NCBI GenBank assembly: GCA_026400395.1
Contig: JAPLPD010000148.1
Location: forward strand, 1 to 51,719
DNA: 51,719 nt
DNA from: Alphaproteobacteria bacterium
Lineage (GTDB): Bacteria > Pseudomonadota > Alphaproteobacteria > Rhizobiales > Xanthobacteraceae
Direction of reading: 5' to 3'
A program made the position numbers and the translations under genes. The notes beneath the pieces are model-generated. The model made no database searches and was not told the origin of the DNA. It saw nothing but the letters and a program-made list of their open reading frames with translations. Positions 1 through 51,719 of the stretch are shown here, in pieces; position 1 is the stretch's first letter; each line of letters opens with the position of its first letter.

Positions 1-1
1 C

Positions 2-88
2 GCTCTGATGAAGCTCATCGGCAAACTCCTCAAGACGTTTGCGCCCGAGCAGTGCGCAAACTACTTTCGACATGCCGGATACCGGTGA
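2..88 (+). mobile_element. 3' end of an IS630-family transposase (partial, cut by window edge)
   Basis: Reading from base 2, the plus strand encodes 28 residues ending in the stretch FAPEQCANYFRHAGYR, then a TGA at 86-88. A tail of the form F-x-P-x-E-C-A-N-Y-F-x-x-A-G-Y is typical of the C-terminus of IS630/DDE_3 transposases. Only this tail is visible, so neither the catalytic DDE residues nor the left end of the element can be checked. It lies about 100 bases downstream of the chvI stop codon and points towards it. I am fairly confident of the family and cannot say whether the element is intact. Confidence 0.6.
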
Positions 89-188
89 TGACCCAAATCA
101 AATGGAAAACGCTCTAGCACACTATCGAGGACGCCTTCGACGGCCTTGCCCCGTCATTCCGAGGCATCCGCGGAAGCCCGAAAGCGAC

Positions 189-890
189 TTACAATTCCTT
201 GAAACGGTAACCGACGCCGTACAGCGTTTCGATCATGTCGAAATCGTCATCGACGGATTGGAACTTCTTGCGTAGCCGCTTGATGTGGCTGTCGATGGTG
301 CGGTCATCGACATAGACCTGATCGTCGTAGGCGGCGTCCATCAGCGCGTTACGGCTTTTCACTACGCCCGAACGGGCGGCCAGCGCCTGCAGAATCAGGA
401 ATTCGGTGACGGTCAGGGTAACCGGCTCGCCCTTCCAGGTGCAGGTGTGCCGTTCAGGGTCCATGCGAAGCTGACCGCGCTCAAGGGTCGTGAGGTCGGT
501 CTCCTTCGGCGCGGCGGTCGGGTCCTTCGGGACTGCGCGGCGCAGCACCGACTTCACGCGCTCGACCAGAAGTCGCTGCGAGAACGGTTTGCGAATGAAA
601 TCGTCGGCGCCCATTTTGAGGCCGAACAGCTCGTCGATCTCCTCGTCCTTCGAGGTCAGGAAGATCACCGGCATGTCGGTCTTCTGGCGCAGCCGCCGCA
701 GCAGTTCCATGCCGTCCATGCGCGGCATCTTGATATCGAGAATCGCGAGGTCCGGCGGTGAGGTCTTGAACCCTTCGAGGGCGGACGCGCCGTCGGTGTA
801 GGTCATAATCCGATAGCCTTCAGCCTCGAGTGCGATCGACACCGATGTCAGAATATTCCGGTCGTCGTCGACGAGCGCGATGGTCGGCAT
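189..890 (-). CDS. chvI: Two-component response regulator ChvI, OmpR/PhoB class
   Basis: This encodes a 233-residue response regulator. The receiver domain occupies about residues 1-120. It has the acidic pair at D8-D10, the likely phosphoacceptor D52 in LAILDIKMP, and the conserved lysine in FLTSK. A winged-helix DNA-binding domain follows (about 135-232) with the typical ending [16 protein letters not shown] ([11 protein letters not shown]). ChvI pairs with the sensor kinase ChvG in rhizobia and relatives and controls envelope, acid and symbiosis responses. pckA often lies close to this pair, as it does here about 3 kb away. The expected chvG downstream is not seen: an IS630 transposase tail ends about 100 bases past the chvI stop. 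The ATG at 890 gives a normal family length. Confidence 0.85.
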
Positions 891-1117
891 GGGCCTTGGT
901 TCCCCTTCGGTTCAAATCCCGCATGGTTTGAAGCCCGGAAAGCTGGTCCGAAATGTGGCAAGCGTCCGACAAATACGTAATTCGTCAATCCGTTGGCACT
1001 GTCCTGGGACAATATTCCGTGCGCGGCCGAGGTCTTGTCAGCCTCGGGGGGTGGCTACACTTGTGAACTGACCGCGATCCGGGTGGAGTGGGCCGCGACC
1101 GAAGATGGAGGGGATAT

Positions 1118-1921
1118 ATGCAACCCACAGCCGATTTCGACCCCAAGACCGCCGCCAAAACGCTGATGCGCGAAGGACGGTCGGGAGCCCTGGGTACGCT
1201 TATGGCTGGATCGGGCGATCCCTATTGTTCGCTGGTCAACGTCGCGGCGGCGGCCGACGGCGCGCCGCTGCTGCTGATCTCGCGACTCGCCCTGCACACT
1301 AAGAACATCCTGGCCGACGCGCGGGTGACGCTGATGCTCGACGAGCGCAAGGAGGGCGATCCGCTGCAAGGCGCCCGCGTCATGCTGATGGGCGTCGCGG
1401 CCAAGACCGACAGTCCGGAGGCGCGGCGGCGTTATCTCGCCTACCAGCCGGAGGCGGCCATGTTCGTGGATTTTCCCGACTTCGCCTTCTACGAGATCAA
1501 GCTCAAGGGCGCCCACCTGGTCGCCGGCTTCGGCCGCATCGTCGATCTCAAGCCGAACGACCTATTGGTCGATGTCGCAGGCGCCGAGGCGCTGGCCGCC
1601 GCCGAGCCCGAGGTGATCGAGCACATGAATGCCGATCACGCCGAAACCTGCCGGCTGTTCGCGACCAAGCTGCGCGGTGCCCCCGATGGTGAATGGCAAT
1701 GCGTCGGCTGCGATCCCGAGGGGCTCGATCTGCAAAGCGGACGCATGGGATTGCGCGTGCCGTTCCCGCAGCGGGTGACGCAGCCGGGTGTGCTGCGCGC
1801 GGTACTCAAGCCCGCCTGCTGCGGGTACGGAGCCGCCACCGCCGAGCCGATGACGCTGGTGGATGGCCGGCCGCTGGACTGCGGGGCGCTGGACGCTGCC
1901 ATCGCCTCCTGGGCGCGATGA
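1118..1921 (+). CDS. HugZ-family pyridoxamine 5'-phosphate oxidase-like protein with DUF2470
   Basis: The predicted protein has 267 residues. The first 150 or so form a split-barrel flavin-binding fold like pyridoxamine 5'-phosphate oxidase, with the typical GTLMAGSGDPYCSLVNVA and LLLISRLALHTKNI stretches. The C-terminal part, from about 168, starts VIEHMNADHAE and matches DUF2470, a domain of HugZ and CREG-like haem-handling proteins. Members bind FMN or haem, and some degrade haem; the substrate here is unknown. I place the start at the ATG at 1118 because a strong ribosome site (GGAGGGG) sits just before it. An in-frame ATG 30 bases upstream lacks one. The gene is divergent from chvI across 227 bases that hold no other gene I can recognise. 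Confidence 0.8.
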   Translation: MQPTADFDPKTAAKTLMREGRSGALGTLMAGSGDPYCSLVNVAAAADGAPLLLISRLALHTKNILADARVTLMLDERKEGDPLQGARVMLMGVAAKTDSPEARRRYLAYQPEAAMFVDFPDFAFYEIKLKGAHLVAGFGRIVDLKPNDLLVDVAGAEALAAAEPEVIEHMNADHAETCRLFATKLRGAPDGEWQCVGCDPEGLDLQSGRMGLRVPFPQRVTQPGVLRAVLKPACCGYGAATAEPMTLVDGRPLDCGALDAAIASWAR

Positions 1922-2142
1922 ACGGCGGCGCGGCAGTCGCGCACCAGCGGATCGGCCTTGCTGAGCTGGGCCAGCCGGAACTTGGCCTTCGTCGCCTGAA
2001 ACTTGTTCTCGATCACGGACGGCACGCCTTCGCGCTGAGCCAGTTCGAAGCACTCCTGAGGAATTGAGACCGGAAACTTCGGCATCTCCGCCGCAACTGG
2101 GGTGGTTACAAGAAACGCAATCGCGGCCGCAGTCAGTCTCAT
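1636..2142 (-). CDS. Small secreted protein of unknown function, 3' part antisense to the HugZ-like gene
   Basis: Starting at the ATG at 2142, with AGGAG six bases upstream, this frame encodes a signal peptide (MRLTAAAIAFLVTTPVAA). A charged helical stretch follows (about residues 20-75: PQECFELAQREGVPSVIENK, then KAKFRLAQLSKADPLVRDCR). That first part, roughly 2142-1920, looks like a real small secreted protein. The frame stays open to a TGA at 1636, which would add about 95 residues encoded antisense to the HugZ-like gene. That tail is Ser/Pro/Arg-rich and looks like a coding shadow. The natural stop may have been lost by mutation or a frameshift. I do not recognise the family. Existence of the first 75 residues is well supported; the C-terminus is doubtful. 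Confidence 0.5.
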   Translation of the reverse strand: MRLTAAAIAFLVTTPVAAEMPKFPVSIPQECFELAQREGVPSVIENKFQATKAKFRLAQLSKADPLVRDCRAAVHRAQEAMAASSAPQSSGRPSTSVIGSAVAAPYPQQAGLSTARSTPGCVTRCGNGTRNPMRPLCRSSPSGSQPTHCHSPSGAPRSLVANSRQVSA

Positions 2143-2572
2143 TTCATCTCCTGGGAAACGGTGGCGGAACGGCAACTCGCAAACGTGCGATGTCGTCGAA
2201 TCGGCGGAGGGTTGTTGAGATTGCCCCTCCTTTGGCGGTCAACTGTGGCGTCTTCGGGGCGGCCCGGATTGCAAGTCTCGGTGGCTCTGAGCACTCACTT
2301 TGGCACCCTTCCGGCATGACCGTCATGAAAACGCAGGTTTTTTCAGTCGATTCCGCAGGCGCTTTCATGGGAGCCCCGCGGCGGCGCATGGCTCGTGCCC
2401 CCTGGTGCCGGGGCGCCGGACGACTGGCCCGCAGGCGCCGTTGCGCTTCGATGCTGGCTGGCTGCCCACCACTGCCCACGGATGGACGCATACGGCGTCG
2501 GTGCTGCACAATTGGCGCGAGACAAACTGGCGGGACAAACTTTCCGCCACAAAAATATTCAGGGAGGTCACC
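2143..2572. other. Intergenic region between two divergent genes for secreted proteins
   Basis: These 430 bases separate the small secreted protein on minus from the secreted hydrolase on plus. Open frames cross it on both strands, but none has a good ribosome site or a protein-like composition. It contains a possible sigma-54 promoter at 2301-2316 and the strong ribosome site AGGGAGG at 2561-2567. I see no tRNA, repeat or terminator. Confidence 0.5.
2301..2316 (+). promoter_or_regulatory. Possible sigma-54 (RpoN) promoter, -24/-12 type
   Basis: The 16 bases TGGCACCCTTCCGGCA match the consensus TGGCAC-N5-TTGCA at the whole -24 element and at the GC of the -12 element, with correct spacing. 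The two T residues before the -12 GC are C and G. It lies about 257 bases upstream of the hydrolase start, which would imply a long leader. Chance occurrence in GC-rich DNA is possible. Confidence 0.25.
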
Positions 2573-3598
2573 ATGCGCCGTTTGCTGACGACGGGCGTTC
2601 TTCTGGCACTCGCAATCTCATCAGCTGTGGCCCAGGCCAAGAAGGAACCGGTCGCGCTGCGCGACATGGGTTCGTTTCATGTCGGCGGCCGCCTCATCGA
2701 GATTACCGGCCAGCCGTTGAAGGAGGTTGTGTTCACGCCGGGCGGCGTGCCGGCCAAGGTCGATCCGAACGGCAAGTATCAGGTCGAGCAGATGTACGTT
2801 CAGTACTTCCTGCCGCAGAACAAGAAGGGAAAGCTGCCGCTGCTGCTGTGGCACGGCGGCGGCCTGTCCGGCGTCACCTACGAGACCAAGCCCGACGGCG
2901 GCGACGGCTGGATGCACTATTTCATCCGCAAGGGCTGGGACACCTATGTGTCCGACGCGATGGAGCGCGGCCGCTCCGGCTGGAGCAGCACATTCAAGGG
3001 CTATGCGATGGCGCTGCCGTTCGGCGATCCGTGGGAGCGCTTCCGCATGGGGCCAATCGGTTCGTGGAACGACGATCCGGCCAAGCGCGTGTCGTATCCG
3101 GGAATGCAGTTTCCCGCCGAGGCGTATCCGCAATTCATGAAGCAGGGCGTGCCGCGCTGGGTCACGACCGACGACGAGATCGTGAAGGCGTATATCGAGT
3201 ACATCGACAAGGTGTGCCCGTGCGTGGTGCTGGTGCACAGCCAGTCCGGCACGTTCGGCTACAAGGCGCTGGAGGCGCGGCCGGACAAGATCAAGGCGCT
3301 GGTCGCGGTCGAGCCGACGCTGGCCGGCGACAAGAACAAGATCGCCTCGGTGAAGGGCACGCCGATCCTGGTGGTGATCGGCGACAACGCCAAGGATCAT
3401 CCGCGCTGGAAGAACATACGGCAGAACAGCGTCGCCTACGCGGAGGCGTTCAAGGCTGCCGGCGGTAGTCTCGATCTGGTCGATCTGCCCGACGCCGGCA
3501 TCAAGGGCAATTCGCACATGATGATGATGGACAAGAACAGCGATCAGATCGCGGAACTGATCCAGAACTGGCTGGTGAAAAAGGGACTGGCCGATTAG
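2573..3598 (+). CDS. Secreted alpha/beta hydrolase (putative esterase)
   Basis: The protein has 341 residues and starts at the ATG at 2573 behind AGGGAGGTCACC; the frame is open further upstream but that part is not protein-like. Residues 1-20 (MRRLLTTGVLLALAISSAVA) form a signal peptide, so it is probably periplasmic. HGGG at 94-97 is the oxyanion-hole motif, VHSQSG around 221-226 is the nucleophile elbow with S223 the likely nucleophile, and a late histidine (about 319, in GNSHMMMM) would complete the triad. The N-terminal half contains conserved-looking aromatic segments that could shape the substrate pocket. The substrate is not predictable. It appears monocistronic, with 267 bases before pckA. 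Confidence 0.75.
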   Translation: MRRLLTTGVLLALAISSAVAQAKKEPVALRDMGSFHVGGRLIEITGQPLKEVVFTPGGVPAKVDPNGKYQVEQMYVQYFLPQNKKGKLPLLLWHGGGLSGVTYETKPDGGDGWMHYFIRKGWDTYVSDAMERGRSGWSSTFKGYAMALPFGDPWERFRMGPIGSWNDDPAKRVSYPGMQFPAEAYPQFMKQGVPRWVTTDDEIVKAYIEYIDKVCPCVVLVHSQSGTFGYKALEARPDKIKALVAVEPTLAGDKNKIASVKGTPILVVIGDNAKDHPRWKNIRQNSVAYAEAFKAAGGSLDLVDLPDAGIKGNSHMMMMDKNSDQIAELIQNWLVKKGLAD

Positions 3599-3865
3599 GG
3601 CCGGCTGGTCCGGCCTTGTTGCACTGCAACGCGGGGCGCGGATTTATGGTTACCGCACGCAGATGCGCGGCGTTTCCGGGTTGATCCATATCAATACGAA
3701 AACGGCGTACATCCATGCGCCGGATTGGCCTTGGCAGCACGACCGATCGCGACTAAAAGTCCCGCCCATTCGGGCTGAGGGGTATAACCGTCCTTAGGGT
3801 CGCCCCAAGCGGCCAATCAGGGAGTTCCGGCTGACATCAGCGGCCGGATGCGAGGAGGAGTTTTC

Positions 3866-5488
3866 GTGAAAGAAACCGGTCTGCGCAACGCCGCTTGCGG
3901 CGCTGACACGTTCGGCCTCAAGGACCTTGCCGCGGTTCATTGGAATCTGACCGAGGCGCCGCTCTATGAGCACGCGCTTCGCAACGGCGAGGCTTCGGTC
4001 GTCGCCGGTGGCGCGCTCTGCGCCGAGACCGGCCATCACACCGGCCGCTCGCCGAAGGACAAGCATACGGTGGTCGATGCGCTGACCGAGAACACGGTTT
4101 GGTGGGACGGCAACCGCAAGCAGACCCAGACGCAGTTCGAGGCGATGTACCAGGACTTCCTGGCACACGTGAAGGGCAAGACCCTGTTCGCGCAGGATCT
4201 ATACGGCGGCGCCGACCCGAAGTACCGGATCAAGGCGCGCGTCTACACCGAATACGCCTGGCACTCGCTGTTCATCCGCCAGCTGCTGATCCGCCCGGAC
4301 CGCGCAGAGCTCGCGGGCTATGTGCCGGACATGACCATCATCGATCTGCCGTCGTTCAAGCCGGACCATAAGCGTCACGGTGGCCGCGAGGGTTCCGACA
4401 CCCAGGTGGCGATCGACTTCACCCGCAAGATCGTCCTGATCTGCGGCTCGTCCTACGCAGGCGAGATGAAGAAGTCGGTGTTCACCACGCTGAACTTCTA
4501 CCTCCCGGCGCAGGGTGTTATGCCGATGCATTGCTCGGCCAATGTTTCCAAGGACGGCAAGGAAAGCGCGCTGTTTTTCGGTCTCTCCGGCACCGGCAAG
4601 ACCACGCTTTCGGCGGACCCGAACCGCATCCTGATCGGCGACGACGAGACCGGCTGGTCGCCGAACGGTATCTTCAACTTCGAAGGCGGCTGCTACGCCA
4701 AGACCATCAAGTTCTCCAAAGAAGCGGAGCCGATGATCTGGGACGCCACCAATCGCTTCGGCGCCGTGCTGGAGAACGTGGTGTTCGATCCGGAGACCCG
4801 CGTTCCGGATTACGACTCCGACAAGCTGACCGAGAACACGCGCTCGGCTTATCCGCTCGACTTCATCCCGAACGCGTCGCGCTCGGGCATGGCGAGTCAT
4901 CCGAAGAACATCATCTTCCTCGCCGCCGACGCTTACGGCGTGATGCCGCCGATCGCGAAGCTGACGCCCGCGCAGGCGATGTATCACTTTCTCTCGGGCT
5001 ATACCGCGAAGGTCGCGGGCACCGAGAAGGGTCTGGTCGGCGTTGAGCCCGAGTTTTCGACCTGCTTCGGCGCGCCGTTCCTGCCGCGCCCGCCGGCCGA
5101 GTACGGCAACCTGCTCCGGGACTACATCGCCAAGCATAACGTCGATGTCTGGCTGGTGAACTCCGGCTGGACCGGCGGCATCTACGGCGTTGGCCACCGC
5201 ATGCCGATCAAGGTGACCCGCGCGCTTGTCACCGGCGCACTCGACGGCTCGCTAAAGAACGTGCAGTTCCGCACCGACAAGTACTTCGGCTTCTCGGTGC
5301 CGTCGGAGGTGCCGGGGATCGACACCAAGCTGCTCAATCCGGATCAGACCTGGGCCGACAAGAAGGCGTTCGATGAGACCGCTCGCAAGCTGGTCGGCAT
5401 GTTCCAGAAGAACTTTGCCAAGTACGAGCAGACGGTGGACGTCGAGGTTCGCGCCGCCGCTCCCGAGGTTCGCCTCGCCGCGGAGTGA
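3866..5488 (+). CDS. pckA: Phosphoenolpyruvate carboxykinase (ATP)
   Basis: PckA converts oxaloacetate and ATP to phosphoenolpyruvate, the first committed step of gluconeogenesis, which is essential for growth on C4 acids. The protein has 540 residues, the usual length. The P-loop GLSGTGKT spans 239-246. Upstream are the substrate-binding TGRSPKDK (about 59-66) and the metal-binding MPMHCSAN (about 229-235). The IGDDETGW segment that follows the P-loop is also present. I choose the GTG at 3866, giving MKETG, because GAGGAGGAG precedes it by six bases. The in-frame ATG at 3848 lies upstream of that ribosome site. A strong terminator follows at 5516-5541. ChvI/ChvG control pckA in some rhizobia, so the nearby chvI may be functionally linked. 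Confidence 0.95.
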
Positions 5489-5515
5489 TGTCGGCTCACT
5501 GAGAACGGAAATCGA

Positions 5516-5541
5516 AAGGGCGGCCCTGGGCCGCCCTTTTT
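5516..5541 (+). terminator. Rho-independent terminator of pckA
   Basis: A perfect 11-base inverted repeat (AAGGGCGGCCC / GGGCCGCCCTT, effectively with a five-base loop) is followed by a run of T residues. It starts 27 bases after the pckA stop codon. The A residues on the other side may let it also serve the convergent gene ending at 5565. Confidence 0.85.
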
Positions 5542-5564
5542 GTTTCAGGTGCGATCAAAGGCGG

Positions 5565-6083
5565 TCACGGTCGCCGGTCGGGAAATTCGGCGACGATCGC
5601 CGCCAGGTTGACGACGCGATCCCGCACCGCGCGCCAGTAGGCGAGGCGCGGAGCCGCGGCAATCGTCGGGTCGGTGCCGAACATCTCGCCAGCCTCTTGT
5701 CGGAAGCGCGCGATGTAAGGTTCGCCGAGTCGGCCGCGCAGAAGAACTTCCGCTCGCTGGGCCCATTCGTCAGCCGCCGCCGACGGCAAATCCTGCCGGG
5801 CGTCCCTGATCTGGCCGAGCAGTTCGCGGCCATCGGCGATCAGGTTCTGCAGCTGCTTGCGGACACCGGCGCGGTCGGCCTGCTGGCGTTCGATACTGAT
5901 GGAGGTGTAGACCTTCGCGTAGAAGGCCGCCCCGACGGCGAGCGCGCCGAGCATTAGGGCCAGGGCACCAAGGCGAAGCCTGTAGACCGAGCGGCGCGCC
6001 GGCAGCAGCGCGATGGCAATGGCGATCACGCCGTTGACGATCGCCAGAATGGTCCCGGCCGAACCCAGATACTCTCGCCACAT
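5565..6083 (-). CDS. Small membrane protein of unknown function, two transmembrane segments
   Basis: From the ATG at 6083 this encodes 172 residues. Two hydrophobic segments lie near the N-terminus (about 7-27, GTILAIVNGVIAIAIALLPA, and 38-62, LGALALMLGALAVGAAFYAK) separated by a short basic loop. A charged region of about 110 residues follows, probably helical and cytoplasmic or periplasmic. I do not recognise a domain. The frame is open upstream to 6182, but that part is not protein-like. No strong ribosome site is seen at either start. The gene is convergent with pckA and shares its terminator region. Confidence 0.6.
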   Translation of the reverse strand: MWREYLGSAGTILAIVNGVIAIAIALLPARRSVYRLRLGALALMLGALAVGAAFYAKVYTSISIERQQADRAGVRKQLQNLIADGRELLGQIRDARQDLPSAAADEWAQRAEVLLRGRLGEPYIARFRQEAGEMFGTDPTIAAAPRLAYWRAVRDRVVNLAAIVAEFPDRRP

Positions 6084-6190
6084 CGACGCGGACCCAACAC
6101 GCACACGGAAAACACCGCCGTAAAACCTAGCACCGATCGGTGGTGGAATGAAGCGCGCGGCGGGAGTGGCGTCAGGAGGCACTCAAGTTT

Positions 6191-6274
6191 GTCATGGCTG
6201 GGTTTGTCCCGGCCATCCACGCCTTCCTTCACATCAAGCAAGACGTGGATGCCCGGCACAAGGCCGGGCATGAC
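6191..6274. repeat. Palindromic intergenic repeat (REP-like element)
   Basis: Two arms of about 30 bases, 6191-6220 and 6245-6274, are imperfect inverted copies. The left begins GTCATGGCTGGGTTTGTCCC and the right ends CACAAGGCCGGGCATGAC. They are separated by 24 bases and fold into a long hairpin. Elements starting GTCATGGCCGGG and containing GTGGATGCCCGGC are very common between genes in Bradyrhizobium-like genomes. It sits between two minus-strand genes. Confidence 0.75.
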
Positions 6275-6326
6275 GCGTAGAGGTTGTCACAAACACATCC
6301 GCTCAGCCCCGGCCAGCAACTACGCC

Positions 6327-8177
6327 TTAGTTCGCCGCGGTCTCGCGGCCAAGCCGGTTGAGCTTCGCCTTCTGCTCGTCGCTCAACGAAGTGTAGAACG
6401 CGTCGAGCGCGGGGCGCACGGTGTTGGCGGCGCCGATCATCGCCTCCAGCCGCTGCTGCATCACGTCGAGCCGTCCGACCGGAGTCTGCGGCACGGCGTT
6501 CGGGCAGGCGGCGCTCAACGTCTCGACCGCCTTCTGCATCGCCTCGTCGAGCTTGTCGAGCGCTTCGCCCTGGGCGTCGGTCGGCCGCAACGTCTCTTCG
6601 ATGCGATTGATCGCGAGGCCGGAGATGCCGGCCTTCTCACCGCTGCAGCTTGCCTCGACCTGCAAGGGCTTGGCGCCCTGCCGCTTCGGCTGAACGAGCT
6701 GCGCGCCGTTCTCGTTGAAGCGCGCCTTCTGCTCGTCGTTCAGCGAGTTGCTGAATGCGGTCAGCGCGGGCTTCACGGTCTGGATAGCGTCGCTGGTCGC
6801 CTGCAGCCGCAAGGTGATTGCCTGCAAGCGTCCGGTTGGCGTCATCGGCACCGCGTCGGGACAGGCGTCCTTGAACTTCGCCGCGGCGTCGTCGGACGCC
6901 TTGCGCAGATCGTCCAGCAGACCCTTCTGATCTTCGCTCGGCCGCACCGCCTCGGCGATCCGATCGAGCGGCCATGCGGTCACGCCGCTGGCCTGCTCGG
7001 TGCAGAAATCGCGCGTCGCCTGGGTGACGCGTCCCGGAACCGCGGGACGGGCCGGCGCCGATGCCGTCGAGCCGGTGGTGCCAACGCGCCCCTCCGGGCT
7101 GGCATAGGGTCCCTCGGCGGCGTATTCCACGTAGGGCGCGCCGTCGGGGAAGAATACGCCGTCGAACATGTCGTCATAGGCGTAGGCCCAATAGCTCGGG
7201 TCATATGCGTCCGGCCAGAACGTGTAATAGAACACGTCGTTGTAGGCGTAGGGGTAATAGACCGGGCCGCGCCACGGGACGTAGGGCGCAAGCAGGCCGA
7301 GTCCCCATGCGGTGCGCGCCGCAAGCCGCGCCGCCCGGCGTCCGGCGAACTGTCCGCGGTTGCCGTTCAAATTGCTGGCGCGCGCCACCGCGAAGCGTCC
7401 CTGTGTGATTTGCTGGGCGGTGACGGCGCGGGTTCGCTGCGCGCGCGGCTGCTGGTTCTGCAACGCGGCGGCGGCGGCTGGCTGGTTCGGCTGCTGCTGA
7501 CGGGCGTTCTGCCGCTCGTCGCGTTGCAGCGTGCGAAGCTCGCGCCGTTCGGACCGGCTCAGCCGGCCCCGCGACTGGAGCTGCTGCAGGCGGTTCGCGG
7601 ACTGGCCCGCCTGCGGCTGCGCAACGTTCTGACGAGCATTATGCTGCTCGCGGCTTTGCAGCGTGCGCATTTCGCGTCGCTCGGAGCGGCTCAGACGGTT
7701 GCGCGACTGCAACTGCTGAAGGCGCGGACTTTTGACGGCGGCGGTGCCGGACGCCGCGCGCGACGGCGCGGACTGCTGGCGCTGCTGAATGGCCTGCTGA
7801 CGGCGTTCGACGCGGGTCGCGGCGCGCGAAGCGGGCGCCGAGCGCGCGGACGGCGTGGCGATCCGCGGAGACTGTCGGGACGGCGCTGCCATGCGGGGCA
7901 CTTGGCGCGCCGGAGCAGCCATGCGCGGTGCCGGGCGGGACGGCGCGGGCCGTGCCATCGAAGGAGCGGGACGGGCCATTGGCGCCGGACGCGCCATCGG
8001 CGCCGGGCGGGCGACGGCGGCCGGACGTGGCGGCGGAGCGGGACGGGCGGCCGGGGCGGCGGCGGGTGCGCCTTTCCCAGCGGGCTTTCGTCCGGGCGCC
8101 TGGGCCGATGCATCGAGGATAGGCGCGGTCATCGAGAGGGCCATGACGCCGGCAATCAAAGTCGTGAAGCGAAACAT
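6327..8177 (-). CDS. Large secreted LTXXQ-motif (Spy/CpxP-like) protein with low-complexity N-terminus
   Basis: The start at 8177 gives MFRFTTLIAGVMALSMTAPI, a signal peptide ending near DASA. Residues about 26-130 are a Pro/Ala/Arg-rich stretch with repeated ARPAP units. Next come two near-identical segments beginning LQQLQSRN/GRLSRSERRE and ending RTLQ, which are predicted coiled or helical. A Tyr/Trp/Pro-rich middle follows (YYPYAYNDVFYYTFWP). The C-terminal half has two tandem domains, each containing an L-x-D-E-Q-K motif (LNDEQKARFNE and LSDEQKAKLNRL), the LTXXQ signature of Spy/CpxP-type periplasmic chaperones. Family members are about 150 residues; this one is 616 and duplicated. Its role is probably periplasmic and stress-related, but that is inferred from the family. 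Confidence 0.75.
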   Translation of the reverse strand: MFRFTTLIAGVMALSMTAPILDASAQAPGRKPAGKGAPAAAPAARPAPPPRPAAVARPAPMARPAPMARPAPSMARPAPSRPAPRMAAPARQVPRMAAPSRQSPRIATPSARSAPASRAATRVERRQQAIQQRQQSAPSRAASGTAAVKSPRLQQLQSRNRLSRSERREMRTLQSREQHNARQNVAQPQAGQSANRLQQLQSRGRLSRSERRELRTLQRDERQNARQQQPNQPAAAAALQNQQPRAQRTRAVTAQQITQGRFAVARASNLNGNRGQFAGRRAARLAARTAWGLGLLAPYVPWRGPVYYPYAYNDVFYYTFWPDAYDPSYWAYAYDDMFDGVFFPDGAPYVEYAAEGPYASPEGRVGTTGSTASAPARPAVPGRVTQATRDFCTEQASGVTAWPLDRIAEAVRPSEDQKGLLDDLRKASDDAAAKFKDACPDAVPMTPTGRLQAITLRLQATSDAIQTVKPALTAFSNSLNDEQKARFNENGAQLVQPKRQGAKPLQVEASCSGEKAGISGLAINRIEETLRPTDAQGEALDKLDEAMQKAVETLSAACPNAVPQTPVGRLDVMQQRLEAMIGAANTVRPALDAFYTSLSDEQKAKLNRLGRETAAN

Positions 8178-8351
8178 TTTTGTAAACTCCGCACGAAGCC
8201 GCCAAAGCAATGCGTCGATCGTGGATTGGTTCCTTTATGCATCGTATCATGGTGCTGATTTACGGTGAATTTGCGTGCGAGTCGTTCACCCGGCGTTCAT
8301 CGGCGAAGCCTGCCGCGGCAAGACAGAGATACGTTTGAAGGATTTTGTTTG

Positions 8352-9449
8352 ATGCAGGTTCTGGTCGTCGGTGCTGGTGTCGTTGGCCTTGCGGTCGCGC
8401 GTGCTGCAGCGCGGAAAGGCCATGAGGTGATCGTCGCCGAGGCGACCAAAGGCATTGGCAACGGTATCTCGTCGCGTAACAGCGAAGTCATCCACGGCGG
8501 CATGTACTATCCGACCGGATCGCTGCGGGCCTATCACTGCCCGCGCGGCCGGCGGTTGATGGTCGAGTTCTGTGTCTTGCATGGGGTGCCGCATCGCCAA
8601 TGCGGCAAGCTGATCGTCGCCACCGAGGACGGCGAGGTCGCCAAGATGGAGGCGATCCGCAAGCAGGGCGAGGCCAACGGCGTCGAAGGGCTGACTTTGC
8701 TCGACGGCCCGGCGGCGCGGGCAATGGAGCCGGCGCTTAACTGCATCGCCGCGCTGCATTCTCCGGAGACCGGCATCGTCGACAGCCACGCGTTCATGCG
8801 CGCGCTGCAGGGCGATTTGGAGGATCTCGGTGGCGTGATTGCTTTCAATACCAAGGTCGAGCGGCTGACCCACACCCAGGCCGGCTGGCTGGTGCGGTTT
8901 TCCGGCGGCGAGAGCGGCGAGCTTGCGGTCGATGCGGTGGTGAACTCGGCGGGGCTTGGCGCCCAGGCGTTGGCGCGGAGCACGGAGGATTATCCGCAGT
9001 CGCGCCTGCCGCGTCTGGTGCTGGCGCGCGGCAACTACTTCGCTTACGCGGGGCGGCCGGTGTTTTCACGGCTGATCTATCCGGCGCCGCGCATTGATGG
9101 CGGGCTCGGCACCCACGTCACGCTGGATCTCGCCGGGCGCATGCGCTTCGGTCCCGACGTCGAATGGATCGACGAGGAGAACTACAACGTCAATCCGGCG
9201 CGCGCGCAATCGTTCTACGCCAGCATCCGTCGCTATTGGCCGGCGCTGCCCGATGATTCACTGCAGCCGGATTACGCGGGGATCCGGCCGAAGCTGACCG
9301 GGCCGGGCGAACCCGCCGCTGATTTCATGGTCGAAGGCCGCGCGCAGCACGGGCTGCCCGGTCTGACGCATCTGTTCGGAATCGAATCGCCGGGGCTGAC
9401 CTCGTCGCTATCGCTGGCGGACGAGGTGGTGGCGGGATTGCTGGACTAG
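8352..9449 (+). CDS. FAD-dependent oxidoreductase, L-2-hydroxyglutarate oxidase-like (DAO family)
   Basis: The protein has 365 residues and starts at the ATG at 8352. It opens with a Rossmann FAD-binding motif, VLVVGAGVVGLAVARAAARK, at 3-22. SSRNSEVIHGGMYYP (about 40-54) is characteristic of the L-2-hydroxyglutarate dehydrogenase/oxidase branch of the DAO superfamily. The segment RYWPALPDDSLQPDYAGIRPK and a closing GIESPGLTSSLSLADEV also fit this group. The likely reaction is flavin-dependent oxidation of a 2-hydroxy acid. It is somewhat shorter than E. coli LhgO, so the exact substrate is uncertain. The gene is divergent from the LTXXQ gene and convergent with the DUF2865 gene. Confidence 0.75.
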   Translation: MQVLVVGAGVVGLAVARAAARKGHEVIVAEATKGIGNGISSRNSEVIHGGMYYPTGSLRAYHCPRGRRLMVEFCVLHGVPHRQCGKLIVATEDGEVAKMEAIRKQGEANGVEGLTLLDGPAARAMEPALNCIAALHSPETGIVDSHAFMRALQGDLEDLGGVIAFNTKVERLTHTQAGWLVRFSGGESGELAVDAVVNSAGLGAQALARSTEDYPQSRLPRLVLARGNYFAYAGRPVFSRLIYPAPRIDGGLGTHVTLDLAGRMRFGPDVEWIDEENYNVNPARAQSFYASIRRYWPALPDDSLQPDYAGIRPKLTGPGEPAADFMVEGRAQHGLPGLTHLFGIESPGLTSSLSLADEVVAGLLD

Positions 9450-9458
9450 CCCTTGGTT

Positions 9459-10199
9459 TTACCGTGAAGCCTGCGCGCGGCGGCGGGGCGCAGGCCGGGT
9501 GACTTCTTCGGCGACCGGCTCGATTTTCTCGCTCGGTGGTGCCGGCTCGATCTTCACCTCGGACAGACGCCGCGCCCACTCGCCCGACGATGTGCTGATC
9601 GGCGTGAACTCGGCAGTGCGGTTCTTGCCATTGTAGGTGGAGAGGCCGGCATCGGTGGCGACGATATCGCCCGGCCGCAATGTCGGATCGCCGATGCTCT
9701 CCACCCGCGCCAGGCCGAGGCCGTCCTTGCCGTTGCACGAACACTCGCTCGAAACTTTATCCCGGTAGGCGAAGGCGTTGTCGAGATCGGCGTAGCGCGT
9801 GCCGTTCTGGGCGACTGCGTGGTCGATCTTGCCGCCGGAGAACACCATCGTCTTCGCCGCGGGACAGAACGATTTGCACAAATCGGCCGGCGTCGCGCCG
9901 GCGAGGCGCTGCATCGGGAAATAGCGTCCGTCGCAGGTGCGCACGCAGTACATGGTGCCGTGGCCGAACCCGCCGGCTTCACCAGCGGGACGCCGGGTTT
10001 CGCCGCCCAAAAGGCCGCCGAATGGATCGGCGTAGGCGCTGCTTTGGTGCGGTTCGGGCGCCCGGCGCTGCTGGAAGCCGCCGAACAGCGCCTGGAACAG
10101 GCCCTGTGCCGACGCCGGTTGCGGGGCGCCGAGGACGCCAAGACTCAAGGCGGCGAGGGTGATCGCGGCGAGACGGCGGATCGATCGGCGATTGGCCAC
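9459..10199 (-). CDS. Secreted DUF2865-domain protein
   Basis: The start I favour is the GTG at 10199, which gives VANRRSIRRLAAITLAALSL and a signal peptide ending near PASA, for 246 residues. The frame is open far upstream, but there it runs antisense or out of frame through the neighbouring permease. The core (about 85-190) contains MYCVRTCDGRYFPM, a cysteine pair LCKSFCPA and a later CSCNG. This cysteine-rich pattern matches DUF2865, a family of unknown function seen in Bradyrhizobiaceae and relatives. The C-terminus is charged and Pro-rich. It is probably periplasmic or surface-exposed with disulfides. Confidence 0.75.
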   Translation of the reverse strand: MANRRSIRRLAAITLAALSLGVLGAPQPASAQGLFQALFGGFQQRRAPEPHQSSAYADPFGGLLGGETRRPAGEAGGFGHGTMYCVRTCDGRYFPMQRLAGATPADLCKSFCPAAKTMVFSGGKIDHAVAQNGTRYADLDNAFAYRDKVSSECSCNGKDGLGLARVESIGDPTLRPGDIVATDAGLSTYNGKNRTAEFTPISTSSGEWARRLSEVKIEPAPPSEKIEPVAEEVTRPAPRRRAQASR

Positions 10200-10369
10200 T
10201 GCAGTCTCCCTGGGCCCGGAACGATTGCTCGCGCCGCCACTGACAACGCAGCACCGCAAAAACGGTTGCAGGTCCGCGTCCAGTGGCAGCCTAGCGGCCA
10301 GGAGTAAATGCAATGTGAGCGGCGGGGAGGCGTTTTTCGGATGGAATCGCAAATACTTGGGCGTTTGCC

Positions 10370-11704
10370 TCAGAAATAGCGCCACCAGACGTAGATGTGG
10401 GCGACGGCGATCGAAACCAGCATCATCGGGAAGGCGTAAAGCGTGTAGGTGACGAATCGGAACGGCACGCCGCTGCGTTCCGCCAGCCCGGCCACGGTCA
10501 GGTTGGCCGAGGCGCCGATCAGGGTGCCGTTGCCGCCGAGGCAGGCGCCGAGCGACAGGCACCACCACAGCGGCAGGATCGCATCGGGCCCGCCATAGGC
10601 CGGGGCCATACTCTTTATCAGCGGAATCATGGTGGCGACGAACGGGATGTTGTCGACGATGGCGGACAGCACCGCCGATGCCCACAGGATGGCGTAGCCG
10701 GCGTGCGCGATGTTGCCGCCGGTCGCCGCGACCAGCTTGTCGGCGAGCAGCTTGAGCAGTCCGCCGGTCTCGACGCCGTGCACCACGATGAACAGGCCGA
10801 TGAAGAAGAAGATGGTGATCCACTCCACGTCGCCGAAGGTCTTGTGGATGTTGTCGGATGCCTTCTCGTTGTGGTGTGTCCAGTTGTCGAGCAGCATCAG
10901 GACGGCGGCGCCGGCCATGGCGATGGTGGCCGGCTCCAGGTGCAGCGGGCGCGCCAGCACGAAAGCGACCATCACGATGGTCAGCACGGCGAGCGATTGC
11001 TTCAGCAGCAGCGGATCGGCAATGGCCTGCTCCGGCCGCATCGCCATCACCCGTGCCTCGCGCTCCGGCGTTGCTTTGAGGTCCTTGCCCCAGAGCAGAT
11101 GGATCATGATGGTTTGCACCGCCAGGACGACGACGACGACGGGCGTGAGGTGGATCGCGAAGGCGTTGAAGTCGAGGCCGACCTGCGAGCCTATCAGGAT
11201 GTTGGGCGGGTCGCCGATCAGTGTCGCGGTGCCGCCGATGTTGGAGGCGAAGATTTCCGCGAACAAATAGGGATAGGGCGGCACCTCGAGCTCTTTGACG
11301 ATGGCGAGCGTCACCGGCACCATGAGCAGCACGGTGGTGACGTTGTCGAGCAGGGCCGACAGCACCGCGGTGGTGAGCTGCAGCAGAAGCAGGATGCCGG
11401 CCGGATGAGCCTTGGCGGCCTTGGCGGCCCACACCGCCACATACTGGAACATCCCCGAGCGGCGCGAGATCGATACCAGGATCATCATGCCGGTGAGCAG
11501 GCCGATGGTGTTCCAGTCGACACCCTTGAGCGCCTCTTCCTGGCTCATCACGCCGACGATGACCATCGCCGCCGCGCCGAGCAGCGCGATGATGGCGCGG
11601 TTGACCTGCTCCGAAATGATGATCGCGTAGGTGACCGCCAGCAGGATGGTGGAGACCCACATCGCATCGAGCCCGAAGTAGATGTGTGATGCGTGTCCGC
11701 CCAT
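10370..11704 (-). CDS. SLC13/ArsB-NhaD-type membrane permease
   Basis: This encodes 444 residues with about 11-12 hydrophobic segments. Two inverted-repeat signatures of the ion-transporter superfamily are present: SALLDNVTTVLLMVPVTLAI with GGTATLIGDPPNILIG in the first half, and SAIVDNIPFVATMIPLI with GGNGTLIGASANL in the second. These resemble NhaD-type Na+/H+ antiporters and ArsB-like anion permeases; the sequence alone does not tell which ion moves. The start at 11704 (MGGHASHIYFGL) leaves 120 bases to the divergent Rid-family gene, enough for shared promoters. The upstream extension of this frame is a shadow of that gene. Confidence 0.8.
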   Translation of the reverse strand: MGGHASHIYFGLDAMWVSTILLAVTYAIIISEQVNRAIIALLGAAAMVIVGVMSQEEALKGVDWNTIGLLTGMMILVSISRRSGMFQYVAVWAAKAAKAHPAGILLLLQLTTAVLSALLDNVTTVLLMVPVTLAIVKELEVPPYPYLFAEIFASNIGGTATLIGDPPNILIGSQVGLDFNAFAIHLTPVVVVVLAVQTIMIHLLWGKDLKATPEREARVMAMRPEQAIADPLLLKQSLAVLTIVMVAFVLARPLHLEPATIAMAGAAVLMLLDNWTHHNEKASDNIHKTFGDVEWITIFFFIGLFIVVHGVETGGLLKLLADKLVAATGGNIAHAGYAILWASAVLSAIVDNIPFVATMIPLIKSMAPAYGGPDAILPLWWCLSLGACLGGNGTLIGASANLTVAGLAERSGVPFRFVTYTLYAFPMMLVSIAVAHIYVWWRYF

Positions 11705-11824
11705 TCCCGTCCCCGCGCGATGCCCCGCTGGAAGCTCAAGCAGCGGCGGTGGGAAGTCAATGCGACTCGCGAGCGCCGGCTGCGCTATGATGCGGGCGAA
11801 CCAGCACCGGAAAGGGAGATCGAC

Positions 11825-12307
11825 TTGACCAGCCGTTTTGTGAATCCGAACACCATGGGACCGTCGCGCGGCTACACCCACATCGTGGAGACGAGCGGAC
11901 CGGGGCGCACCGTTTATCTGTCGGGACAGCTTGGCATGACACCGGACGGCAAGTTCGCCGGCGCGCCGGGCGACTTCCGGGCGCAGGTGGTCCAGGCGTT
12001 CGAAAACGTCAGAATCGGCCTGGCCTCGGTCGGCGGACGGATGGAGCACATCGTCAAGATCACCAACTTCTTTATCGACATGGCAAACCTTCCGGTGTTC
12101 TTCGAGGTGCGCGACACCTACGTGAACACCAAGGCGCCGCCGGCCAGCACCGCGGTCGAGATCAGCAAGCTTGCACGGGATGGCGCACTGTTCGAAATAG
12201 AAGCGGTCGCCGTGATCCCCGGCGCGGCGCGGCCGAAGGCGGCCGGCGCCAAACGGAGCGCGGCGAAACGCGGGGCGGCGAAAAAGCCGGCGCGCAAAAA
12301 GCGTTGA
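11825..12307 (+). CDS. Rid-family (YjgF/YER057c/UK114) protein, cytosolic, with a lysine-rich tail
   Basis: This encodes 160 residues, about 130 of them forming the Rid fold: GYTHIVETSGPGRTVYLSGQ near the N-terminus and a VEISKLA strand near the end. The arginine that RidA uses to hydrolyse enamines and imines (R105 in the E. coli PARS segment) is replaced by Ser in PPASTAVEI. The protein is therefore unlikely to be a classical RidA and fits the non-catalytic or divergent Rid groups. The last 25 residues are Lys/Arg/Ala-rich, like a nucleic-acid-binding tail. I choose the TTG at 11825 because AAAGGGAG precedes it and the fold starts directly after; upstream starts add non-conserved residues. 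A Tat-exported paralogue lies 400 bases downstream. Confidence 0.75.
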   Translation: MTSRFVNPNTMGPSRGYTHIVETSGPGRTVYLSGQLGMTPDGKFAGAPGDFRAQVVQAFENVRIGLASVGGRMEHIVKITNFFIDMANLPVFFEVRDTYVNTKAPPASTAVEISKLARDGALFEIEAVAVIPGAARPKAAGAKRSAAKRGAAKKPARKKR

Positions 12308-12362
12308 TCGTCTCCCGCGCAAGGCCGACGACGCCTCCACGCGAATCATTCACAATCGGCGG

Positions 12363-12611
12363 ATGCCTAGTTTCGTCTATGTCCTCGGCTGCCGCACGCC
12401 GGACCGCACGCTCACCTACGTCGGCTGGACCACCGACGTCGAGCGGCGTCTGCTCCAGCACAATTCCGGCACCGGCGCGCGGACCACGCGCGGCCGCGCC
12501 TGGGTGTTGCTGCACTTTGAGCGGCTGCGCACCCGCCGTCAGGCCATGAGCCGCGAGTGGTACCTTAAGCGCGACCGCAAATTCCGTAAGCAGCTCGCGC
12601 AAAAACTTTGA
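12363..12611 (+). CDS. GIY-YIG nuclease-superfamily small protein (UPF0213/YhbQ-like)
   Basis: This 82-residue protein has YVLGCR and YVGWTTDVERRLLQHNSG, corresponding to the GIY and YIG strands and the following Arg helix, then REWYLKRDRKFRKQL with the late Glu. The length matches stand-alone UPF0213 proteins. These small GIY-YIG proteins are thought to act on nucleic acids, but the biological role of most is unknown. It starts 56 bases after the first Rid gene stop codon and could be co-transcribed with it. Confidence 0.8.
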   Translation: MPSFVYVLGCRTPDRTLTYVGWTTDVERRLLQHNSGTGARTTRGRAWVLLHFERLRTRRQAMSREWYLKRDRKFRKQLAQKL

Positions 12612-12696
12612 TCCGATCTCCCTATTGTGCGCGGCGCGCCTCGCCGTCACGCTCCTGATGCCGCGCGGCCGCGCGCGTATTCAGGGGAGACACATC

Positions 12697-13230
12697 ATGG
12701 AACTGCACCGTTCGCTGTCCTTTTCTTCGCTCGCCGATCTGCTGTCACGCCGCCGCATGCTGCTGGGCGCTGGCGTTCTCGCAGCGTCGGCGGGCGGCGC
12801 GCCGCTCGCGCATGCGCAGACCACCCCGTCGCATTTGAAGTTCGCCAATCCGGATGGGATCGCCAAGCCTGCCGGTTACACCCACGTCGTGGAGATGACC
12901 GGTCCGGGCCGCACCATCTACATCGCCGGTCAGCTCGGCTACGATTCGGCCGGTAAGCGCGCCGGCGAAATCGGCGATTTCACCGCGCAGGCGACCCAGT
13001 GTTTCGAAAACCTGAAGATCGCGCTGGCCTCGGTCGGCGCGGGCTTCGAGCACGTGGTCAATTTGAACAACTACCTGACCAATATCTCGCACCTGCCGCA
13101 GTTCCGCGATGTGCGCAACAAGTACATCACCGGCGCGCCGCCGGCGAGCACGACCATCGAGATTTCAAAGCTCGCGCGGCCCGAGGCGCTGCTCGAGGTC
13201 GAGGCCATCGCGGTGGTGGCAGTGCGTTGA
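12697..13230 (+). CDS. Rid-family protein with a predicted Tat signal peptide
   Basis: This 177-residue protein starts at the ATG at 12697 behind AGGGGAG. Residues about 18-42 contain SRRRMLLGAGVLAASAGGA and end at AHAQ, a twin-arginine signal with a signal-peptidase site. The rest is a complete Rid fold (GYTHVVEMTGPGRTIYIAGQ through TTIEISKLARPEALLEVEAI), clearly paralogous to the gene at 11825. As in that paralogue, Ser replaces the catalytic Arg of RidA (PPASTTIEI). Rid proteins usually act in the cytosol, so an exported, folded one is notable. A stem-loop terminator follows directly after the stop codon. Confidence 0.75.
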   Translation: MELHRSLSFSSLADLLSRRRMLLGAGVLAASAGGAPLAHAQTTPSHLKFANPDGIAKPAGYTHVVEMTGPGRTIYIAGQLGYDSAGKRAGEIGDFTAQATQCFENLKIALASVGAGFEHVVNLNNYLTNISHLPQFRDVRNKYITGAPPASTTIEISKLARPEALLEVEAIAVVAVR

Positions 13231-13236
13231 AGTGCC

Positions 13237-13279
13237 GGTCACGCTCCCCCGGCCGGAGCGGAGCGTGACCTATTTCTTT
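13237..13279 (+). terminator. Rho-independent terminator after the Tat-exported Rid gene
   Basis: An 11-base perfect inverted repeat (GGTCACGCTCC at 13237-13247 and GGAGCGTGACC at 13260-13270) is followed by TATTTCTTTTT. It begins six bases after the Rid stop codon. Its right arm overlaps the stop codon of the convergent minus-strand gene. Confidence 0.75.
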
Positions 13280-14361
13280 TTCGGCGCCTTGATCTCATCG
13301 TACTTGGCGAGGGCGCGGCGCAGCGAGCCGTTGAACAACCACATCGCGTCCATGATCTCGCGATAGGTGGCCGATGTCCTTGCGCGGTCCTTTTTACCGA
13401 AGGTGAACATGCTGTTGTTGCGCAGATATCCCATGATCCGCCGGTCGGAAACGCGATAGTTGAGGAGATCGCCCGATTTGATGGCGGCGCGCGTCGGTGT
13501 CGGCACGATCTGGATGAGCTCGAACAGCCTGATCTGATCGATCGGTTCGGGCAGCGCCTTCACGATCGCCGGGAGCTGCGGAAACAGATCGGCGTGGGCA
13601 TTCATGATGCCATTCCGAACCGCGGTCCAGTGATTGTACCGCTGACTGTGCTTGCCGACGCGCGCCTGCTCTTTTTCGTCGCGGGCGATCAGCGCCGAGT
13701 CAACGGCGGCGACCTTTTCCTTGAGCGCCGCCCATTTCTTCTGGCCGATCCGGTCCTCGGACGGGCCGGTCTGATAACTTCCCTTGTAGGCGCTCGACCG
13801 TGCGTTCTCGAGATTTTGCACGCCGCCGGTTTCAGCGAAGAAGATGCCGAGACTGATGCGGCCGGCGATCTCGGCGTGGGCCGCGTCGAGACCTTTGGCG
13901 CGGCCGATGGCGGCGCCAAGCGCAACCACATCGTCGAACGGGGTTTTCGAGTCCTGCGCACCGGAGGGGGGCGACTGCATCGCCTTGAAGAGATTCGAAT
14001 ACTCTTCGAGCAGCGGCTAGTTGTCGGCGTCGAAATACGCCGGGGGAAATCCGAACTTGCTCTGGCGGCCGATCTTTGACGGCAGCAGGTCGGTGAGGTC
14101 CTTGTAGGCGCTGATCATCGCGTTGCGCCCCGTATACAATGCCTGTCCCGGCTTATCTTCCGGCAGTTCCTTGGCCGCGATCTGTGCCCGACGTTCGGCC
14201 AGGATGGCTTTGAAGTCGCTGAGGGCCTGATTGTAGGTGTCGAGCGCTTCCGACTGCTCCTTCGTGAGCGGTTGAGCGGCCACGACCGATGTCAACACCG
14301 CGAGCAGCATGCCGCAGGCGAGCGCGGTGACCGATCGACGGTGGAATTGCCACGCGCTCAA
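13270..14361 (-). pseudogene. Secreted protein of unknown function, interrupted by an in-frame TAG
   Basis: From a TTG at 14361 that overlaps the polA stop codon (TTGA), one continuous minus-strand frame of 364 codons runs to a TAG at 13270. It is broken only by a TAG at 14017-14019 (codon 115). The first part has a signal peptide (about MLLAVLTSVVAAQ) and helical sequence ending YFDADN. Immediately after the TAG the frame continues PLLEEYSNLFKAMQS and then about 235 protein-like residues (SLGIFFAETGGVQNLENAR, IVPTPTRAAIKSGDLLNYRV). No frameshift is needed to join them, so one gene with a nonsense codon is the simplest reading. An alternative is two genes, the second starting at the ATG at 13980, but that start lacks a clear ribosome site. 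The overlap suggests translational coupling to polA. I recognise no family. Confidence 0.65.
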
Positions 14362-17294
14362 TGCGCCTCGTCCCAATTGTGGGCGGCGCGCGCATCGACC
14401 TGCAGCGGCACCGACAGCGATACGGCGGGCATCGGCGCCTCCTCCATGATCCGCTTGACGATCGGCAGGGTCTTGGCGACCTCGCCCTCGGGCACCTCGA
14501 AGATCAACTCGTCGTGCACCTGCAGCAGCATCTTGGCGTTGAGCTTCGCCTTGGTCAGCGCTGGTTCGATCTTCACCATGGCGCGGCGGATGATGTCGGC
14601 GGCGGAGCCTTGCAGCCGCGCGTTGATCGCCGCGCGCTCGTTGAAAGCGCGCAGCGACGGATTGCCCGCCGCGATATCGGGGTAATGGCACTTCCGCCCG
14701 AAGAGCGTCGCCACATAGCCGTTCTTCTTGGCGAATGCCTTGGTCTCTTCCATGTAGTCGCGGATGCCCGGAAACCGTTCGAAATATTTCTTGATGTAGG
14801 CGCCGGCCTCGTCGCGCGGGATCGCCAACTGGTTGGCCAGACCGAACGCCGAGATGCCGTAGATGATGCCGAAGTTGATCGCCTTGGCGCGGCGGCGGAT
14901 TTCGCCCGGCATGTCCTTGACCGGCACGCCGAACATTTCCGACGCGGTCATGGCGTGGATATCGAGGCCGTCGCGGAACGCCTTGCGCAGCGCCGGCACG
15001 TCGGCGACCTCGGCCAGCAGCCGCAGCTCGATCTGCGAATAATCGGCGGAGACGAGCTGTGCGCCCGGCTCGGCGATGAAGGCGCGGCGGATTTTCCGGC
15101 CTTCCTCGGTTCGCACCGGAATGTTCTGCAGGTTCGGCTACGACGACGAAAGCCGGCCGGTGGTGGTGGCGGCCAACGCGTAGCTCGTATGGACCCGGTG
15201 CGTCTCGGCGTTGACGTATCCCGGAAGCGCGTCGGTGTAGGTCGAACGCAGCTTCGACACCTGCCGCCAGTCGAGAATCTTGCGCGGCAGTTCGTGGCCC
15301 TGCTCGGCCAGTTCTTCCAGCGCGCGGGCGCCGGTCGCCCATTGTCCGGTCTTGGTCTTGGTGCCGCCGGGCAGGCCCATCGACCCGAACAGCACGTCGC
15401 CCAATTGTTTCGGGCTGCCGGGATTGAGCGGCTGGCCGGCGAGCTTGCTGATTTCGTCTTCGAGGCCGGCCTGCTTCTGGCCGAACTCGCCGGACAGCCG
15501 CGACAGCACCTGCCGGTCGATGGAAATTCCGCGCCGCTCCATGCGCCCGAGCACCGTCACCAGCGGACGCTCCAGCGTCTCGTACACTGTGGCGACGTGT
15601 TCGGCTGCCATGCGCGACTTGAGCGCTGTCCAAAGCCGGAGCGTGATGTCGGCATCCTCGGCGGCGTGCTCGGCGGCCTTTTCGATGGCGCGCCCGGCGT
15701 CGAGCACGTAAGACATCAGCATCACGTCGTCGTAGGGGTGAACCTCGATGCCGTGGCGGGCGAAAATCTGCCAGTGGTATTTTAGATCCTCGCCGACCTT
15801 GAGCACGCCGGGGTCTTCGAGAATGGTCCGCAGCACGTCGAGTACGGCCTGTTCCGGAAGCTGGTCGGCGCGAAGCTGCGCCTCCGGCGCGAACAGATCG
15901 CTGCCGCCCTGGCTGCCGCCTTCGCGGTGCCCGATCGGCACGTAGCAAGCTTCGTTATCGCCCACCGCGAACGCGACGCCGCAGAGCTGCGCGACCATCG
16001 GGTCGATGCCGGTGGTCTTGGTCGATATGGAAACGACGCCGAGGTCCCTGGCGCGCAACGCCCAGGCGTTGAGCCGGTCGAGCGTGCGGACGGTCTCGTA
16101 TGTGCTGCGGTCGAATGTCTTGGTCCGCGCCGCGGCCAGTTGCTCGGTGGCGAAGGCGGCCGGCGATAGTTCGCCGGTGGCCTCCGCCTTGCTGCGCGGC
16201 TGTGCCGGTGGCGCGAACAGGTCGCCGCTTTTGCCATAGGGGGCCGACGCCCGTACGGCCGGCGCATCAGCGGGCGCGGCGGCCGCCGCCGATGCGAGCT
16301 TGCTGTTGGCCTCGATTTCGCCGGCCTCGATGCCGGATTTCTCGGCCACGCGCCGCGTCAGCGTCGAAAATTCCATCGCTTTGAGAAAGGCGACAAGATT
16401 CTTGTAATCGGGCTCGTGGGCCGCGAGGTCTTCGACCGGCACTTCGAGCGGGACGTTCTGGTCCAGCGTGACGAGCTTCTTGGAGATGCGCGCAAGCTCC
16501 GCATTGTCGATCAGGGTCTGGCGACGCTTCTCCTGCTTGATCTCGCCGGCTCGCTTGAGCAGCGTTTCGAGATCGCCGAACTCCGCCAGCAGCTGCGCCG
16601 CGGTCTTTGGGCCGATCCCGGGCACGCCGGGGACGTTGTCGCTGGTGTCGCCGATCAGCGCCTGCGCTTCGATCACCTTCTCGGGCGGCACGCCGAACTT
16701 CTCGATCACCTCGGCAATGCCGATCCTCTTGTCTTTCATCGTGTCGTACATGGTCACGCAGTCGTTCACGAGCTGCATGAGATCCTTGTCGGACGACACG
16801 ATGGTGGTTGTGGCCTCAGCCTCGCAGGCCAGCCGCGCGTAGGTCGCAATGATGTCGTCGGCTTCGAAGCCCGCCTGTTCCAGGCACGGAATGTCGAAGG
16901 CCCGTGTCGCCTCGCGGATCAGGGGAAATTGCGGGATGAGATCGGCGGGGATGTCGGGGCGGTGCGCCTTGTATTGCGGATATAATTCGGTGCGGAACGT
17001 TTTTTCCGATTTGTCGAACACCACCGCGAGATGCGTGGGCTTCTCCTCGGGCTTCATGTCGTTCAGGAGCTTCCACAGCATGTTGCAGAAGCCCAGCACG
17101 GCGCCGACGGGCAACTTGTCGGACTTGCGGGTCAGCGGCGGCAACGCGTGATAGGCGCGGAAGATGTAGCCCGAGCCATCGACTAGGAAGACGTGGTCGC
17201 CCTTCTTCAGCGAGCCGGCGATTGCGGCGGACTTCTTTGCTGCGGACGCGGCGGCTGCGGGTTTCGCGGCGGTAGTCTTGGGTTTCGAGGGCAT
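14358..17294 (-). pseudogene. polA: DNA polymerase I, split by an in-frame TAG and lacking part of its exonuclease domain
   Basis: The frame spans 979 codons from the ATG at 17294, interrupted by a TAG at 15138-15140 (codon 719). The 5' nuclease domain (about 35-330, starting FLVDGSGYIFRAYHA) looks intact. In the 3'-5' exonuclease domain the Exo I acids are replaced (STKTT where E. coli has DTETD), the Exo II Asp is His (LKYHW), and the Exo III Tyr is His (HAAEDAD). About 35 residues are absent between SYVLDAGR and AIEKAAEHA compared with E. coli PolA. The polymerase domain runs to TTGRLSSS, meets the TAG, then continues in frame as PNLQNIPVRTEEGRKIRRAF with VSADYSQIELR and KAINFGIIYGISAFG. 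The upstream product would keep the 5' nuclease but lack the catalytic aspartates. A sequencing error is possible. Confidence 0.85.
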
Positions 17295-17351
17295 GCCCCG
17301 AATGTGGGCCGTCAGCCGCCGTGAATCAATGCGCGCGGTGGACGCTGTGAA

Positions 17352-18383
17352 TCATTCCGCCGGCTGTAGAACGGGCCCGCGCGCAGACTTCAGCCGAGCC
17401 CAGGCCGGCCGCTCGAACAGGATGCGGAGCGGAGTTCCGCGCACCGACCAGTACCAGACCAGCGCGCCCATCACGCCGGCGGCGGTGACCAGCAGCGATA
17501 CGGTTCCAAGATCGGTTATGATGCCGGTCTTGAGCAAAACCATGCGCGTCAAAGCCATCGGCAGGAAGAACGCGAGGTAGATGACGATGGAATTCTGGCC
17601 GCAATAGCGCAGCGGCTTGAACACATCGCTCATGGCGATCAGCGCGGCGACGGTCACCACAGCGCCGGCGCCGACAAGGCCAAGGCCGAGCGACACGAAC
17701 GGCCGGTCGCCGTAACCGCCCATCACCAGCATTCCGTTGAATATCGCCCAGACCGCGAGCGCGCCGAGCGCCTGCATCGGCTTGTCCTGCACGCGGGCGG
17801 CCAGCGCGAAGATCCGCGTGGCGAAGATGTATCCGGTGTAGAAATAGACGAAGCGGCTGGTGAACTCGTCGATCACGGTCCAGCCGGTGCTGATGTGGGC
17901 GATCTCCAGCGCGGCGCCGACGAGCCACACCACGGGCCATGGCACGTTGCGGGTGAGCTTCACGGCGACGAAAAAGATCGGCAGCAGGTAGATGAACCAC
18001 AGGGTGCCGAACGGCTCGATGAAGGCTTCGACGTAAGCGAAGCCGACGCCGCGCCAGCCCATCTCGGAGGCGAACATCGGCGCCTTGAACGCGAACTGGA
18101 TGGTTACCCACAGCACGTAGAAATAGGCGAAGTGGACGACCTTCTTGTCGAGATAGTCGCGCCAGTCGCGGTCAATGACGCGCGCCAGAAACAGACCTGA
18201 GATCAGGAAGAAGTCGGGCATCCGGAATGGCTTGGCGAAGGCGACGGCGGCGTGCATCCAGCCTTCGCGGCCGGCGGCCTGCTCGACGCCCAGCGTGGAG
18301 TGCATCATCACCACCATGACGATGCAGAAGCCCTTGGCGTAATCGACCCAGTCGATCCGATTGGCCGGTGCGGCGCCTTTCAC
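17352..18383 (-). CDS. Membrane acyltransferase (acyltransferase_3 family)
   Basis: This integral membrane protein has 343 residues and about ten hydrophobic segments. Its N-terminus, NRIDWVDYAKGFCIVMVVMMH, carries the typical R-x-x-x-x-D-Y-A-K-G start and an early catalytic-type His of the acyltransferase_3 family. RMPDFFLISGLFLAR is the second family signature. Such enzymes transfer acyl groups, often acetyl or succinyl, to surface sugars or glucans. The target here is unknown. I choose the GTG at 18383, which has AGGAG six bases upstream; the frame can start 17 codons earlier. It is divergent from ugd, another gene of surface polysaccharide synthesis. Confidence 0.75.
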   Translation of the reverse strand: MKGAAPANRIDWVDYAKGFCIVMVVMMHSTLGVEQAAGREGWMHAAVAFAKPFRMPDFFLISGLFLARVIDRDWRDYLDKKVVHFAYFYVLWVTIQFAFKAPMFASEMGWRGVGFAYVEAFIEPFGTLWFIYLLPIFFVAVKLTRNVPWPVVWLVGAALEIAHISTGWTVIDEFTSRFVYFYTGYIFATRIFALAARVQDKPMQALGALAVWAIFNGMLVMGGYGDRPFVSLGLGLVGAGAVVTVAALIAMSDVFKPLRYCGQNSIVIYLAFFLPMALTRMVLLKTGIITDLGTVSLLVTAAGVMGALVWYWSVRGTPLRILFERPAWARLKSARGPVLQPAE

Positions 18384-18533
18384 ATGATGCTCCTGTGGCT
18401 GGGCATAACCCCCAAGCTGTCGCGCCAGTGTCACCCGGCCGTGGTTTCAGCCCCGTTTACGGCGTCGTGGAATCTCCCGCCTCGAAGCCTCGTCATCATG
18501 ACCGGCCTCTGCTATGAGGCGCCGGCCGCCCCG

Positions 18534-18548
18534 TTAACCATGATTCGA
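18534..18548 (+). promoter_or_regulatory. Possible CtrA half-site with GANTC overlap before ugd
   Basis: TTAACCAT at 18534-18541 equals the extended CtrA half-site. A GATTC, a possible CcrM methylation site, follows directly. The second half-site (TCGA) deviates from TTAA. It lies 11 bases before the ugd start codon. The support is a short motif only. Confidence 0.2.
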
Positions 18549-18552
18549 ATCC

Positions 18553-19881
18553 ATGCGCGTCGCGATGATCGGCTCCGGCTACGTCGGCCTCGTTTCCGGG
18601 GCCTGCTTTGCCGACTTCGGCCACCATGTAGTCTGCGTCGATAAGGACGCGGCCAAGATCAAGGCGTTGCAGCGCGGCGTGATGCCGATCTATGAGCCGG
18701 GCCTGGACGATCTGGTCGCCGCCAACGTCAAGGCGGGGCGCCTCAGTTTTGCGACCGAGCTGAAGGCGGCGGTGGCCGAGGCCGACGCGGTGTTCATCGC
18801 GGTCGGCACGCCGTCGCGCCGTGGCGATGGCCACGCCGATTTGTCCTATGTCTATGCCGCCGCCCGCGAGATCGCAGCGGCGGTCGACGGCTTCACCGTT
18901 GTGGTGACCAAGTCCACCGTTCCAGTCGGCACCGGCGATGAGGTCGAGCGCATCATCGGCGAGGCGCGGTCCGATGCCGATGTCTCCGTCGTCTCCAATC
19001 CGGAGTTTCTCCGCGAGGGCGCGGCGATCCAGGACTTCAAGCACCCCGACCGCATCGTGGTCGGCACCGAGGACCCGCGCGCGTCGAAGGTGATGGCGGA
19101 GCTTTATCGCCCGCTCTATCTCAACCGCTCGCCGATCATCACCACCGGCCGGCGCACCGCCGAACTGATCAAGTACGCGGCCAACGCCTTCCTTGCCACC
19201 AAGATCACCTTCATCAACGAGATGGCTGATCTGTGCGAGAAGGTCGGCGCCGATGTGCAGGAGGTCGCGCGCGGCATCGGCCTCGACAACCGCATCGGCA
19301 GTAAATTCCTGCACGCCGGGCCGGGTTACGGCGGCTCATGCTTCCCCAAGGACACGCTGGCGCTGATCAAGACCGGCCAGGACTACGAGGCGCCACTGCG
19401 CATCGTTGAGACGGTGGCGTCGGTCAACGAAATCCGCAAGCGCGCCATGGCGCGCAAGGTGACGGCGGCGCTGGGCAGCAGCCTGCGCGGCAAGACCGTC
19501 GGCGTGCTCGGCCTGACCTTCAAGCCGAACACCGACGACATGCGTGACGCGCCGTCGATCCCGCTGATCACGGCGCTGCACGACATGGGGGCGACGGTAC
19601 GCGCCTACGATCCTATCGGCATGGAGCAGGCCAAGAAGATGCTGCCCGAGCTGACCTACTGCGAGGACGAATATGAATGCGCCAAGGGCGCTGACGCGCT
19701 GGTCATTGTCACGGAGTGGGAGCAGTTCCGCGCGCTTGACCTCGATCGGCTAAAACAAGCGATGGCGGACAAGCCCGCGATCGTCGATTTGCGCAACATC
19801 TATTTGCCGGAAGAGATGCGCCAGCACGGCTTCGTCTACGAAAGCATCGGCCGGTCCTCAAAGCCCGCCAAGGGCAACTGA
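18553..19881 (+). CDS. ugd: UDP-glucose 6-dehydrogenase
   Basis: This enzyme oxidises UDP-glucose to UDP-glucuronate with two NAD+, feeding capsule, exopolysaccharide or lipopolysaccharide synthesis. The 442-residue length is typical. GSGYVG at 7-12 binds NAD, and PIYEPGLDDLV follows. TKSTVPVGT and NPEFLREGAAI are the conserved central motifs. The catalytic cysteine is C263 in GYGGSCFPKD. The C-terminal UDP-binding domain includes VGVLGLTFKPNTDDMRDAPS. hrpB starts only 41 bases downstream on the same strand. Confidence 0.95.
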   Translation: MRVAMIGSGYVGLVSGACFADFGHHVVCVDKDAAKIKALQRGVMPIYEPGLDDLVAANVKAGRLSFATELKAAVAEADAVFIAVGTPSRRGDGHADLSYVYAAAREIAAAVDGFTVVVTKSTVPVGTGDEVERIIGEARSDADVSVVSNPEFLREGAAIQDFKHPDRIVVGTEDPRASKVMAELYRPLYLNRSPIITTGRRTAELIKYAANAFLATKITFINEMADLCEKVGADVQEVARGIGLDNRIGSKFLHAGPGYGGSCFPKDTLALIKTGQDYEAPLRIVETVASVNEIRKRAMARKVTAALGSSLRGKTVGVLGLTFKPNTDDMRDAPSIPLITALHDMGATVRAYDPIGMEQAKKMLPELTYCEDEYECAKGADALVIVTEWEQFRALDLDRLKQAMADKPAIVDLRNIYLPEEMRQHGFVYESIGRSSKPAKGN

Positions 19882-19922
19882 TTCCGGTTGTCTTGTCCTG
19901 TTGAAGCAGGGCATCCAAGGGC

Positions 19923-22400
19923 ATGGGAATCTTCGACCCCGAACTGCCGATCGACGAGGCGCTGCCGCGCCTGACCGCGGCGTTGCGGCAGGGGGCCAAC
20001 GCCGTTCTGGTGGCGCCGCCGGGGGCCGGCAAGACCACCCGCGTGCCGCTGTGGCTGCGCGACGCGCTGTGGGCCGCTGACAAAAAGATACTGGTGCTGG
20101 AGCCGCGCCGGCTCGCCGCGCGCGCCGCCGCCGAGCGGATGGCGGCGACGCTGAACGAAAGCGTTGGCGAAACGGTCGGCCTGCGGGTGCGCTTCGGCTC
20201 CAAGGTCTCGCGCAAGACGCGGATCGAGGTGATCACCGAGGGCATTTTCACACGGCTCATTCTCGACGATCCGTCGCTCGATGGAATTGCCGCGGTGCTG
20301 TTCGATGAATTCCACGAGCGCTCGCTCGATGCCGATCTGGGCCTGGCGCTGGCCTACGACGTGCAGCAGAATCTGCGCGACGATCTGCGGCTGGTGGTGA
20401 TGTCGGCGACGCTCGACGGCGCCCGGGTGGCCAAACTGCTTGGCGACAAATCGGGCGATGCGCCGGTGATCGAGAGCGAGGGCCGCGCGTTTCCGGTCGA
20501 GACGCGCTATCGCGGCCGCGATCCGAACGTGCTGGTCGAGCGCCAGATGGCCGATACGGTGGCGCGGGCGCTGCGCGCCGATCCGGGTTCTATCCTGGCG
20601 TTCCTGCCGGGGCAGGCGGAAATCCGCCGCACCGAGACGGTGCTGCGCGAACTGGTGGCCGACCCGGCGGTAGACATCGTGACGCTCTACGGCGCGCTCG
20701 ACGCCCAGACGCAGGACCGCGCGATTTCGCCGGCGCCACCGGGACGGCGCAAGGTCGTGCTGGCGACCTCGATCGCCGAAACGTCGATCACCATCGAGGG
20801 CGTGCGGATCGTGGTCGACTGCGGCCTTGCCCGGGTGCCCCGCTACGAGCCGGACGTGGGCGTGACACGGCTTGAAACCGTGCGGGTCTCGCGCGCCGCC
20901 GCGGACCAGCGGCGTGGCCGCGCCGGCCGCACCGAGCCCGGCATTTGCTATCGGCTGTGGGACGAGCCGCAGACCGCGTCGCTCGACGCCTATGCGCGGC
21001 CGGAGATTCTTACCGCCGACCTGTCGGGCATGCTGCTCGATCTGGCGCAATGGGGTGCGGTCGATCCGGCCAAGCTCGCGTTTCTCGATCCGCCGCCGGC
21101 CGGAACGCTGGCGGAAGCGAGGGCGCTGCTCACCGAACTCGGCGCCATCGATGCGGAGCGCCGCATTACGGACCAGGGCCGCAAACTGCGCCAGTTGCCG
21201 CTGCCGCCGCGACTCGCACGCATGGTGGTTGCCGCCGCGAGCGAGGGCGCGGGCCAGCGCGCGGCTGCCATTGCGGCGATCCTGTCGGAGCGTGGGCTCG
21301 GCGGCACCGACGTCGATCTTGCCCACAGGCTCGATCAGTTCCGCAACGACCGCTCGCGCCGCGGCGAACAAGGACGGCGCATGGCCAAGCGCTGGGCGGA
21401 CGACGCGGGCGCGGGTGCGCAGACATCCGATCTCTCGCCCGGCGCGATCCTCTCACTCGCCTATCCTGAGCGCATCGGCAAAAGCCGCGGCAGCAACGGC
21501 GCGTTCCTGCTGGCCAACGGCCGCGGCGCCAATATGGATCAATCATCGCCGCTGGCGCGCGAGCCGTTTCTCGCAGTGGCGGAGCTTGCCGGCACCGCCG
21601 CCCAGAGCCGCATCCTGCTGGCCGCGCCGATTACGCTCGCCGAGATCGAGCAGCGCTTTGCCGACCGGATCGAGCGCCGCGAGGACATCAGCTTTGACGC
21701 TGCGTCGGCGAGCCTGCGTGGCCGCGCCAGCGACCGGCTTGGGGCGATCGTGCTGGCCGAGCGGCCGTTCCAGGTGCAGCCCGGCGGCGTGGCTGCCGCA
21801 AAGCTTGCCGAAGGCATTGCGCGGCTCGGCATCGGCCGGCTGCCGTGGACCAGCGCCCTGCAGCAGTGGCGCGACCGCGTCATGTTTCTTCGCCGCGCCG
21901 AAGCGGGCGAGTGGCCAGACCTGTCCGACGCAGCGCTCGCGGAGAGCGGTGCCGATTGGCTGGTGCCGTTGCTCGACGGCAAGACCGCGCTCGCCTCCGT
22001 GTCGGCGGATGCGATGGCGGCGGCGGTCGGCGGGCTGTTGCCGTGGAATCTCAAGCGACGGCTCGATGCCGAGGCGCCGACGCATTTCGCCGCGCCGTCC
22101 GGCTCCTCGGTGCCGATCGACTACGGCGCGGAGGAAGGGCCGAAGCTCGCCATTCGCGTGCAGGAACTGTACGGCCTCGACCGCCATCCGAGCGTGGCCG
22201 GCGGCAAGGTGCCGCTGGTGGTGGAACTGCTTTCGCCAGCCCATCGGCCGGTGCAGGTGACGCGCGACCTGCCCGGATTTTGGCGCGGCTCCTATGCGGC
22301 GGTGAAGTCCGACATGCGGGGCCGCTACCCTCGCCATTCCTGGCCAGACGATCCAGCGCGGGCGCCGGCCACCCGCCGCGCCAAGCCGCGCGGAACCTGA
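19923..22400 (+). CDS. hrpB: ATP-dependent helicase HrpB
   Basis: HrpB is a DEAH-family helicase of unclear cellular role. The protein has 825 residues, near the usual 810-830. Walker A is PGAGKTT at 33-39, and the Walker B box is the family-specific DEFHER from 128, with VMSATLDG as motif III. QRRGRAGRTEPGICYRLW is motif VI. A helicase-associated domain and an HrpB-specific C-terminus (VQELYGLDRHPSVAGGKVPL, ITRDLPGFWRGSY-like) complete it. A Lys/Arg-rich tail ends the protein. It lies directly downstream of ugd and may be co-transcribed with it. Confidence 0.93.
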   Translation: MGIFDPELPIDEALPRLTAALRQGANAVLVAPPGAGKTTRVPLWLRDALWAADKKILVLEPRRLAARAAAERMAATLNESVGETVGLRVRFGSKVSRKTRIEVITEGIFTRLILDDPSLDGIAAVLFDEFHERSLDADLGLALAYDVQQNLRDDLRLVVMSATLDGARVAKLLGDKSGDAPVIESEGRAFPVETRYRGRDPNVLVERQMADTVARALRADPGSILAFLPGQAEIRRTETVLRELVADPAVDIVTLYGALDAQTQDRAISPAPPGRRKVVLATSIAETSITIEGVRIVVDCGLARVPRYEPDVGVTRLETVRVSRAAADQRRGRAGRTEPGICYRLWDEPQTASLDAYARPEILTADLSGMLLDLAQWGAVDPAKLAFLDPPPAGTLAEARALLTELGAIDAERRITDQGRKLRQLPLPPRLARMVVAAASEGAGQRAAAIAAILSERGLGGTDVDLAHRLDQFRNDRSRRGEQGRRMAKRWADDAGAGAQTSDLSPGAILSLAYPERIGKSRGSNGAFLLANGRGANMDQSSPLAREPFLAVAELAGTAAQSRILLAAPITLAEIEQRFADRIERREDISFDAASASLRGRASDRLGAIVLAERPFQVQPGGVAAAKLAEGIARLGIGRLPWTSALQQWRDRVMFLRRAEAGEWPDLSDAALAESGADWLVPLLDGKTALASVSADAMAAAVGGLLPWNLKRRLDAEAPTHFAAPSGSSVPIDYGAEEGPKLAIRVQELYGLDRHPSVAGGKVPLVVELLSPAHRPVQVTRDLPGFWRGSYAAVKSDMRGRYPRHSWPDDPARAPATRRAKPRGT

Positions 22401-22531
22401 TCGATAAAATTCTAATGATCGGCCAAATGCTGCGTAAACCACGCTTCGTCAAAGGCGGTAAGTCGCAGCGCTGTTAGCGTTTCTTTGAAGCAGTCCGTGA
22501 TGGAGTGACTCCGGAAAACTCGGGTCGGACC

Positions 22532-23065
22532 ATGCGGGCTATCGTCTGCGTCTTCATCTTTGTTGCCGTGGTGGGCGTGGGCCTGTCGCGCGACTTCGGC
22601 AAGTTCATCGCCAAGCCCGGCGACCACAGCGCGGTGGCCGCGACGGCGCCCGCGCGCGCCGCGCCGTCGGTGTCGAGGCAGGACACTTCGGGCAGCTATC
22701 GCACCGTGAAACTTGAAAGCGATCGGAGCGGCCATTTCCGGGTCGATGCGCGGGTCGATGGGCGAAGTATCGACTTTGTGGTCGACACCGGCGCCTCGAA
22801 AATCGTGATGCGGGAAAGCTCGGCGGCGAAGCTCGGCATCTTCCCACGGCCGTCGGAATACAGCGGCCGCACATCGACGGCCAACGGCGAGGCGCGGTAC
22901 GCGCCGGTGCGGCTCAACAGGGTCGAGATCAACGGCATCACGGTCTATGATGTGGACGCCGCCATCATGCCGGACAGCGCGTTAGGCGTGAACCTGCTCG
23001 GCATGACCTTCCTGTCGCGGATCAAGTTCTCGCACGACCGAGGCCGGATGGTTCTGGAACAATAG
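22532..23065 (+). CDS. Membrane-anchored retropepsin-like aspartic protease (TIGR02281-type)
   Basis: The 177-residue product has one N-terminal hydrophobic segment (about 3-18), then a flexible Ala-rich linker to about 55, then a single aspartic-protease domain. The catalytic triad motif is DTGAS at 85-89. The usual second signature appears as LLGMTFLSRI near the C-terminus. Single-domain proteases of this kind dimerise, like retroviral proteases, and occur across alphaproteobacteria with mostly unknown substrates. I choose the ATG at 22532 since the upstream residues add nothing conserved. The gene follows hrpB after 131 bases and precedes the phosphomannomutase gene by 39. Confidence 0.8.
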   Translation: MRAIVCVFIFVAVVGVGLSRDFGKFIAKPGDHSAVAATAPARAAPSVSRQDTSGSYRTVKLESDRSGHFRVDARVDGRSIDFVVDTGASKIVMRESSAAKLGIFPRPSEYSGRTSTANGEARYAPVRLNRVEINGITVYDVDAAIMPDSALGVNLLGMTFLSRIKFSHDRGRMVLEQ

Positions 23066-23104
23066 GGCTCGGTGGGCTATTTCTCCGGCAACCCCGGAGA
23101 TTCG

Positions 23105-24604
23105 ATGTTTCCCATCCCCAAGCCGTCGCTCACGCCCAACACCTATGCCTATGAGTCCGAGCCGCTGGTGAAGCCGACCGGCTTCCGCGAGTACGACGCG
23201 CGGTGGCTCTTGGGCAAAGAAATCAACCTGATGGGCGTGCAGGCGCTCGGCATGGGGCTCGGGACGCTGATCCGCGAGCTTGGCGCCAAGCCAGAGATCG
23301 TCATCGGCCACGATTTCCGCAGCTATTCGGCGTCGGTGAAGACCTCGCTGCTGTCCGGCCTGCTGGCGGCTGGCTGCAAGGTGCATGACATCGGCCTCTG
23401 CATGACGCCGATGGCGTATTTCGCGCAGTTCGAGTTGGACGTGCCGTGCGTCGCCATGGTGACCGCCTCGCACAACGACAACGGCTGGACCGGTGTGAAG
23501 ATGGGCGCCAATCGCCCGCTCACCTTCGGCCCCGACGAGATGACGCGGCTGAAGGAGATCGTGCTGGCTTCGGCCTTCAAGCTTCCGGGCGGCGGCTCGT
23601 ATCACTTCGTCGAGAATTTTCCGGCGCGCTACATCGCCGATCTGACCAAGCGGCCGAAGCTCAAGCGCAAGCTGAAGGTGGTGTGCGCCTGCGGCAACGG
23701 GACCGCGGGCGCGTTCGCGCCGCAGGTGCTGGAGGCGATCGGCTGCGAGGTGGTGCGGCTCGACTGCGATCTCGATCACACATTCCCGAAGTACAATCCC
23801 AATCCCGAAGATCTCGAAATGCTGCACGCTATGCGCGACGAGGTGTTGCGCACTAAGGCCGACCTCGGCCTGGGCTTCGACGGTGACGGCGACCGCTGCG
23901 GCGTGGTCGATGAGCATGGTGAGGAAATTTTCGCCGACAAAGTGGGCGTCATGCTCGCGCGCGACATGTCCACGCTGCATCCGAATTCGACATTCGTGGT
24001 CGACGTGAAATCGACCGGCCTCTACGCCACCGATCCGGTGCTGCAGAAGAACGGCGTCACGGCCGATTACTGGAAGACCGGCCATTCCTACATGAAGCGC
24101 CGGACTCACGAATTGAAGGCGCTCGCCGGCTTCGAGAAGTCCGGCCACTATTTCTTCAACAAGCCGTTCGGGCGCGGTTACGATGACGGACTCGTCTCGG
24201 CGCTGGCGATTTGCGACATGATGGATCGCAGCCCCGGCAAGACGATGTCGGAGTTGAAGGACGCGCTGCCCAAGACCTGGGGCTCGCCGACCATGTCGCC
24301 GCACTGCGACGACGAGAAGAAATACGGTATTGTCGAGAAGGTCGTGAAGCACTTCGAGGCTGCGAAGCAGAAGGGCGACAAGGTTGCCGGCCAGGCGATC
24401 CGCGATCTGGTCACCGTCAACGGCGTGCGCGTCACCGTCGAGGACGGGAGCTGGGGACTGGTTCGCGCCTCGTCCAACAAGCCGGAGCTGGTCGTCGTGG
24501 TGGAGAGCCCGACGTCGGAGGCGCGGATGCGCGACATGTTCAAGGCGGTGGATGCGGTGCTGCGCACCCATCCGGAGGTCGGGGCGTACAACCAGACGAT
24601 TTAA
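23105..24604 (+). CDS. Phosphomannomutase/phosphoglucomutase
   Basis: This enzyme interconverts hexose 1- and 6-phosphates and supplies precursors for surface polysaccharide. The length is 499 residues. The phosphoserine is S122 in TASHNDNGWTG. The Mg2+ loop is GFDGDGDR, with D259, D261 and D263. The sugar-binding loop is FEKSGHYFF, and the phosphate-binding loop RASSNKPEL is near the end. The start at 23105 (MFPIPKPSL) is preceded by CGGAG. The protein resembles the long alphaproteobacterial branch of AlgC/PgmG-like enzymes. Its placement near ugd and kdsB fits envelope synthesis. Confidence 0.88.
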   Translation: MFPIPKPSLTPNTYAYESEPLVKPTGFREYDARWLLGKEINLMGVQALGMGLGTLIRELGAKPEIVIGHDFRSYSASVKTSLLSGLLAAGCKVHDIGLCMTPMAYFAQFELDVPCVAMVTASHNDNGWTGVKMGANRPLTFGPDEMTRLKEIVLASAFKLPGGGSYHFVENFPARYIADLTKRPKLKRKLKVVCACGNGTAGAFAPQVLEAIGCEVVRLDCDLDHTFPKYNPNPEDLEMLHAMRDEVLRTKADLGLGFDGDGDRCGVVDEHGEEIFADKVGVMLARDMSTLHPNSTFVVDVKSTGLYATDPVLQKNGVTADYWKTGHSYMKRRTHELKALAGFEKSGHYFFNKPFGRGYDDGLVSALAICDMMDRSPGKTMSELKDALPKTWGSPTMSPHCDDEKKYGIVEKVVKHFEAAKQKGDKVAGQAIRDLVTVNGVRVTVEDGSWGLVRASSNKPELVVVVESPTSEARMRDMFKAVDAVLRTHPEVGAYNQTI

Positions 24605-24632
24605 CAAATTCGATCGCCAAGGCGGCGTGAGC

Positions 24633-25415
24633 TCAGCCGGCCAGGAAGTTTCGCAAAGACCGCGTGAACATTTCCGGCTGATCCATGTTGGAGATATGAC
24701 CGGCGCCGGGAAGTATCACGTACGGTGAGCCGGGCAATTCGTCCTGCATCGCCTTCATGGCGGCGGCGTTGTGACCATCTTTCTCGCCGCACATCCACAG
24801 CACCGGATTTTTGACCTTCGGCATCATCGGCCGGAAGTCGTGATCGCCGAGCGCGGCCGAGCAGCCGACGAAGCCGTTCACCGGCGTGGTCAGGATCATC
24901 TTGCGGAGGATGTCCATGTGCGGCGGGTTGGCCTTGAGCGTCTCGGGCGGAAACCAGCGCTGCATGGTGGATTCCAGAAGCGCCGGCATGCCGTTCTTCT
25001 GCGCCACGGCGATGCGCTCCTCCCACTGGCGTTGGGTTTCCGGCGACGAGCGGCCGGGGTTGTCGCACAGCGCCAGCCGATCGAAACGGTCGGGATGTTT
25101 CTGAACGAGGCCCATGCCGGTGGCGCAGCCCATCGATACGCCACACCAGTGCGCCTTGGCGATGCCGAGCGCATCCATCAGCGTAATCACGTCGGCGCAC
25201 AGAAGATCGAACGTGTAGCGGCCCGCTGTGGCTTCGGTTTGGCCGTGGCCGCGCTGGTCGTAGCGCAGCATCCGAAACGAATTCTTCAGCGCCTCGGCCT
25301 GCGGGTCCCACATGTGCAGGTTGGTGGCGAGCGAATTGGAGAAGATCAGCCACGGCTTGTTTTCCGGGCCGCTGATCTCGTAATTGAATGTGATGCCGTT
25401 GGCTTTGATTTTCAT
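24633..25415 (-). CDS. Alpha/beta hydrolase, 3-oxoadipate enol-lactonase-like
   Basis: This has 260 residues with the alpha/beta hydrolase order of motifs: MLRYDQRGHGQT early, nucleophile S94 in GVSMG, acid near D213 in MCGEKDGHN, and H240 in PGAGHISNMDQP. The overall pattern, including LALCDNPGRSSPETQRQWEERI, resembles PcaD, which hydrolyses 3-oxoadipate enol-lactone in the beta-ketoadipate pathway. No other pca genes are nearby, so that reaction is only a suggestion. It lies 12 bases downstream of the pheA stop and could be in one transcript with it. Confidence 0.75.
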   Translation of the reverse strand: MKIKANGITFNYEISGPENKPWLIFSNSLATNLHMWDPQAEALKNSFRMLRYDQRGHGQTEATAGRYTFDLLCADVITLMDALGIAKAHWCGVSMGCATGMGLVQKHPDRFDRLALCDNPGRSSPETQRQWEERIAVAQKNGMPALLESTMQRWFPPETLKANPPHMDILRKMILTTPVNGFVGCSAALGDHDFRPMMPKVKNPVLWMCGEKDGHNAAAMKAMQDELPGSPYVILPGAGHISNMDQPEMFTRSLRNFLAG

Positions 25416-25427
25416 GCTGTCTGACCG

Positions 25428-26285
25428 TCAGCCTTTGGTTTCGTCGAAAGTCTCGCGGAACGCATGCGCGGGATAGACGCCAAGAATCGTCAGTTCCTTG
25501 GAGAAGAACGACAGTTCCTCCAGAGCGAAGACCAGACCGCGGTCGTCGGGATGGCCCTCGACGTCGGCATAGAACTGGGTGGCGAAGAAGTTGCCCTCAA
25601 TCATGTAGCTTTCGAGCTTGGTCATATTGATGCCGTTGGTGGCGAAGCCGCCCATGGCTTTGTATAGCGCCGCCGGAACGTTCTTCACCCGGAACACGAA
25701 GGTGGTGACCACCTTGCGCTGTCCGCGCGGCGCCCATTTCTTCTCGCGCGACAACACGATGAAACGCGTGGTGTTGTGTGTCTCGTCCTCGATGTTCTCG
25801 GCCAGAATGTCGAGCCCGTAGATAGAGCCGGCAAGGCGCGTGGCGATCGACGCACAGCTCTTGTCGCCGCGCTCGGAAACCTCGCGGGCGGAGCCCGCGG
25901 TATCGGCGGCGACGATGGGCCGGATGCCGAGCTTGCGGATGATCTTGCGGCACTGCCCAAGCGCATGGACGTGGCTCTCGACAGTCTTGATGTCTTCGAT
26001 TTTCGCGCCTTTCACGCCCAGCAACTGGTGGTTCACCGGCATGAAATGCTCAGCGACAATGTGCAGCTTTGAATTCGGCATCAGGTGATGGATGTCGGCG
26101 ACGCGGCCGGCCACCGAGTTTTCGACCGGAATCATTCCAAGGTCGGCGTCGCCCGCTGTCAGCGCGGTGAAGGCGTCCTCGAACGTGGCGCAGGGCACCG
26201 CTTCGGCGTCGGGATAGGCTTGGCTGATCGCGAGGTGCGAGTTCGCCCCTGGCTCGCCCTGGAAAACGATGCGTTGCTTGCTCAT
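25428..26285 (-). CDS. pheA: Prephenate dehydratase
   Basis: PheA converts prephenate to phenylpyruvate for phenylalanine synthesis. The protein has 285 residues: a catalytic domain (about 5-180) with GEPGANSHLA and the catalytic Thr in NTTRF at 171-175, then an ACT regulatory domain. In that domain ESYM at 224-227 matches the phenylalanine-binding motif ESRP only loosely, but ESYM followed by GNFFATQFYAD is usual in alphaproteobacterial enzymes. It lacks a chorismate mutase domain, as expected here. The start at 26285 follows the family N-terminus MSKQRIVFQGEPGA. In related genomes kdsB and pheA are neighbours; here a Bug-type gene lies between them. Confidence 0.93.
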   Translation of the reverse strand: MSKQRIVFQGEPGANSHLAISQAYPDAEAVPCATFEDAFTALTAGDADLGMIPVENSVAGRVADIHHLMPNSKLHIVAEHFMPVNHQLLGVKGAKIEDIKTVESHVHALGQCRKIIRKLGIRPIVAADTAGSAREVSERGDKSCASIATRLAGSIYGLDILAENIEDETHNTTRFIVLSREKKWAPRGQRKVVTTFVFRVKNVPAALYKAMGGFATNGINMTKLESYMIEGNFFATQFYADVEGHPDDRGLVFALEELSFFSKELTILGVYPAHAFRETFDETKG

Positions 26286-26326
26286 GACGCGATACTGCCT
26301 GCCGGGACGAAGCGAGCTTCGTCGGG

Positions 26327-27298
26327 TTAGTCGGTGTCCTTGGTGGTGCGCAGAATGTCGCCCCACTTCTCGATTTCGTCGTTCAGGTACTTCGCCAGAA
26401 AGGCGGGCCCGGTGGCGCGCGGCTTGACCACACCGATCTTGGTGAACCGCGCCTGCACTTCGGGATCGGCCAGCGCGGCGTTAACCGCCGCGGTGAGTGT
26501 CTCCGCAATCTCCCTAGGCGCGTCTTTGGGCGCGTACAGGCTGACCCAGGTGGTGATCTCGTAGTCCTTCAGGCCGAGTTCGTCGAAGGTCGGCAGGTCG
26601 GGAAACTGGTTCCAGCGTTCGCCCGCCATCGTGGTGGCAAACGGCCGGACCTTATCGGAGCCGGCAAGGTTGCCGAGCGACGACAACCAGATCATCGAGA
26701 TGCGCCCGCCCATCAGGTCCGCGGTCGCCTGCGGTGTCGAGCGGTACGGAATGTAGCGCAGGTCCGCGCCCGACATCTTCTTGAACAGCGAGCCTGCAAG
26801 GTGTCCCGCCGATCCGCGGCCGTTGCTGGCGAAGGTCAGGTCGCCGGGATGATCCTTCATATAAGCGAGCAGCGACTTGTAGTCGGTGACCGGGACCTCC
26901 TTGTTGACGACGAGCACCATCGGCGTTTGGCCGATGATCGTCACCGGCTGCAGGTCGCGCTGCACGTCGACTGCGGCCTTGGGAAACAGTTCCTTGATGG
27001 TCCCGACCGACGGTCCGATGGTCAGAAGAGTGTAGCCGTCCGGCGCGGCCTTGCTCACGTTGGCGATCGACAGCGTGCCGCCGGCGCCGGGCTCGTTCTG
27101 CACGACGATGGTTTGCCCCAGCGTCTTCGCCATGTGGTCCGTGACGATGCGGGTGGTGATATCGACGGCGCCGCCGGCGGCGGACGCGCAGACGACGGTG
27201 ATGGTGCGTTCGGGCCATGCCGCGTGCGCCGGCTGCAAGGCAAACAGCGCCGCCGCCAGCGCGGCAGCGGATGTCGGCAGCAGCAAAAGGCGCGGCAT
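26327..27298 (-). CDS. Periplasmic Bug/TctC-family solute-binding protein
   Basis: This 323-residue protein has a signal peptide (1-26, ending AHA) and the Bug fold: WPERTITVVCASAAGGAVD near the start, NEPGAGGTLSIANVSKAAPDGYTLL, and FASNGRGSAGHLAGSLF in the ligand loop. Bug proteins bind carboxylates or small amphipathic molecules and usually work with TctA/TctB permeases. No permease gene is adjacent, so it may act as an orphan receptor or share a distant transporter. It lies between pheA and kdsB, both on minus, where related genomes often have those two side by side. This suggests an insertion of the gene. Confidence 0.85.
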   Translation of the reverse strand: MPRLLLLPTSAAALAAALFALQPAHAAWPERTITVVCASAAGGAVDITTRIVTDHMAKTLGQTIVVQNEPGAGGTLSIANVSKAAPDGYTLLTIGPSVGTIKELFPKAAVDVQRDLQPVTIIGQTPMVLVVNKEVPVTDYKSLLAYMKDHPGDLTFASNGRGSAGHLAGSLFKKMSGADLRYIPYRSTPQATADLMGGRISMIWLSSLGNLAGSDKVRPFATTMAGERWNQFPDLPTFDELGLKDYEITTWVSLYAPKDAPREIAETLTAAVNAALADPEVQARFTKIGVVKPRATGPAFLAKYLNDEIEKWGDILRTTKDTD

Positions 27299-27328
27299 GA
27301 CGTTCCTTGGGGCTCTTTTATCCGGCCC

Positions 27329-28060
27329 TTATCGCAGCATGGCGCGGGCTGTCGCAAGGTCTTCCGGCGTATCGACGCCGAGCGGCACGGTGTCGACGAT
27401 CGCGACGTCGATGCGCATGCCGGCTTCCAGCGCGCGGAGTTGCTCCAGCCGTTCGCGCAGTTCGAGCGGCGAGGGTGGCAGCTTCACGAAGCGTTCGAGC
27501 GCGGCGCGGCGGTAGGCGTAGAGCCCGATGTGATGGTAGAGCGGACCGTCGCCGGACGGCGCGGTGGCGCGGGTGAAATAGAGCGCGCGCAACCGGCCCG
27601 GCGCGATCGGCGAGCCGACCACTTTGACCACGTTCGGATTGGTTCGCTCCTGTGGATTCCTGATTTCGGCGGCGAGCGTCGCGATATCGACCGCCGGATC
27701 GTCGAGCGGCTTGAGCGCCGCGGCGATGTCGGCTGGCGCCACCGTCGGCAGGTCGCCCTGCACGTTGACGACGATTCGCACCTTCGAATCGGGATCGACC
27801 ACTCCGAGCGCCTCGAAAATGCGGTCGGACCCGGACGGGTGGTCGAATCGGGTCATGAGCGCCCGTCCGCCGGCCTTTTCCACAGCCGTTGCGATGGCCT
27901 GGTCGTCACAGGCCACGACCACCGGGCCGAGCCGGGCTTCCTCGGCGCGGCGGAGCACCTGCACGATCATCGGCAGGCCGGCGATATCGGCCAGCGGTTT
28001 GCCGGGCAGCCGCGTTGAGGCCATGCGGGCGGGAATGAGGATCAGGACGTCGTCAGCCAT
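27329..28060 (-). CDS. kdsB: 3-deoxy-manno-octulosonate cytidylyltransferase
   Basis: KdsB activates Kdo with CTP for lipid A-core assembly. The protein has 243 residues. The nucleotide-binding start is [17 protein letters not shown], followed by [13 protein letters not shown] and [10 protein letters not shown], which provides a Mg2+-binding Asp. [11 protein letters not shown] and VDTPEDL close the protein. I choose the ATG at 28060; a TTG three codons upstream is possible. It is divergent from cycM, an order familiar from Bradyrhizobium, with about 180 bases between them. Confidence 0.93.
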
Positions 28061-28239
28061 CGCTGTCAAAACCTCGGCTTTCAGAAACCTTGGAGATTTG
28101 CGCGCAGCCGGACCGTCGCCGAAGGATCAGCCTGCCTGCGTTATACGGGTTGCCAGAGGCGAGGAAAACCAGGTATTTGTGCGCCGCCACACGGTCAAGC
28201 GGCACCCCCTGCGCCGCCACTCAGCAAGAGCGATCCGCC

Positions 28240-28797
28240 ATGGATTCCTTCGAACTCAACAAAGTCCTCGGTGCCGCTCTCGGCACCTGCCTTGCCCTGT
28301 TGTCGCTGAACATCGCGGCGGGAGCGATCTTTACCTCGCATAACCCGGAGAAGCCGGGCTTTGAGATCGCGGCCAAGGACGAGGGCCACGGCGGCGGTCC
28401 GGCGGCCGGGCCGGTGGTGGCGGAAGAGCCGCTGCCTGTGCTGTTCGCCAGCGCCGATGTCAGCCGCGGAGAGAATTCCTCGAAGAAGTGCGCCGCCTGC
28501 CACACCTTCGGCAAAGGCGAGCCGAACCGCGTCGGACCGAACCTGTACGGCGTCGTTGGCCGGACCAAGGCGTCCGAGGCGGGTTTCAACTATTCCACCG
28601 CGATGAAGGCCATGAAGGGAGCATGGACGCCCGAGGACCTGGATAAGTATCTGGCCAATCCCAAGGCCATGGTGCCCGGAACCAATATGACGTTTGCCGG
28701 CATCCCGCGCGGTCGTGAACGCGCCGACCTCATTACCTTCCTCAACGGCAAGTCTGACAAGCCGGCGGAATTGCCGAAGCAGGCCGCGGCCAAGTAA
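28240..28797 (+). CDS. cycM: Membrane-anchored c-type cytochrome, CycM-like
   Basis: This has 185 residues, close to the known length of Bradyrhizobium CycM. An uncleaved N-terminal helix (about 8-31) anchors it in the cytoplasmic membrane. A short linker rich in Gly/Ala follows, then one haem-c domain: CAACH at 84-88 and the axial Met M150 in PGTNMTFAG. CycM carries electrons between the bc1 complex and the aa3 cytochrome oxidase. The ATG at 28240 matches the family start MDSFELNKVLGA; upstream residues in the frame are not conserved-looking. Confidence 0.9.
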   Translation: MDSFELNKVLGAALGTCLALLSLNIAAGAIFTSHNPEKPGFEIAAKDEGHGGGPAAGPVVAEEPLPVLFASADVSRGENSSKKCAACHTFGKGEPNRVGPNLYGVVGRTKASEAGFNYSTAMKAMKGAWTPEDLDKYLANPKAMVPGTNMTFAGIPRGRERADLITFLNGKSDKPAELPKQAAAK

Positions 28798-28942
28798 AGG
28801 GTCGCGGCGGGGCCTCGCGCCTCCCGCAGAATTGATGGCGGCGGCGTATGCCGCGGTGCCAGGTCATCGGAAAACCGACATAATCGGTTGACCATCGTGG
28901 CCTGATTCCGCGGCCAAAATTCCCGGCTGCCTGGAGCACCGC

Positions 28943-30835
28943 ATGCGCCTGACCCGCCGAGCCTTGCTGCGTAACGGAGCCGCGGCGCTCGCCGCCCCGG
29001 CCGTCGCGTTGGAAAGATTGCCACTGTCGTCCCCCGCGATGGCGCAGGCCCCGGCACGGGCGTGGAGACACGGTTTGTCGCTGTTCGGCGAACTGAAGTA
29101 TCCCGAAGGCTTCAAGCAGTTCGATTACGTCAACGGCAACGCGCCGAAGGCTGGCGCCGCGCGCATGATCGGATTCGGCACGTTCGACAATTTCAATCTG
29201 GTGGTGGCCGGCGTGAAGGGCTCGCTCGCCGGCGGCATGGACCTCGTCTACGACACGCTGCTGGTCAATGCGATGGATGAGGTCGCGGTCGGCTATGGCC
29301 TTCTCGCCGAAGCCCTGACCGGCCCGGCGGACTTTTCATCCGTCACCTACCGGCTGCGCGCCAACGCCAAATGGCACGATGGGATGCCGGTCACGGTCGA
29401 GGACGTGTTGTTCTCGCTCGAATCGTTCCGAGCCCACCATCCGTTCTACTCGTCCTATTACCAGCACGTGTCGAAGGCGGAGAAGACCGGCGAACGCGAG
29501 GTGACCTTTACCTTCGATACCCCGGGCAACCGCGAACTGCCGCAGATCATGGGCGAGCTCAATGTGCTGCCGAAGCATTGGTGGCAGGGCACCGACCGCG
29601 CGGGCAAAAAACGCGATGTCGGCGCGACCACGCTGGAGCCGCCGCTGGGTTGCGGCGCCTACCGGATCAAGACCTTCGTGCCCGGCCGTTCCATCGTGTT
29701 CGAACGGGTCGAGGACTATTGGGGCAAGGATCTCAACGTCAACATCGGGCGCGACAACTTCAACGAGTTGCGGTTCGAGTATTTCCGCGATTCGACCGTG
29801 GCGATCGAAGCGTTCAAGGCTGATGTGGTGGACTGGCGTACCGAGAACAGCGCTAAGAACTGGGCCACCGCCTACGACTTTCCGGCGATGACGGAAGGCC
29901 GCGCGGTGCGGGAGGAGTTTCCGATCAACTCATCCGGTGGCATGCAGTGCTACGCCTTCAACACCCGGCGGCCGAAGTTCGCCGATCCGCGCGTGCGCCG
30001 CGCCTTCAACTACGCGCTCAATTTCGAGGAGATCAACAAGCAGCTGTTCTTCGGCCAGTACAAGCGTGTGAACAGCTATTTCGAGGGGCTGGAGCTTGCG
30101 TCGCGCGGACTGCCGGAAGGCGCCGAACTCGCCAGCCTGGAAACGCTTCGCGACAAGGTTCCGCCGGAGGTGTTCACGACGCCGTACAACAATCCGGAAG
30201 CCGACGGAGCCGACGCGGTGCGCAACAATTTGCGCGAGGCGACGCGGCTGCTGCGTGAGGCAGGCTACGAGGTCCAGAACCGCAAGCTGGTCAATGCCAA
30301 GACCGGCGAGCCGATGACCGTCGAGGTGCTGATCGACCGGCCGGAGTGGGAGCGAATCGTTCTGTTCTACAAGCCATCGCTGGAGCGCCTCGGAATCGAA
30401 ATGACGCTCCGCAATGTCGATGACGCGCAATACGAGAACCGGCTGCGGAGCTGGGACTATGACATGGTGGTGATGTCGTGGGGCCAGGGCCTGTCGCCCG
30501 GCAACGAGCAGCGCAACTATTGGACCTCCCAGGCGGCCGATATGGTCGGTTCGCGCAACTATGTCGGCATGAAGAATCCCGCGGTGGACACGCTGGTCGA
30601 CCGGCTGATCTTCGCCAAGAGCCGCGACGAATTGGTGGCCACCGTCAAAGCCCTCGACCGCGTGCTGCTTTGGAACCACTACGTCGTGCCGCAATGGACC
30701 TACGGCAAAGTGCGCAGCGCGCGCTGGGACCGCTTTGGACGGCCCGCGGAATTGCCGAAATACGGCTCCGGCTCGTTCCCGACGATCTGGTGGTGGGATC
30801 AGGCCAAGGCGGCGAAGGTGGGATCGCGCTCGTGA
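28943..30835 (+). CDS. yejA: YejA-type ABC transporter solute-binding protein, first copy
   Basis: This is a 630-residue periplasmic binding protein of family 5 (SBP_bac_5). The N-terminus MRLTRRALLRNGAAALAAPA is a twin-arginine signal. HGLSLFGELKYPEGFKQFDYVN and GTFDNFNLV mark the YejA branch, and YAFNTRRPKFADPRVRRAFNYAL is the conserved ligand-domain segment. YejABEF imports peptides and peptide-like antibiotics such as microcin C. The second copy begins within its stop codon (GTGA), and the permease and ATPase genes follow. The two copies therefore most likely form one operon. It begins 145 bases after cycM. Confidence 0.88.
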   Translation: MRLTRRALLRNGAAALAAPAVALERLPLSSPAMAQAPARAWRHGLSLFGELKYPEGFKQFDYVNGNAPKAGAARMIGFGTFDNFNLVVAGVKGSLAGGMDLVYDTLLVNAMDEVAVGYGLLAEALTGPADFSSVTYRLRANAKWHDGMPVTVEDVLFSLESFRAHHPFYSSYYQHVSKAEKTGEREVTFTFDTPGNRELPQIMGELNVLPKHWWQGTDRAGKKRDVGATTLEPPLGCGAYRIKTFVPGRSIVFERVEDYWGKDLNVNIGRDNFNELRFEYFRDSTVAIEAFKADVVDWRTENSAKNWATAYDFPAMTEGRAVREEFPINSSGGMQCYAFNTRRPKFADPRVRRAFNYALNFEEINKQLFFGQYKRVNSYFEGLELASRGLPEGAELASLETLRDKVPPEVFTTPYNNPEADGADAVRNNLREATRLLREAGYEVQNRKLVNAKTGEPMTVEVLIDRPEWERIVLFYKPSLERLGIEMTLRNVDDAQYENRLRSWDYDMVVMSWGQGLSPGNEQRNYWTSQAADMVGSRNYVGMKNPAVDTLVDRLIFAKSRDELVATVKALDRVLLWNHYVVPQWTYGKVRSARWDRFGRPAELPKYGSGSFPTIWWWDQAKAAKVGSRS

Positions 30836-32700
30836 CCGATCTGTCGCGCCGCGACGTTGTGAGCATCGGCGCCGGCGCCCTTGTTTCGATTGCCGTTGGA
30901 CCCGCTGCCCGGGCGCAGCCGGCCGCCGATGCCGAGCGGCATGGCATGTCGTCGTTCGGTGATTTGAAATACCCGTCCGACTTTCCGCATTTCGACTACG
31001 TCGATCCGAAATCGCCCAAGGGCGGCGCGTTCTCGCAGATCGGCCCGGGCACGATCTTTAATCAGAACAGCCAGACCTTCAATTCGCTCAACAGTTTCAT
31101 CCTGCGCGGCGACGCGGCGCAGGGCATGGAGTCGACGTTCGCGACATTGATGGCGCGGGCAAACGACGAGCCCGATGCGATGTACGGGCTGGCCGCCCGT
31201 GCCGTCCGTGTCTCCGCCGACGGCCTGACCTATCGCTTCGCGCTGCGCCCGCAGGCGCGCTTTCACGACGGCAGCCCGTTGACCGCCCATGACGTGGCGT
31301 TCTCGCTGACGACGTTGAAGGAGCACGGCCATCCGACCATCACGCAATTCATGCGCGATTTCGCCGGCTGCGAGGCCATCGACGATGCGACCGTGGCGGT
31401 GCGGTTTGCACCCAACCGCGCCCGCGACGTTCCTTTGTTCATCGTCGGCCTGCCGATCTTCTCGCGCGCCTATTACGCCAAGCGGCCGTTCGACGAGTCG
31501 ACGCTGGACATTCCGCTCGGCAGCGGACCCTATCAGGTCGGGCGTTTCGAGGCCGGGCGCTACATCGAATACAAGCGCGTGGCGGATTGGTGGGGCGCCG
31601 ATCTGCCGGTGTGCCGCGGCCAGAACAACTTCGATGTACTGCGCTACGAATTCTACCGCGACCGTGATGTCGGATTCGAGGGCTTTACCGCCAAGAGCTA
31701 TCTGTTCCGCGAGGAGTTTACCTCGCGTATCTGGGCGACCCGCTACGACTTTCCGGCCGTCAAGGACGGGCGCGTCAAGCGCGACGTGCTGGCCGACGAT
31801 ACTCCGTCCGGAGCGCAGGGCTGGTTCATCAACACCCGGCGGCCGAAGTTCAGCCATCCGAAATTGCGTGAGGCGCTGAACTGCGCGTTCGACTTCGAAT
31901 GGACCAACAAGTCGATCATGTACGGCTCCTATGAGCGCACCCACTCGGTGTTCCAGAATTCCGACATGATGGCGATGGGGAAGGCCGCCGGCGCCGAACT
32001 CGCTCTGCTGGAGCCGTTCCGCGGCAAGATTTCCGACGAGGTGTTCGGCGAGCCGCTGGTGCCGCCGGTGTCGGACGGGTCCGGGAAGGACCGCGCGCTG
32101 CTGCGGCGGGCCTCGCAGCTTCTGCAGGACGCCGGCTGCCCGGTCAAAGGCGGCAAGCGCATGACGGCCCAGGGCGAGCCGCTGACGCTCGAATTCCTGA
32201 TTGATACGCCGTCGTTCCAGCCCCATCACATGCCGTACATCAAGAATCTGCAAACTCTCGGCATCGACGCCAAGCTCCGCCTGGTGGACCCGGTGCAGAT
32301 GCAGCAACGCCTCAAGGACTTCGATTTCGACCTGACCATCCAGCGGTTCGGGTTCTCGGCGACGCCGGGCGATTCGCTGCGCAATTACTTCTCGTCCCAT
32401 GCGGCCCAGCTCAAAGGCTCGCAAAATCTCGCCGGGATCTCCGATCTGGCGATAGACGCCCTGATCGACCGCGTCATCGCCGCGGGCTCGCGTGCCGATC
32501 TCACCACCGCCTGCCGCGCCCTGGACCGGTTGATCCGAGTCGGCCGGTACTGGATTCCGCACTGGTACAAAGCGTCGCATTGGATCGCCTATTGGGATAC
32601 GTTCGGCCGTCCGCCGGGCAAACCGCGCTATGCGCGGGGCGTGCCGGAAACGTGGTGGCATGATCGCAACAGGGCGTCCAAAATAGAGATACCCGGCTAG
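30832..32700 (+). CDS. yejA: YejA-type ABC transporter solute-binding protein, second copy
   Basis: The GTG at 30832 overlaps the stop of the first copy by four bases, giving 622 residues. The N-terminus LSRRDVVSIGAGALVSIAVG is a twin-arginine signal ending near ARAQ. The body parallels the first copy: HGMSSFGDLKYPSDFPHFDYVD, GSGPYQVGRFEAGRYIEY and FINTRRPKFSHPKLREALNCA. The two are homologous throughout but clearly diverged, so they probably bind different ligands for one permease. yejB follows after 54 bases. Confidence 0.88.
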   Translation: MTDLSRRDVVSIGAGALVSIAVGPAARAQPAADAERHGMSSFGDLKYPSDFPHFDYVDPKSPKGGAFSQIGPGTIFNQNSQTFNSLNSFILRGDAAQGMESTFATLMARANDEPDAMYGLAARAVRVSADGLTYRFALRPQARFHDGSPLTAHDVAFSLTTLKEHGHPTITQFMRDFAGCEAIDDATVAVRFAPNRARDVPLFIVGLPIFSRAYYAKRPFDESTLDIPLGSGPYQVGRFEAGRYIEYKRVADWWGADLPVCRGQNNFDVLRYEFYRDRDVGFEGFTAKSYLFREEFTSRIWATRYDFPAVKDGRVKRDVLADDTPSGAQGWFINTRRPKFSHPKLREALNCAFDFEWTNKSIMYGSYERTHSVFQNSDMMAMGKAAGAELALLEPFRGKISDEVFGEPLVPPVSDGSGKDRALLRRASQLLQDAGCPVKGGKRMTAQGEPLTLEFLIDTPSFQPHHMPYIKNLQTLGIDAKLRLVDPVQMQQRLKDFDFDLTIQRFGFSATPGDSLRNYFSSHAAQLKGSQNLAGISDLAIDALIDRVIAAGSRADLTTACRALDRLIRVGRYWIPHWYKASHWIAYWDTFGRPPGKPRYARGVPETWWHDRNRASKIEIPG

Positions 32701-32754
32701 GGCACGGTTTCGGCTAGGATCGTGCTGCAATCGATTAGGAATGGTTCCCTCCGC

Positions 32755-33870
32755 ATGTCCGCCTATATCATCCGCCGTCTGCTGTTCATGATCCCGACCC
32801 TGCTCGGCATCATGCTGGTATCGTTCGTGGTGGTGCAGTTCGCGCCCGGTGGTCCGGTCGAACGGGTCATCGCGCAACTGTCCGGCTCCGACACCGGGGC
32901 GAGCTCCCGCATTCCAGGCTCGGGGCAGGGCGGCGACTTCGGCGGGCGCGGCGCCCAGGGCGGCTCGTCGATCGATTCCACCACCTCCAAGTATCGCGGC
33001 GCTCAGGGTCTCGATCCGGAGTTCATCAAGAAGCTGGAAAAGCAGTTCGGCTTCGACAAGCCGGCCCACGAGCGCTTCTTCCTGATGCTGAAAAACTTCC
33101 TGGTGTTCGACTTCGGCAAAAGCTACTTCCGCGACGTCAGCGTGATGCAGTTGATCCGCGAGAAGCTGCCGGTGTCGATGTCGCTCGGCATCTGGATGAC
33201 GCTGCTCACCTATCTGATTTCGATTCCGCTCGGCATCCGCAAGGCCGTTTCCGACGGATCGCGCTTTGACACCTGGACCTCGGGCATCATCATCATCGGC
33301 TACGCCATCCCGGGCTTCCTGATCGCGATCTTCCTGATCATCCTGTTCGCCGGCGGTTCCTATTGGGACGTGTTTCCGCTGCGCGGACTCACCTCGGACA
33401 ACTGGGCGAACATGTCCTGGTGGCAGAAAATCCTCGATTATTTCTGGCACCTGACGCTGCCGATCATCGCCATGATGCTCAGCGCCTTCGCGACCATGAC
33501 GCTGCTGACCAAGAACTCGTTCCTCGACGAGATCAAGAAGCAGTACGTTCTGACCGCCCGGGCCAAGGGCTGCGCGCCGAACCAGGTGCTCTACGGGCAC
33601 GTCTTCCGCAACGCCATGCTGATCGTGATCGCCGGCTTCCCCAGCGCTTTCGTGCACGCGTTTTTCTCCGGCGCCCTGCTGATCGAGACGATCTTCTCGC
33701 TCGATGGGCTCGGCCTGCTCGGCTTCGAAAGCGTGCTCAACCGCGACTATCCGGTGGTGTTTGCCACGCTCTATATCTTTGCACTGGTGGGCCTCGTTGT
33801 GAATCTGATCTCCGATCTGACTTACACCTGGATCGATCCGCGGATCGACTTCGAGACGCGGGAGGTCTGA
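32755..33870 (+). CDS. yejB: ABC transporter permease YejB
   Basis: This 371-residue inner-membrane protein begins MSAYIIRRLLFMIPTLLGIM, the usual first helix. A Gly/Ser-rich periplasmic segment (about 46-80) follows, then five more helices. The EAA-type loop that contacts the ATPase is ARAKGCAPNQVLYGHVFRN, and the C-terminus (DLTYTWIDPRIDFE) is typical. It forms the channel with YejE. I choose the ATG at 32755 rather than 33 bases earlier because the conserved helix starts there. Confidence 0.92.
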   Translation: MSAYIIRRLLFMIPTLLGIMLVSFVVVQFAPGGPVERVIAQLSGSDTGASSRIPGSGQGGDFGGRGAQGGSSIDSTTSKYRGAQGLDPEFIKKLEKQFGFDKPAHERFFLMLKNFLVFDFGKSYFRDVSVMQLIREKLPVSMSLGIWMTLLTYLISIPLGIRKAVSDGSRFDTWTSGIIIIGYAIPGFLIAIFLIILFAGGSYWDVFPLRGLTSDNWANMSWWQKILDYFWHLTLPIIAMMLSAFATMTLLTKNSFLDEIKKQYVLTARAKGCAPNQVLYGHVFRNAMLIVIAGFPSAFVHAFFSGALLIETIFSLDGLGLLGFESVLNRDYPVVFATLYIFALVGLVVNLISDLTYTWIDPRIDFETREV

Positions 33871-33871
33871 G

Positions 33872-35053
33872 GTGGACGCGCGCGTTACGGAAAATGCTCC
33901 GGCTGCGGAGCCGACCGCTCCGATTGCCGCCGATCCGGCCCCGCGGCTCAGCCGATTTGCGCTGTCGCCGCTCAATCGCCGCCGTTGGGAGAACTTCACC
34001 CGTAACCGCCGTGGCTACTGGTCGATGTGGTTGTTTCTCGTGCTGTTCTTTGTTTCGCTGTTCGCCGAGTTCATTGCCAACGACAAGCCGTTCCTGATCC
34101 TGATGGACGGCAAGGCTTATTTCCCGGCGGTCGTCACCTATCCGGAGACGCGGTTCGGCGGCGACTTCGAGACCGCGGCCGATTACCGCGATCCGTTTTT
34201 GCAGGAGCTGATCGCCAAGAAGGGCGGCACCATGATCTGGCCGCCGATCCATTACCGCTACGACTCGCACAACCTCGATCTGCCGACGCCGGCGCCGTCG
34301 CCGCCGACCTGGAAATTGACCGAGGAGCAGTGCAAGCCGGTGGTCGAGAAGAAGAAGCTCTCGGGCTGCCGAGACCTCGAATACAACTGGCTCGGCACCG
34401 ACGATCAGGGACGCGACGTCGTCGCGCGGCTGATCTACGGTTTCCGCATTTCGGTGCTGTTCGGCCTGATCCTGACGATCATATCGTCAGTCGTCGGCAT
34501 CGCCGCGGGCGCCGTGCAGGGCTATTTCGGCGGCTGGACCGATCTCTTATTCCAGCGCGTCATTGAAATCTGGACCTCGGTTCCGTCGCTTTACCTGCTG
34601 CTGATCATCTCCTCGGTGCTGGTGCCGGGCTTCTTCGTGCTGCTCGGCATTTTGCTGCTGTTCTCCTGGGTGTCGCTCGTCGGTCTCGTCCGTGCCGAGT
34701 TCCTGCGCGGCCGAAACTTCGAATACATCCAGGCGGCCCGCGCCCTCGGCGTTTCCAACACCACCATCATGTTCCGCCATCTGCTGCCGAACGCGATGGT
34801 CGCCACGATGACGTTCCTGCCGTTCATCCTGTCGTCGTCGGTGATGACGCTGACCGCGCTCGACTTCCTCGGCTTCGGCCTGCCGCCTGGCTCGCCGTCG
34901 CTCGGCGAGTTGCTGTCCCAGGGCAAGACCAACATCCAGGCGCCCTGGCTCGGGCTCGCGGGCTTCTTCTCCGTGGCGATCATGCTGTCGCTGCTGATCT
35001 TCATCGGCGAGGCGGTGCGCGACGCCTTCGACCCGCGCAAGACCTTCCGGTGA
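33872..35053 (+). CDS. yejE: ABC transporter permease YejE
   Basis: This 393-residue permease has a Pro/Ala-rich N-terminus, the signature SPLNRRRWENFTRNRRGYWS before the first helix, and a long periplasmic loop containing YPETRFGGDFETAADY. The EYNWLGTDDQGRDVVARLIYG motif of dipeptide permeases is present, as is the ATPase-contact loop YIQAARALGVSNTTIMFRHL. The GTG at 33872 lies two bases after the yejB stop, indicating coupling. Confidence 0.92.
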   Translation: MDARVTENAPAAEPTAPIAADPAPRLSRFALSPLNRRRWENFTRNRRGYWSMWLFLVLFFVSLFAEFIANDKPFLILMDGKAYFPAVVTYPETRFGGDFETAADYRDPFLQELIAKKGGTMIWPPIHYRYDSHNLDLPTPAPSPPTWKLTEEQCKPVVEKKKLSGCRDLEYNWLGTDDQGRDVVARLIYGFRISVLFGLILTIISSVVGIAAGAVQGYFGGWTDLLFQRVIEIWTSVPSLYLLLIISSVLVPGFFVLLGILLLFSWVSLVGLVRAEFLRGRNFEYIQAARALGVSNTTIMFRHLLPNAMVATMTFLPFILSSSVMTLTALDFLGFGLPPGSPSLGELLSQGKTNIQAPWLGLAGFFSVAIMLSLLIFIGEAVRDAFDPRKTFR

Positions 35054-36696
35054 GCCGCATGGACATGACCACCGAGCCGCTGCTCTCCGTTAAAGACCTG
35101 TCGATCGCCTTTGGTGCCGGCGAGCGTCAGGTGCTGGCGGTCGATCGCATCTCGTTCAGTATCCGCAAGGGTGAGACCCTGGCGCTGGTCGGCGAATCCG
35201 GCTCCGGCAAGTCGGCGACCGCGCTGTCGATCATGAAGCTGTTGCCTTATCCGGCGGCAAGCCATCCGTCCGGGCAGGTGATGTTCAAGGGGCGAGACCT
35301 GCTGAGCCTCTCGGAGCGCGACATTCGCGGAATTCGCGGCGCCGATATCACGATCATCTTTCAGGAGCCGATGACCTCGCTCAACCCGCTGCACACGATC
35401 GAGCAGCAGTTGGCCGAGATTCTGCTGTTGCACCGGGGCATGACCGGGGCGCCGGCGCGGTCGCGTATCGTCGAACTGCTGACCCAGGTCGGCATTCCCA
35501 ATCCCGAGACGCGGCTGAAGAGCTATCCGCACCAGATGTCCGGCGGCCAGCGCCAGCGCGTGATGATCGCGATGGCGCTCGCCAATGAGCCGGACCTGCT
35601 AATTGCCGACGAGCCGACCACCGCGCTGGACGTCACCGTGCAGGCGCAGATCCTCGAGCTGCTGAAGGAACTGCAGGGCCGTCTCGGCATGGCCATGCTG
35701 TTCATCACCCATGACCTCGGCATTGTCCGCAAGATCGCTGACCGGGTCTGCGTGATGAAGGACGGCAAAATCGTCGAGGAGAATGTCGTAGGCGAGATAT
35801 TCAAATCGCCGCAGCATCCGTACACCCGCGCGCTGCTCGCCGCCGAGCCGCATCCCCATGCACTGCAGCCCAATCCGACCGGCGAGATCGTGCTCAAGAC
35901 CGACAACCTCAAGGTCTGGTTTCCGATCAAGCGCGGCGTGTCCCGCAAGACCGTCGGCCACATCAAGGCGGTCGATGGCGTCAGCATCGAGGTGCGCAAG
36001 GGCGAGACGCTGGGCGTGGTTGGCGAATCCGGCTCGGGCAAGACCACGCTGGGACTCTCCCTGATGCGGCTGATCTCCTCCGACGGCCCGATCGTGTTCA
36101 TGGGCAATGAACTGCAGGGCCTGCGCTTCAAGGAGATGCGGCCGCATCGACGCAACATGCAGATCGTATTCCAGGATCCATACGGCTCGCTGTCGCCGCG
36201 CATGTCGGTATCCGACATCATCCAGGAGGGCATGTGGATTCACCTGCCGCACCTGTCGCGCGAAGAATGCGAACAGCGCGTGATCAAGGCGCTGGGTGAT
36301 GTCGGCCTCAACCCCGAGACGCGTCATCGCTATCCGCATGAATTTTCCGGCGGCCAGCGCCAGCGCATCGCAGTGGCCCGCGCCGTCGTGCTGGAGCCGA
36401 CCTTCGTGGTGCTCGACGAGCCGACCAGCGCGCTCGACATGCTGATCCAGGCGCAGATGGTCGATCTGCTGTGCGCGCTGCAGAAGCGCCACGACCTGAC
36501 CTACATGTTCATCTCGCACGACCTTCGCGTCGTGGCTGCGATGTCATCGAGCCTGATGGTGATGAAGGACGGCAAGGTGGTGGAGAGCGGACCGGCGGCG
36601 GAAATCTTCAAATCGCCGAAGACCCCGTACACCCGCGCGCTGTTCGCGGCTGCTTTCAACCTGGAAGCTTCGGCCGAGGTTGCGGCCGCCGAATAG
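35050..36696 (+). CDS. yejF: ABC transporter ATP-binding protein YejF (two ATPase domains)
   Basis: This 548-residue protein carries two complete ABC ATPase domains that power import through YejBE. Walker A motifs are GESGSGKS at 48-55 and GESGSGKT at 325-332. Signature motifs MSGGQRQR and FSGGQRQR and Walker B motifs [11 protein letters not shown] and [11 protein letters not shown] are all present. The GTG at 35050 overlaps the yejE stop (GTGA); an ATG three codons on is an alternative. The oligopeptide-type C-terminal extension ([14 protein letters not shown]) follows each domain. All four functions of the importer are therefore present and intact. Confidence 0.94.
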
Positions 36697-36703
36697 GTCA
36701 ACG

Positions 36704-37309
36704 ATGGCCGACCCCGATCTTTCAGATGCCGCCGTCGAGGTCGAACTCAGCGCCCCCGAAAGCCGCGGCGGCGGCTTCTACCGCTATGAACGCTATCGGG
36801 TGAGACTGGACGGCGCGCGGATCGAGCGTGATTCCGTACGGATCGGCCCCATCGTTGTCATTCTGGCGATCGATCTGGAACGCGACGAGATCGTGCTGAT
36901 CCGCCAATTCAGGCTCGGCGCGCATCTGGCCCTCGGCAAGGGCGATCTGGTCGAGGTGCCTGCCGGAAGGGTTGAGCCTGGCGAGGAGATCGCCGATGCG
37001 GCGCGCCGCGAATGTCGGGAGGAAATCGGCGTCGTGCCGCATTCGCTGACGCCGCTGTTCGATCTGATGCCGTCCGCCGGATCGTCGGACGAGCACATGT
37101 TTTTCTTTCTCGGCCTTGTCGATGCCTCGAAGGTGCCGGCGCGCGCCGGCGCCGCGCACGAGCAGGAGGACACGCGACCGCTGCGCGTGCCGGTCGGCGA
37201 GGCGCTGGAGGCGCTCGCGGCCGGCCAGCTGCACTACGGCGCGGCCGTGAACGCGCTGCAATGGCTCGCGCTCAATCGCGAGCGTCTGCGACAACTCGGT
37301 TCGCGATGA
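36704..37309 (+). CDS. Nudix hydrolase, ADP-ribose pyrophosphatase-like
   Basis: This 201-residue protein has a perfect Nudix box at 88-110 (GRVEPGEEIADAARRECREE then IGV), with the R-E-x-x-E-E core. The upstream VVILAIDLERDEIVLIRQF and VEVPAGR resemble ADP-sugar pyrophosphatases. It probably hydrolyses a nucleoside diphosphate derivative. The start at 36704 is eight bases after the yejF stop. The downstream ghrA start overlaps its stop codon (ATGA), so the genes are likely co-translated. Confidence 0.85.
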   Translation: MADPDLSDAAVEVELSAPESRGGGFYRYERYRVRLDGARIERDSVRIGPIVVILAIDLERDEIVLIRQFRLGAHLALGKGDLVEVPAGRVEPGEEIADAARRECREEIGVVPHSLTPLFDLMPSAGSSDEHMFFFLGLVDASKVPARAGAAHEQEDTRPLRVPVGEALEALAAGQLHYGAAVNALQWLALNRERLRQLGSR

Positions 37310-38253
37310 GCGCCGTTCTCGTTGCCTTCAATGGGCCGCAGGCTCGGGAATGGCATGAAGTGCTGGCCGCCAATGCCAAGGGCCGTGAGTTGCGCGTCTG
37401 GCCCGACGCGGTCGGAGATGCGGTAGACATCGCCTACGCTTGCGTCTGGCTGGCGCCGCACGGCCTGCTGGCGCGAATACCGAAGCTGAAGGCGGTCATC
37501 AATCTTGGAGCCGGTGTCGATCATCTGCTGGCCGATCCGAATGTGCCGGACGTGCCGCTGGCGCGCGTGGCGCATCCCGACCTGACCGCGCGGGTCACAG
37601 AATATGTCGTGCTGCATGTGCTGATGCACCATCGCCGGCAGCGGCTGTACGATACGCAGCAGCGCGGGCGGATTTGGCAGCCGCACGATCAACCCGCCGC
37701 CGGCGAAGTGGCGGTCGGCGTCATGGGGCTCGGCGCGATCGGCAGTCATGCAGCGGAGGCGCTGGCGCGGTTGGGATTCCAGGTTGCGGGATGGAGCCGC
37801 ACGCCCAGGGACATTCCAGGCGTCGAGACTTTTCACGGCGATGCGGGACTCGACCGTTTTTTGGCGCGCACGGAAATTCTGGTCTGCCTGCTGCCGCGCA
37901 CGCCGGACACCGAACGGATTTTGAATCTCGCGCTCTTCCGCAAGCTCCACCGCAATGGCGCGGCCGGCGGCGCGTATCTGGTCAACGCTGGGCGCGGAGC
38001 GCTGCAGGTCGATGCCGACATCATCGCAGCGCTCGCTGAAGGAACGCTGGCCGGTGCGACGCTCGACGTCTTTCCGCAGGAGCCGTTGTCCGCCGAAAGT
38101 CCGCTCTGGAGCCATCCCAAGGTCACGATCACACCGCACAATGCCGGCGACATCTCGCCGCGCGTGTTCGCGCCACACGTCATGGCGCAAATCGAGGCGT
38201 TCGAGCGCGGTCGGCCCCTCGAAAACCTGATCGACCGCCATCGCGGCTATTGA
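37306..38253 (+). CDS. ghrA: Glyoxylate/hydroxypyruvate reductase A-like dehydrogenase
   Basis: This 315-residue protein belongs to the D-isomer 2-hydroxyacid dehydrogenases. The NAD(P)-binding motif is GLGAIG at 141-146, with an Arg-Thr pair (SRTP) after the second strand that suggests NADPH. Catalytic residues are recognisable as Arg in NAGRG, Glu in FPQEPL and His in TPHNAG. GhrA reduces glyoxylate to glycolate and hydroxypyruvate to glycerate. Its ATG overlaps the Nudix gene stop codon. Confidence 0.88.
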   Translation: MSAVLVAFNGPQAREWHEVLAANAKGRELRVWPDAVGDAVDIAYACVWLAPHGLLARIPKLKAVINLGAGVDHLLADPNVPDVPLARVAHPDLTARVTEYVVLHVLMHHRRQRLYDTQQRGRIWQPHDQPAAGEVAVGVMGLGAIGSHAAEALARLGFQVAGWSRTPRDIPGVETFHGDAGLDRFLARTEILVCLLPRTPDTERILNLALFRKLHRNGAAGGAYLVNAGRGALQVDADIIAALAEGTLAGATLDVFPQEPLSAESPLWSHPKVTITPHNAGDISPRVFAPHVMAQIEAFERGRPLENLIDRHRGY

Positions 38254-38284
38254 TGGCTCTCCGTGGTTATTGATAGGTGGCCGT

Positions 38285-38962
38285 ATGATCGCTCGCATCG
38301 CTCTCGCCATAGCCCTGCTGGTGCTCCCGGTCGTCGCGCTCGCCCAGCAGCTTGGGCCGCCGCAGTTCCCGATCAAGGACGACGACGGCGATCCGATGTC
38401 GAACCACGGCTTGAGCAGCGATCAGATGGCGCAGGTCGCGAAGTTGCCGGGGCTGGTTGCGGTGAGTGGGCCGAAGGCCGACGTGACGCTTTATCAGTTC
38501 TACGACGTCAATTGTCCGTTCTGCCGCGAGGCGGCGGCGGACGTGGACCGGCTCATTCGCGGCGATCCAGCGCTGCGATTGGTGTTCGTGCCATATCCGG
38601 TGCTGTCGGTGCAGTCGATTGCCGCCGCGCGTGTCGAACTCGCGCTGCGCGAACTCGTGACGCCGCAGCGGTTCCTGGAATTCCATCGCAAGATCTACGC
38701 CGGCCGCGGCACCATCGACGGCGAACGCGCGCTCGCGGTGGCGCAGGCTATGGGCATCGACCGGAAGAAGATCATTGATGTGGCCAACACCCAGCGCGTT
38801 ACCGACACGATGACGGTCCATGCAAAGTTAGGCACTGCGCTGAAGCTGATGGCGACGCCCGCCTATGTCATCGCAGGCGTTGCGATCCTTGGCCATCCCG
38901 GGCTCGAACCGCTGCGCAAGCTGGTGGCGGCGGTGCGCACCTGCAAGGCGGTGGTCTGCTAG
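38285..38962 (+). CDS. DsbA-family periplasmic thiol oxidoreductase
   Basis: The 225-residue product has a signal peptide (1-20, ending ALAQ) and a DsbA/DsbG-like thioredoxin fold with an inserted helical domain. The active site is C77-P-F-C80 in FYDVNCPFCREAA. The cis-Pro loop is ATPAYVI. An extra cysteine pair at the very C-terminus (TCKAVVC) may form a structural or regulatory disulfide. The start at 38285 follows AGGTGG. It probably makes or isomerises disulfides in exported proteins; partners are not seen nearby. Confidence 0.85.
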   Translation: MIARIALAIALLVLPVVALAQQLGPPQFPIKDDDGDPMSNHGLSSDQMAQVAKLPGLVAVSGPKADVTLYQFYDVNCPFCREAAADVDRLIRGDPALRLVFVPYPVLSVQSIAAARVELALRELVTPQRFLEFHRKIYAGRGTIDGERALAVAQAMGIDRKKIIDVANTQRVTDTMTVHAKLGTALKLMATPAYVIAGVAILGHPGLEPLRKLVAAVRTCKAVVC

Positions 38963-38972
38963 GCGCCGCGGG

Positions 38973-39812
38973 CTACTTCAGCCGCCGCACGCTGGTGACC
39001 TGGCTGCCCGTCGCGCCGATTCGCCCCAATGCTTCGGCCACCGGTTCGATCGCCACCGCCATGTGGAAGGCGTTGGCGTGGATCATGCTGTTGCGGCCGC
39101 GCGCGATGGCGACGTGGCCCTTCCAGAAGATGAGATCGCCGCTTTGCAGACCGGCAAGGCTCGCGGGCTTGCCCAGCGCGCTTTCCTGCATGTCGCTGTC
39201 GCGCGTGCAGGTGATGCCGCAGGCGGTCAGCGCCACCTGGACCAGTCCTGAGCAGTCGAGGCCGAGGCTCGACTTGCCGCCCCACAGATAGGGCACGCCG
39301 AGGAATCGCTCCGCGACCGCGACGAAATCGGGCTCGGACGCGGCGAGCGGCGCCAGATGCTGCGCCGGCACGAAGCCGCCGGAGGCTGTGACAGCGAAGC
39401 TTTCCTGCTGCCGGGACACGGCGATCTGCGCTCCGAGCGGCAGCGCATCGATCGGCGGCAGTTTGATTGAGGGGCCGGGGAACACGAAGGTGCGCAACGC
39501 CGCGACCTTGTGCGTCGGCGGGGGCCCCGGCGCCAGCAGCATGGCGGCGGGCAGCCAGCCGACATAGCCGTCGGACTTGAGTTGGCCCCAGGCCCAGCCT
39601 TCCTCGTCGGTCTCGTAGATAGTCACCCGTTCGCCGAACAATGCCTCGGTGAGCAATGGCGCATCGGGGCGCGGCTCGCTGCGCAGCGGCGCGATACCTG
39701 CGATCACCTCCTGCGCCGTGCCTTCGACCAATTGCTGCGCCTTGACCTTGCCGCGCAGATGCGCGGCTGCGAGATCGGGACGCGCCGGCGTGACACGAGG
39801 ATCGAGGTTCAA
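38973..39812 (-). CDS. NlpC/P60 (C40) peptidase with an SH3-like domain
   Basis: This 279-residue cell-wall hydrolase has an SH3-like region (about 30-155, with EEGWAWGQLKSDGYVGWLP) and a C-terminal NlpC/P60 domain. Catalytic residues are C187 in GLDCSGLVQ, H233 in KGHVAIA and probably H245 in MIHAN. Such enzymes cut peptide cross-links in peptidoglycan. No signal peptide is visible with the start at 39812, so it may act in the cytoplasm on recycled muropeptides, or another start may be used. It is convergent with the DsbA-like gene. Confidence 0.88.
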   Translation of the reverse strand: MNLDPRVTPARPDLAAAHLRGKVKAQQLVEGTAQEVIAGIAPLRSEPRPDAPLLTEALFGERVTIYETDEEGWAWGQLKSDGYVGWLPAAMLLAPGPPPTHKVAALRTFVFPGPSIKLPPIDALPLGAQIAVSRQQESFAVTASGGFVPAQHLAPLAASEPDFVAVAERFLGVPYLWGGKSSLGLDCSGLVQVALTACGITCTRDSDMQESALGKPASLAGLQSGDLIFWKGHVAIARGRNSMIHANAFHMAVAIEPVAEALGRIGATGSQVTSVRRLK

Positions 39813-39845
39813 CGGGATCGGCCTTTCGTCAAAGGAGAGGGATTG

Positions 39846-41102
39846 TTAGTTGCCGTAACGCTCCGTCAGGAGCGCGTAGAGCGCGCGCGCTGCCTGGCAT
39901 TCTCCGCCCTCAGGCCGCGCGGGCTTCGCCGATGGCGTCCAGCCGTAGATGTCGAAATGCAGCCAGCTTTTGGCCGACGAGACGAACCGCTTGAGGAACA
40001 GCGCGCAGATGATCGAGCCGGCCATGGCGCCGGCGGCGACGTTGTTCACGTCGGCCACCTTGGAGTCGATGTTCTGATCGTAGCGCTTCCACAGCCTTCA
40101 CCTCTGCCAGATGATCCGACTCAATTTCATCAATGCGCTGCAGAGTCATCAGGCCGGTGGTCAGCGGCCCTCGGCGTCGGTGTTGCCGATTTCGACGTTG
40201 AGACCTTTGCGCGAGGGATAGACGTCGAGCGGCCGGAAGGCATCGCCGGCGACAGAGTTCTCGACCGCGGGGATCAGCACGCGGAGTGAAACCTTCAGGC
40301 CCGCGTCCATGATCATGTGCGCGCAGGCGAGTACGGTCGCCGCGCCGCCCATGTCCTTCTTCATGATCAGCATGGCGCTTTCGGGCTTGAGATCGAGTCC
40401 GCCGGTGTCGAAGCAGACGCCCTTGCCGACCAGCGTAACCTTGGGATGGCTGGATTTGCCCCAGCGCAGGTCGATCAGCCGCGGCGCGCGGGTGTTATCG
40501 GCGGCGCGGCCGACGGCGTGGATCAGCGGGAAATTCTGCTTCAGCAAATCGTCGCCGACGGTCGAACGGAACTTGGCGCCGTGCTGCTTGGCCAGCGCGC
40601 GGGCGGCGTCCTCCAGATCGGCCGGGCCCAAGTCGTTGGCCGGCGTGTTGATGAGATCGCGGGCCAGCGTCATGCCTTCGGCGATGCGTGAGAGTTCGTC
40701 GCCATCGACGCCGTCGGCCAGCACCAGACGGACGGCTTTATCCTTGGCCTTGCGGTAGCGGGTGAATTGATAGGATCCGAGTGCAAATGCGAGCGCGGCA
40801 AGCCGCGTGTCATGCGGCGCATTGGCGAACCGGTAAGTGCCTGGCGGCAATACGCCAGGGAGCAGGCCCGGCAAAAAGGCGTTGTGACCGTCCGCGCTGC
40901 CTTCCAGGCCAAACAACACGCCGCCCACCCCTTGCCGCGATGGCAGGATCAGGTGCCGGCCAGGCCGTGGTTCGAACCCGGCGGCTTTCACATAAGCGCG
41001 GGCGAACTTGTCGAGCTTGCTGACGACCTTTGCGACGGTTGCCGGCGTCACGAACCAGATCGGCAATGCCGCTGCGCTGCGGGCCACAAAAACGGGATGC
41101 AT
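39846..41102 (-). pseudogene. Leucyl aminopeptidase (M17) broken by an internal deletion with filler DNA
   Basis: The frame from the ATG at 41102 reads through the M17 metal-binding core (VGKGVCFDTGGLDLKP, MLIMKKDMGGAAT) and the signature NTDAEGR, then hits a TGA at 40161-40163 after 313 residues. About 70 bases of unfamiliar sequence (roughly 40092-40160) follow. Family-like sequence then resumes in the same frame as WKRYDQNIDSKVADVNNV and continues (FLKRFV, HFDIYGWTPS, RPEGGE) to the normal end at 39846. Compared with E. coli PepA, about 55 residues after NTDAEGR are missing. The catalytic core is upstream, but the hydrophobic core that follows it is lost, so the product should be inactive. 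An alternative is a misassembly at this point. Confidence 0.8.
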
Positions 41103-41207
41103 GATGCTGTTTTGACCTCTCAACCATAGAAAGCATGTCATGGCGAACCGGGCGCAACAAGGACGCCCGGTGCCTTTGAAGCCGCGGAAAGTGCCGGTTC
41201 TGCTGGA

Positions 41208-41222
41208 TTAACCACTCATTAG
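41208..41222 (+). promoter_or_regulatory. CtrA-like box upstream of tadD
   Basis: TTAA-N7-TTAG at 41208-41222 differs by one base from the CtrA consensus TTAA-N7-TTAA, and its left half reads TTAACCA as in strong sites. It lies about 73 bases before the tadD start and 105 bases before the aminopeptidase start. A second TTAAC follows at 41225. See the matching boxes at 50024 and 51494. Confidence 0.4.
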
Positions 41223-41295
41223 GGTTAACGTTTTATTGCTCGAGTCCTCGCCCGGCGGTCAGCGCCGTTCGATCCCCGTTGAGGGCTTGCGCACA

Positions 41296-42096
41296 ATGCC
41301 ACGACCACCCGCGCGCCTCCTCGCCTCCGCCGCCGTATTCGCAGCCCTGGCTCTTGGCGGCTGTTCGACCACGGCCGGGACGGGTGACACCACCGGATCG
41401 ATCGCCACGAACTCCGCGCCGCGCTCGGCAGTGCAGTGGCGGCAGGAGATGGACACCTGGGGTGAGCGCTATCGCGCCAGCCCGGCGGACCCGGATGCCG
41501 CCGTCCGTTATGCTCAGGCGCTCCGCGCCATTGGGCAGCGCGCGCAGGCCGCCGCCGTGCTCGAACAGGCGGCAATCCACAACACCGACAATCGGGCAGT
41601 GCTCGGCGCCTACGGCCGCGCGCTGGCCGACAACGGAAATTTCCAGCAGGCGCTCGACGTTCTCAACCGGGCCCACACGCAGGATCAGCCCGATTGGCGC
41701 ATCCTGTCGGTCCAGGGCGCGGTGCTCGACCAGATGGGCCGCCATCCCGAAGCACAGCGATACTACGCCAGCGCTCTGCGGTTGAAGCCGGACGAGCCCT
41801 CCGTGCTTTCCAATCTCGGACTGTCCTACGCATTGTCGAAGAACCTTCGTGAGGCGGAAACGACCTTGCGGCGTGCCGCGGAGCAGCGCGGGGCCGAGCC
41901 GAAGGTGCGGCAGAACCTCGCGCTCGTCGTCGGTTTGCAGGGCCGTTTCCAGGAGGCGGAAACCATTGCGCGGGGCGATCTGTCAGAAGGCGAAGCCGCG
42001 GCCAATGTCGCCTATCTGCGGCAGATGCTGGCTCAGCAGGGCGATTGGAAGAAGACCAAGCGTGGCTCTCCGCTGGCGCCGACGACCGGCTCCTAG
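41296..42096 (+). CDS. tadD: Tad pilus assembly lipoprotein TadD (TPR protein)
   Basis: The 266-residue product carries a lipoprotein signal (LALGGCS, lipid Cys near residue 22) and then several tetratricopeptide repeats from about 60 to 230 (AVRYAQALRAIGQRAQAAAV, SVLSNLGLSYALSKNLREAE). TadD is an outer-membrane lipoprotein that helps assemble the Tad secretin and pilus. The start at 41296 (MPRPPARLLASA) gives a proper lipoprotein signal; the frame opens earlier. It is convergent with tadC, on the opposite strand to the rest of the locus. Confidence 0.85.
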   Translation: MPRPPARLLASAAVFAALALGGCSTTAGTGDTTGSIATNSAPRSAVQWRQEMDTWGERYRASPADPDAAVRYAQALRAIGQRAQAAAVLEQAAIHNTDNRAVLGAYGRALADNGNFQQALDVLNRAHTQDQPDWRILSVQGAVLDQMGRHPEAQRYYASALRLKPDEPSVLSNLGLSYALSKNLREAETTLRRAAEQRGAEPKVRQNLALVVGLQGRFQEAETIARGDLSEGEAAANVAYLRQMLAQQGDWKKTKRGSPLAPTTGS

Positions 42097-42114
42097 GCTG
42101 ATACCCGGATCGCT

Positions 42115-43137
42115 CTACTTCGGCTTGAGGACCGGCGTGCTGGTGTTGGTGTCCTGCGTGGCCATCACGCGGATGGCCGCTGGCCCCAGAATGACGACGA
42201 ACAGCACCGGCAGGAAGAACAGGATCATCGGCACGGTGAGCTTGGGCGGCAGCGCTGCGGCCTTCTTCTCGGCCTCCGACATGCGCATATCGCGGTTTTC
42301 CTGCGACATCACCCGTAGCGTCTGGGCGAGCGGCGTGCCGTAGCGCTCCGCCTGCTGCAGCGCCATACACACGGATTTGACGCCGTCGAGATCGGTGCGC
42401 TTGGCGAGATTCTCGTAGGCGGATTTGCGGTCCTGCAGATAGGACAACTCCGCTGTCGTCAGCGTTAGTTCTTCCGCCAGAGGGATCGATTGCGAGCCGA
42501 TTTCCGCGCTGACCCGCTTGAACGCGGCTTCGATCGACATTCCGGATTCGACGCAGATCAGCAGCAGATCGAGTGCGTCGGGAAAGGCGCGCTTGATGGA
42601 GAGCTGCCGCTTGGCAATACGGTTCTTGAGGAAGAAATACGGCACCTGCATGCCGGCGTACGCGGCGGCCAGACAGATACCGACCTTGACCATCGCCGGC
42701 TGGTCGAGTTCCAGAACCACGAACATGTAGAACAGCGCGGCCACAAACATGAGGACCGGCGTGACAAGCCAGAAGAACAGGAATGCGACATAGGTTGCCT
42801 GGCCGCGATAGCCGGCCTGCACCAGCTTCTCGCGCGCCTCTTCCTGCGCAAGCCATTTGGTCAGATTGAATCGTTCGACGATCCTCGCCATGTACTGCTT
42901 GGGCGACGACCGCAGCGAAACCTTTTCCTTCTCGCCGCGCGACAGACGTTCACGTTCGCGCTGGCGGATCTTTTCGCGTTCGAGCGCGACAGACCTCATG
43001 CGCTTGTCGAGCACGTTGGGCGACAGCACGGGCATTGCGATCGTCAGCACCGTGGCCACAGCAGCCAGCCCCGCAAGCAGAGCTGTGAGCTGCTTGGGGT
43101 TCATGTTGTAGATCGTCTCGATCAGTGTCCGAAGCAT
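42115..43137 (-). CDS. tadC: Tad pilus inner-membrane platform protein TadC
   Basis: This 340-residue protein has the type II secretion F-domain (about 180-310: FPDALDLLLICVESGMSIEAA, SYLQDRKSAYENLAKRTDL) and about four hydrophobic segments. With TadB it forms the inner-membrane platform on which the ATPase drives pilus assembly. It lies nine bases downstream of tadB in the same direction and is the last gene of the minus-strand tad cluster. Confidence 0.9.
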   Translation of the reverse strand: MLRTLIETIYNMNPKQLTALLAGLAAVATVLTIAMPVLSPNVLDKRMRSVALEREKIRQRERERLSRGEKEKVSLRSSPKQYMARIVERFNLTKWLAQEEAREKLVQAGYRGQATYVAFLFFWLVTPVLMFVAALFYMFVVLELDQPAMVKVGICLAAAYAGMQVPYFFLKNRIAKRQLSIKRAFPDALDLLLICVESGMSIEAAFKRVSAEIGSQSIPLAEELTLTTAELSYLQDRKSAYENLAKRTDLDGVKSVCMALQQAERYGTPLAQTLRVMSQENRDMRMSEAEKKAAALPPKLTVPMILFFLPVLFVVILGPAAIRVMATQDTNTSTPVLKPK

Positions 43138-43146
43138 GGGGCTGGC

Positions 43147-44121
43147 TCAAAAATCGAAGTTGATCATCTGCTTCATGACGAACACGCCGGTGCCCATCCA
43201 CATGGCGCATCCGGCCATCATGAAGCGGCCCAGGTCGGTCATCCAAAGCAGTTCGATGTAATCCGGGCTGGTGATCCAGACCAGCGTGCCGACTGCGATC
43301 GGCAGGAAGCCGATGATCGAGGCGGAAGCCTTGGCTTCCATCGACATGGCCTGAATCTTGGCCTTCATCTTCTTGCGGTCGCGCAACACGCGCGACAGGT
43401 TGCCGAGCGCTTCGGACAGATTGCCGCCGGCCTTCTGCTGGATCGAAATGACGATGCCGAAGAAGTTGGCTTCGGGCAGCGGCATGCGATCATAGAGCTT
43501 GGCGCAGGCTTCGCCGATTGGCATGCCGATGGTCTGCGTTTCGACGATCGCCTTGAACTCGCTTTTGATGGGCTCTTGCGCGTCGAGCGCGATGATCTTG
43601 AGACTGTCGAGCAGCGGCAGTCCGGCCTTGATGCCGCGCACGATCACGTCCACGCCATCGGGAAAATTGTTGAGGAATTTCTTTTCGCGGCGCTTCTTGA
43701 GGAACGACAAAAGCCAGCGGGGGACGCCGAATGCGGCGGCAAAGCCGACGCCCAGCGCAGGCAGCGGGTTGCCGACGAACACGAACACCGCCACGAAGGC
43801 AAACAATCCGTGGCCGGCTGAGATCATCAGGAACTGATTTTTCGACCAGGTCAGGCCGGCCTGGGAGATCTTCATGGCCAGCGGCGGATTATTCGGTTTT
43901 TTCGCCTTGACGTCGATTTCCTTCAACGTGTCTTCAACCTGCTCGCGGCGCGATTTCTGCACACGGATGGCTGCGCGGGCGGCCGGCTCCGAGCGCGTTG
44001 CGTTGGCGCGCCGCTGCTCGACCTTCCGTTCGCCCGAAATGAGCGGATAAATGAACACGTAGGCAACGCCGCCGATCGCGGTCGCCACCATCCCGAACAT
44101 GGCCAACGCCTGCATTTTCAT
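43147..44121 (-). CDS. tadB: Tad pilus inner-membrane platform protein TadB
   Basis: The protein has 324 residues from the ATG at 44121 (MKMQALAMFGM); the frame can start 14 codons earlier. It has a first hydrophobic segment, a charged cytoplasmic stretch (about 30-85), two helices, and a T2SS F-domain with NNFPDGVDVIVRGIKAGLPL and ANFFGIVISIQQKAGGNLSEAL. It partners with TadC. The gene starts 14 bases after the tadA stop, consistent with one operon. Confidence 0.9.
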   Translation of the reverse strand: MKMQALAMFGMVATAIGGVAYVFIYPLISGERKVEQRRANATRSEPAARAAIRVQKSRREQVEDTLKEIDVKAKKPNNPPLAMKISQAGLTWSKNQFLMISAGHGLFAFVAVFVFVGNPLPALGVGFAAAFGVPRWLLSFLKKRREKKFLNNFPDGVDVIVRGIKAGLPLLDSLKIIALDAQEPIKSEFKAIVETQTIGMPIGEACAKLYDRMPLPEANFFGIVISIQQKAGGNLSEALGNLSRVLRDRKKMKAKIQAMSMEAKASASIIGFLPIAVGTLVWITSPDYIELLWMTDLGRFMMAGCAMWMGTGVFVMKQMINFDF

Positions 44122-44134
44122 CGGATGCGGTCCC

Positions 44135-45634
44135 TCATCGCACCGGCGCCATGGCGATTTCACCGGCGTCGAGGGCGGCGGCCAGCCGCTTTTCCTCGCC
44201 GTAGTAGCGCGCGCGATCCCAGAATTTCGGACGCCCGTTGCCGGTCGACTTGTGCGAGCCGATCAGATTTCCCTGCGCGTCCTCTCCGGTCATCTCGTAG
44301 ACGAACAGGTCCTGCGTAATGATGACGTCGCCTTCCAGACCGACCACCTCAATGATGTGGGTGATTTTGCGCGAGCCGTCGCGCAGACGCGCGGCCTGCA
44401 CCACGACATCGACGGACGCCACGATCATTTCGCGGATGGTCTTGGACGGCAGCGAATAGCCGCCCATGGTGATCATGGATTCGATACGGGACAACGCCTC
44501 GCGCGGCGAGTTGGCGTGCAGCGTGCCCATCGAACCGTCGTGACCGGTGTTCATCGCTTGCAGAAGATCGAATGCTTCGGGTCCGCGGACTTCGCCGACG
44601 ATGATCCGCTCCGGGCGCATACGCAGGCAGTTTTTGACCAGATCGCGCATGGTGACCTGGCCTTCCCCTTCGAGGTTCGGCGGCCGGGTTTCCAGACGCA
44701 CCACATGGGGCTGCTGGAGCTGCAGTTCGGCGGCGTCCTCGCATGTGATGATGCGCTCGTCGTCGTCGATGAACTGCGTCAGGCAGTTGAGCAGAGTGGT
44801 CTTGCCCGAGCCGGTGCCGCCGGAGACGATGGTGTTGACCCGGCAACGGCCAAGGATTCTGAGAACCTCCGCGCCTTCTTCCGTGATCGAATTGAATTTG
44901 ACGAGATTGGCGAGCCGAAGCTTGTCCTTCTTGAACTTACGAATGGTGAGGGCAGGACCATCGAGCGAAAGCGGCGGCGCGATCACGTTGACACGCGATC
45001 CGTCCGGGAGGCGGGCGTCGCAGATCGGAGAGGATTCATCGACACGGCGGCCGATCTGGCTGACGATGCGCTGACAGATGTTGAGAAGCTGCTGGTTGTC
45101 ACGAAACCGGATGCCGGTCTTCTGGATCTTACCGCTGACTTCGATGAATACGTGGCCCGAGCCGTTGACCATGATGTCGGCGAAGTCGTCGCGGGCCAGC
45201 AACGGCTCAAGCGGGCCGTAGCCGAGAACGTCGTTGCAGATGTCGTCGAGCAGTTCCTCCTGCTCGGAAATCGACATCACGATGTTCTTGATCGCGATGA
45301 TCTCGTTGACGATATCGCGGATTTCCTCGCGCGCGGCGTCGGCGTCGAGTCGTGCGAGTTGCGCCAGATCGATCGCCTCGATCAGCGCGCCGAACACCGT
45401 GCCTTTGGTTTCGTAGTAGCTTTCAGAGCGGCGCGCGTCGGTTGCCATCGCTGGCGGTTGAGCGGCGATGCGGGTGGGTGTTGCCGGGGCGCTGACGAGC
45501 GGCGCGCCGAGTCCCGCCGAGGAAAGCGGCGAAAGCCGGTCCGGGCTGCTTTGCGGCGCCGGCGCTGGCTTCGGCGCTGCCATCGGCGCCGCTGGCGCTG
45601 GCCTTGCATCGGTGGTGCTACGCTTGCCGAACAC
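44135..45634 (-). CDS. cpaF: Tad pilus assembly ATPase TadA/CpaF
   Basis: This 499-residue protein starts at a GTG (45634). After a Pro/Ala-rich N-terminus (about 1-65) comes the secretion ATPase core: GYGPLEPLLARDDFADIMVN, Walker A GGTGSGKTT near 271-279, the Asp box TCEDAAELQL, Walker B IIVGEVRGPEAFD and the His box MGTLHANSPREAL. It powers Flp pilus extension. All motifs look functional, so the motor is intact. Confidence 0.94.
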   Translation of the reverse strand: MFGKRSTTDARPAPAAPMAAPKPAPAPQSSPDRLSPLSSAGLGAPLVSAPATPTRIAAQPPAMATDARRSESYYETKGTVFGALIEAIDLAQLARLDADAAREEIRDIVNEIIAIKNIVMSISEQEELLDDICNDVLGYGPLEPLLARDDFADIMVNGSGHVFIEVSGKIQKTGIRFRDNQQLLNICQRIVSQIGRRVDESSPICDARLPDGSRVNVIAPPLSLDGPALTIRKFKKDKLRLANLVKFNSITEEGAEVLRILGRCRVNTIVSGGTGSGKTTLLNCLTQFIDDDERIITCEDAAELQLQQPHVVRLETRPPNLEGEGQVTMRDLVKNCLRMRPERIIVGEVRGPEAFDLLQAMNTGHDGSMGTLHANSPREALSRIESMITMGGYSLPSKTIREMIVASVDVVVQAARLRDGSRKITHIIEVVGLEGDVIITQDLFVYEMTGEDAQGNLIGSHKSTGNGRPKFWDRARYYGEEKRLAAALDAGEIAMAPVR

Positions 45635-45647
45635 GACGTCCCAACCT

Positions 45648-46874
45648 TTACTTCTTCATCAGTTTGCCGAGCAGCGGCGTGAACAGGCCGCCCTTGGCCT
45701 TCTTCACTTCGGAACGGCCGGTCAAGAGTTGTGCAAGATGCCGAAACGTCTCCGCGGTGCGATGGTTCGCTGAAACCTCGGCGATCATCTGGCCGTTGTT
45801 GGAGGCGGTCCCGAACATCTGCGGGTCAAACGGAATGATGGCCACCGGTTGATCTTCCAAAGCTTTGGCGAAATCGGCCGGCTTGATTTCCGGCCGCTTC
45901 GGCACGCCGACCTGATTCAGACAGTAGGACGGGCGGTGGTCGTTGACGCGCGCGGCCCGCAGATAGTCGAACAGGTTCTTGGCGTTGCGAAGATTGGCAA
46001 GGTCCGGCGCCGCGACAATGAGAATGTCGTCGGCGTTCACGAGGGTGCGCTGGGTCCAGCCGCTCCACTGGTGCGGCAAGTCGAGCACGATGCAGGGCAT
46101 GGTGGCCCGCAGCGCGTCGAAGATGCCATCGAATGCCTCGACGCCGAAGTCGTAGGCGCGTTCAAGCGTGGCCGGCGCCGCCAGCAGGCTCAGGTGATCG
46201 GTGCATTTCGACAGCAAGCGATCGACAAAAGCGGTGTCGATGCGGTCGGGGGAAAACACTGCGTCTGCGATACCTTGTGGCGGGTCCTGGTTGTAGTCGA
46301 GGCCGGCGGTGCCGAACGCGAGGTCCATATCGGTGACCACGGAATCAAGCGAGAGATCCCGGGCGACAGACCATGCGATGTTGTGAGCGATGGGGGAGGC
46401 CCCGACGCCGCCCTTTGCGCCAACGACGGCGACGACGCGGCCAATGTCGATCGTGCCGACCGGAGAGATCATGTAATCGCTGACGCCGCGCCGGACCAGT
46501 TCCCGGTACAGCGTCACGTCGTTAGTCCGGCCGATCACCACGACGCGGGTGCCGGCGTCGCAGAATTCGGCCAATGCATCGAGGCCGGCCAGGATGCCGT
46601 CGCCGCGGCCGTCCGCCTCGATCATGATGACGTTGGGGGTGGGCGAGCCGCGATAGGCTTCAATCGCGGCGGCGATGCCGCCCATCTGGATTTTGACGTG
46701 GGCCTTGCCCAGCCGGCGATCCTCGCCGGCGGACTGGATCGCGGCCGCGGTCTCGACCGTTTCGCTGAACGCCTGCACGGATACGCGCGGCGCTGGAGCA
46801 ATGTGCTCGTCGCGCGGCGCGGCCTCCGCGTCCTTCGGCTCAGCCATGACAGCTTGTGAGGAGGTTCTGATCAT
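45648..46874 (-). CDS. cpaE: Tad pilus localisation protein CpaE/TadZ, with an altered P-loop
   Basis: The ATG at 46874 overlaps the cpaD stop (ATGA), giving 408 residues. An atypical receiver-like domain (about 55-140) is followed by a ParA/MinD-type ATPase domain. TadZ marks the pole where the pilus is built. Its P-loop reads KGGVGASPIAHN at 154-165, with Pro at the position where relatives have Thr or Ser. Directly before it, SPVGTIDIGRVVAVVG seems to lack about 18-20 residues that relatives have between the receiver-like and ATPase domains. The rest (DLAFGTAGLDYNQDPPQGIA) is normal. ATP binding may be impaired. Confidence 0.88.
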   Translation of the reverse strand: MIRTSSQAVMAEPKDAEAAPRDEHIAPAPRVSVQAFSETVETAAAIQSAGEDRRLGKAHVKIQMGGIAAAIEAYRGSPTPNVIMIEADGRGDGILAGLDALAEFCDAGTRVVVIGRTNDVTLYRELVRRGVSDYMISPVGTIDIGRVVAVVGAKGGVGASPIAHNIAWSVARDLSLDSVVTDMDLAFGTAGLDYNQDPPQGIADAVFSPDRIDTAFVDRLLSKCTDHLSLLAAPATLERAYDFGVEAFDGIFDALRATMPCIVLDLPHQWSGWTQRTLVNADDILIVAAPDLANLRNAKNLFDYLRAARVNDHRPSYCLNQVGVPKRPEIKPADFAKALEDQPVAIIPFDPQMFGTASNNGQMIAEVSANHRTAETFRHLAQLLTGRSEVKKAKGGLFTPLLGKLMKK

Positions 46875-47614
46875 TTGCCTATCTCGCTGATCGCGCCCTT
46901 GCCTGCATCGGGATAGGTGGTCGCCGGGCTTTCGCCCTTGCGCCATTTGTCGGTGCCGAAGGTGCGCTTGGCGTTGTAGGCCGGCGCGTCGGCGCGCGGT
47001 TGCACCAGATCGGCCGGTTCGGCGACCATCGAGGCGAGATTGCGCTGAGTGGCGCAGCCGAAGTTGTAGTACTGCCGGTTCTCGAAATGCTTGGTCTGGT
47101 AGCTTGCCCCCAGATCGTCAGGCCACTGCCCGCATGGACCGGCCTCCGCCACCATCAACGGGTAATTCAGCCGAAGGTTCGCGTTCTTGCCCTCGGAATG
47201 ATACGGCCTGATCCCGATGCCGGAGTTGGGCACGCCGGCTTGCACGATGATCGAGATAGCCTCTCTCAACGAGTCATTGGCGGCGCGATCGTTGCTCCCA
47301 CCCACTGGGCGGTCGATGGTGACGCCGCCGGTGGCGTCGCGCTTCCAGTTCTGGGCGAATGCGAGGACTTCGGCGCGCTGCATCGGCGACAGCCCGCCGC
47401 GAACCGCGCCGACGAAGAGCACCAGGGACTTCTTGCCTTCCTTCACCGCGATCGGATGCCGGTCGGTGTAGGCGAGCGGAATGCCGCCAGTCGTGTCTGT
47501 GGCGGTCGTTGTGTTGCAACCGGCGAGCCCGGCGGCGCAACCCGCGATCAGCAGGCCACGGGACGCGAATCCGGCGGCGTGGCGTCGGGCGACGTTGAGA
47601 AATTCAAACTGCAT
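46871..47614 (-). CDS. cpaD: Tad pilus assembly lipoprotein CpaD
   Basis: This 247-residue lipoprotein has a signal ending in GLAGCN. The CpaD core includes SPMQRAEVLAFAQNWKRDA and PYHSEGKNANLRLNYPLMVA, then CGQWPDDLG and FGCATQRNLASMVAEPADLV, the family C-terminal signature. A good ribosome site, GAGGAG, precedes the ATG. CpaD helps target the CpaC secretin to the outer membrane. It starts 23 bases after the cpaC stop. Confidence 0.9.
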   Translation of the reverse strand: MQFEFLNVARRHAAGFASRGLLIAGCAAGLAGCNTTTATDTTGGIPLAYTDRHPIAVKEGKKSLVLFVGAVRGGLSPMQRAEVLAFAQNWKRDATGGVTIDRPVGGSNDRAANDSLREAISIIVQAGVPNSGIGIRPYHSEGKNANLRLNYPLMVAEAGPCGQWPDDLGASYQTKHFENRQYYNFGCATQRNLASMVAEPADLVQPRADAPAYNAKRTFGTDKWRKGESPATTYPDAGKGAISEIGK

Positions 47615-47637
47615 CGGTCGTCTCCTCGTCGCGTGAC

Positions 47638-49092
47638 TCAGTCCAGAAAGAAACCAACATTGCCGCGATAGCTCTTCTCACGCGGATTATCCTGGCCCGG
47701 CGTCCCGTAAAGTCGATTGAACCGGCCGAGCAGGCTGGTGGACGCATCGGATGCGTCCGCGTAGCCGTCGTCCGGCTTCGATAGATCCTTCTGCGCCACC
47801 GAGCGCACGATGTATGGCGTGACCATCACCACCAGCTCGGTTTGCCGGTTGATGAAGTCGCGGCTCTTGAACAGGGCGCCGAGCACCGGGATGTTCATCA
47901 GGCCCGGCAGGCCGTTGAGCTGCTGCTTGGTCTGCTCCTGGATCATGCCGGCCATGGCGAGCGATCCGCCGGAGGGAATCGCCACCGTGGTTTCGGCGCG
48001 CCGCGTCTTGATCGACGGAATGGTGAGCGTGGTGTTCTGGGTGGCGCTGATCGCCTGCGTCAGCGTCAGGGCGTTGTCGTTCGACAGTTCGGACACCTCG
48101 GTCAGCACCTTCAGGCTGATGCGGCCTTCGGCCAGCACAACCGGCGTGAAGTTCAAGCCGACGCCGAACTTTTTGAACTGGATCTGTGTCTGACAATTGC
48201 GGGTCGTGGGATCGCAGGTGAAGCCCGCCGGAATCGGGAATTCGCCGCCGGCCAGGAAGTTCGCGGATTCGCCGGAGATGGCCGTGAGGTTTGGCTCGGC
48301 CAGGGTGCGGATCACGCCGGCGCGTTCCATGGCGCGCAGCGTGGCGGTCACGCCGCGGTAGCTCGCGCTGATGCCGTTGGAGTTCAGCGCCGAGCCCAGC
48401 ACTGGAAATGGATTGACGTTGGTGAGGTTGACCACCGAGTTGCCGCTGTTCACCGTGCCGCTCAGGTCGATGCCGAGCTGCTTGATGACCTCGCGCTGCA
48501 CCTCGGCCACGGTGACTTTCAGCATCACCTGGTCGCGGCCCCGCACTGAGATACCGTTGACGACGCGGCTGCCGTCGCCGGCGAGCCGGGCTGCGAGATC
48601 GAAGGCCCGCTGGGATTCGCTCTGGCTCGCGACCGAACCGGACAACATGATGCCGTCGGCGAGACCTTCAACATGAATTTCGACTTCAGGCAGCGACCGC
48701 TTGAGCGCGGCGCGAATGCCGTTCAGATCGCGGGTCACCGCGATGTCGAAAGCCATGAGTTGTTTACCTTCGGCATCGAAGAAATAGACGTTGGTCTGAC
48801 CGACCGCGACGCCGATGATGTAGGCGCGGCGCGATGTCCGCACGACCGCGTTGGCGATCTTGGGGTCGGCGACCAGCACGTCTTTGATATCGCCGGGCAG
48901 GTCGATCACGATGCTCTTGCTGACCCCGAGCGGGACGAACTGCGCCGACTTGTCGCCGTAAATTTGCACGGCGGGCGCGGCCAGCCTCTCGCCGGTGTCT
49001 GCGGCGCCGGCCGGCGCGGACGATCCGAGCGTTGCCATGACGATCAGCGCCGCCGAGGCTGCGGTGCGGACAATCGTCGTCACTCTCGTCAT
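47638..49092 (-). CDS. cpaC: Tad pilus outer-membrane secretin CpaC/RcpA
   Basis: The 484-residue product from the ATG at 49092 (AGGAG nearby) has a signal peptide ending PAGA, a pilus/BON-like N-terminal domain (IVIDLPGDIKDVLVADPKIAN, AYIIGVAVGQTNVYF), and a secretin domain at about 200-440 with SGESANFLAGGEFPIP and VAIPSGGSLAMAGMIQE. It forms the outer-membrane pore for the pilus. An earlier ATG at 49116 overlaps the cpaB stop, so translational coupling is also possible. Confidence 0.92.
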   Translation of the reverse strand: MTRVTTIVRTAASAALIVMATLGSSAPAGAADTGERLAAPAVQIYGDKSAQFVPLGVSKSIVIDLPGDIKDVLVADPKIANAVVRTSRRAYIIGVAVGQTNVYFFDAEGKQLMAFDIAVTRDLNGIRAALKRSLPEVEIHVEGLADGIMLSGSVASQSESQRAFDLAARLAGDGSRVVNGISVRGRDQVMLKVTVAEVQREVIKQLGIDLSGTVNSGNSVVNLTNVNPFPVLGSALNSNGISASYRGVTATLRAMERAGVIRTLAEPNLTAISGESANFLAGGEFPIPAGFTCDPTTRNCQTQIQFKKFGVGLNFTPVVLAEGRISLKVLTEVSELSNDNALTLTQAISATQNTTLTIPSIKTRRAETTVAIPSGGSLAMAGMIQEQTKQQLNGLPGLMNIPVLGALFKSRDFINRQTELVVMVTPYIVRSVAQKDLSKPDDGYADASDASTSLLGRFNRLYGTPGQDNPREKSYRGNVGFFLD

Positions 49093-49112
49093 GGACCTGC
49101 TCCTGTGTGACG

Positions 49113-49874
49113 TCATTTGATGCTGTTGACACCGAAGCGGACGGTGTTGATGTCGGTTTTGCGTTCTTCTTCGACGACCTTGCTGGCGTCGAGCAGGCTG
49201 CGGAGCGCGAGCGACAGCGTGCCAACCTGGCGCGCCTGCGTCAGCGTTTCGGCCTGCCGAGGTGCGATCTCCAGAGTCGCGGTCTTGCCGACCACGACGC
49301 GCTGGCCGTTCTTTTCCTCGATGGTCTGGTCGATAGCGAGCACGCGAACGTTGACGAGGATCGTTTCGCTGGATGCGAGCTGGTTCTTGTCGTTCTCTTT
49401 GGGGCGGCGCGAGAGAATCACATCGACGCGGTCATTCGGCAGGATGAAGCCGCCGGCGCCTGTTTCAGGCGAGATTTCGGTGGAGACCGCGCGCATGCCG
49501 GATGGCAGGATCGCCGCCATATAGCCGGCGGCGCCGTTGGCCCGGATCAGCTTGGCGTCGCGGATCGGCTCGCCCGCGGTGAACGGTGCCCGGGTGATGG
49601 CGCCCGCCAGCTCCTCGAGGGCGCCCGGCTTGTCCTACTTGGTGATGTAGCTGTCGCCGGTGGTGGCGGCGGGCCAAGCCTGCCATTGCATATCCTGGCT
49701 GGCGATTGCCGTTCCCATGCCGATGTCGCTCTTGGCGATCAGCACGTCGGTGGTCTCAAGCTGGACGACGGGAGGAGCTTCCGGCTTCTTTTATTCGTCG
49801 CCGCCAATCATGAACGCGGCGGCACCACCCGCTGCGAGGGCGACGGCAAGCACAAGAATACGCGCGGCTTTCAT
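49113..49874 (-). pseudogene. cpaB: Flp pilus assembly protein CpaB, interrupted by two in-frame stops
   Basis: One frame of 254 codons from the ATG at 49874 to a TGA at 49113 encodes a complete CpaB: a signal-anchor (MKAARILVLAVALAAGGAAA), VQLETTDVLIAKSDIGMGTA, the SAF-like GEPIRDAKLIRANGAAG, and the RcpC/CpaB domain with GAGGFILPNDRVDVILSRR. It is interrupted by a TAA at 49791-49793 (codon 28) and a TAG at 49635-49637 (codon 80). No frameshift is present. Each stop is one base from a sense codon. CpaB is normally needed for Tad pilus assembly, and its neighbours are open. Sequencing error is a real alternative. Confidence 0.85.
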
Positions 49875-50163
49875 AACGCCTCACTGACTCTGTTACGGGA
49901 CACGACGGCCAGCACAGGACCGTCCCTCCGCACCTAGTGTGGCTCCGCAGCGCTGGAGCGAACCCTTCGGGATTTAAGCCGTTAAAGGTCAATTCGTAGT
50001 TAACGGTGCGTATCCAAATGCGGTTAAAAATGTCTTGAGGGAAAGACCGGCCGCGGCGCGCAGTTGCGCGCGCTTATGCGATGCGCGGAAAAGCGCCGTG
50101 CGGCCGCAGCGTGGGCTTGATGCGCATTCGGCGAGATCGGCGGACGCGGCGGACGCCGCGATT
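49875..50163. other. Intergenic region between cpaA and cpaB with a likely promoter
   Basis: These 289 bases separate cpaA from cpaB, both transcribed leftward. AT-rich stretches around 49982-50038 contain three TTAA sequences, unusual for this GC-rich DNA, including the CtrA-like box at 50024. No coding sequence is supported. A tadE- or tadG-like gene is not present here. Confidence 0.5.
50024..50038 (-). promoter_or_regulatory. CtrA-like box upstream of cpaB
   Basis: TTAA-N7-TTGA (TTAAAAATGTCTTGA) differs by one base from TTAA-N7-TTAA. It lies about 149 bases before the cpaB start codon, nearly the same distance as the identical type of box before the first flp gene. This suggests a separate promoter for the cpaB-tadC operon. 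Confidence 0.4.
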
Positions 50164-50664
50164 TCAGCCGAGCTGCATCCAGGGGGTGTCGGGATAGATC
50201 AGCAGCGCCGCGGCGGCGAGCGCGATGCCATAGGGCACGCCGCCATCGAGGCGGTGCAGGCGCTTGATCCATTCCTGATCGGCGAGGGCCTTCGGCAGCG
50301 GTATCAGACGGAACCGGATCATCGCCAGCGTCAGCACTCCGCCGAATATGGATGCATAGAGCAGATACACAACGAGGTGGTCGAATCCGAGCCATAGTGC
50401 CGTGGCGGCCGCGAGTTTGGCGTCGCCGCCGCCGATCCATCCTCGCGCGAAGAACACGAAAGTGACCGCGAGGACCGTCGCGGCGGCTCCCGCGTGCGAC
50501 AACACTTCACTGGCGCTCATGCCGCTGATCAAGGCCATCGCAGCGAATCCGACGACCAGCGCCAGCGTCACCCGGTTCGAAATGGTCATGGTGAAAAGAT
50601 CGCTGGAGGCCGCGAAGGCCATCAAAGCGGGAAACACCAGGAGCCTGATCGCGTCGGTCAACAT
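50164..50664 (-). CDS. cpaA: Prepilin peptidase CpaA/TadV
   Basis: This 166-residue membrane protease removes the leader from Flp pilins. It has about five hydrophobic segments. The two catalytic aspartates are in ASSDLFTMTISNR near the N-terminus and in GGGDAK in the middle, the A24 peptidase pattern. I choose the ATG at 50664 with AGAGGA upstream. The gene follows the two flp genes and precedes cpaB by 290 bases. Confidence 0.88.
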   Translation of the reverse strand: MLTDAIRLLVFPALMAFAASSDLFTMTISNRVTLALVVGFAAMALISGMSASEVLSHAGAAATVLAVTFVFFARGWIGGGDAKLAAATALWLGFDHLVVYLLYASIFGGVLTLAMIRFRLIPLPKALADQEWIKRLHRLDGGVPYGIALAAAALLIYPDTPWMQLG

Positions 50665-50737
50665 GACAATCCTCTGCGGCGACCCCAACCTAACCGGCGC
50701 TCGTTGCGCTTTCGTTATCGTCGCAACCTAAATGAAG

Positions 50738-50774
50738 TTCGCCTCCGCGGCGGCTGAAACGCGGCGGAGGCGAA
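50738..50774 (-). terminator. Stem-loop after the second flp gene, possible attenuator
   Basis: TTCGCCTCCGC at 50738-50748 pairs with GCGGAGGCGAA at 50764-50774, leaving a loop of about 15 bases. It lies between the flp stop codon and cpaA. No strong T run follows on the minus strand. It could reduce transcription into cpaA or protect the pilin mRNA. Confidence 0.45.
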
Positions 50775-50809
50775 TTTGCAGGGAAGCGCGGTCGGGCCGC
50801 GCGACGCCC

Positions 50810-50971
50810 TTAGTTCAGTGCGTTGTCGACCGATGTGAAGGTCGATTTCAGCTTGGTGCCGAGTCCGGCCACGGTGGCGATGATGGCCACCGAGATACCG
50901 GCGGCAATCAAGCCATATTCGATCGCTGTGGCGCCGGTCTCGTCGCGAAGGAAGCTGATCACATAGGACAT
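50810..50971 (-). CDS. flp: Flp/Fap-type pilin, downstream copy
   Basis: This 53-residue prepilin is too short for most gene callers. It starts MSYVISFLRDETGATAIEYG; processing by CpaA would cut before or near the glycine of ETGATAIEYG, leaving a mature pilin with the invariant Glu and Tyr. The hydrophobic helix LIAAGISVAIIATVAGLG and the tail KLKSTFTSVDNALN follow. It is close to the copy at 51182 over the helix and tail, so the two arose by duplication. It lies between that copy and cpaA. Confidence 0.92.
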   Translation of the reverse strand: MSYVISFLRDETGATAIEYGLIAAGISVAIIATVAGLGTKLKSTFTSVDNALN

Positions 50972-51124
50972 CGTTCTGACTCCTGACTGAGCTCGCGCCG
51001 GGTTCGTGGCGCTTCAGGAGTTCTACGGACGATGTCTGAAGCCCGACGTAAAATGGAACTCTGCATTTTCGGGCAATTGTCGGAAAATGTGGGGCTTTGC
51101 CCGGCGCCGCGGCGTTGCGGTCCC

Positions 51125-51158
51125 AAAAACGAAAAGGCTCCGGACCTGCCGGAGCCTT
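51125..51158 (-). terminator. Rho-independent terminator of the upstream flp gene
   Basis: AAGGCTCCGG and CCGGAGCCTT form a 10-base perfect stem with a five-base loop. On the minus strand it is followed by TTTTCGTTTTTGG. It begins 24 bases after the flp stop at 51182. The pilin mRNA therefore probably ends here. Confidence 0.85.
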
Positions 51159-51181
51159 CCGCACGAAACTTCGAACGCGAT

Positions 51182-51346
51182 TTAGTTGAGCGCGTTCTGA
51201 ACCGACGTGAAGGTCGACTTCAGCTTGGTGCCGAGTCCCTGCACGACCGCAATGATTGCAACAGAGATGCCCGCGGCGATCAGGCCGTATTCGATGGCCG
51301 TCGCACCGGATTCATCTTTCACAAAACGCGAAACGAGGTTTGTCAT
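51182..51346 (-). CDS. flp: Flp/Fap-type pilin, upstream copy
   Basis: This 54-residue prepilin starts MTNLVSRFVKDESGATAIEY with AGGGAG as ribosome site. The Flp signature GATAIEYGLIAAGISVAIIA is complete, and the tail KLKSTFTSVQNALN matches the other copy closely. It is probably the major pilin, since it is nearest the promoter and has its own terminator. CpaA (50164) would process it. Confidence 0.93.
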   Translation of the reverse strand: MTNLVSRFVKDESGATAIEYGLIAAGISVAIIAVVQGLGTKLKSTFTSVQNALN

Positions 51347-51636
51347 CTGATAGCTCCCTTAGGATCCACGTGGCTGTCTGAGCTGGCCCTGGGCCGTTCC
51401 GACCCATTCGGACCAAACCGTAACAGCGGGGCGTTGCGGTCGAGTTAATTCGACCTATCGCTTTTCAAGCTTTCACCCACATTCGGTTTGTGGTTAACAA
51501 GCGATTGATCTGTATTAGAAAAGTAGGCTCATCAGGAAAACGAGTGGGTGAATCTGATGGGGAATGCGGCCTGAAGGCTTATGGATACTGGGTTTTCGGG
51601 GTTTCGTAAGGCGGTTGAATTGGGCATCATTTCCCG
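51347..51636. other. Promoter region of the flp/cpa locus and intergenic DNA to the right edge
   Basis: This region is more AT-rich than the rest of the window and contains TTAA and TTAAC motifs, including the CtrA-like box at 51494-51508. I see no tRNA, repeat or other gene before the start of the small element-associated ORF at 51637. Confidence 0.5.
51494..51508 (-). promoter_or_regulatory. CtrA-like box upstream of flp
   Basis: TTAA-N7-TTGA (TTAACAAGCGATTGA) is one base off the CtrA consensus and lies 147 bases before the flp start codon. In Caulobacter the pilin gene pilA is directly activated by CtrA, so this placement is plausible. Confidence 0.4.
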
Positions 51637-51719
51637 ATGGCCAACTCATCGAAGCGACAGCGGCGCCTTTGGGACACGTACACGTTCCCCGGCTTTCGCC
51701 CCCAACCCACGGTGCGCGG
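51637..51719 (+). CDS. Start of a small ORF of a type found with mobile elements (partial, cut by window edge)
   Basis: The last 83 bases encode MANSSKRQRRLWDTYTFPGF and then RPQPTVR. The pattern RRLWD-x-Y-x-FPGFRPQPTVRG looks like short proteins of unknown function that I recall near insertion sequences in many proteobacteria; this is from memory, not a search. No ribosome site is strong. Together with the transposase tail at the left edge, it suggests that the window ends in repeated mobile DNA on both sides. Confidence 0.4.
   Translation, partial: MANSSKRQRRLWDTYTFPGFRPQPTVR

Follow-up and report, generated by a model that had tools for sequence, protein, structure and literature searches.

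Nonsense substitutions of probable background kind in three genes of a Rhodoplanes-related draft genome

In the 51,719-nucleotide stretch of DNA analysed here (the window), three minus-strand genes are interrupted by four in-frame TAG or TAA codons (Table 1), which are probably isolated nonsense substitutions of an ordinary background kind in the draft assembly of a Rhodoplanes-related alphaproteobacterium (hereafter G000). Relatives have in-frame stops at much the same density, and the four codons therefore resemble recent gene damage of an everyday sort, or assembly errors at single bases, rather than the mark of a novel code or of a system for reading through stops. Against an ordinary background stand the clustering of the stops in the window, the presence among the broken genes of polA, which is not a gene expected to be lost, and a tilt toward G:C>T:A changes. 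Among the causes entertained in a preliminary description of this DNA, gene decay and consensus error remain; readthrough and a single G-to-T cause are not supported, and a mutator is not needed.

Table 1. Coordinates of the interrupted genes, their in-frame stops and the polA deletion junction
Feature	Position	Strand	Evidence
polA, DNA polymerase I	14358..17294	-	Pfam 5'-3' exonuclease, 3'-5' exonuclease and DNA_pol_A domains; TAG after 718 codons
TAG inside polA	15138..15140	-	Glu or Asp at relatives' loci (29/29)
polA junction, 35 codons of relatives missing, 3'-5' exonuclease domain	15680..15700	-	105-base gap in relatives' matches, alignment and DNA
Unnamed-family gene overlapping polA end, TAG-broken, upstream start not fixed	13270..14367	-	Orthologues in records of Rhodoplanes and Bradyrhizobium are open
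TAG inside polA-overlapping gene	14017..14019	-	Glu in 16/16 orthologues covering the site
cpaB, Flp/Tad pilus assembly, two stops	49113..49874	-	Pfam RcpC (RcpC/CpaB) and NCBIfam pilus_cpaB on the third piece, past the second stop
TAA in cpaB, after N-terminal hydrophobic segment	49791..49793	-	Separate TAA at roughly this position in G010
TAG in cpaB	49635..49637	-	Lys in 5/8 relatives

Position, frame and family context of the stops

All four stops were found where the preliminary description had placed them, and its statement that the same frame resumes past each one also stands, as no indel is involved and Pfam matches continue beyond the polA stop and the second cpaB stop. The frameshift scan returned four frame changes in the window, each from a single query and none from several, which we regard as artefactual, produced by query genes that are fused. 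Every stop occupies a codon that is sense in orthologues and is followed by further family sequence; the orthologues, whose comparison had been proposed as a check, are open across the sites, and the stops are therefore not natural gene ends, the one exception being a TAA in cpaB of the relative G010, beyond which the frame likewise continues. TGA is indeed absent among the four, an absence expected from codon usage (P 0.42-0.54), with which the mixture of stop types agrees.

The 29 relatives' loci covering the polA site encode Glu (25) or Asp (4), and the Pfam DNA_pol_A profile is matched at positions 2-124 upstream of the stop and 126-381 downstream. A second polA copy was rejected on the single PF00476 match in the genome, which has one TAG inside; a TAA in the polA match of G015 was discounted as an internal stop, as it sits upstream of the start. 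Past the deletion, a strict private-replacement test identifies 0 sites in 439 codons at which G000 alone departs, no relaxed constraint being seen after the stop; the stop is therefore either of very recent origin or an error of the consensus at one base. The interruption in the gene overlapping the polA end, for which the constraint test had no outgroups and of which two intact orthologues gave no NCBIfam match, would likewise be a very recent allele or a single-site consensus error; in both genes, sequence alone cannot separate the two possibilities.

As a separate observation, the 3'-5' exonuclease (proofreading) motif has been lost from the DNA polymerase I of this genome together with the 35 codons. 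Protein distances gave a hint of chimerism, since over the first 300 residues G004 is nearer than G003 or G002; a chimeric contig at the deletion was rejected on the DNA identity along the window, which has no clear switch.

cpaB is open in seven of the eight relatives. Its first stop falls in a gappy, variable linker, where the relatives carry Glu (2), Asp (2), Ser, Thr and Pro (1 each) and, in G010, the TAA; at the second, Lys (5) is accompanied by Asn, Arg and Thr (1 each). The relaxed-constraint test counted four private sites after the stop against one in G003, counts too small to judge by. Because two stops occur here and one in another species, the gene looks genuinely decayed, and the most likely reading is that a true pseudogene of recent origin lies here in a pilus locus. 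The proposal that all four stops arose from Glu codons by G-to-T change is well supported at 15138 and 14017 and possible at 49791, but with Lys in five of eight relatives at 49635 it fails for at least one of the four.

Stop density and mutation spectrum

Densities in G000 and in eight relatives were obtained with one two-codon scan, its candidates sorted by hand and by eye, which replaced homology scans and a single-codon scan that were both swamped by antisense frames. The scan kept 13 of 79 candidates in 1,391,194 bases (1.39 Mb) of the draft, or about 9 per Mb, and 5 of 21 in 520,756 bases (0.52 Mb) of the relatives, or about 10 per Mb. An XdhC stop on contig C308 was dropped as a natural end because G007, G001 and G009 carry TAG there. 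The window itself forms a cluster: 0.39 stops would be expected and three were detected (P 0.007 for a single window). The observation that three damaged genes among about 45 is high holds only locally, G002 having three genes judged stop-broken in the comparable 59 kb. That same 59 kb holds two frameshift places, each supported by five or six queries, and one of the two lies within a stop-broken gene. Other relatives have broken genes too, namely cpaB in G010, tadB in G001 and an acyltransferase in both G002 and G003. Such patterns call for caution, as chance stops in this high-GC genome are mostly TAG or TAA (80-86% expected) and at the observed density each genome should contain about one window in which three genes are broken.

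Private missense changes do not display a clear G-to-T excess, with G>T/C>A accounting for 24 of 118 in G000 and 108 of 641 pooled over the eight relatives; together with the Lys at 49635, these figures do not support the suggested single G-to-T cause. Among 14 stops of G000 (the 13 kept plus 49791), seven lack a clear original codon, two do not fit G:C>T:A (49635 and a kinase on contig C345), and five are compatible with it, their original residue being clear from relatives or paralogues, namely 15138, 14017 and those in TadD-like, TctC and caspase genes. Five of seven is more than expected by chance if transition bias is absent or low, but P ranges from 0.01 to 0.12 depending on that bias (0.05 at 34%), and we therefore regard the excess as a tilt only.

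Competing explanations

A mutator or host-restricted lineage decaying genome-wide, as could follow from a faulty DNA polymerase I or from oxidative damage, appears improbable. The missing exonuclease motif and 35 codons would suit it, as would the five of seven G:C>T:A-compatible stops, but stop density is like that of the relatives, G002 has three stops kept in its 59 kb with the motif intact, G004 has none kept in 100 kb with the motif lost, and the private missense spectrum is not clearly shifted. A genome of 5.3 Mb that is 99% complete also speaks against it, and neither form of this earlier suggestion is needed. A better, though still minor, chance attaches to the reading in which all four stops are assembly consensus errors, for instance where coverage is low, strains are mixed or oxidation of the DNA produces G-to-T calls. 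The draft is fragmented and contains N runs, the polA stop stands alone in a fully conserved domain, and PMC11017572 describes spurious internal stops from assembly as common and as tracking assembly quality. A uniform G:C>T:A process sufficient for four stops, however, would raise the private missense changes at conserved columns by about 17 over a baseline of some 19, where 24 are observed, and a uniform error of any kind would bring about 25 missense changes per stop, against the strict-test zero in polA; moreover, cpaB alone accounts for two of the stops, and its G010 orthologue is interrupted as well.

The option that TAG and TAA are read as an amino acid, through readthrough or a changed code, with the genes functional, is very improbable indeed. 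It would account for the frame preserved past each stop and for the absence of relaxed constraint in polA, and bacterial in-frame stops under purifying selection have been described (PMC7918605). RF1 is nevertheless intact, prfA scoring above the cut-off and having no stops, and neither loss nor change of the release factor was found; the 37 of 38 tRNA matches read, an incomplete set that lacks a Trp tRNA and an Ile GAT tRNA, include no stop anticodon (CTA, TTA or TCA); the relatives' residues differ between the four sites; TAG is also the normal terminator of the gene broken at 14017; and of 106 matches to ABC ATPases in the genome, 105 are free of internal stops. A lower RF2 score was accounted for by a run of N, and an ARAGORN 'tRNA-???' at 7475-7568 was set aside as lying inside a long open frame. 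Under the preferred reading of background nonsense substitutions, translation is inferred to end at the four stops by normal RF1 action.

Relation to known systems

If real, the polA stop would leave the cell with the 5'-3' exonuclease portion of the enzyme but without its polymerase, a state that E. coli survives in the polA1 amber mutant; the first 341 residues of Pol I are enough in that species (PMC6379578). The likeness to polA1 lies in an amber codon that leaves the 5'-3' exonuclease and removes the polymerase, and the difference is that polA1 stops at residue 342, whereas the putative allele here stops after 718 residues, within the polymerase domain. There is a slim chance that a free-living alphaproteobacterium lost proofreading and part of that domain from its Pol I and then the polymerase half through a fixed amber, leaving the 5'-3' exonuclease part and other polymerases for replication and repair; a real and fixed stop would be the natural counterpart of the polA1 mutant known from the laboratory. 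With the in-frame stops under purifying selection of Belinky et al. 2021 (PMC7918605), the present ones share a conserved downstream coding sequence, but those in polA and its neighbour occur in G000 only, and of the two in cpaB just the first recurs in a relative. A further likeness is to the nonsense pseudogenes and spurious internal stops of bacterial draft genomes in Cooley and Wright 2024 (PMC11017572): single in-frame stops in conserved genes of a draft, at a density common to assemblies of the genus.

In-frame stops and the residues at their sites in relatives

All four minus-strand, in-frame stop codons claimed in the preliminary description, one in polA, one in the gene overlapping its end and two in cpaB, are present as claimed. 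The residues at these sites in relatives, counted over genomes with a locus covered and with G003, a sister genome listed under two identifiers, taken once, rule out that the four are natural gene ends; they also bear on the proposal that all four arose from Glu codons, which is well supported for polA (29 of 40 relatives compared) and the neighbouring gene, but not for the two cpaB sites. The polA frame is continuous over a single codon, as the Pfam DNA_pol_A match covers profile positions 2-124 before the stop and resumes at 126-381 beyond it, and cpaB is identified through its third piece. The neighbouring gene has no Pfam match above cut-off, and two intact members of its family have none in an NCBIfam search; the family's members, about 350 residues in length, include orthologues from Rhodoplanes and Bradyrhizobium, which are long and open, and from further records. 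Among 17 named loci carrying relatives of this gene, the closest, at 82% identity, belongs to a Rhodoplanes piscinae metagenome assembly.

As to recoding, RF1 scores above cut-off with no stops inside, and an altered RF2 was rejected, its low score being traced to a run of N. None of 37 tRNA matches read by ARAGORN, out of 38 with one weak match uncalled, carries a CTA, TTA or TCA stop anticodon, in an incomplete list that lacks a Trp tRNA and the GAT-anticodon Ile tRNA. The neighbouring gene broken at 14017 has TAG as its own normal end.

In-frame stops and associated features in the genome of the window (G000; C, contigs; L, loci) and in relatives (other G numbers)
Feature	Location	Observation
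polA	window 14358-17294 (-)	TAG 15138; Glu 25/29, Asp 4/29 relatives
Pol I 3'-5' exonuclease domain	window 15687-16394 (-)	DxE to SxK, second-motif Asp to His; 35 codons missing
Neighbouring gene	window 13270-14367 (-)	TAG 14017; Glu 16/16 (17 loci, one not reaching the site)
cpaB	window 49113-49874 (-)	TAA 49791, in a linker with alignment gaps: Glu 2, Asp 2, Ser 1, Thr 1, Pro 1, stop 1 (n=8)
		TAG 49635: Lys 5/8; Asn, Arg, Thr 1/8 each
Amidase	C251	kept from the scan; frame lost further on; partial Pfam match
TctC	C159	kept; Gly in nearly all paralogue rows; Pfam domain crosses stop
TctB	C265	kept; Pfam domain crosses stop
TadD-like TPR gene (pilus)	C265:33405 (L098)	kept; Tyr in 7/7 relatives/paralogues
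Caspase-domain gene	C146	kept; Glu 2/2 in relatives/paralogues; Pfam domain crosses stop
Deacetylase	C137	kept; sense codon in every relative row; no Pfam domain over stop
Kinase/receiver	C315	kept; Pfam receiver domain crosses stop
Kinase	C345	kept; sense codon in 4/4 relatives/paralogues
DUF2207 gene	C163	kept; sense codon in 3/3 relatives/paralogues; DUF2207_C crosses stop
Transposase	C208	kept from the scan
XdhC-like gene	L189 8446-9483 (C308)	dropped; two frames
Acyltransferase-like gene adjoining polA	window 17355-18434	open
	L083 4356-5231 (G002)	in-frame TAG; frameshift
	L081 6233-7297 (G003)	in-frame TAG, differing from that of G002
cpaB	L056 (G010)	TAA at nearly the same place as 49791, past the N-terminal hydrophobic segment
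tadB	L085 4509 (G001)	in-frame stop
Second-locus secretin	L182 12306 (G001)	in-frame stop

Frequency of in-frame stops in the genome and its relatives

A two-codon coding-potential scan over 1,391,194 bases of G000 (26% of the genome) returned 79 candidates, the majority of which, sorted by eye, read as ordinary adjacent genes in one frame; the 13 kept comprise three of the four window stops (49791 was missed) and ten elsewhere. The XdhC split was set aside as an old natural arrangement, since its TAG occurs at the identical place in G000, G007, G001 and G009. In eight relatives the same scan over 520,756 bases gave 21 candidates, of which five were kept (three in the sister G002, one in G003, one in G001); homology alone revealed another two, one in G001 tadB and one in G010 cpaB. 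The density of kept stops is thus 9.3 per Mb in G000 versus 9.6 per Mb in relatives, whose regions were picked non-randomly for synteny with the window and a second pilus locus; the kept stops are unevenly spread over them, from none in 100 kb of G004 to three in 59 kb of G002.

Within G000 the window forms a cluster, with three stops detected versus 0.39 expected from the ten in the other 1.34 Mb (P = 0.007), and 0.74 windows this clustered are expected over 103 windows of the same size in the genome. Among the genome's 106 matches to ABC ATPases, one contains an internal stop, a short fragment on C119; hand arithmetic at the window's density predicts about three. The G002 homologue of the deacetylase (L229) has one internal TAG at a different place, and Tad/Flp pilus genes of several species of the genus carry in-frame stops at varying places, in sampled regions so rich in pilus genes that these counts are no measure of enrichment.

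Mutation spectrum, real alleles and consensus errors

With the codon frequencies of the genes called in the window, single-base changes should yield 62-64% TAG, 17-24% TAA and 14-20% TGA, ranges that reflect the choice of transition bias; the absence of TGA among the four, correctly noted in the preliminary description, is therefore not odd (P = 0.42-0.54). The expected shares of G>T and A>T among changes to stop are 14-25% and 9-16%, and up to three G>T in four stops, a pattern spotted after the fact, is mildly unusual. Across 14 G000 stops (the 13 kept plus 49791), seven have no clear original codon; for the other seven, relatives or paralogues show a clear residue, and five of these agree with G:C>T:A and two, 49635 and the C345 kinase (Gln in most relatives), do not; five of seven has P = 0.01-0.12, varying with transition bias, a tilt towards the earlier G-to-T idea and nothing beyond.

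G000 is a draft of 5.31 Mb in 369 pieces, 99.2% complete, the window being an entire contig, and its fragmentation and N runs suggest a metagenome origin. In the 29 of 45 called window genes with enough relatives, G000 is the only one to differ in 165 of 5632 conserved columns, a share of 2.9% that compares with 1.7-5.6% in eight relatives; of these private changes, 21 are radical (0.37% versus 0.09-0.58%). G>T or C>A accounts for 24 of 118 single-base private cases (20%), and for 108 of 641 (17%, range 6-28%) in the pooled relatives. If one uniform G:C>T:A process had produced all four stops, about 17 such cases should come on top of the roughly 19 expected as baseline, and 24 are seen; that explanation is thus moderately disfavoured, and a weak genome-wide process is still compatible with these results. 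A low-quality patch should bring 12-25 missense changes per stop. From its deletion onwards, polA has 0 sites in 439 codons at which G000 differs while G003 equals all outgroups at hand, and the polA stop, alone within a fully conserved domain, is therefore very recent or a single-site error. The private cpaB sites (four in G000 versus one in G003) are too few for a verdict.

Predicted products and Pol I proofreading

RF1 would be expected to terminate translation at all four codons. CpaB would be cut after 27 residues and, given its role in the pilus, a pilus from this locus should not assemble. Pol I would be left with 718 residues, which include the 5'-3' exonuclease and the degenerate 3'-5' domain and extend into the first part of the polymerase domain. 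A real polA stop may nevertheless be tolerated, since the N-terminal 341 residues of Pol I are reported to be enough for growth in E. coli (PMC6379578).

Of the 30 genomes for which a polA locus was available, 24 are represented in the protein alignment; the proofreading motif DxE is retained in 13 of these, missing from 10 and ambiguous in G006. It is absent in G000 and kept in the sisters G002 and G003. The polymerase-domain tree requires six DxE changes, at least three of them by well-supported branches, so that about six is the likelier number and three the minimum. Stop density does not track DxE loss, and we therefore draw no connection between the two. Pol I without proofreading is already known, for example as described for Helicobacter pylori (PMC3121766).
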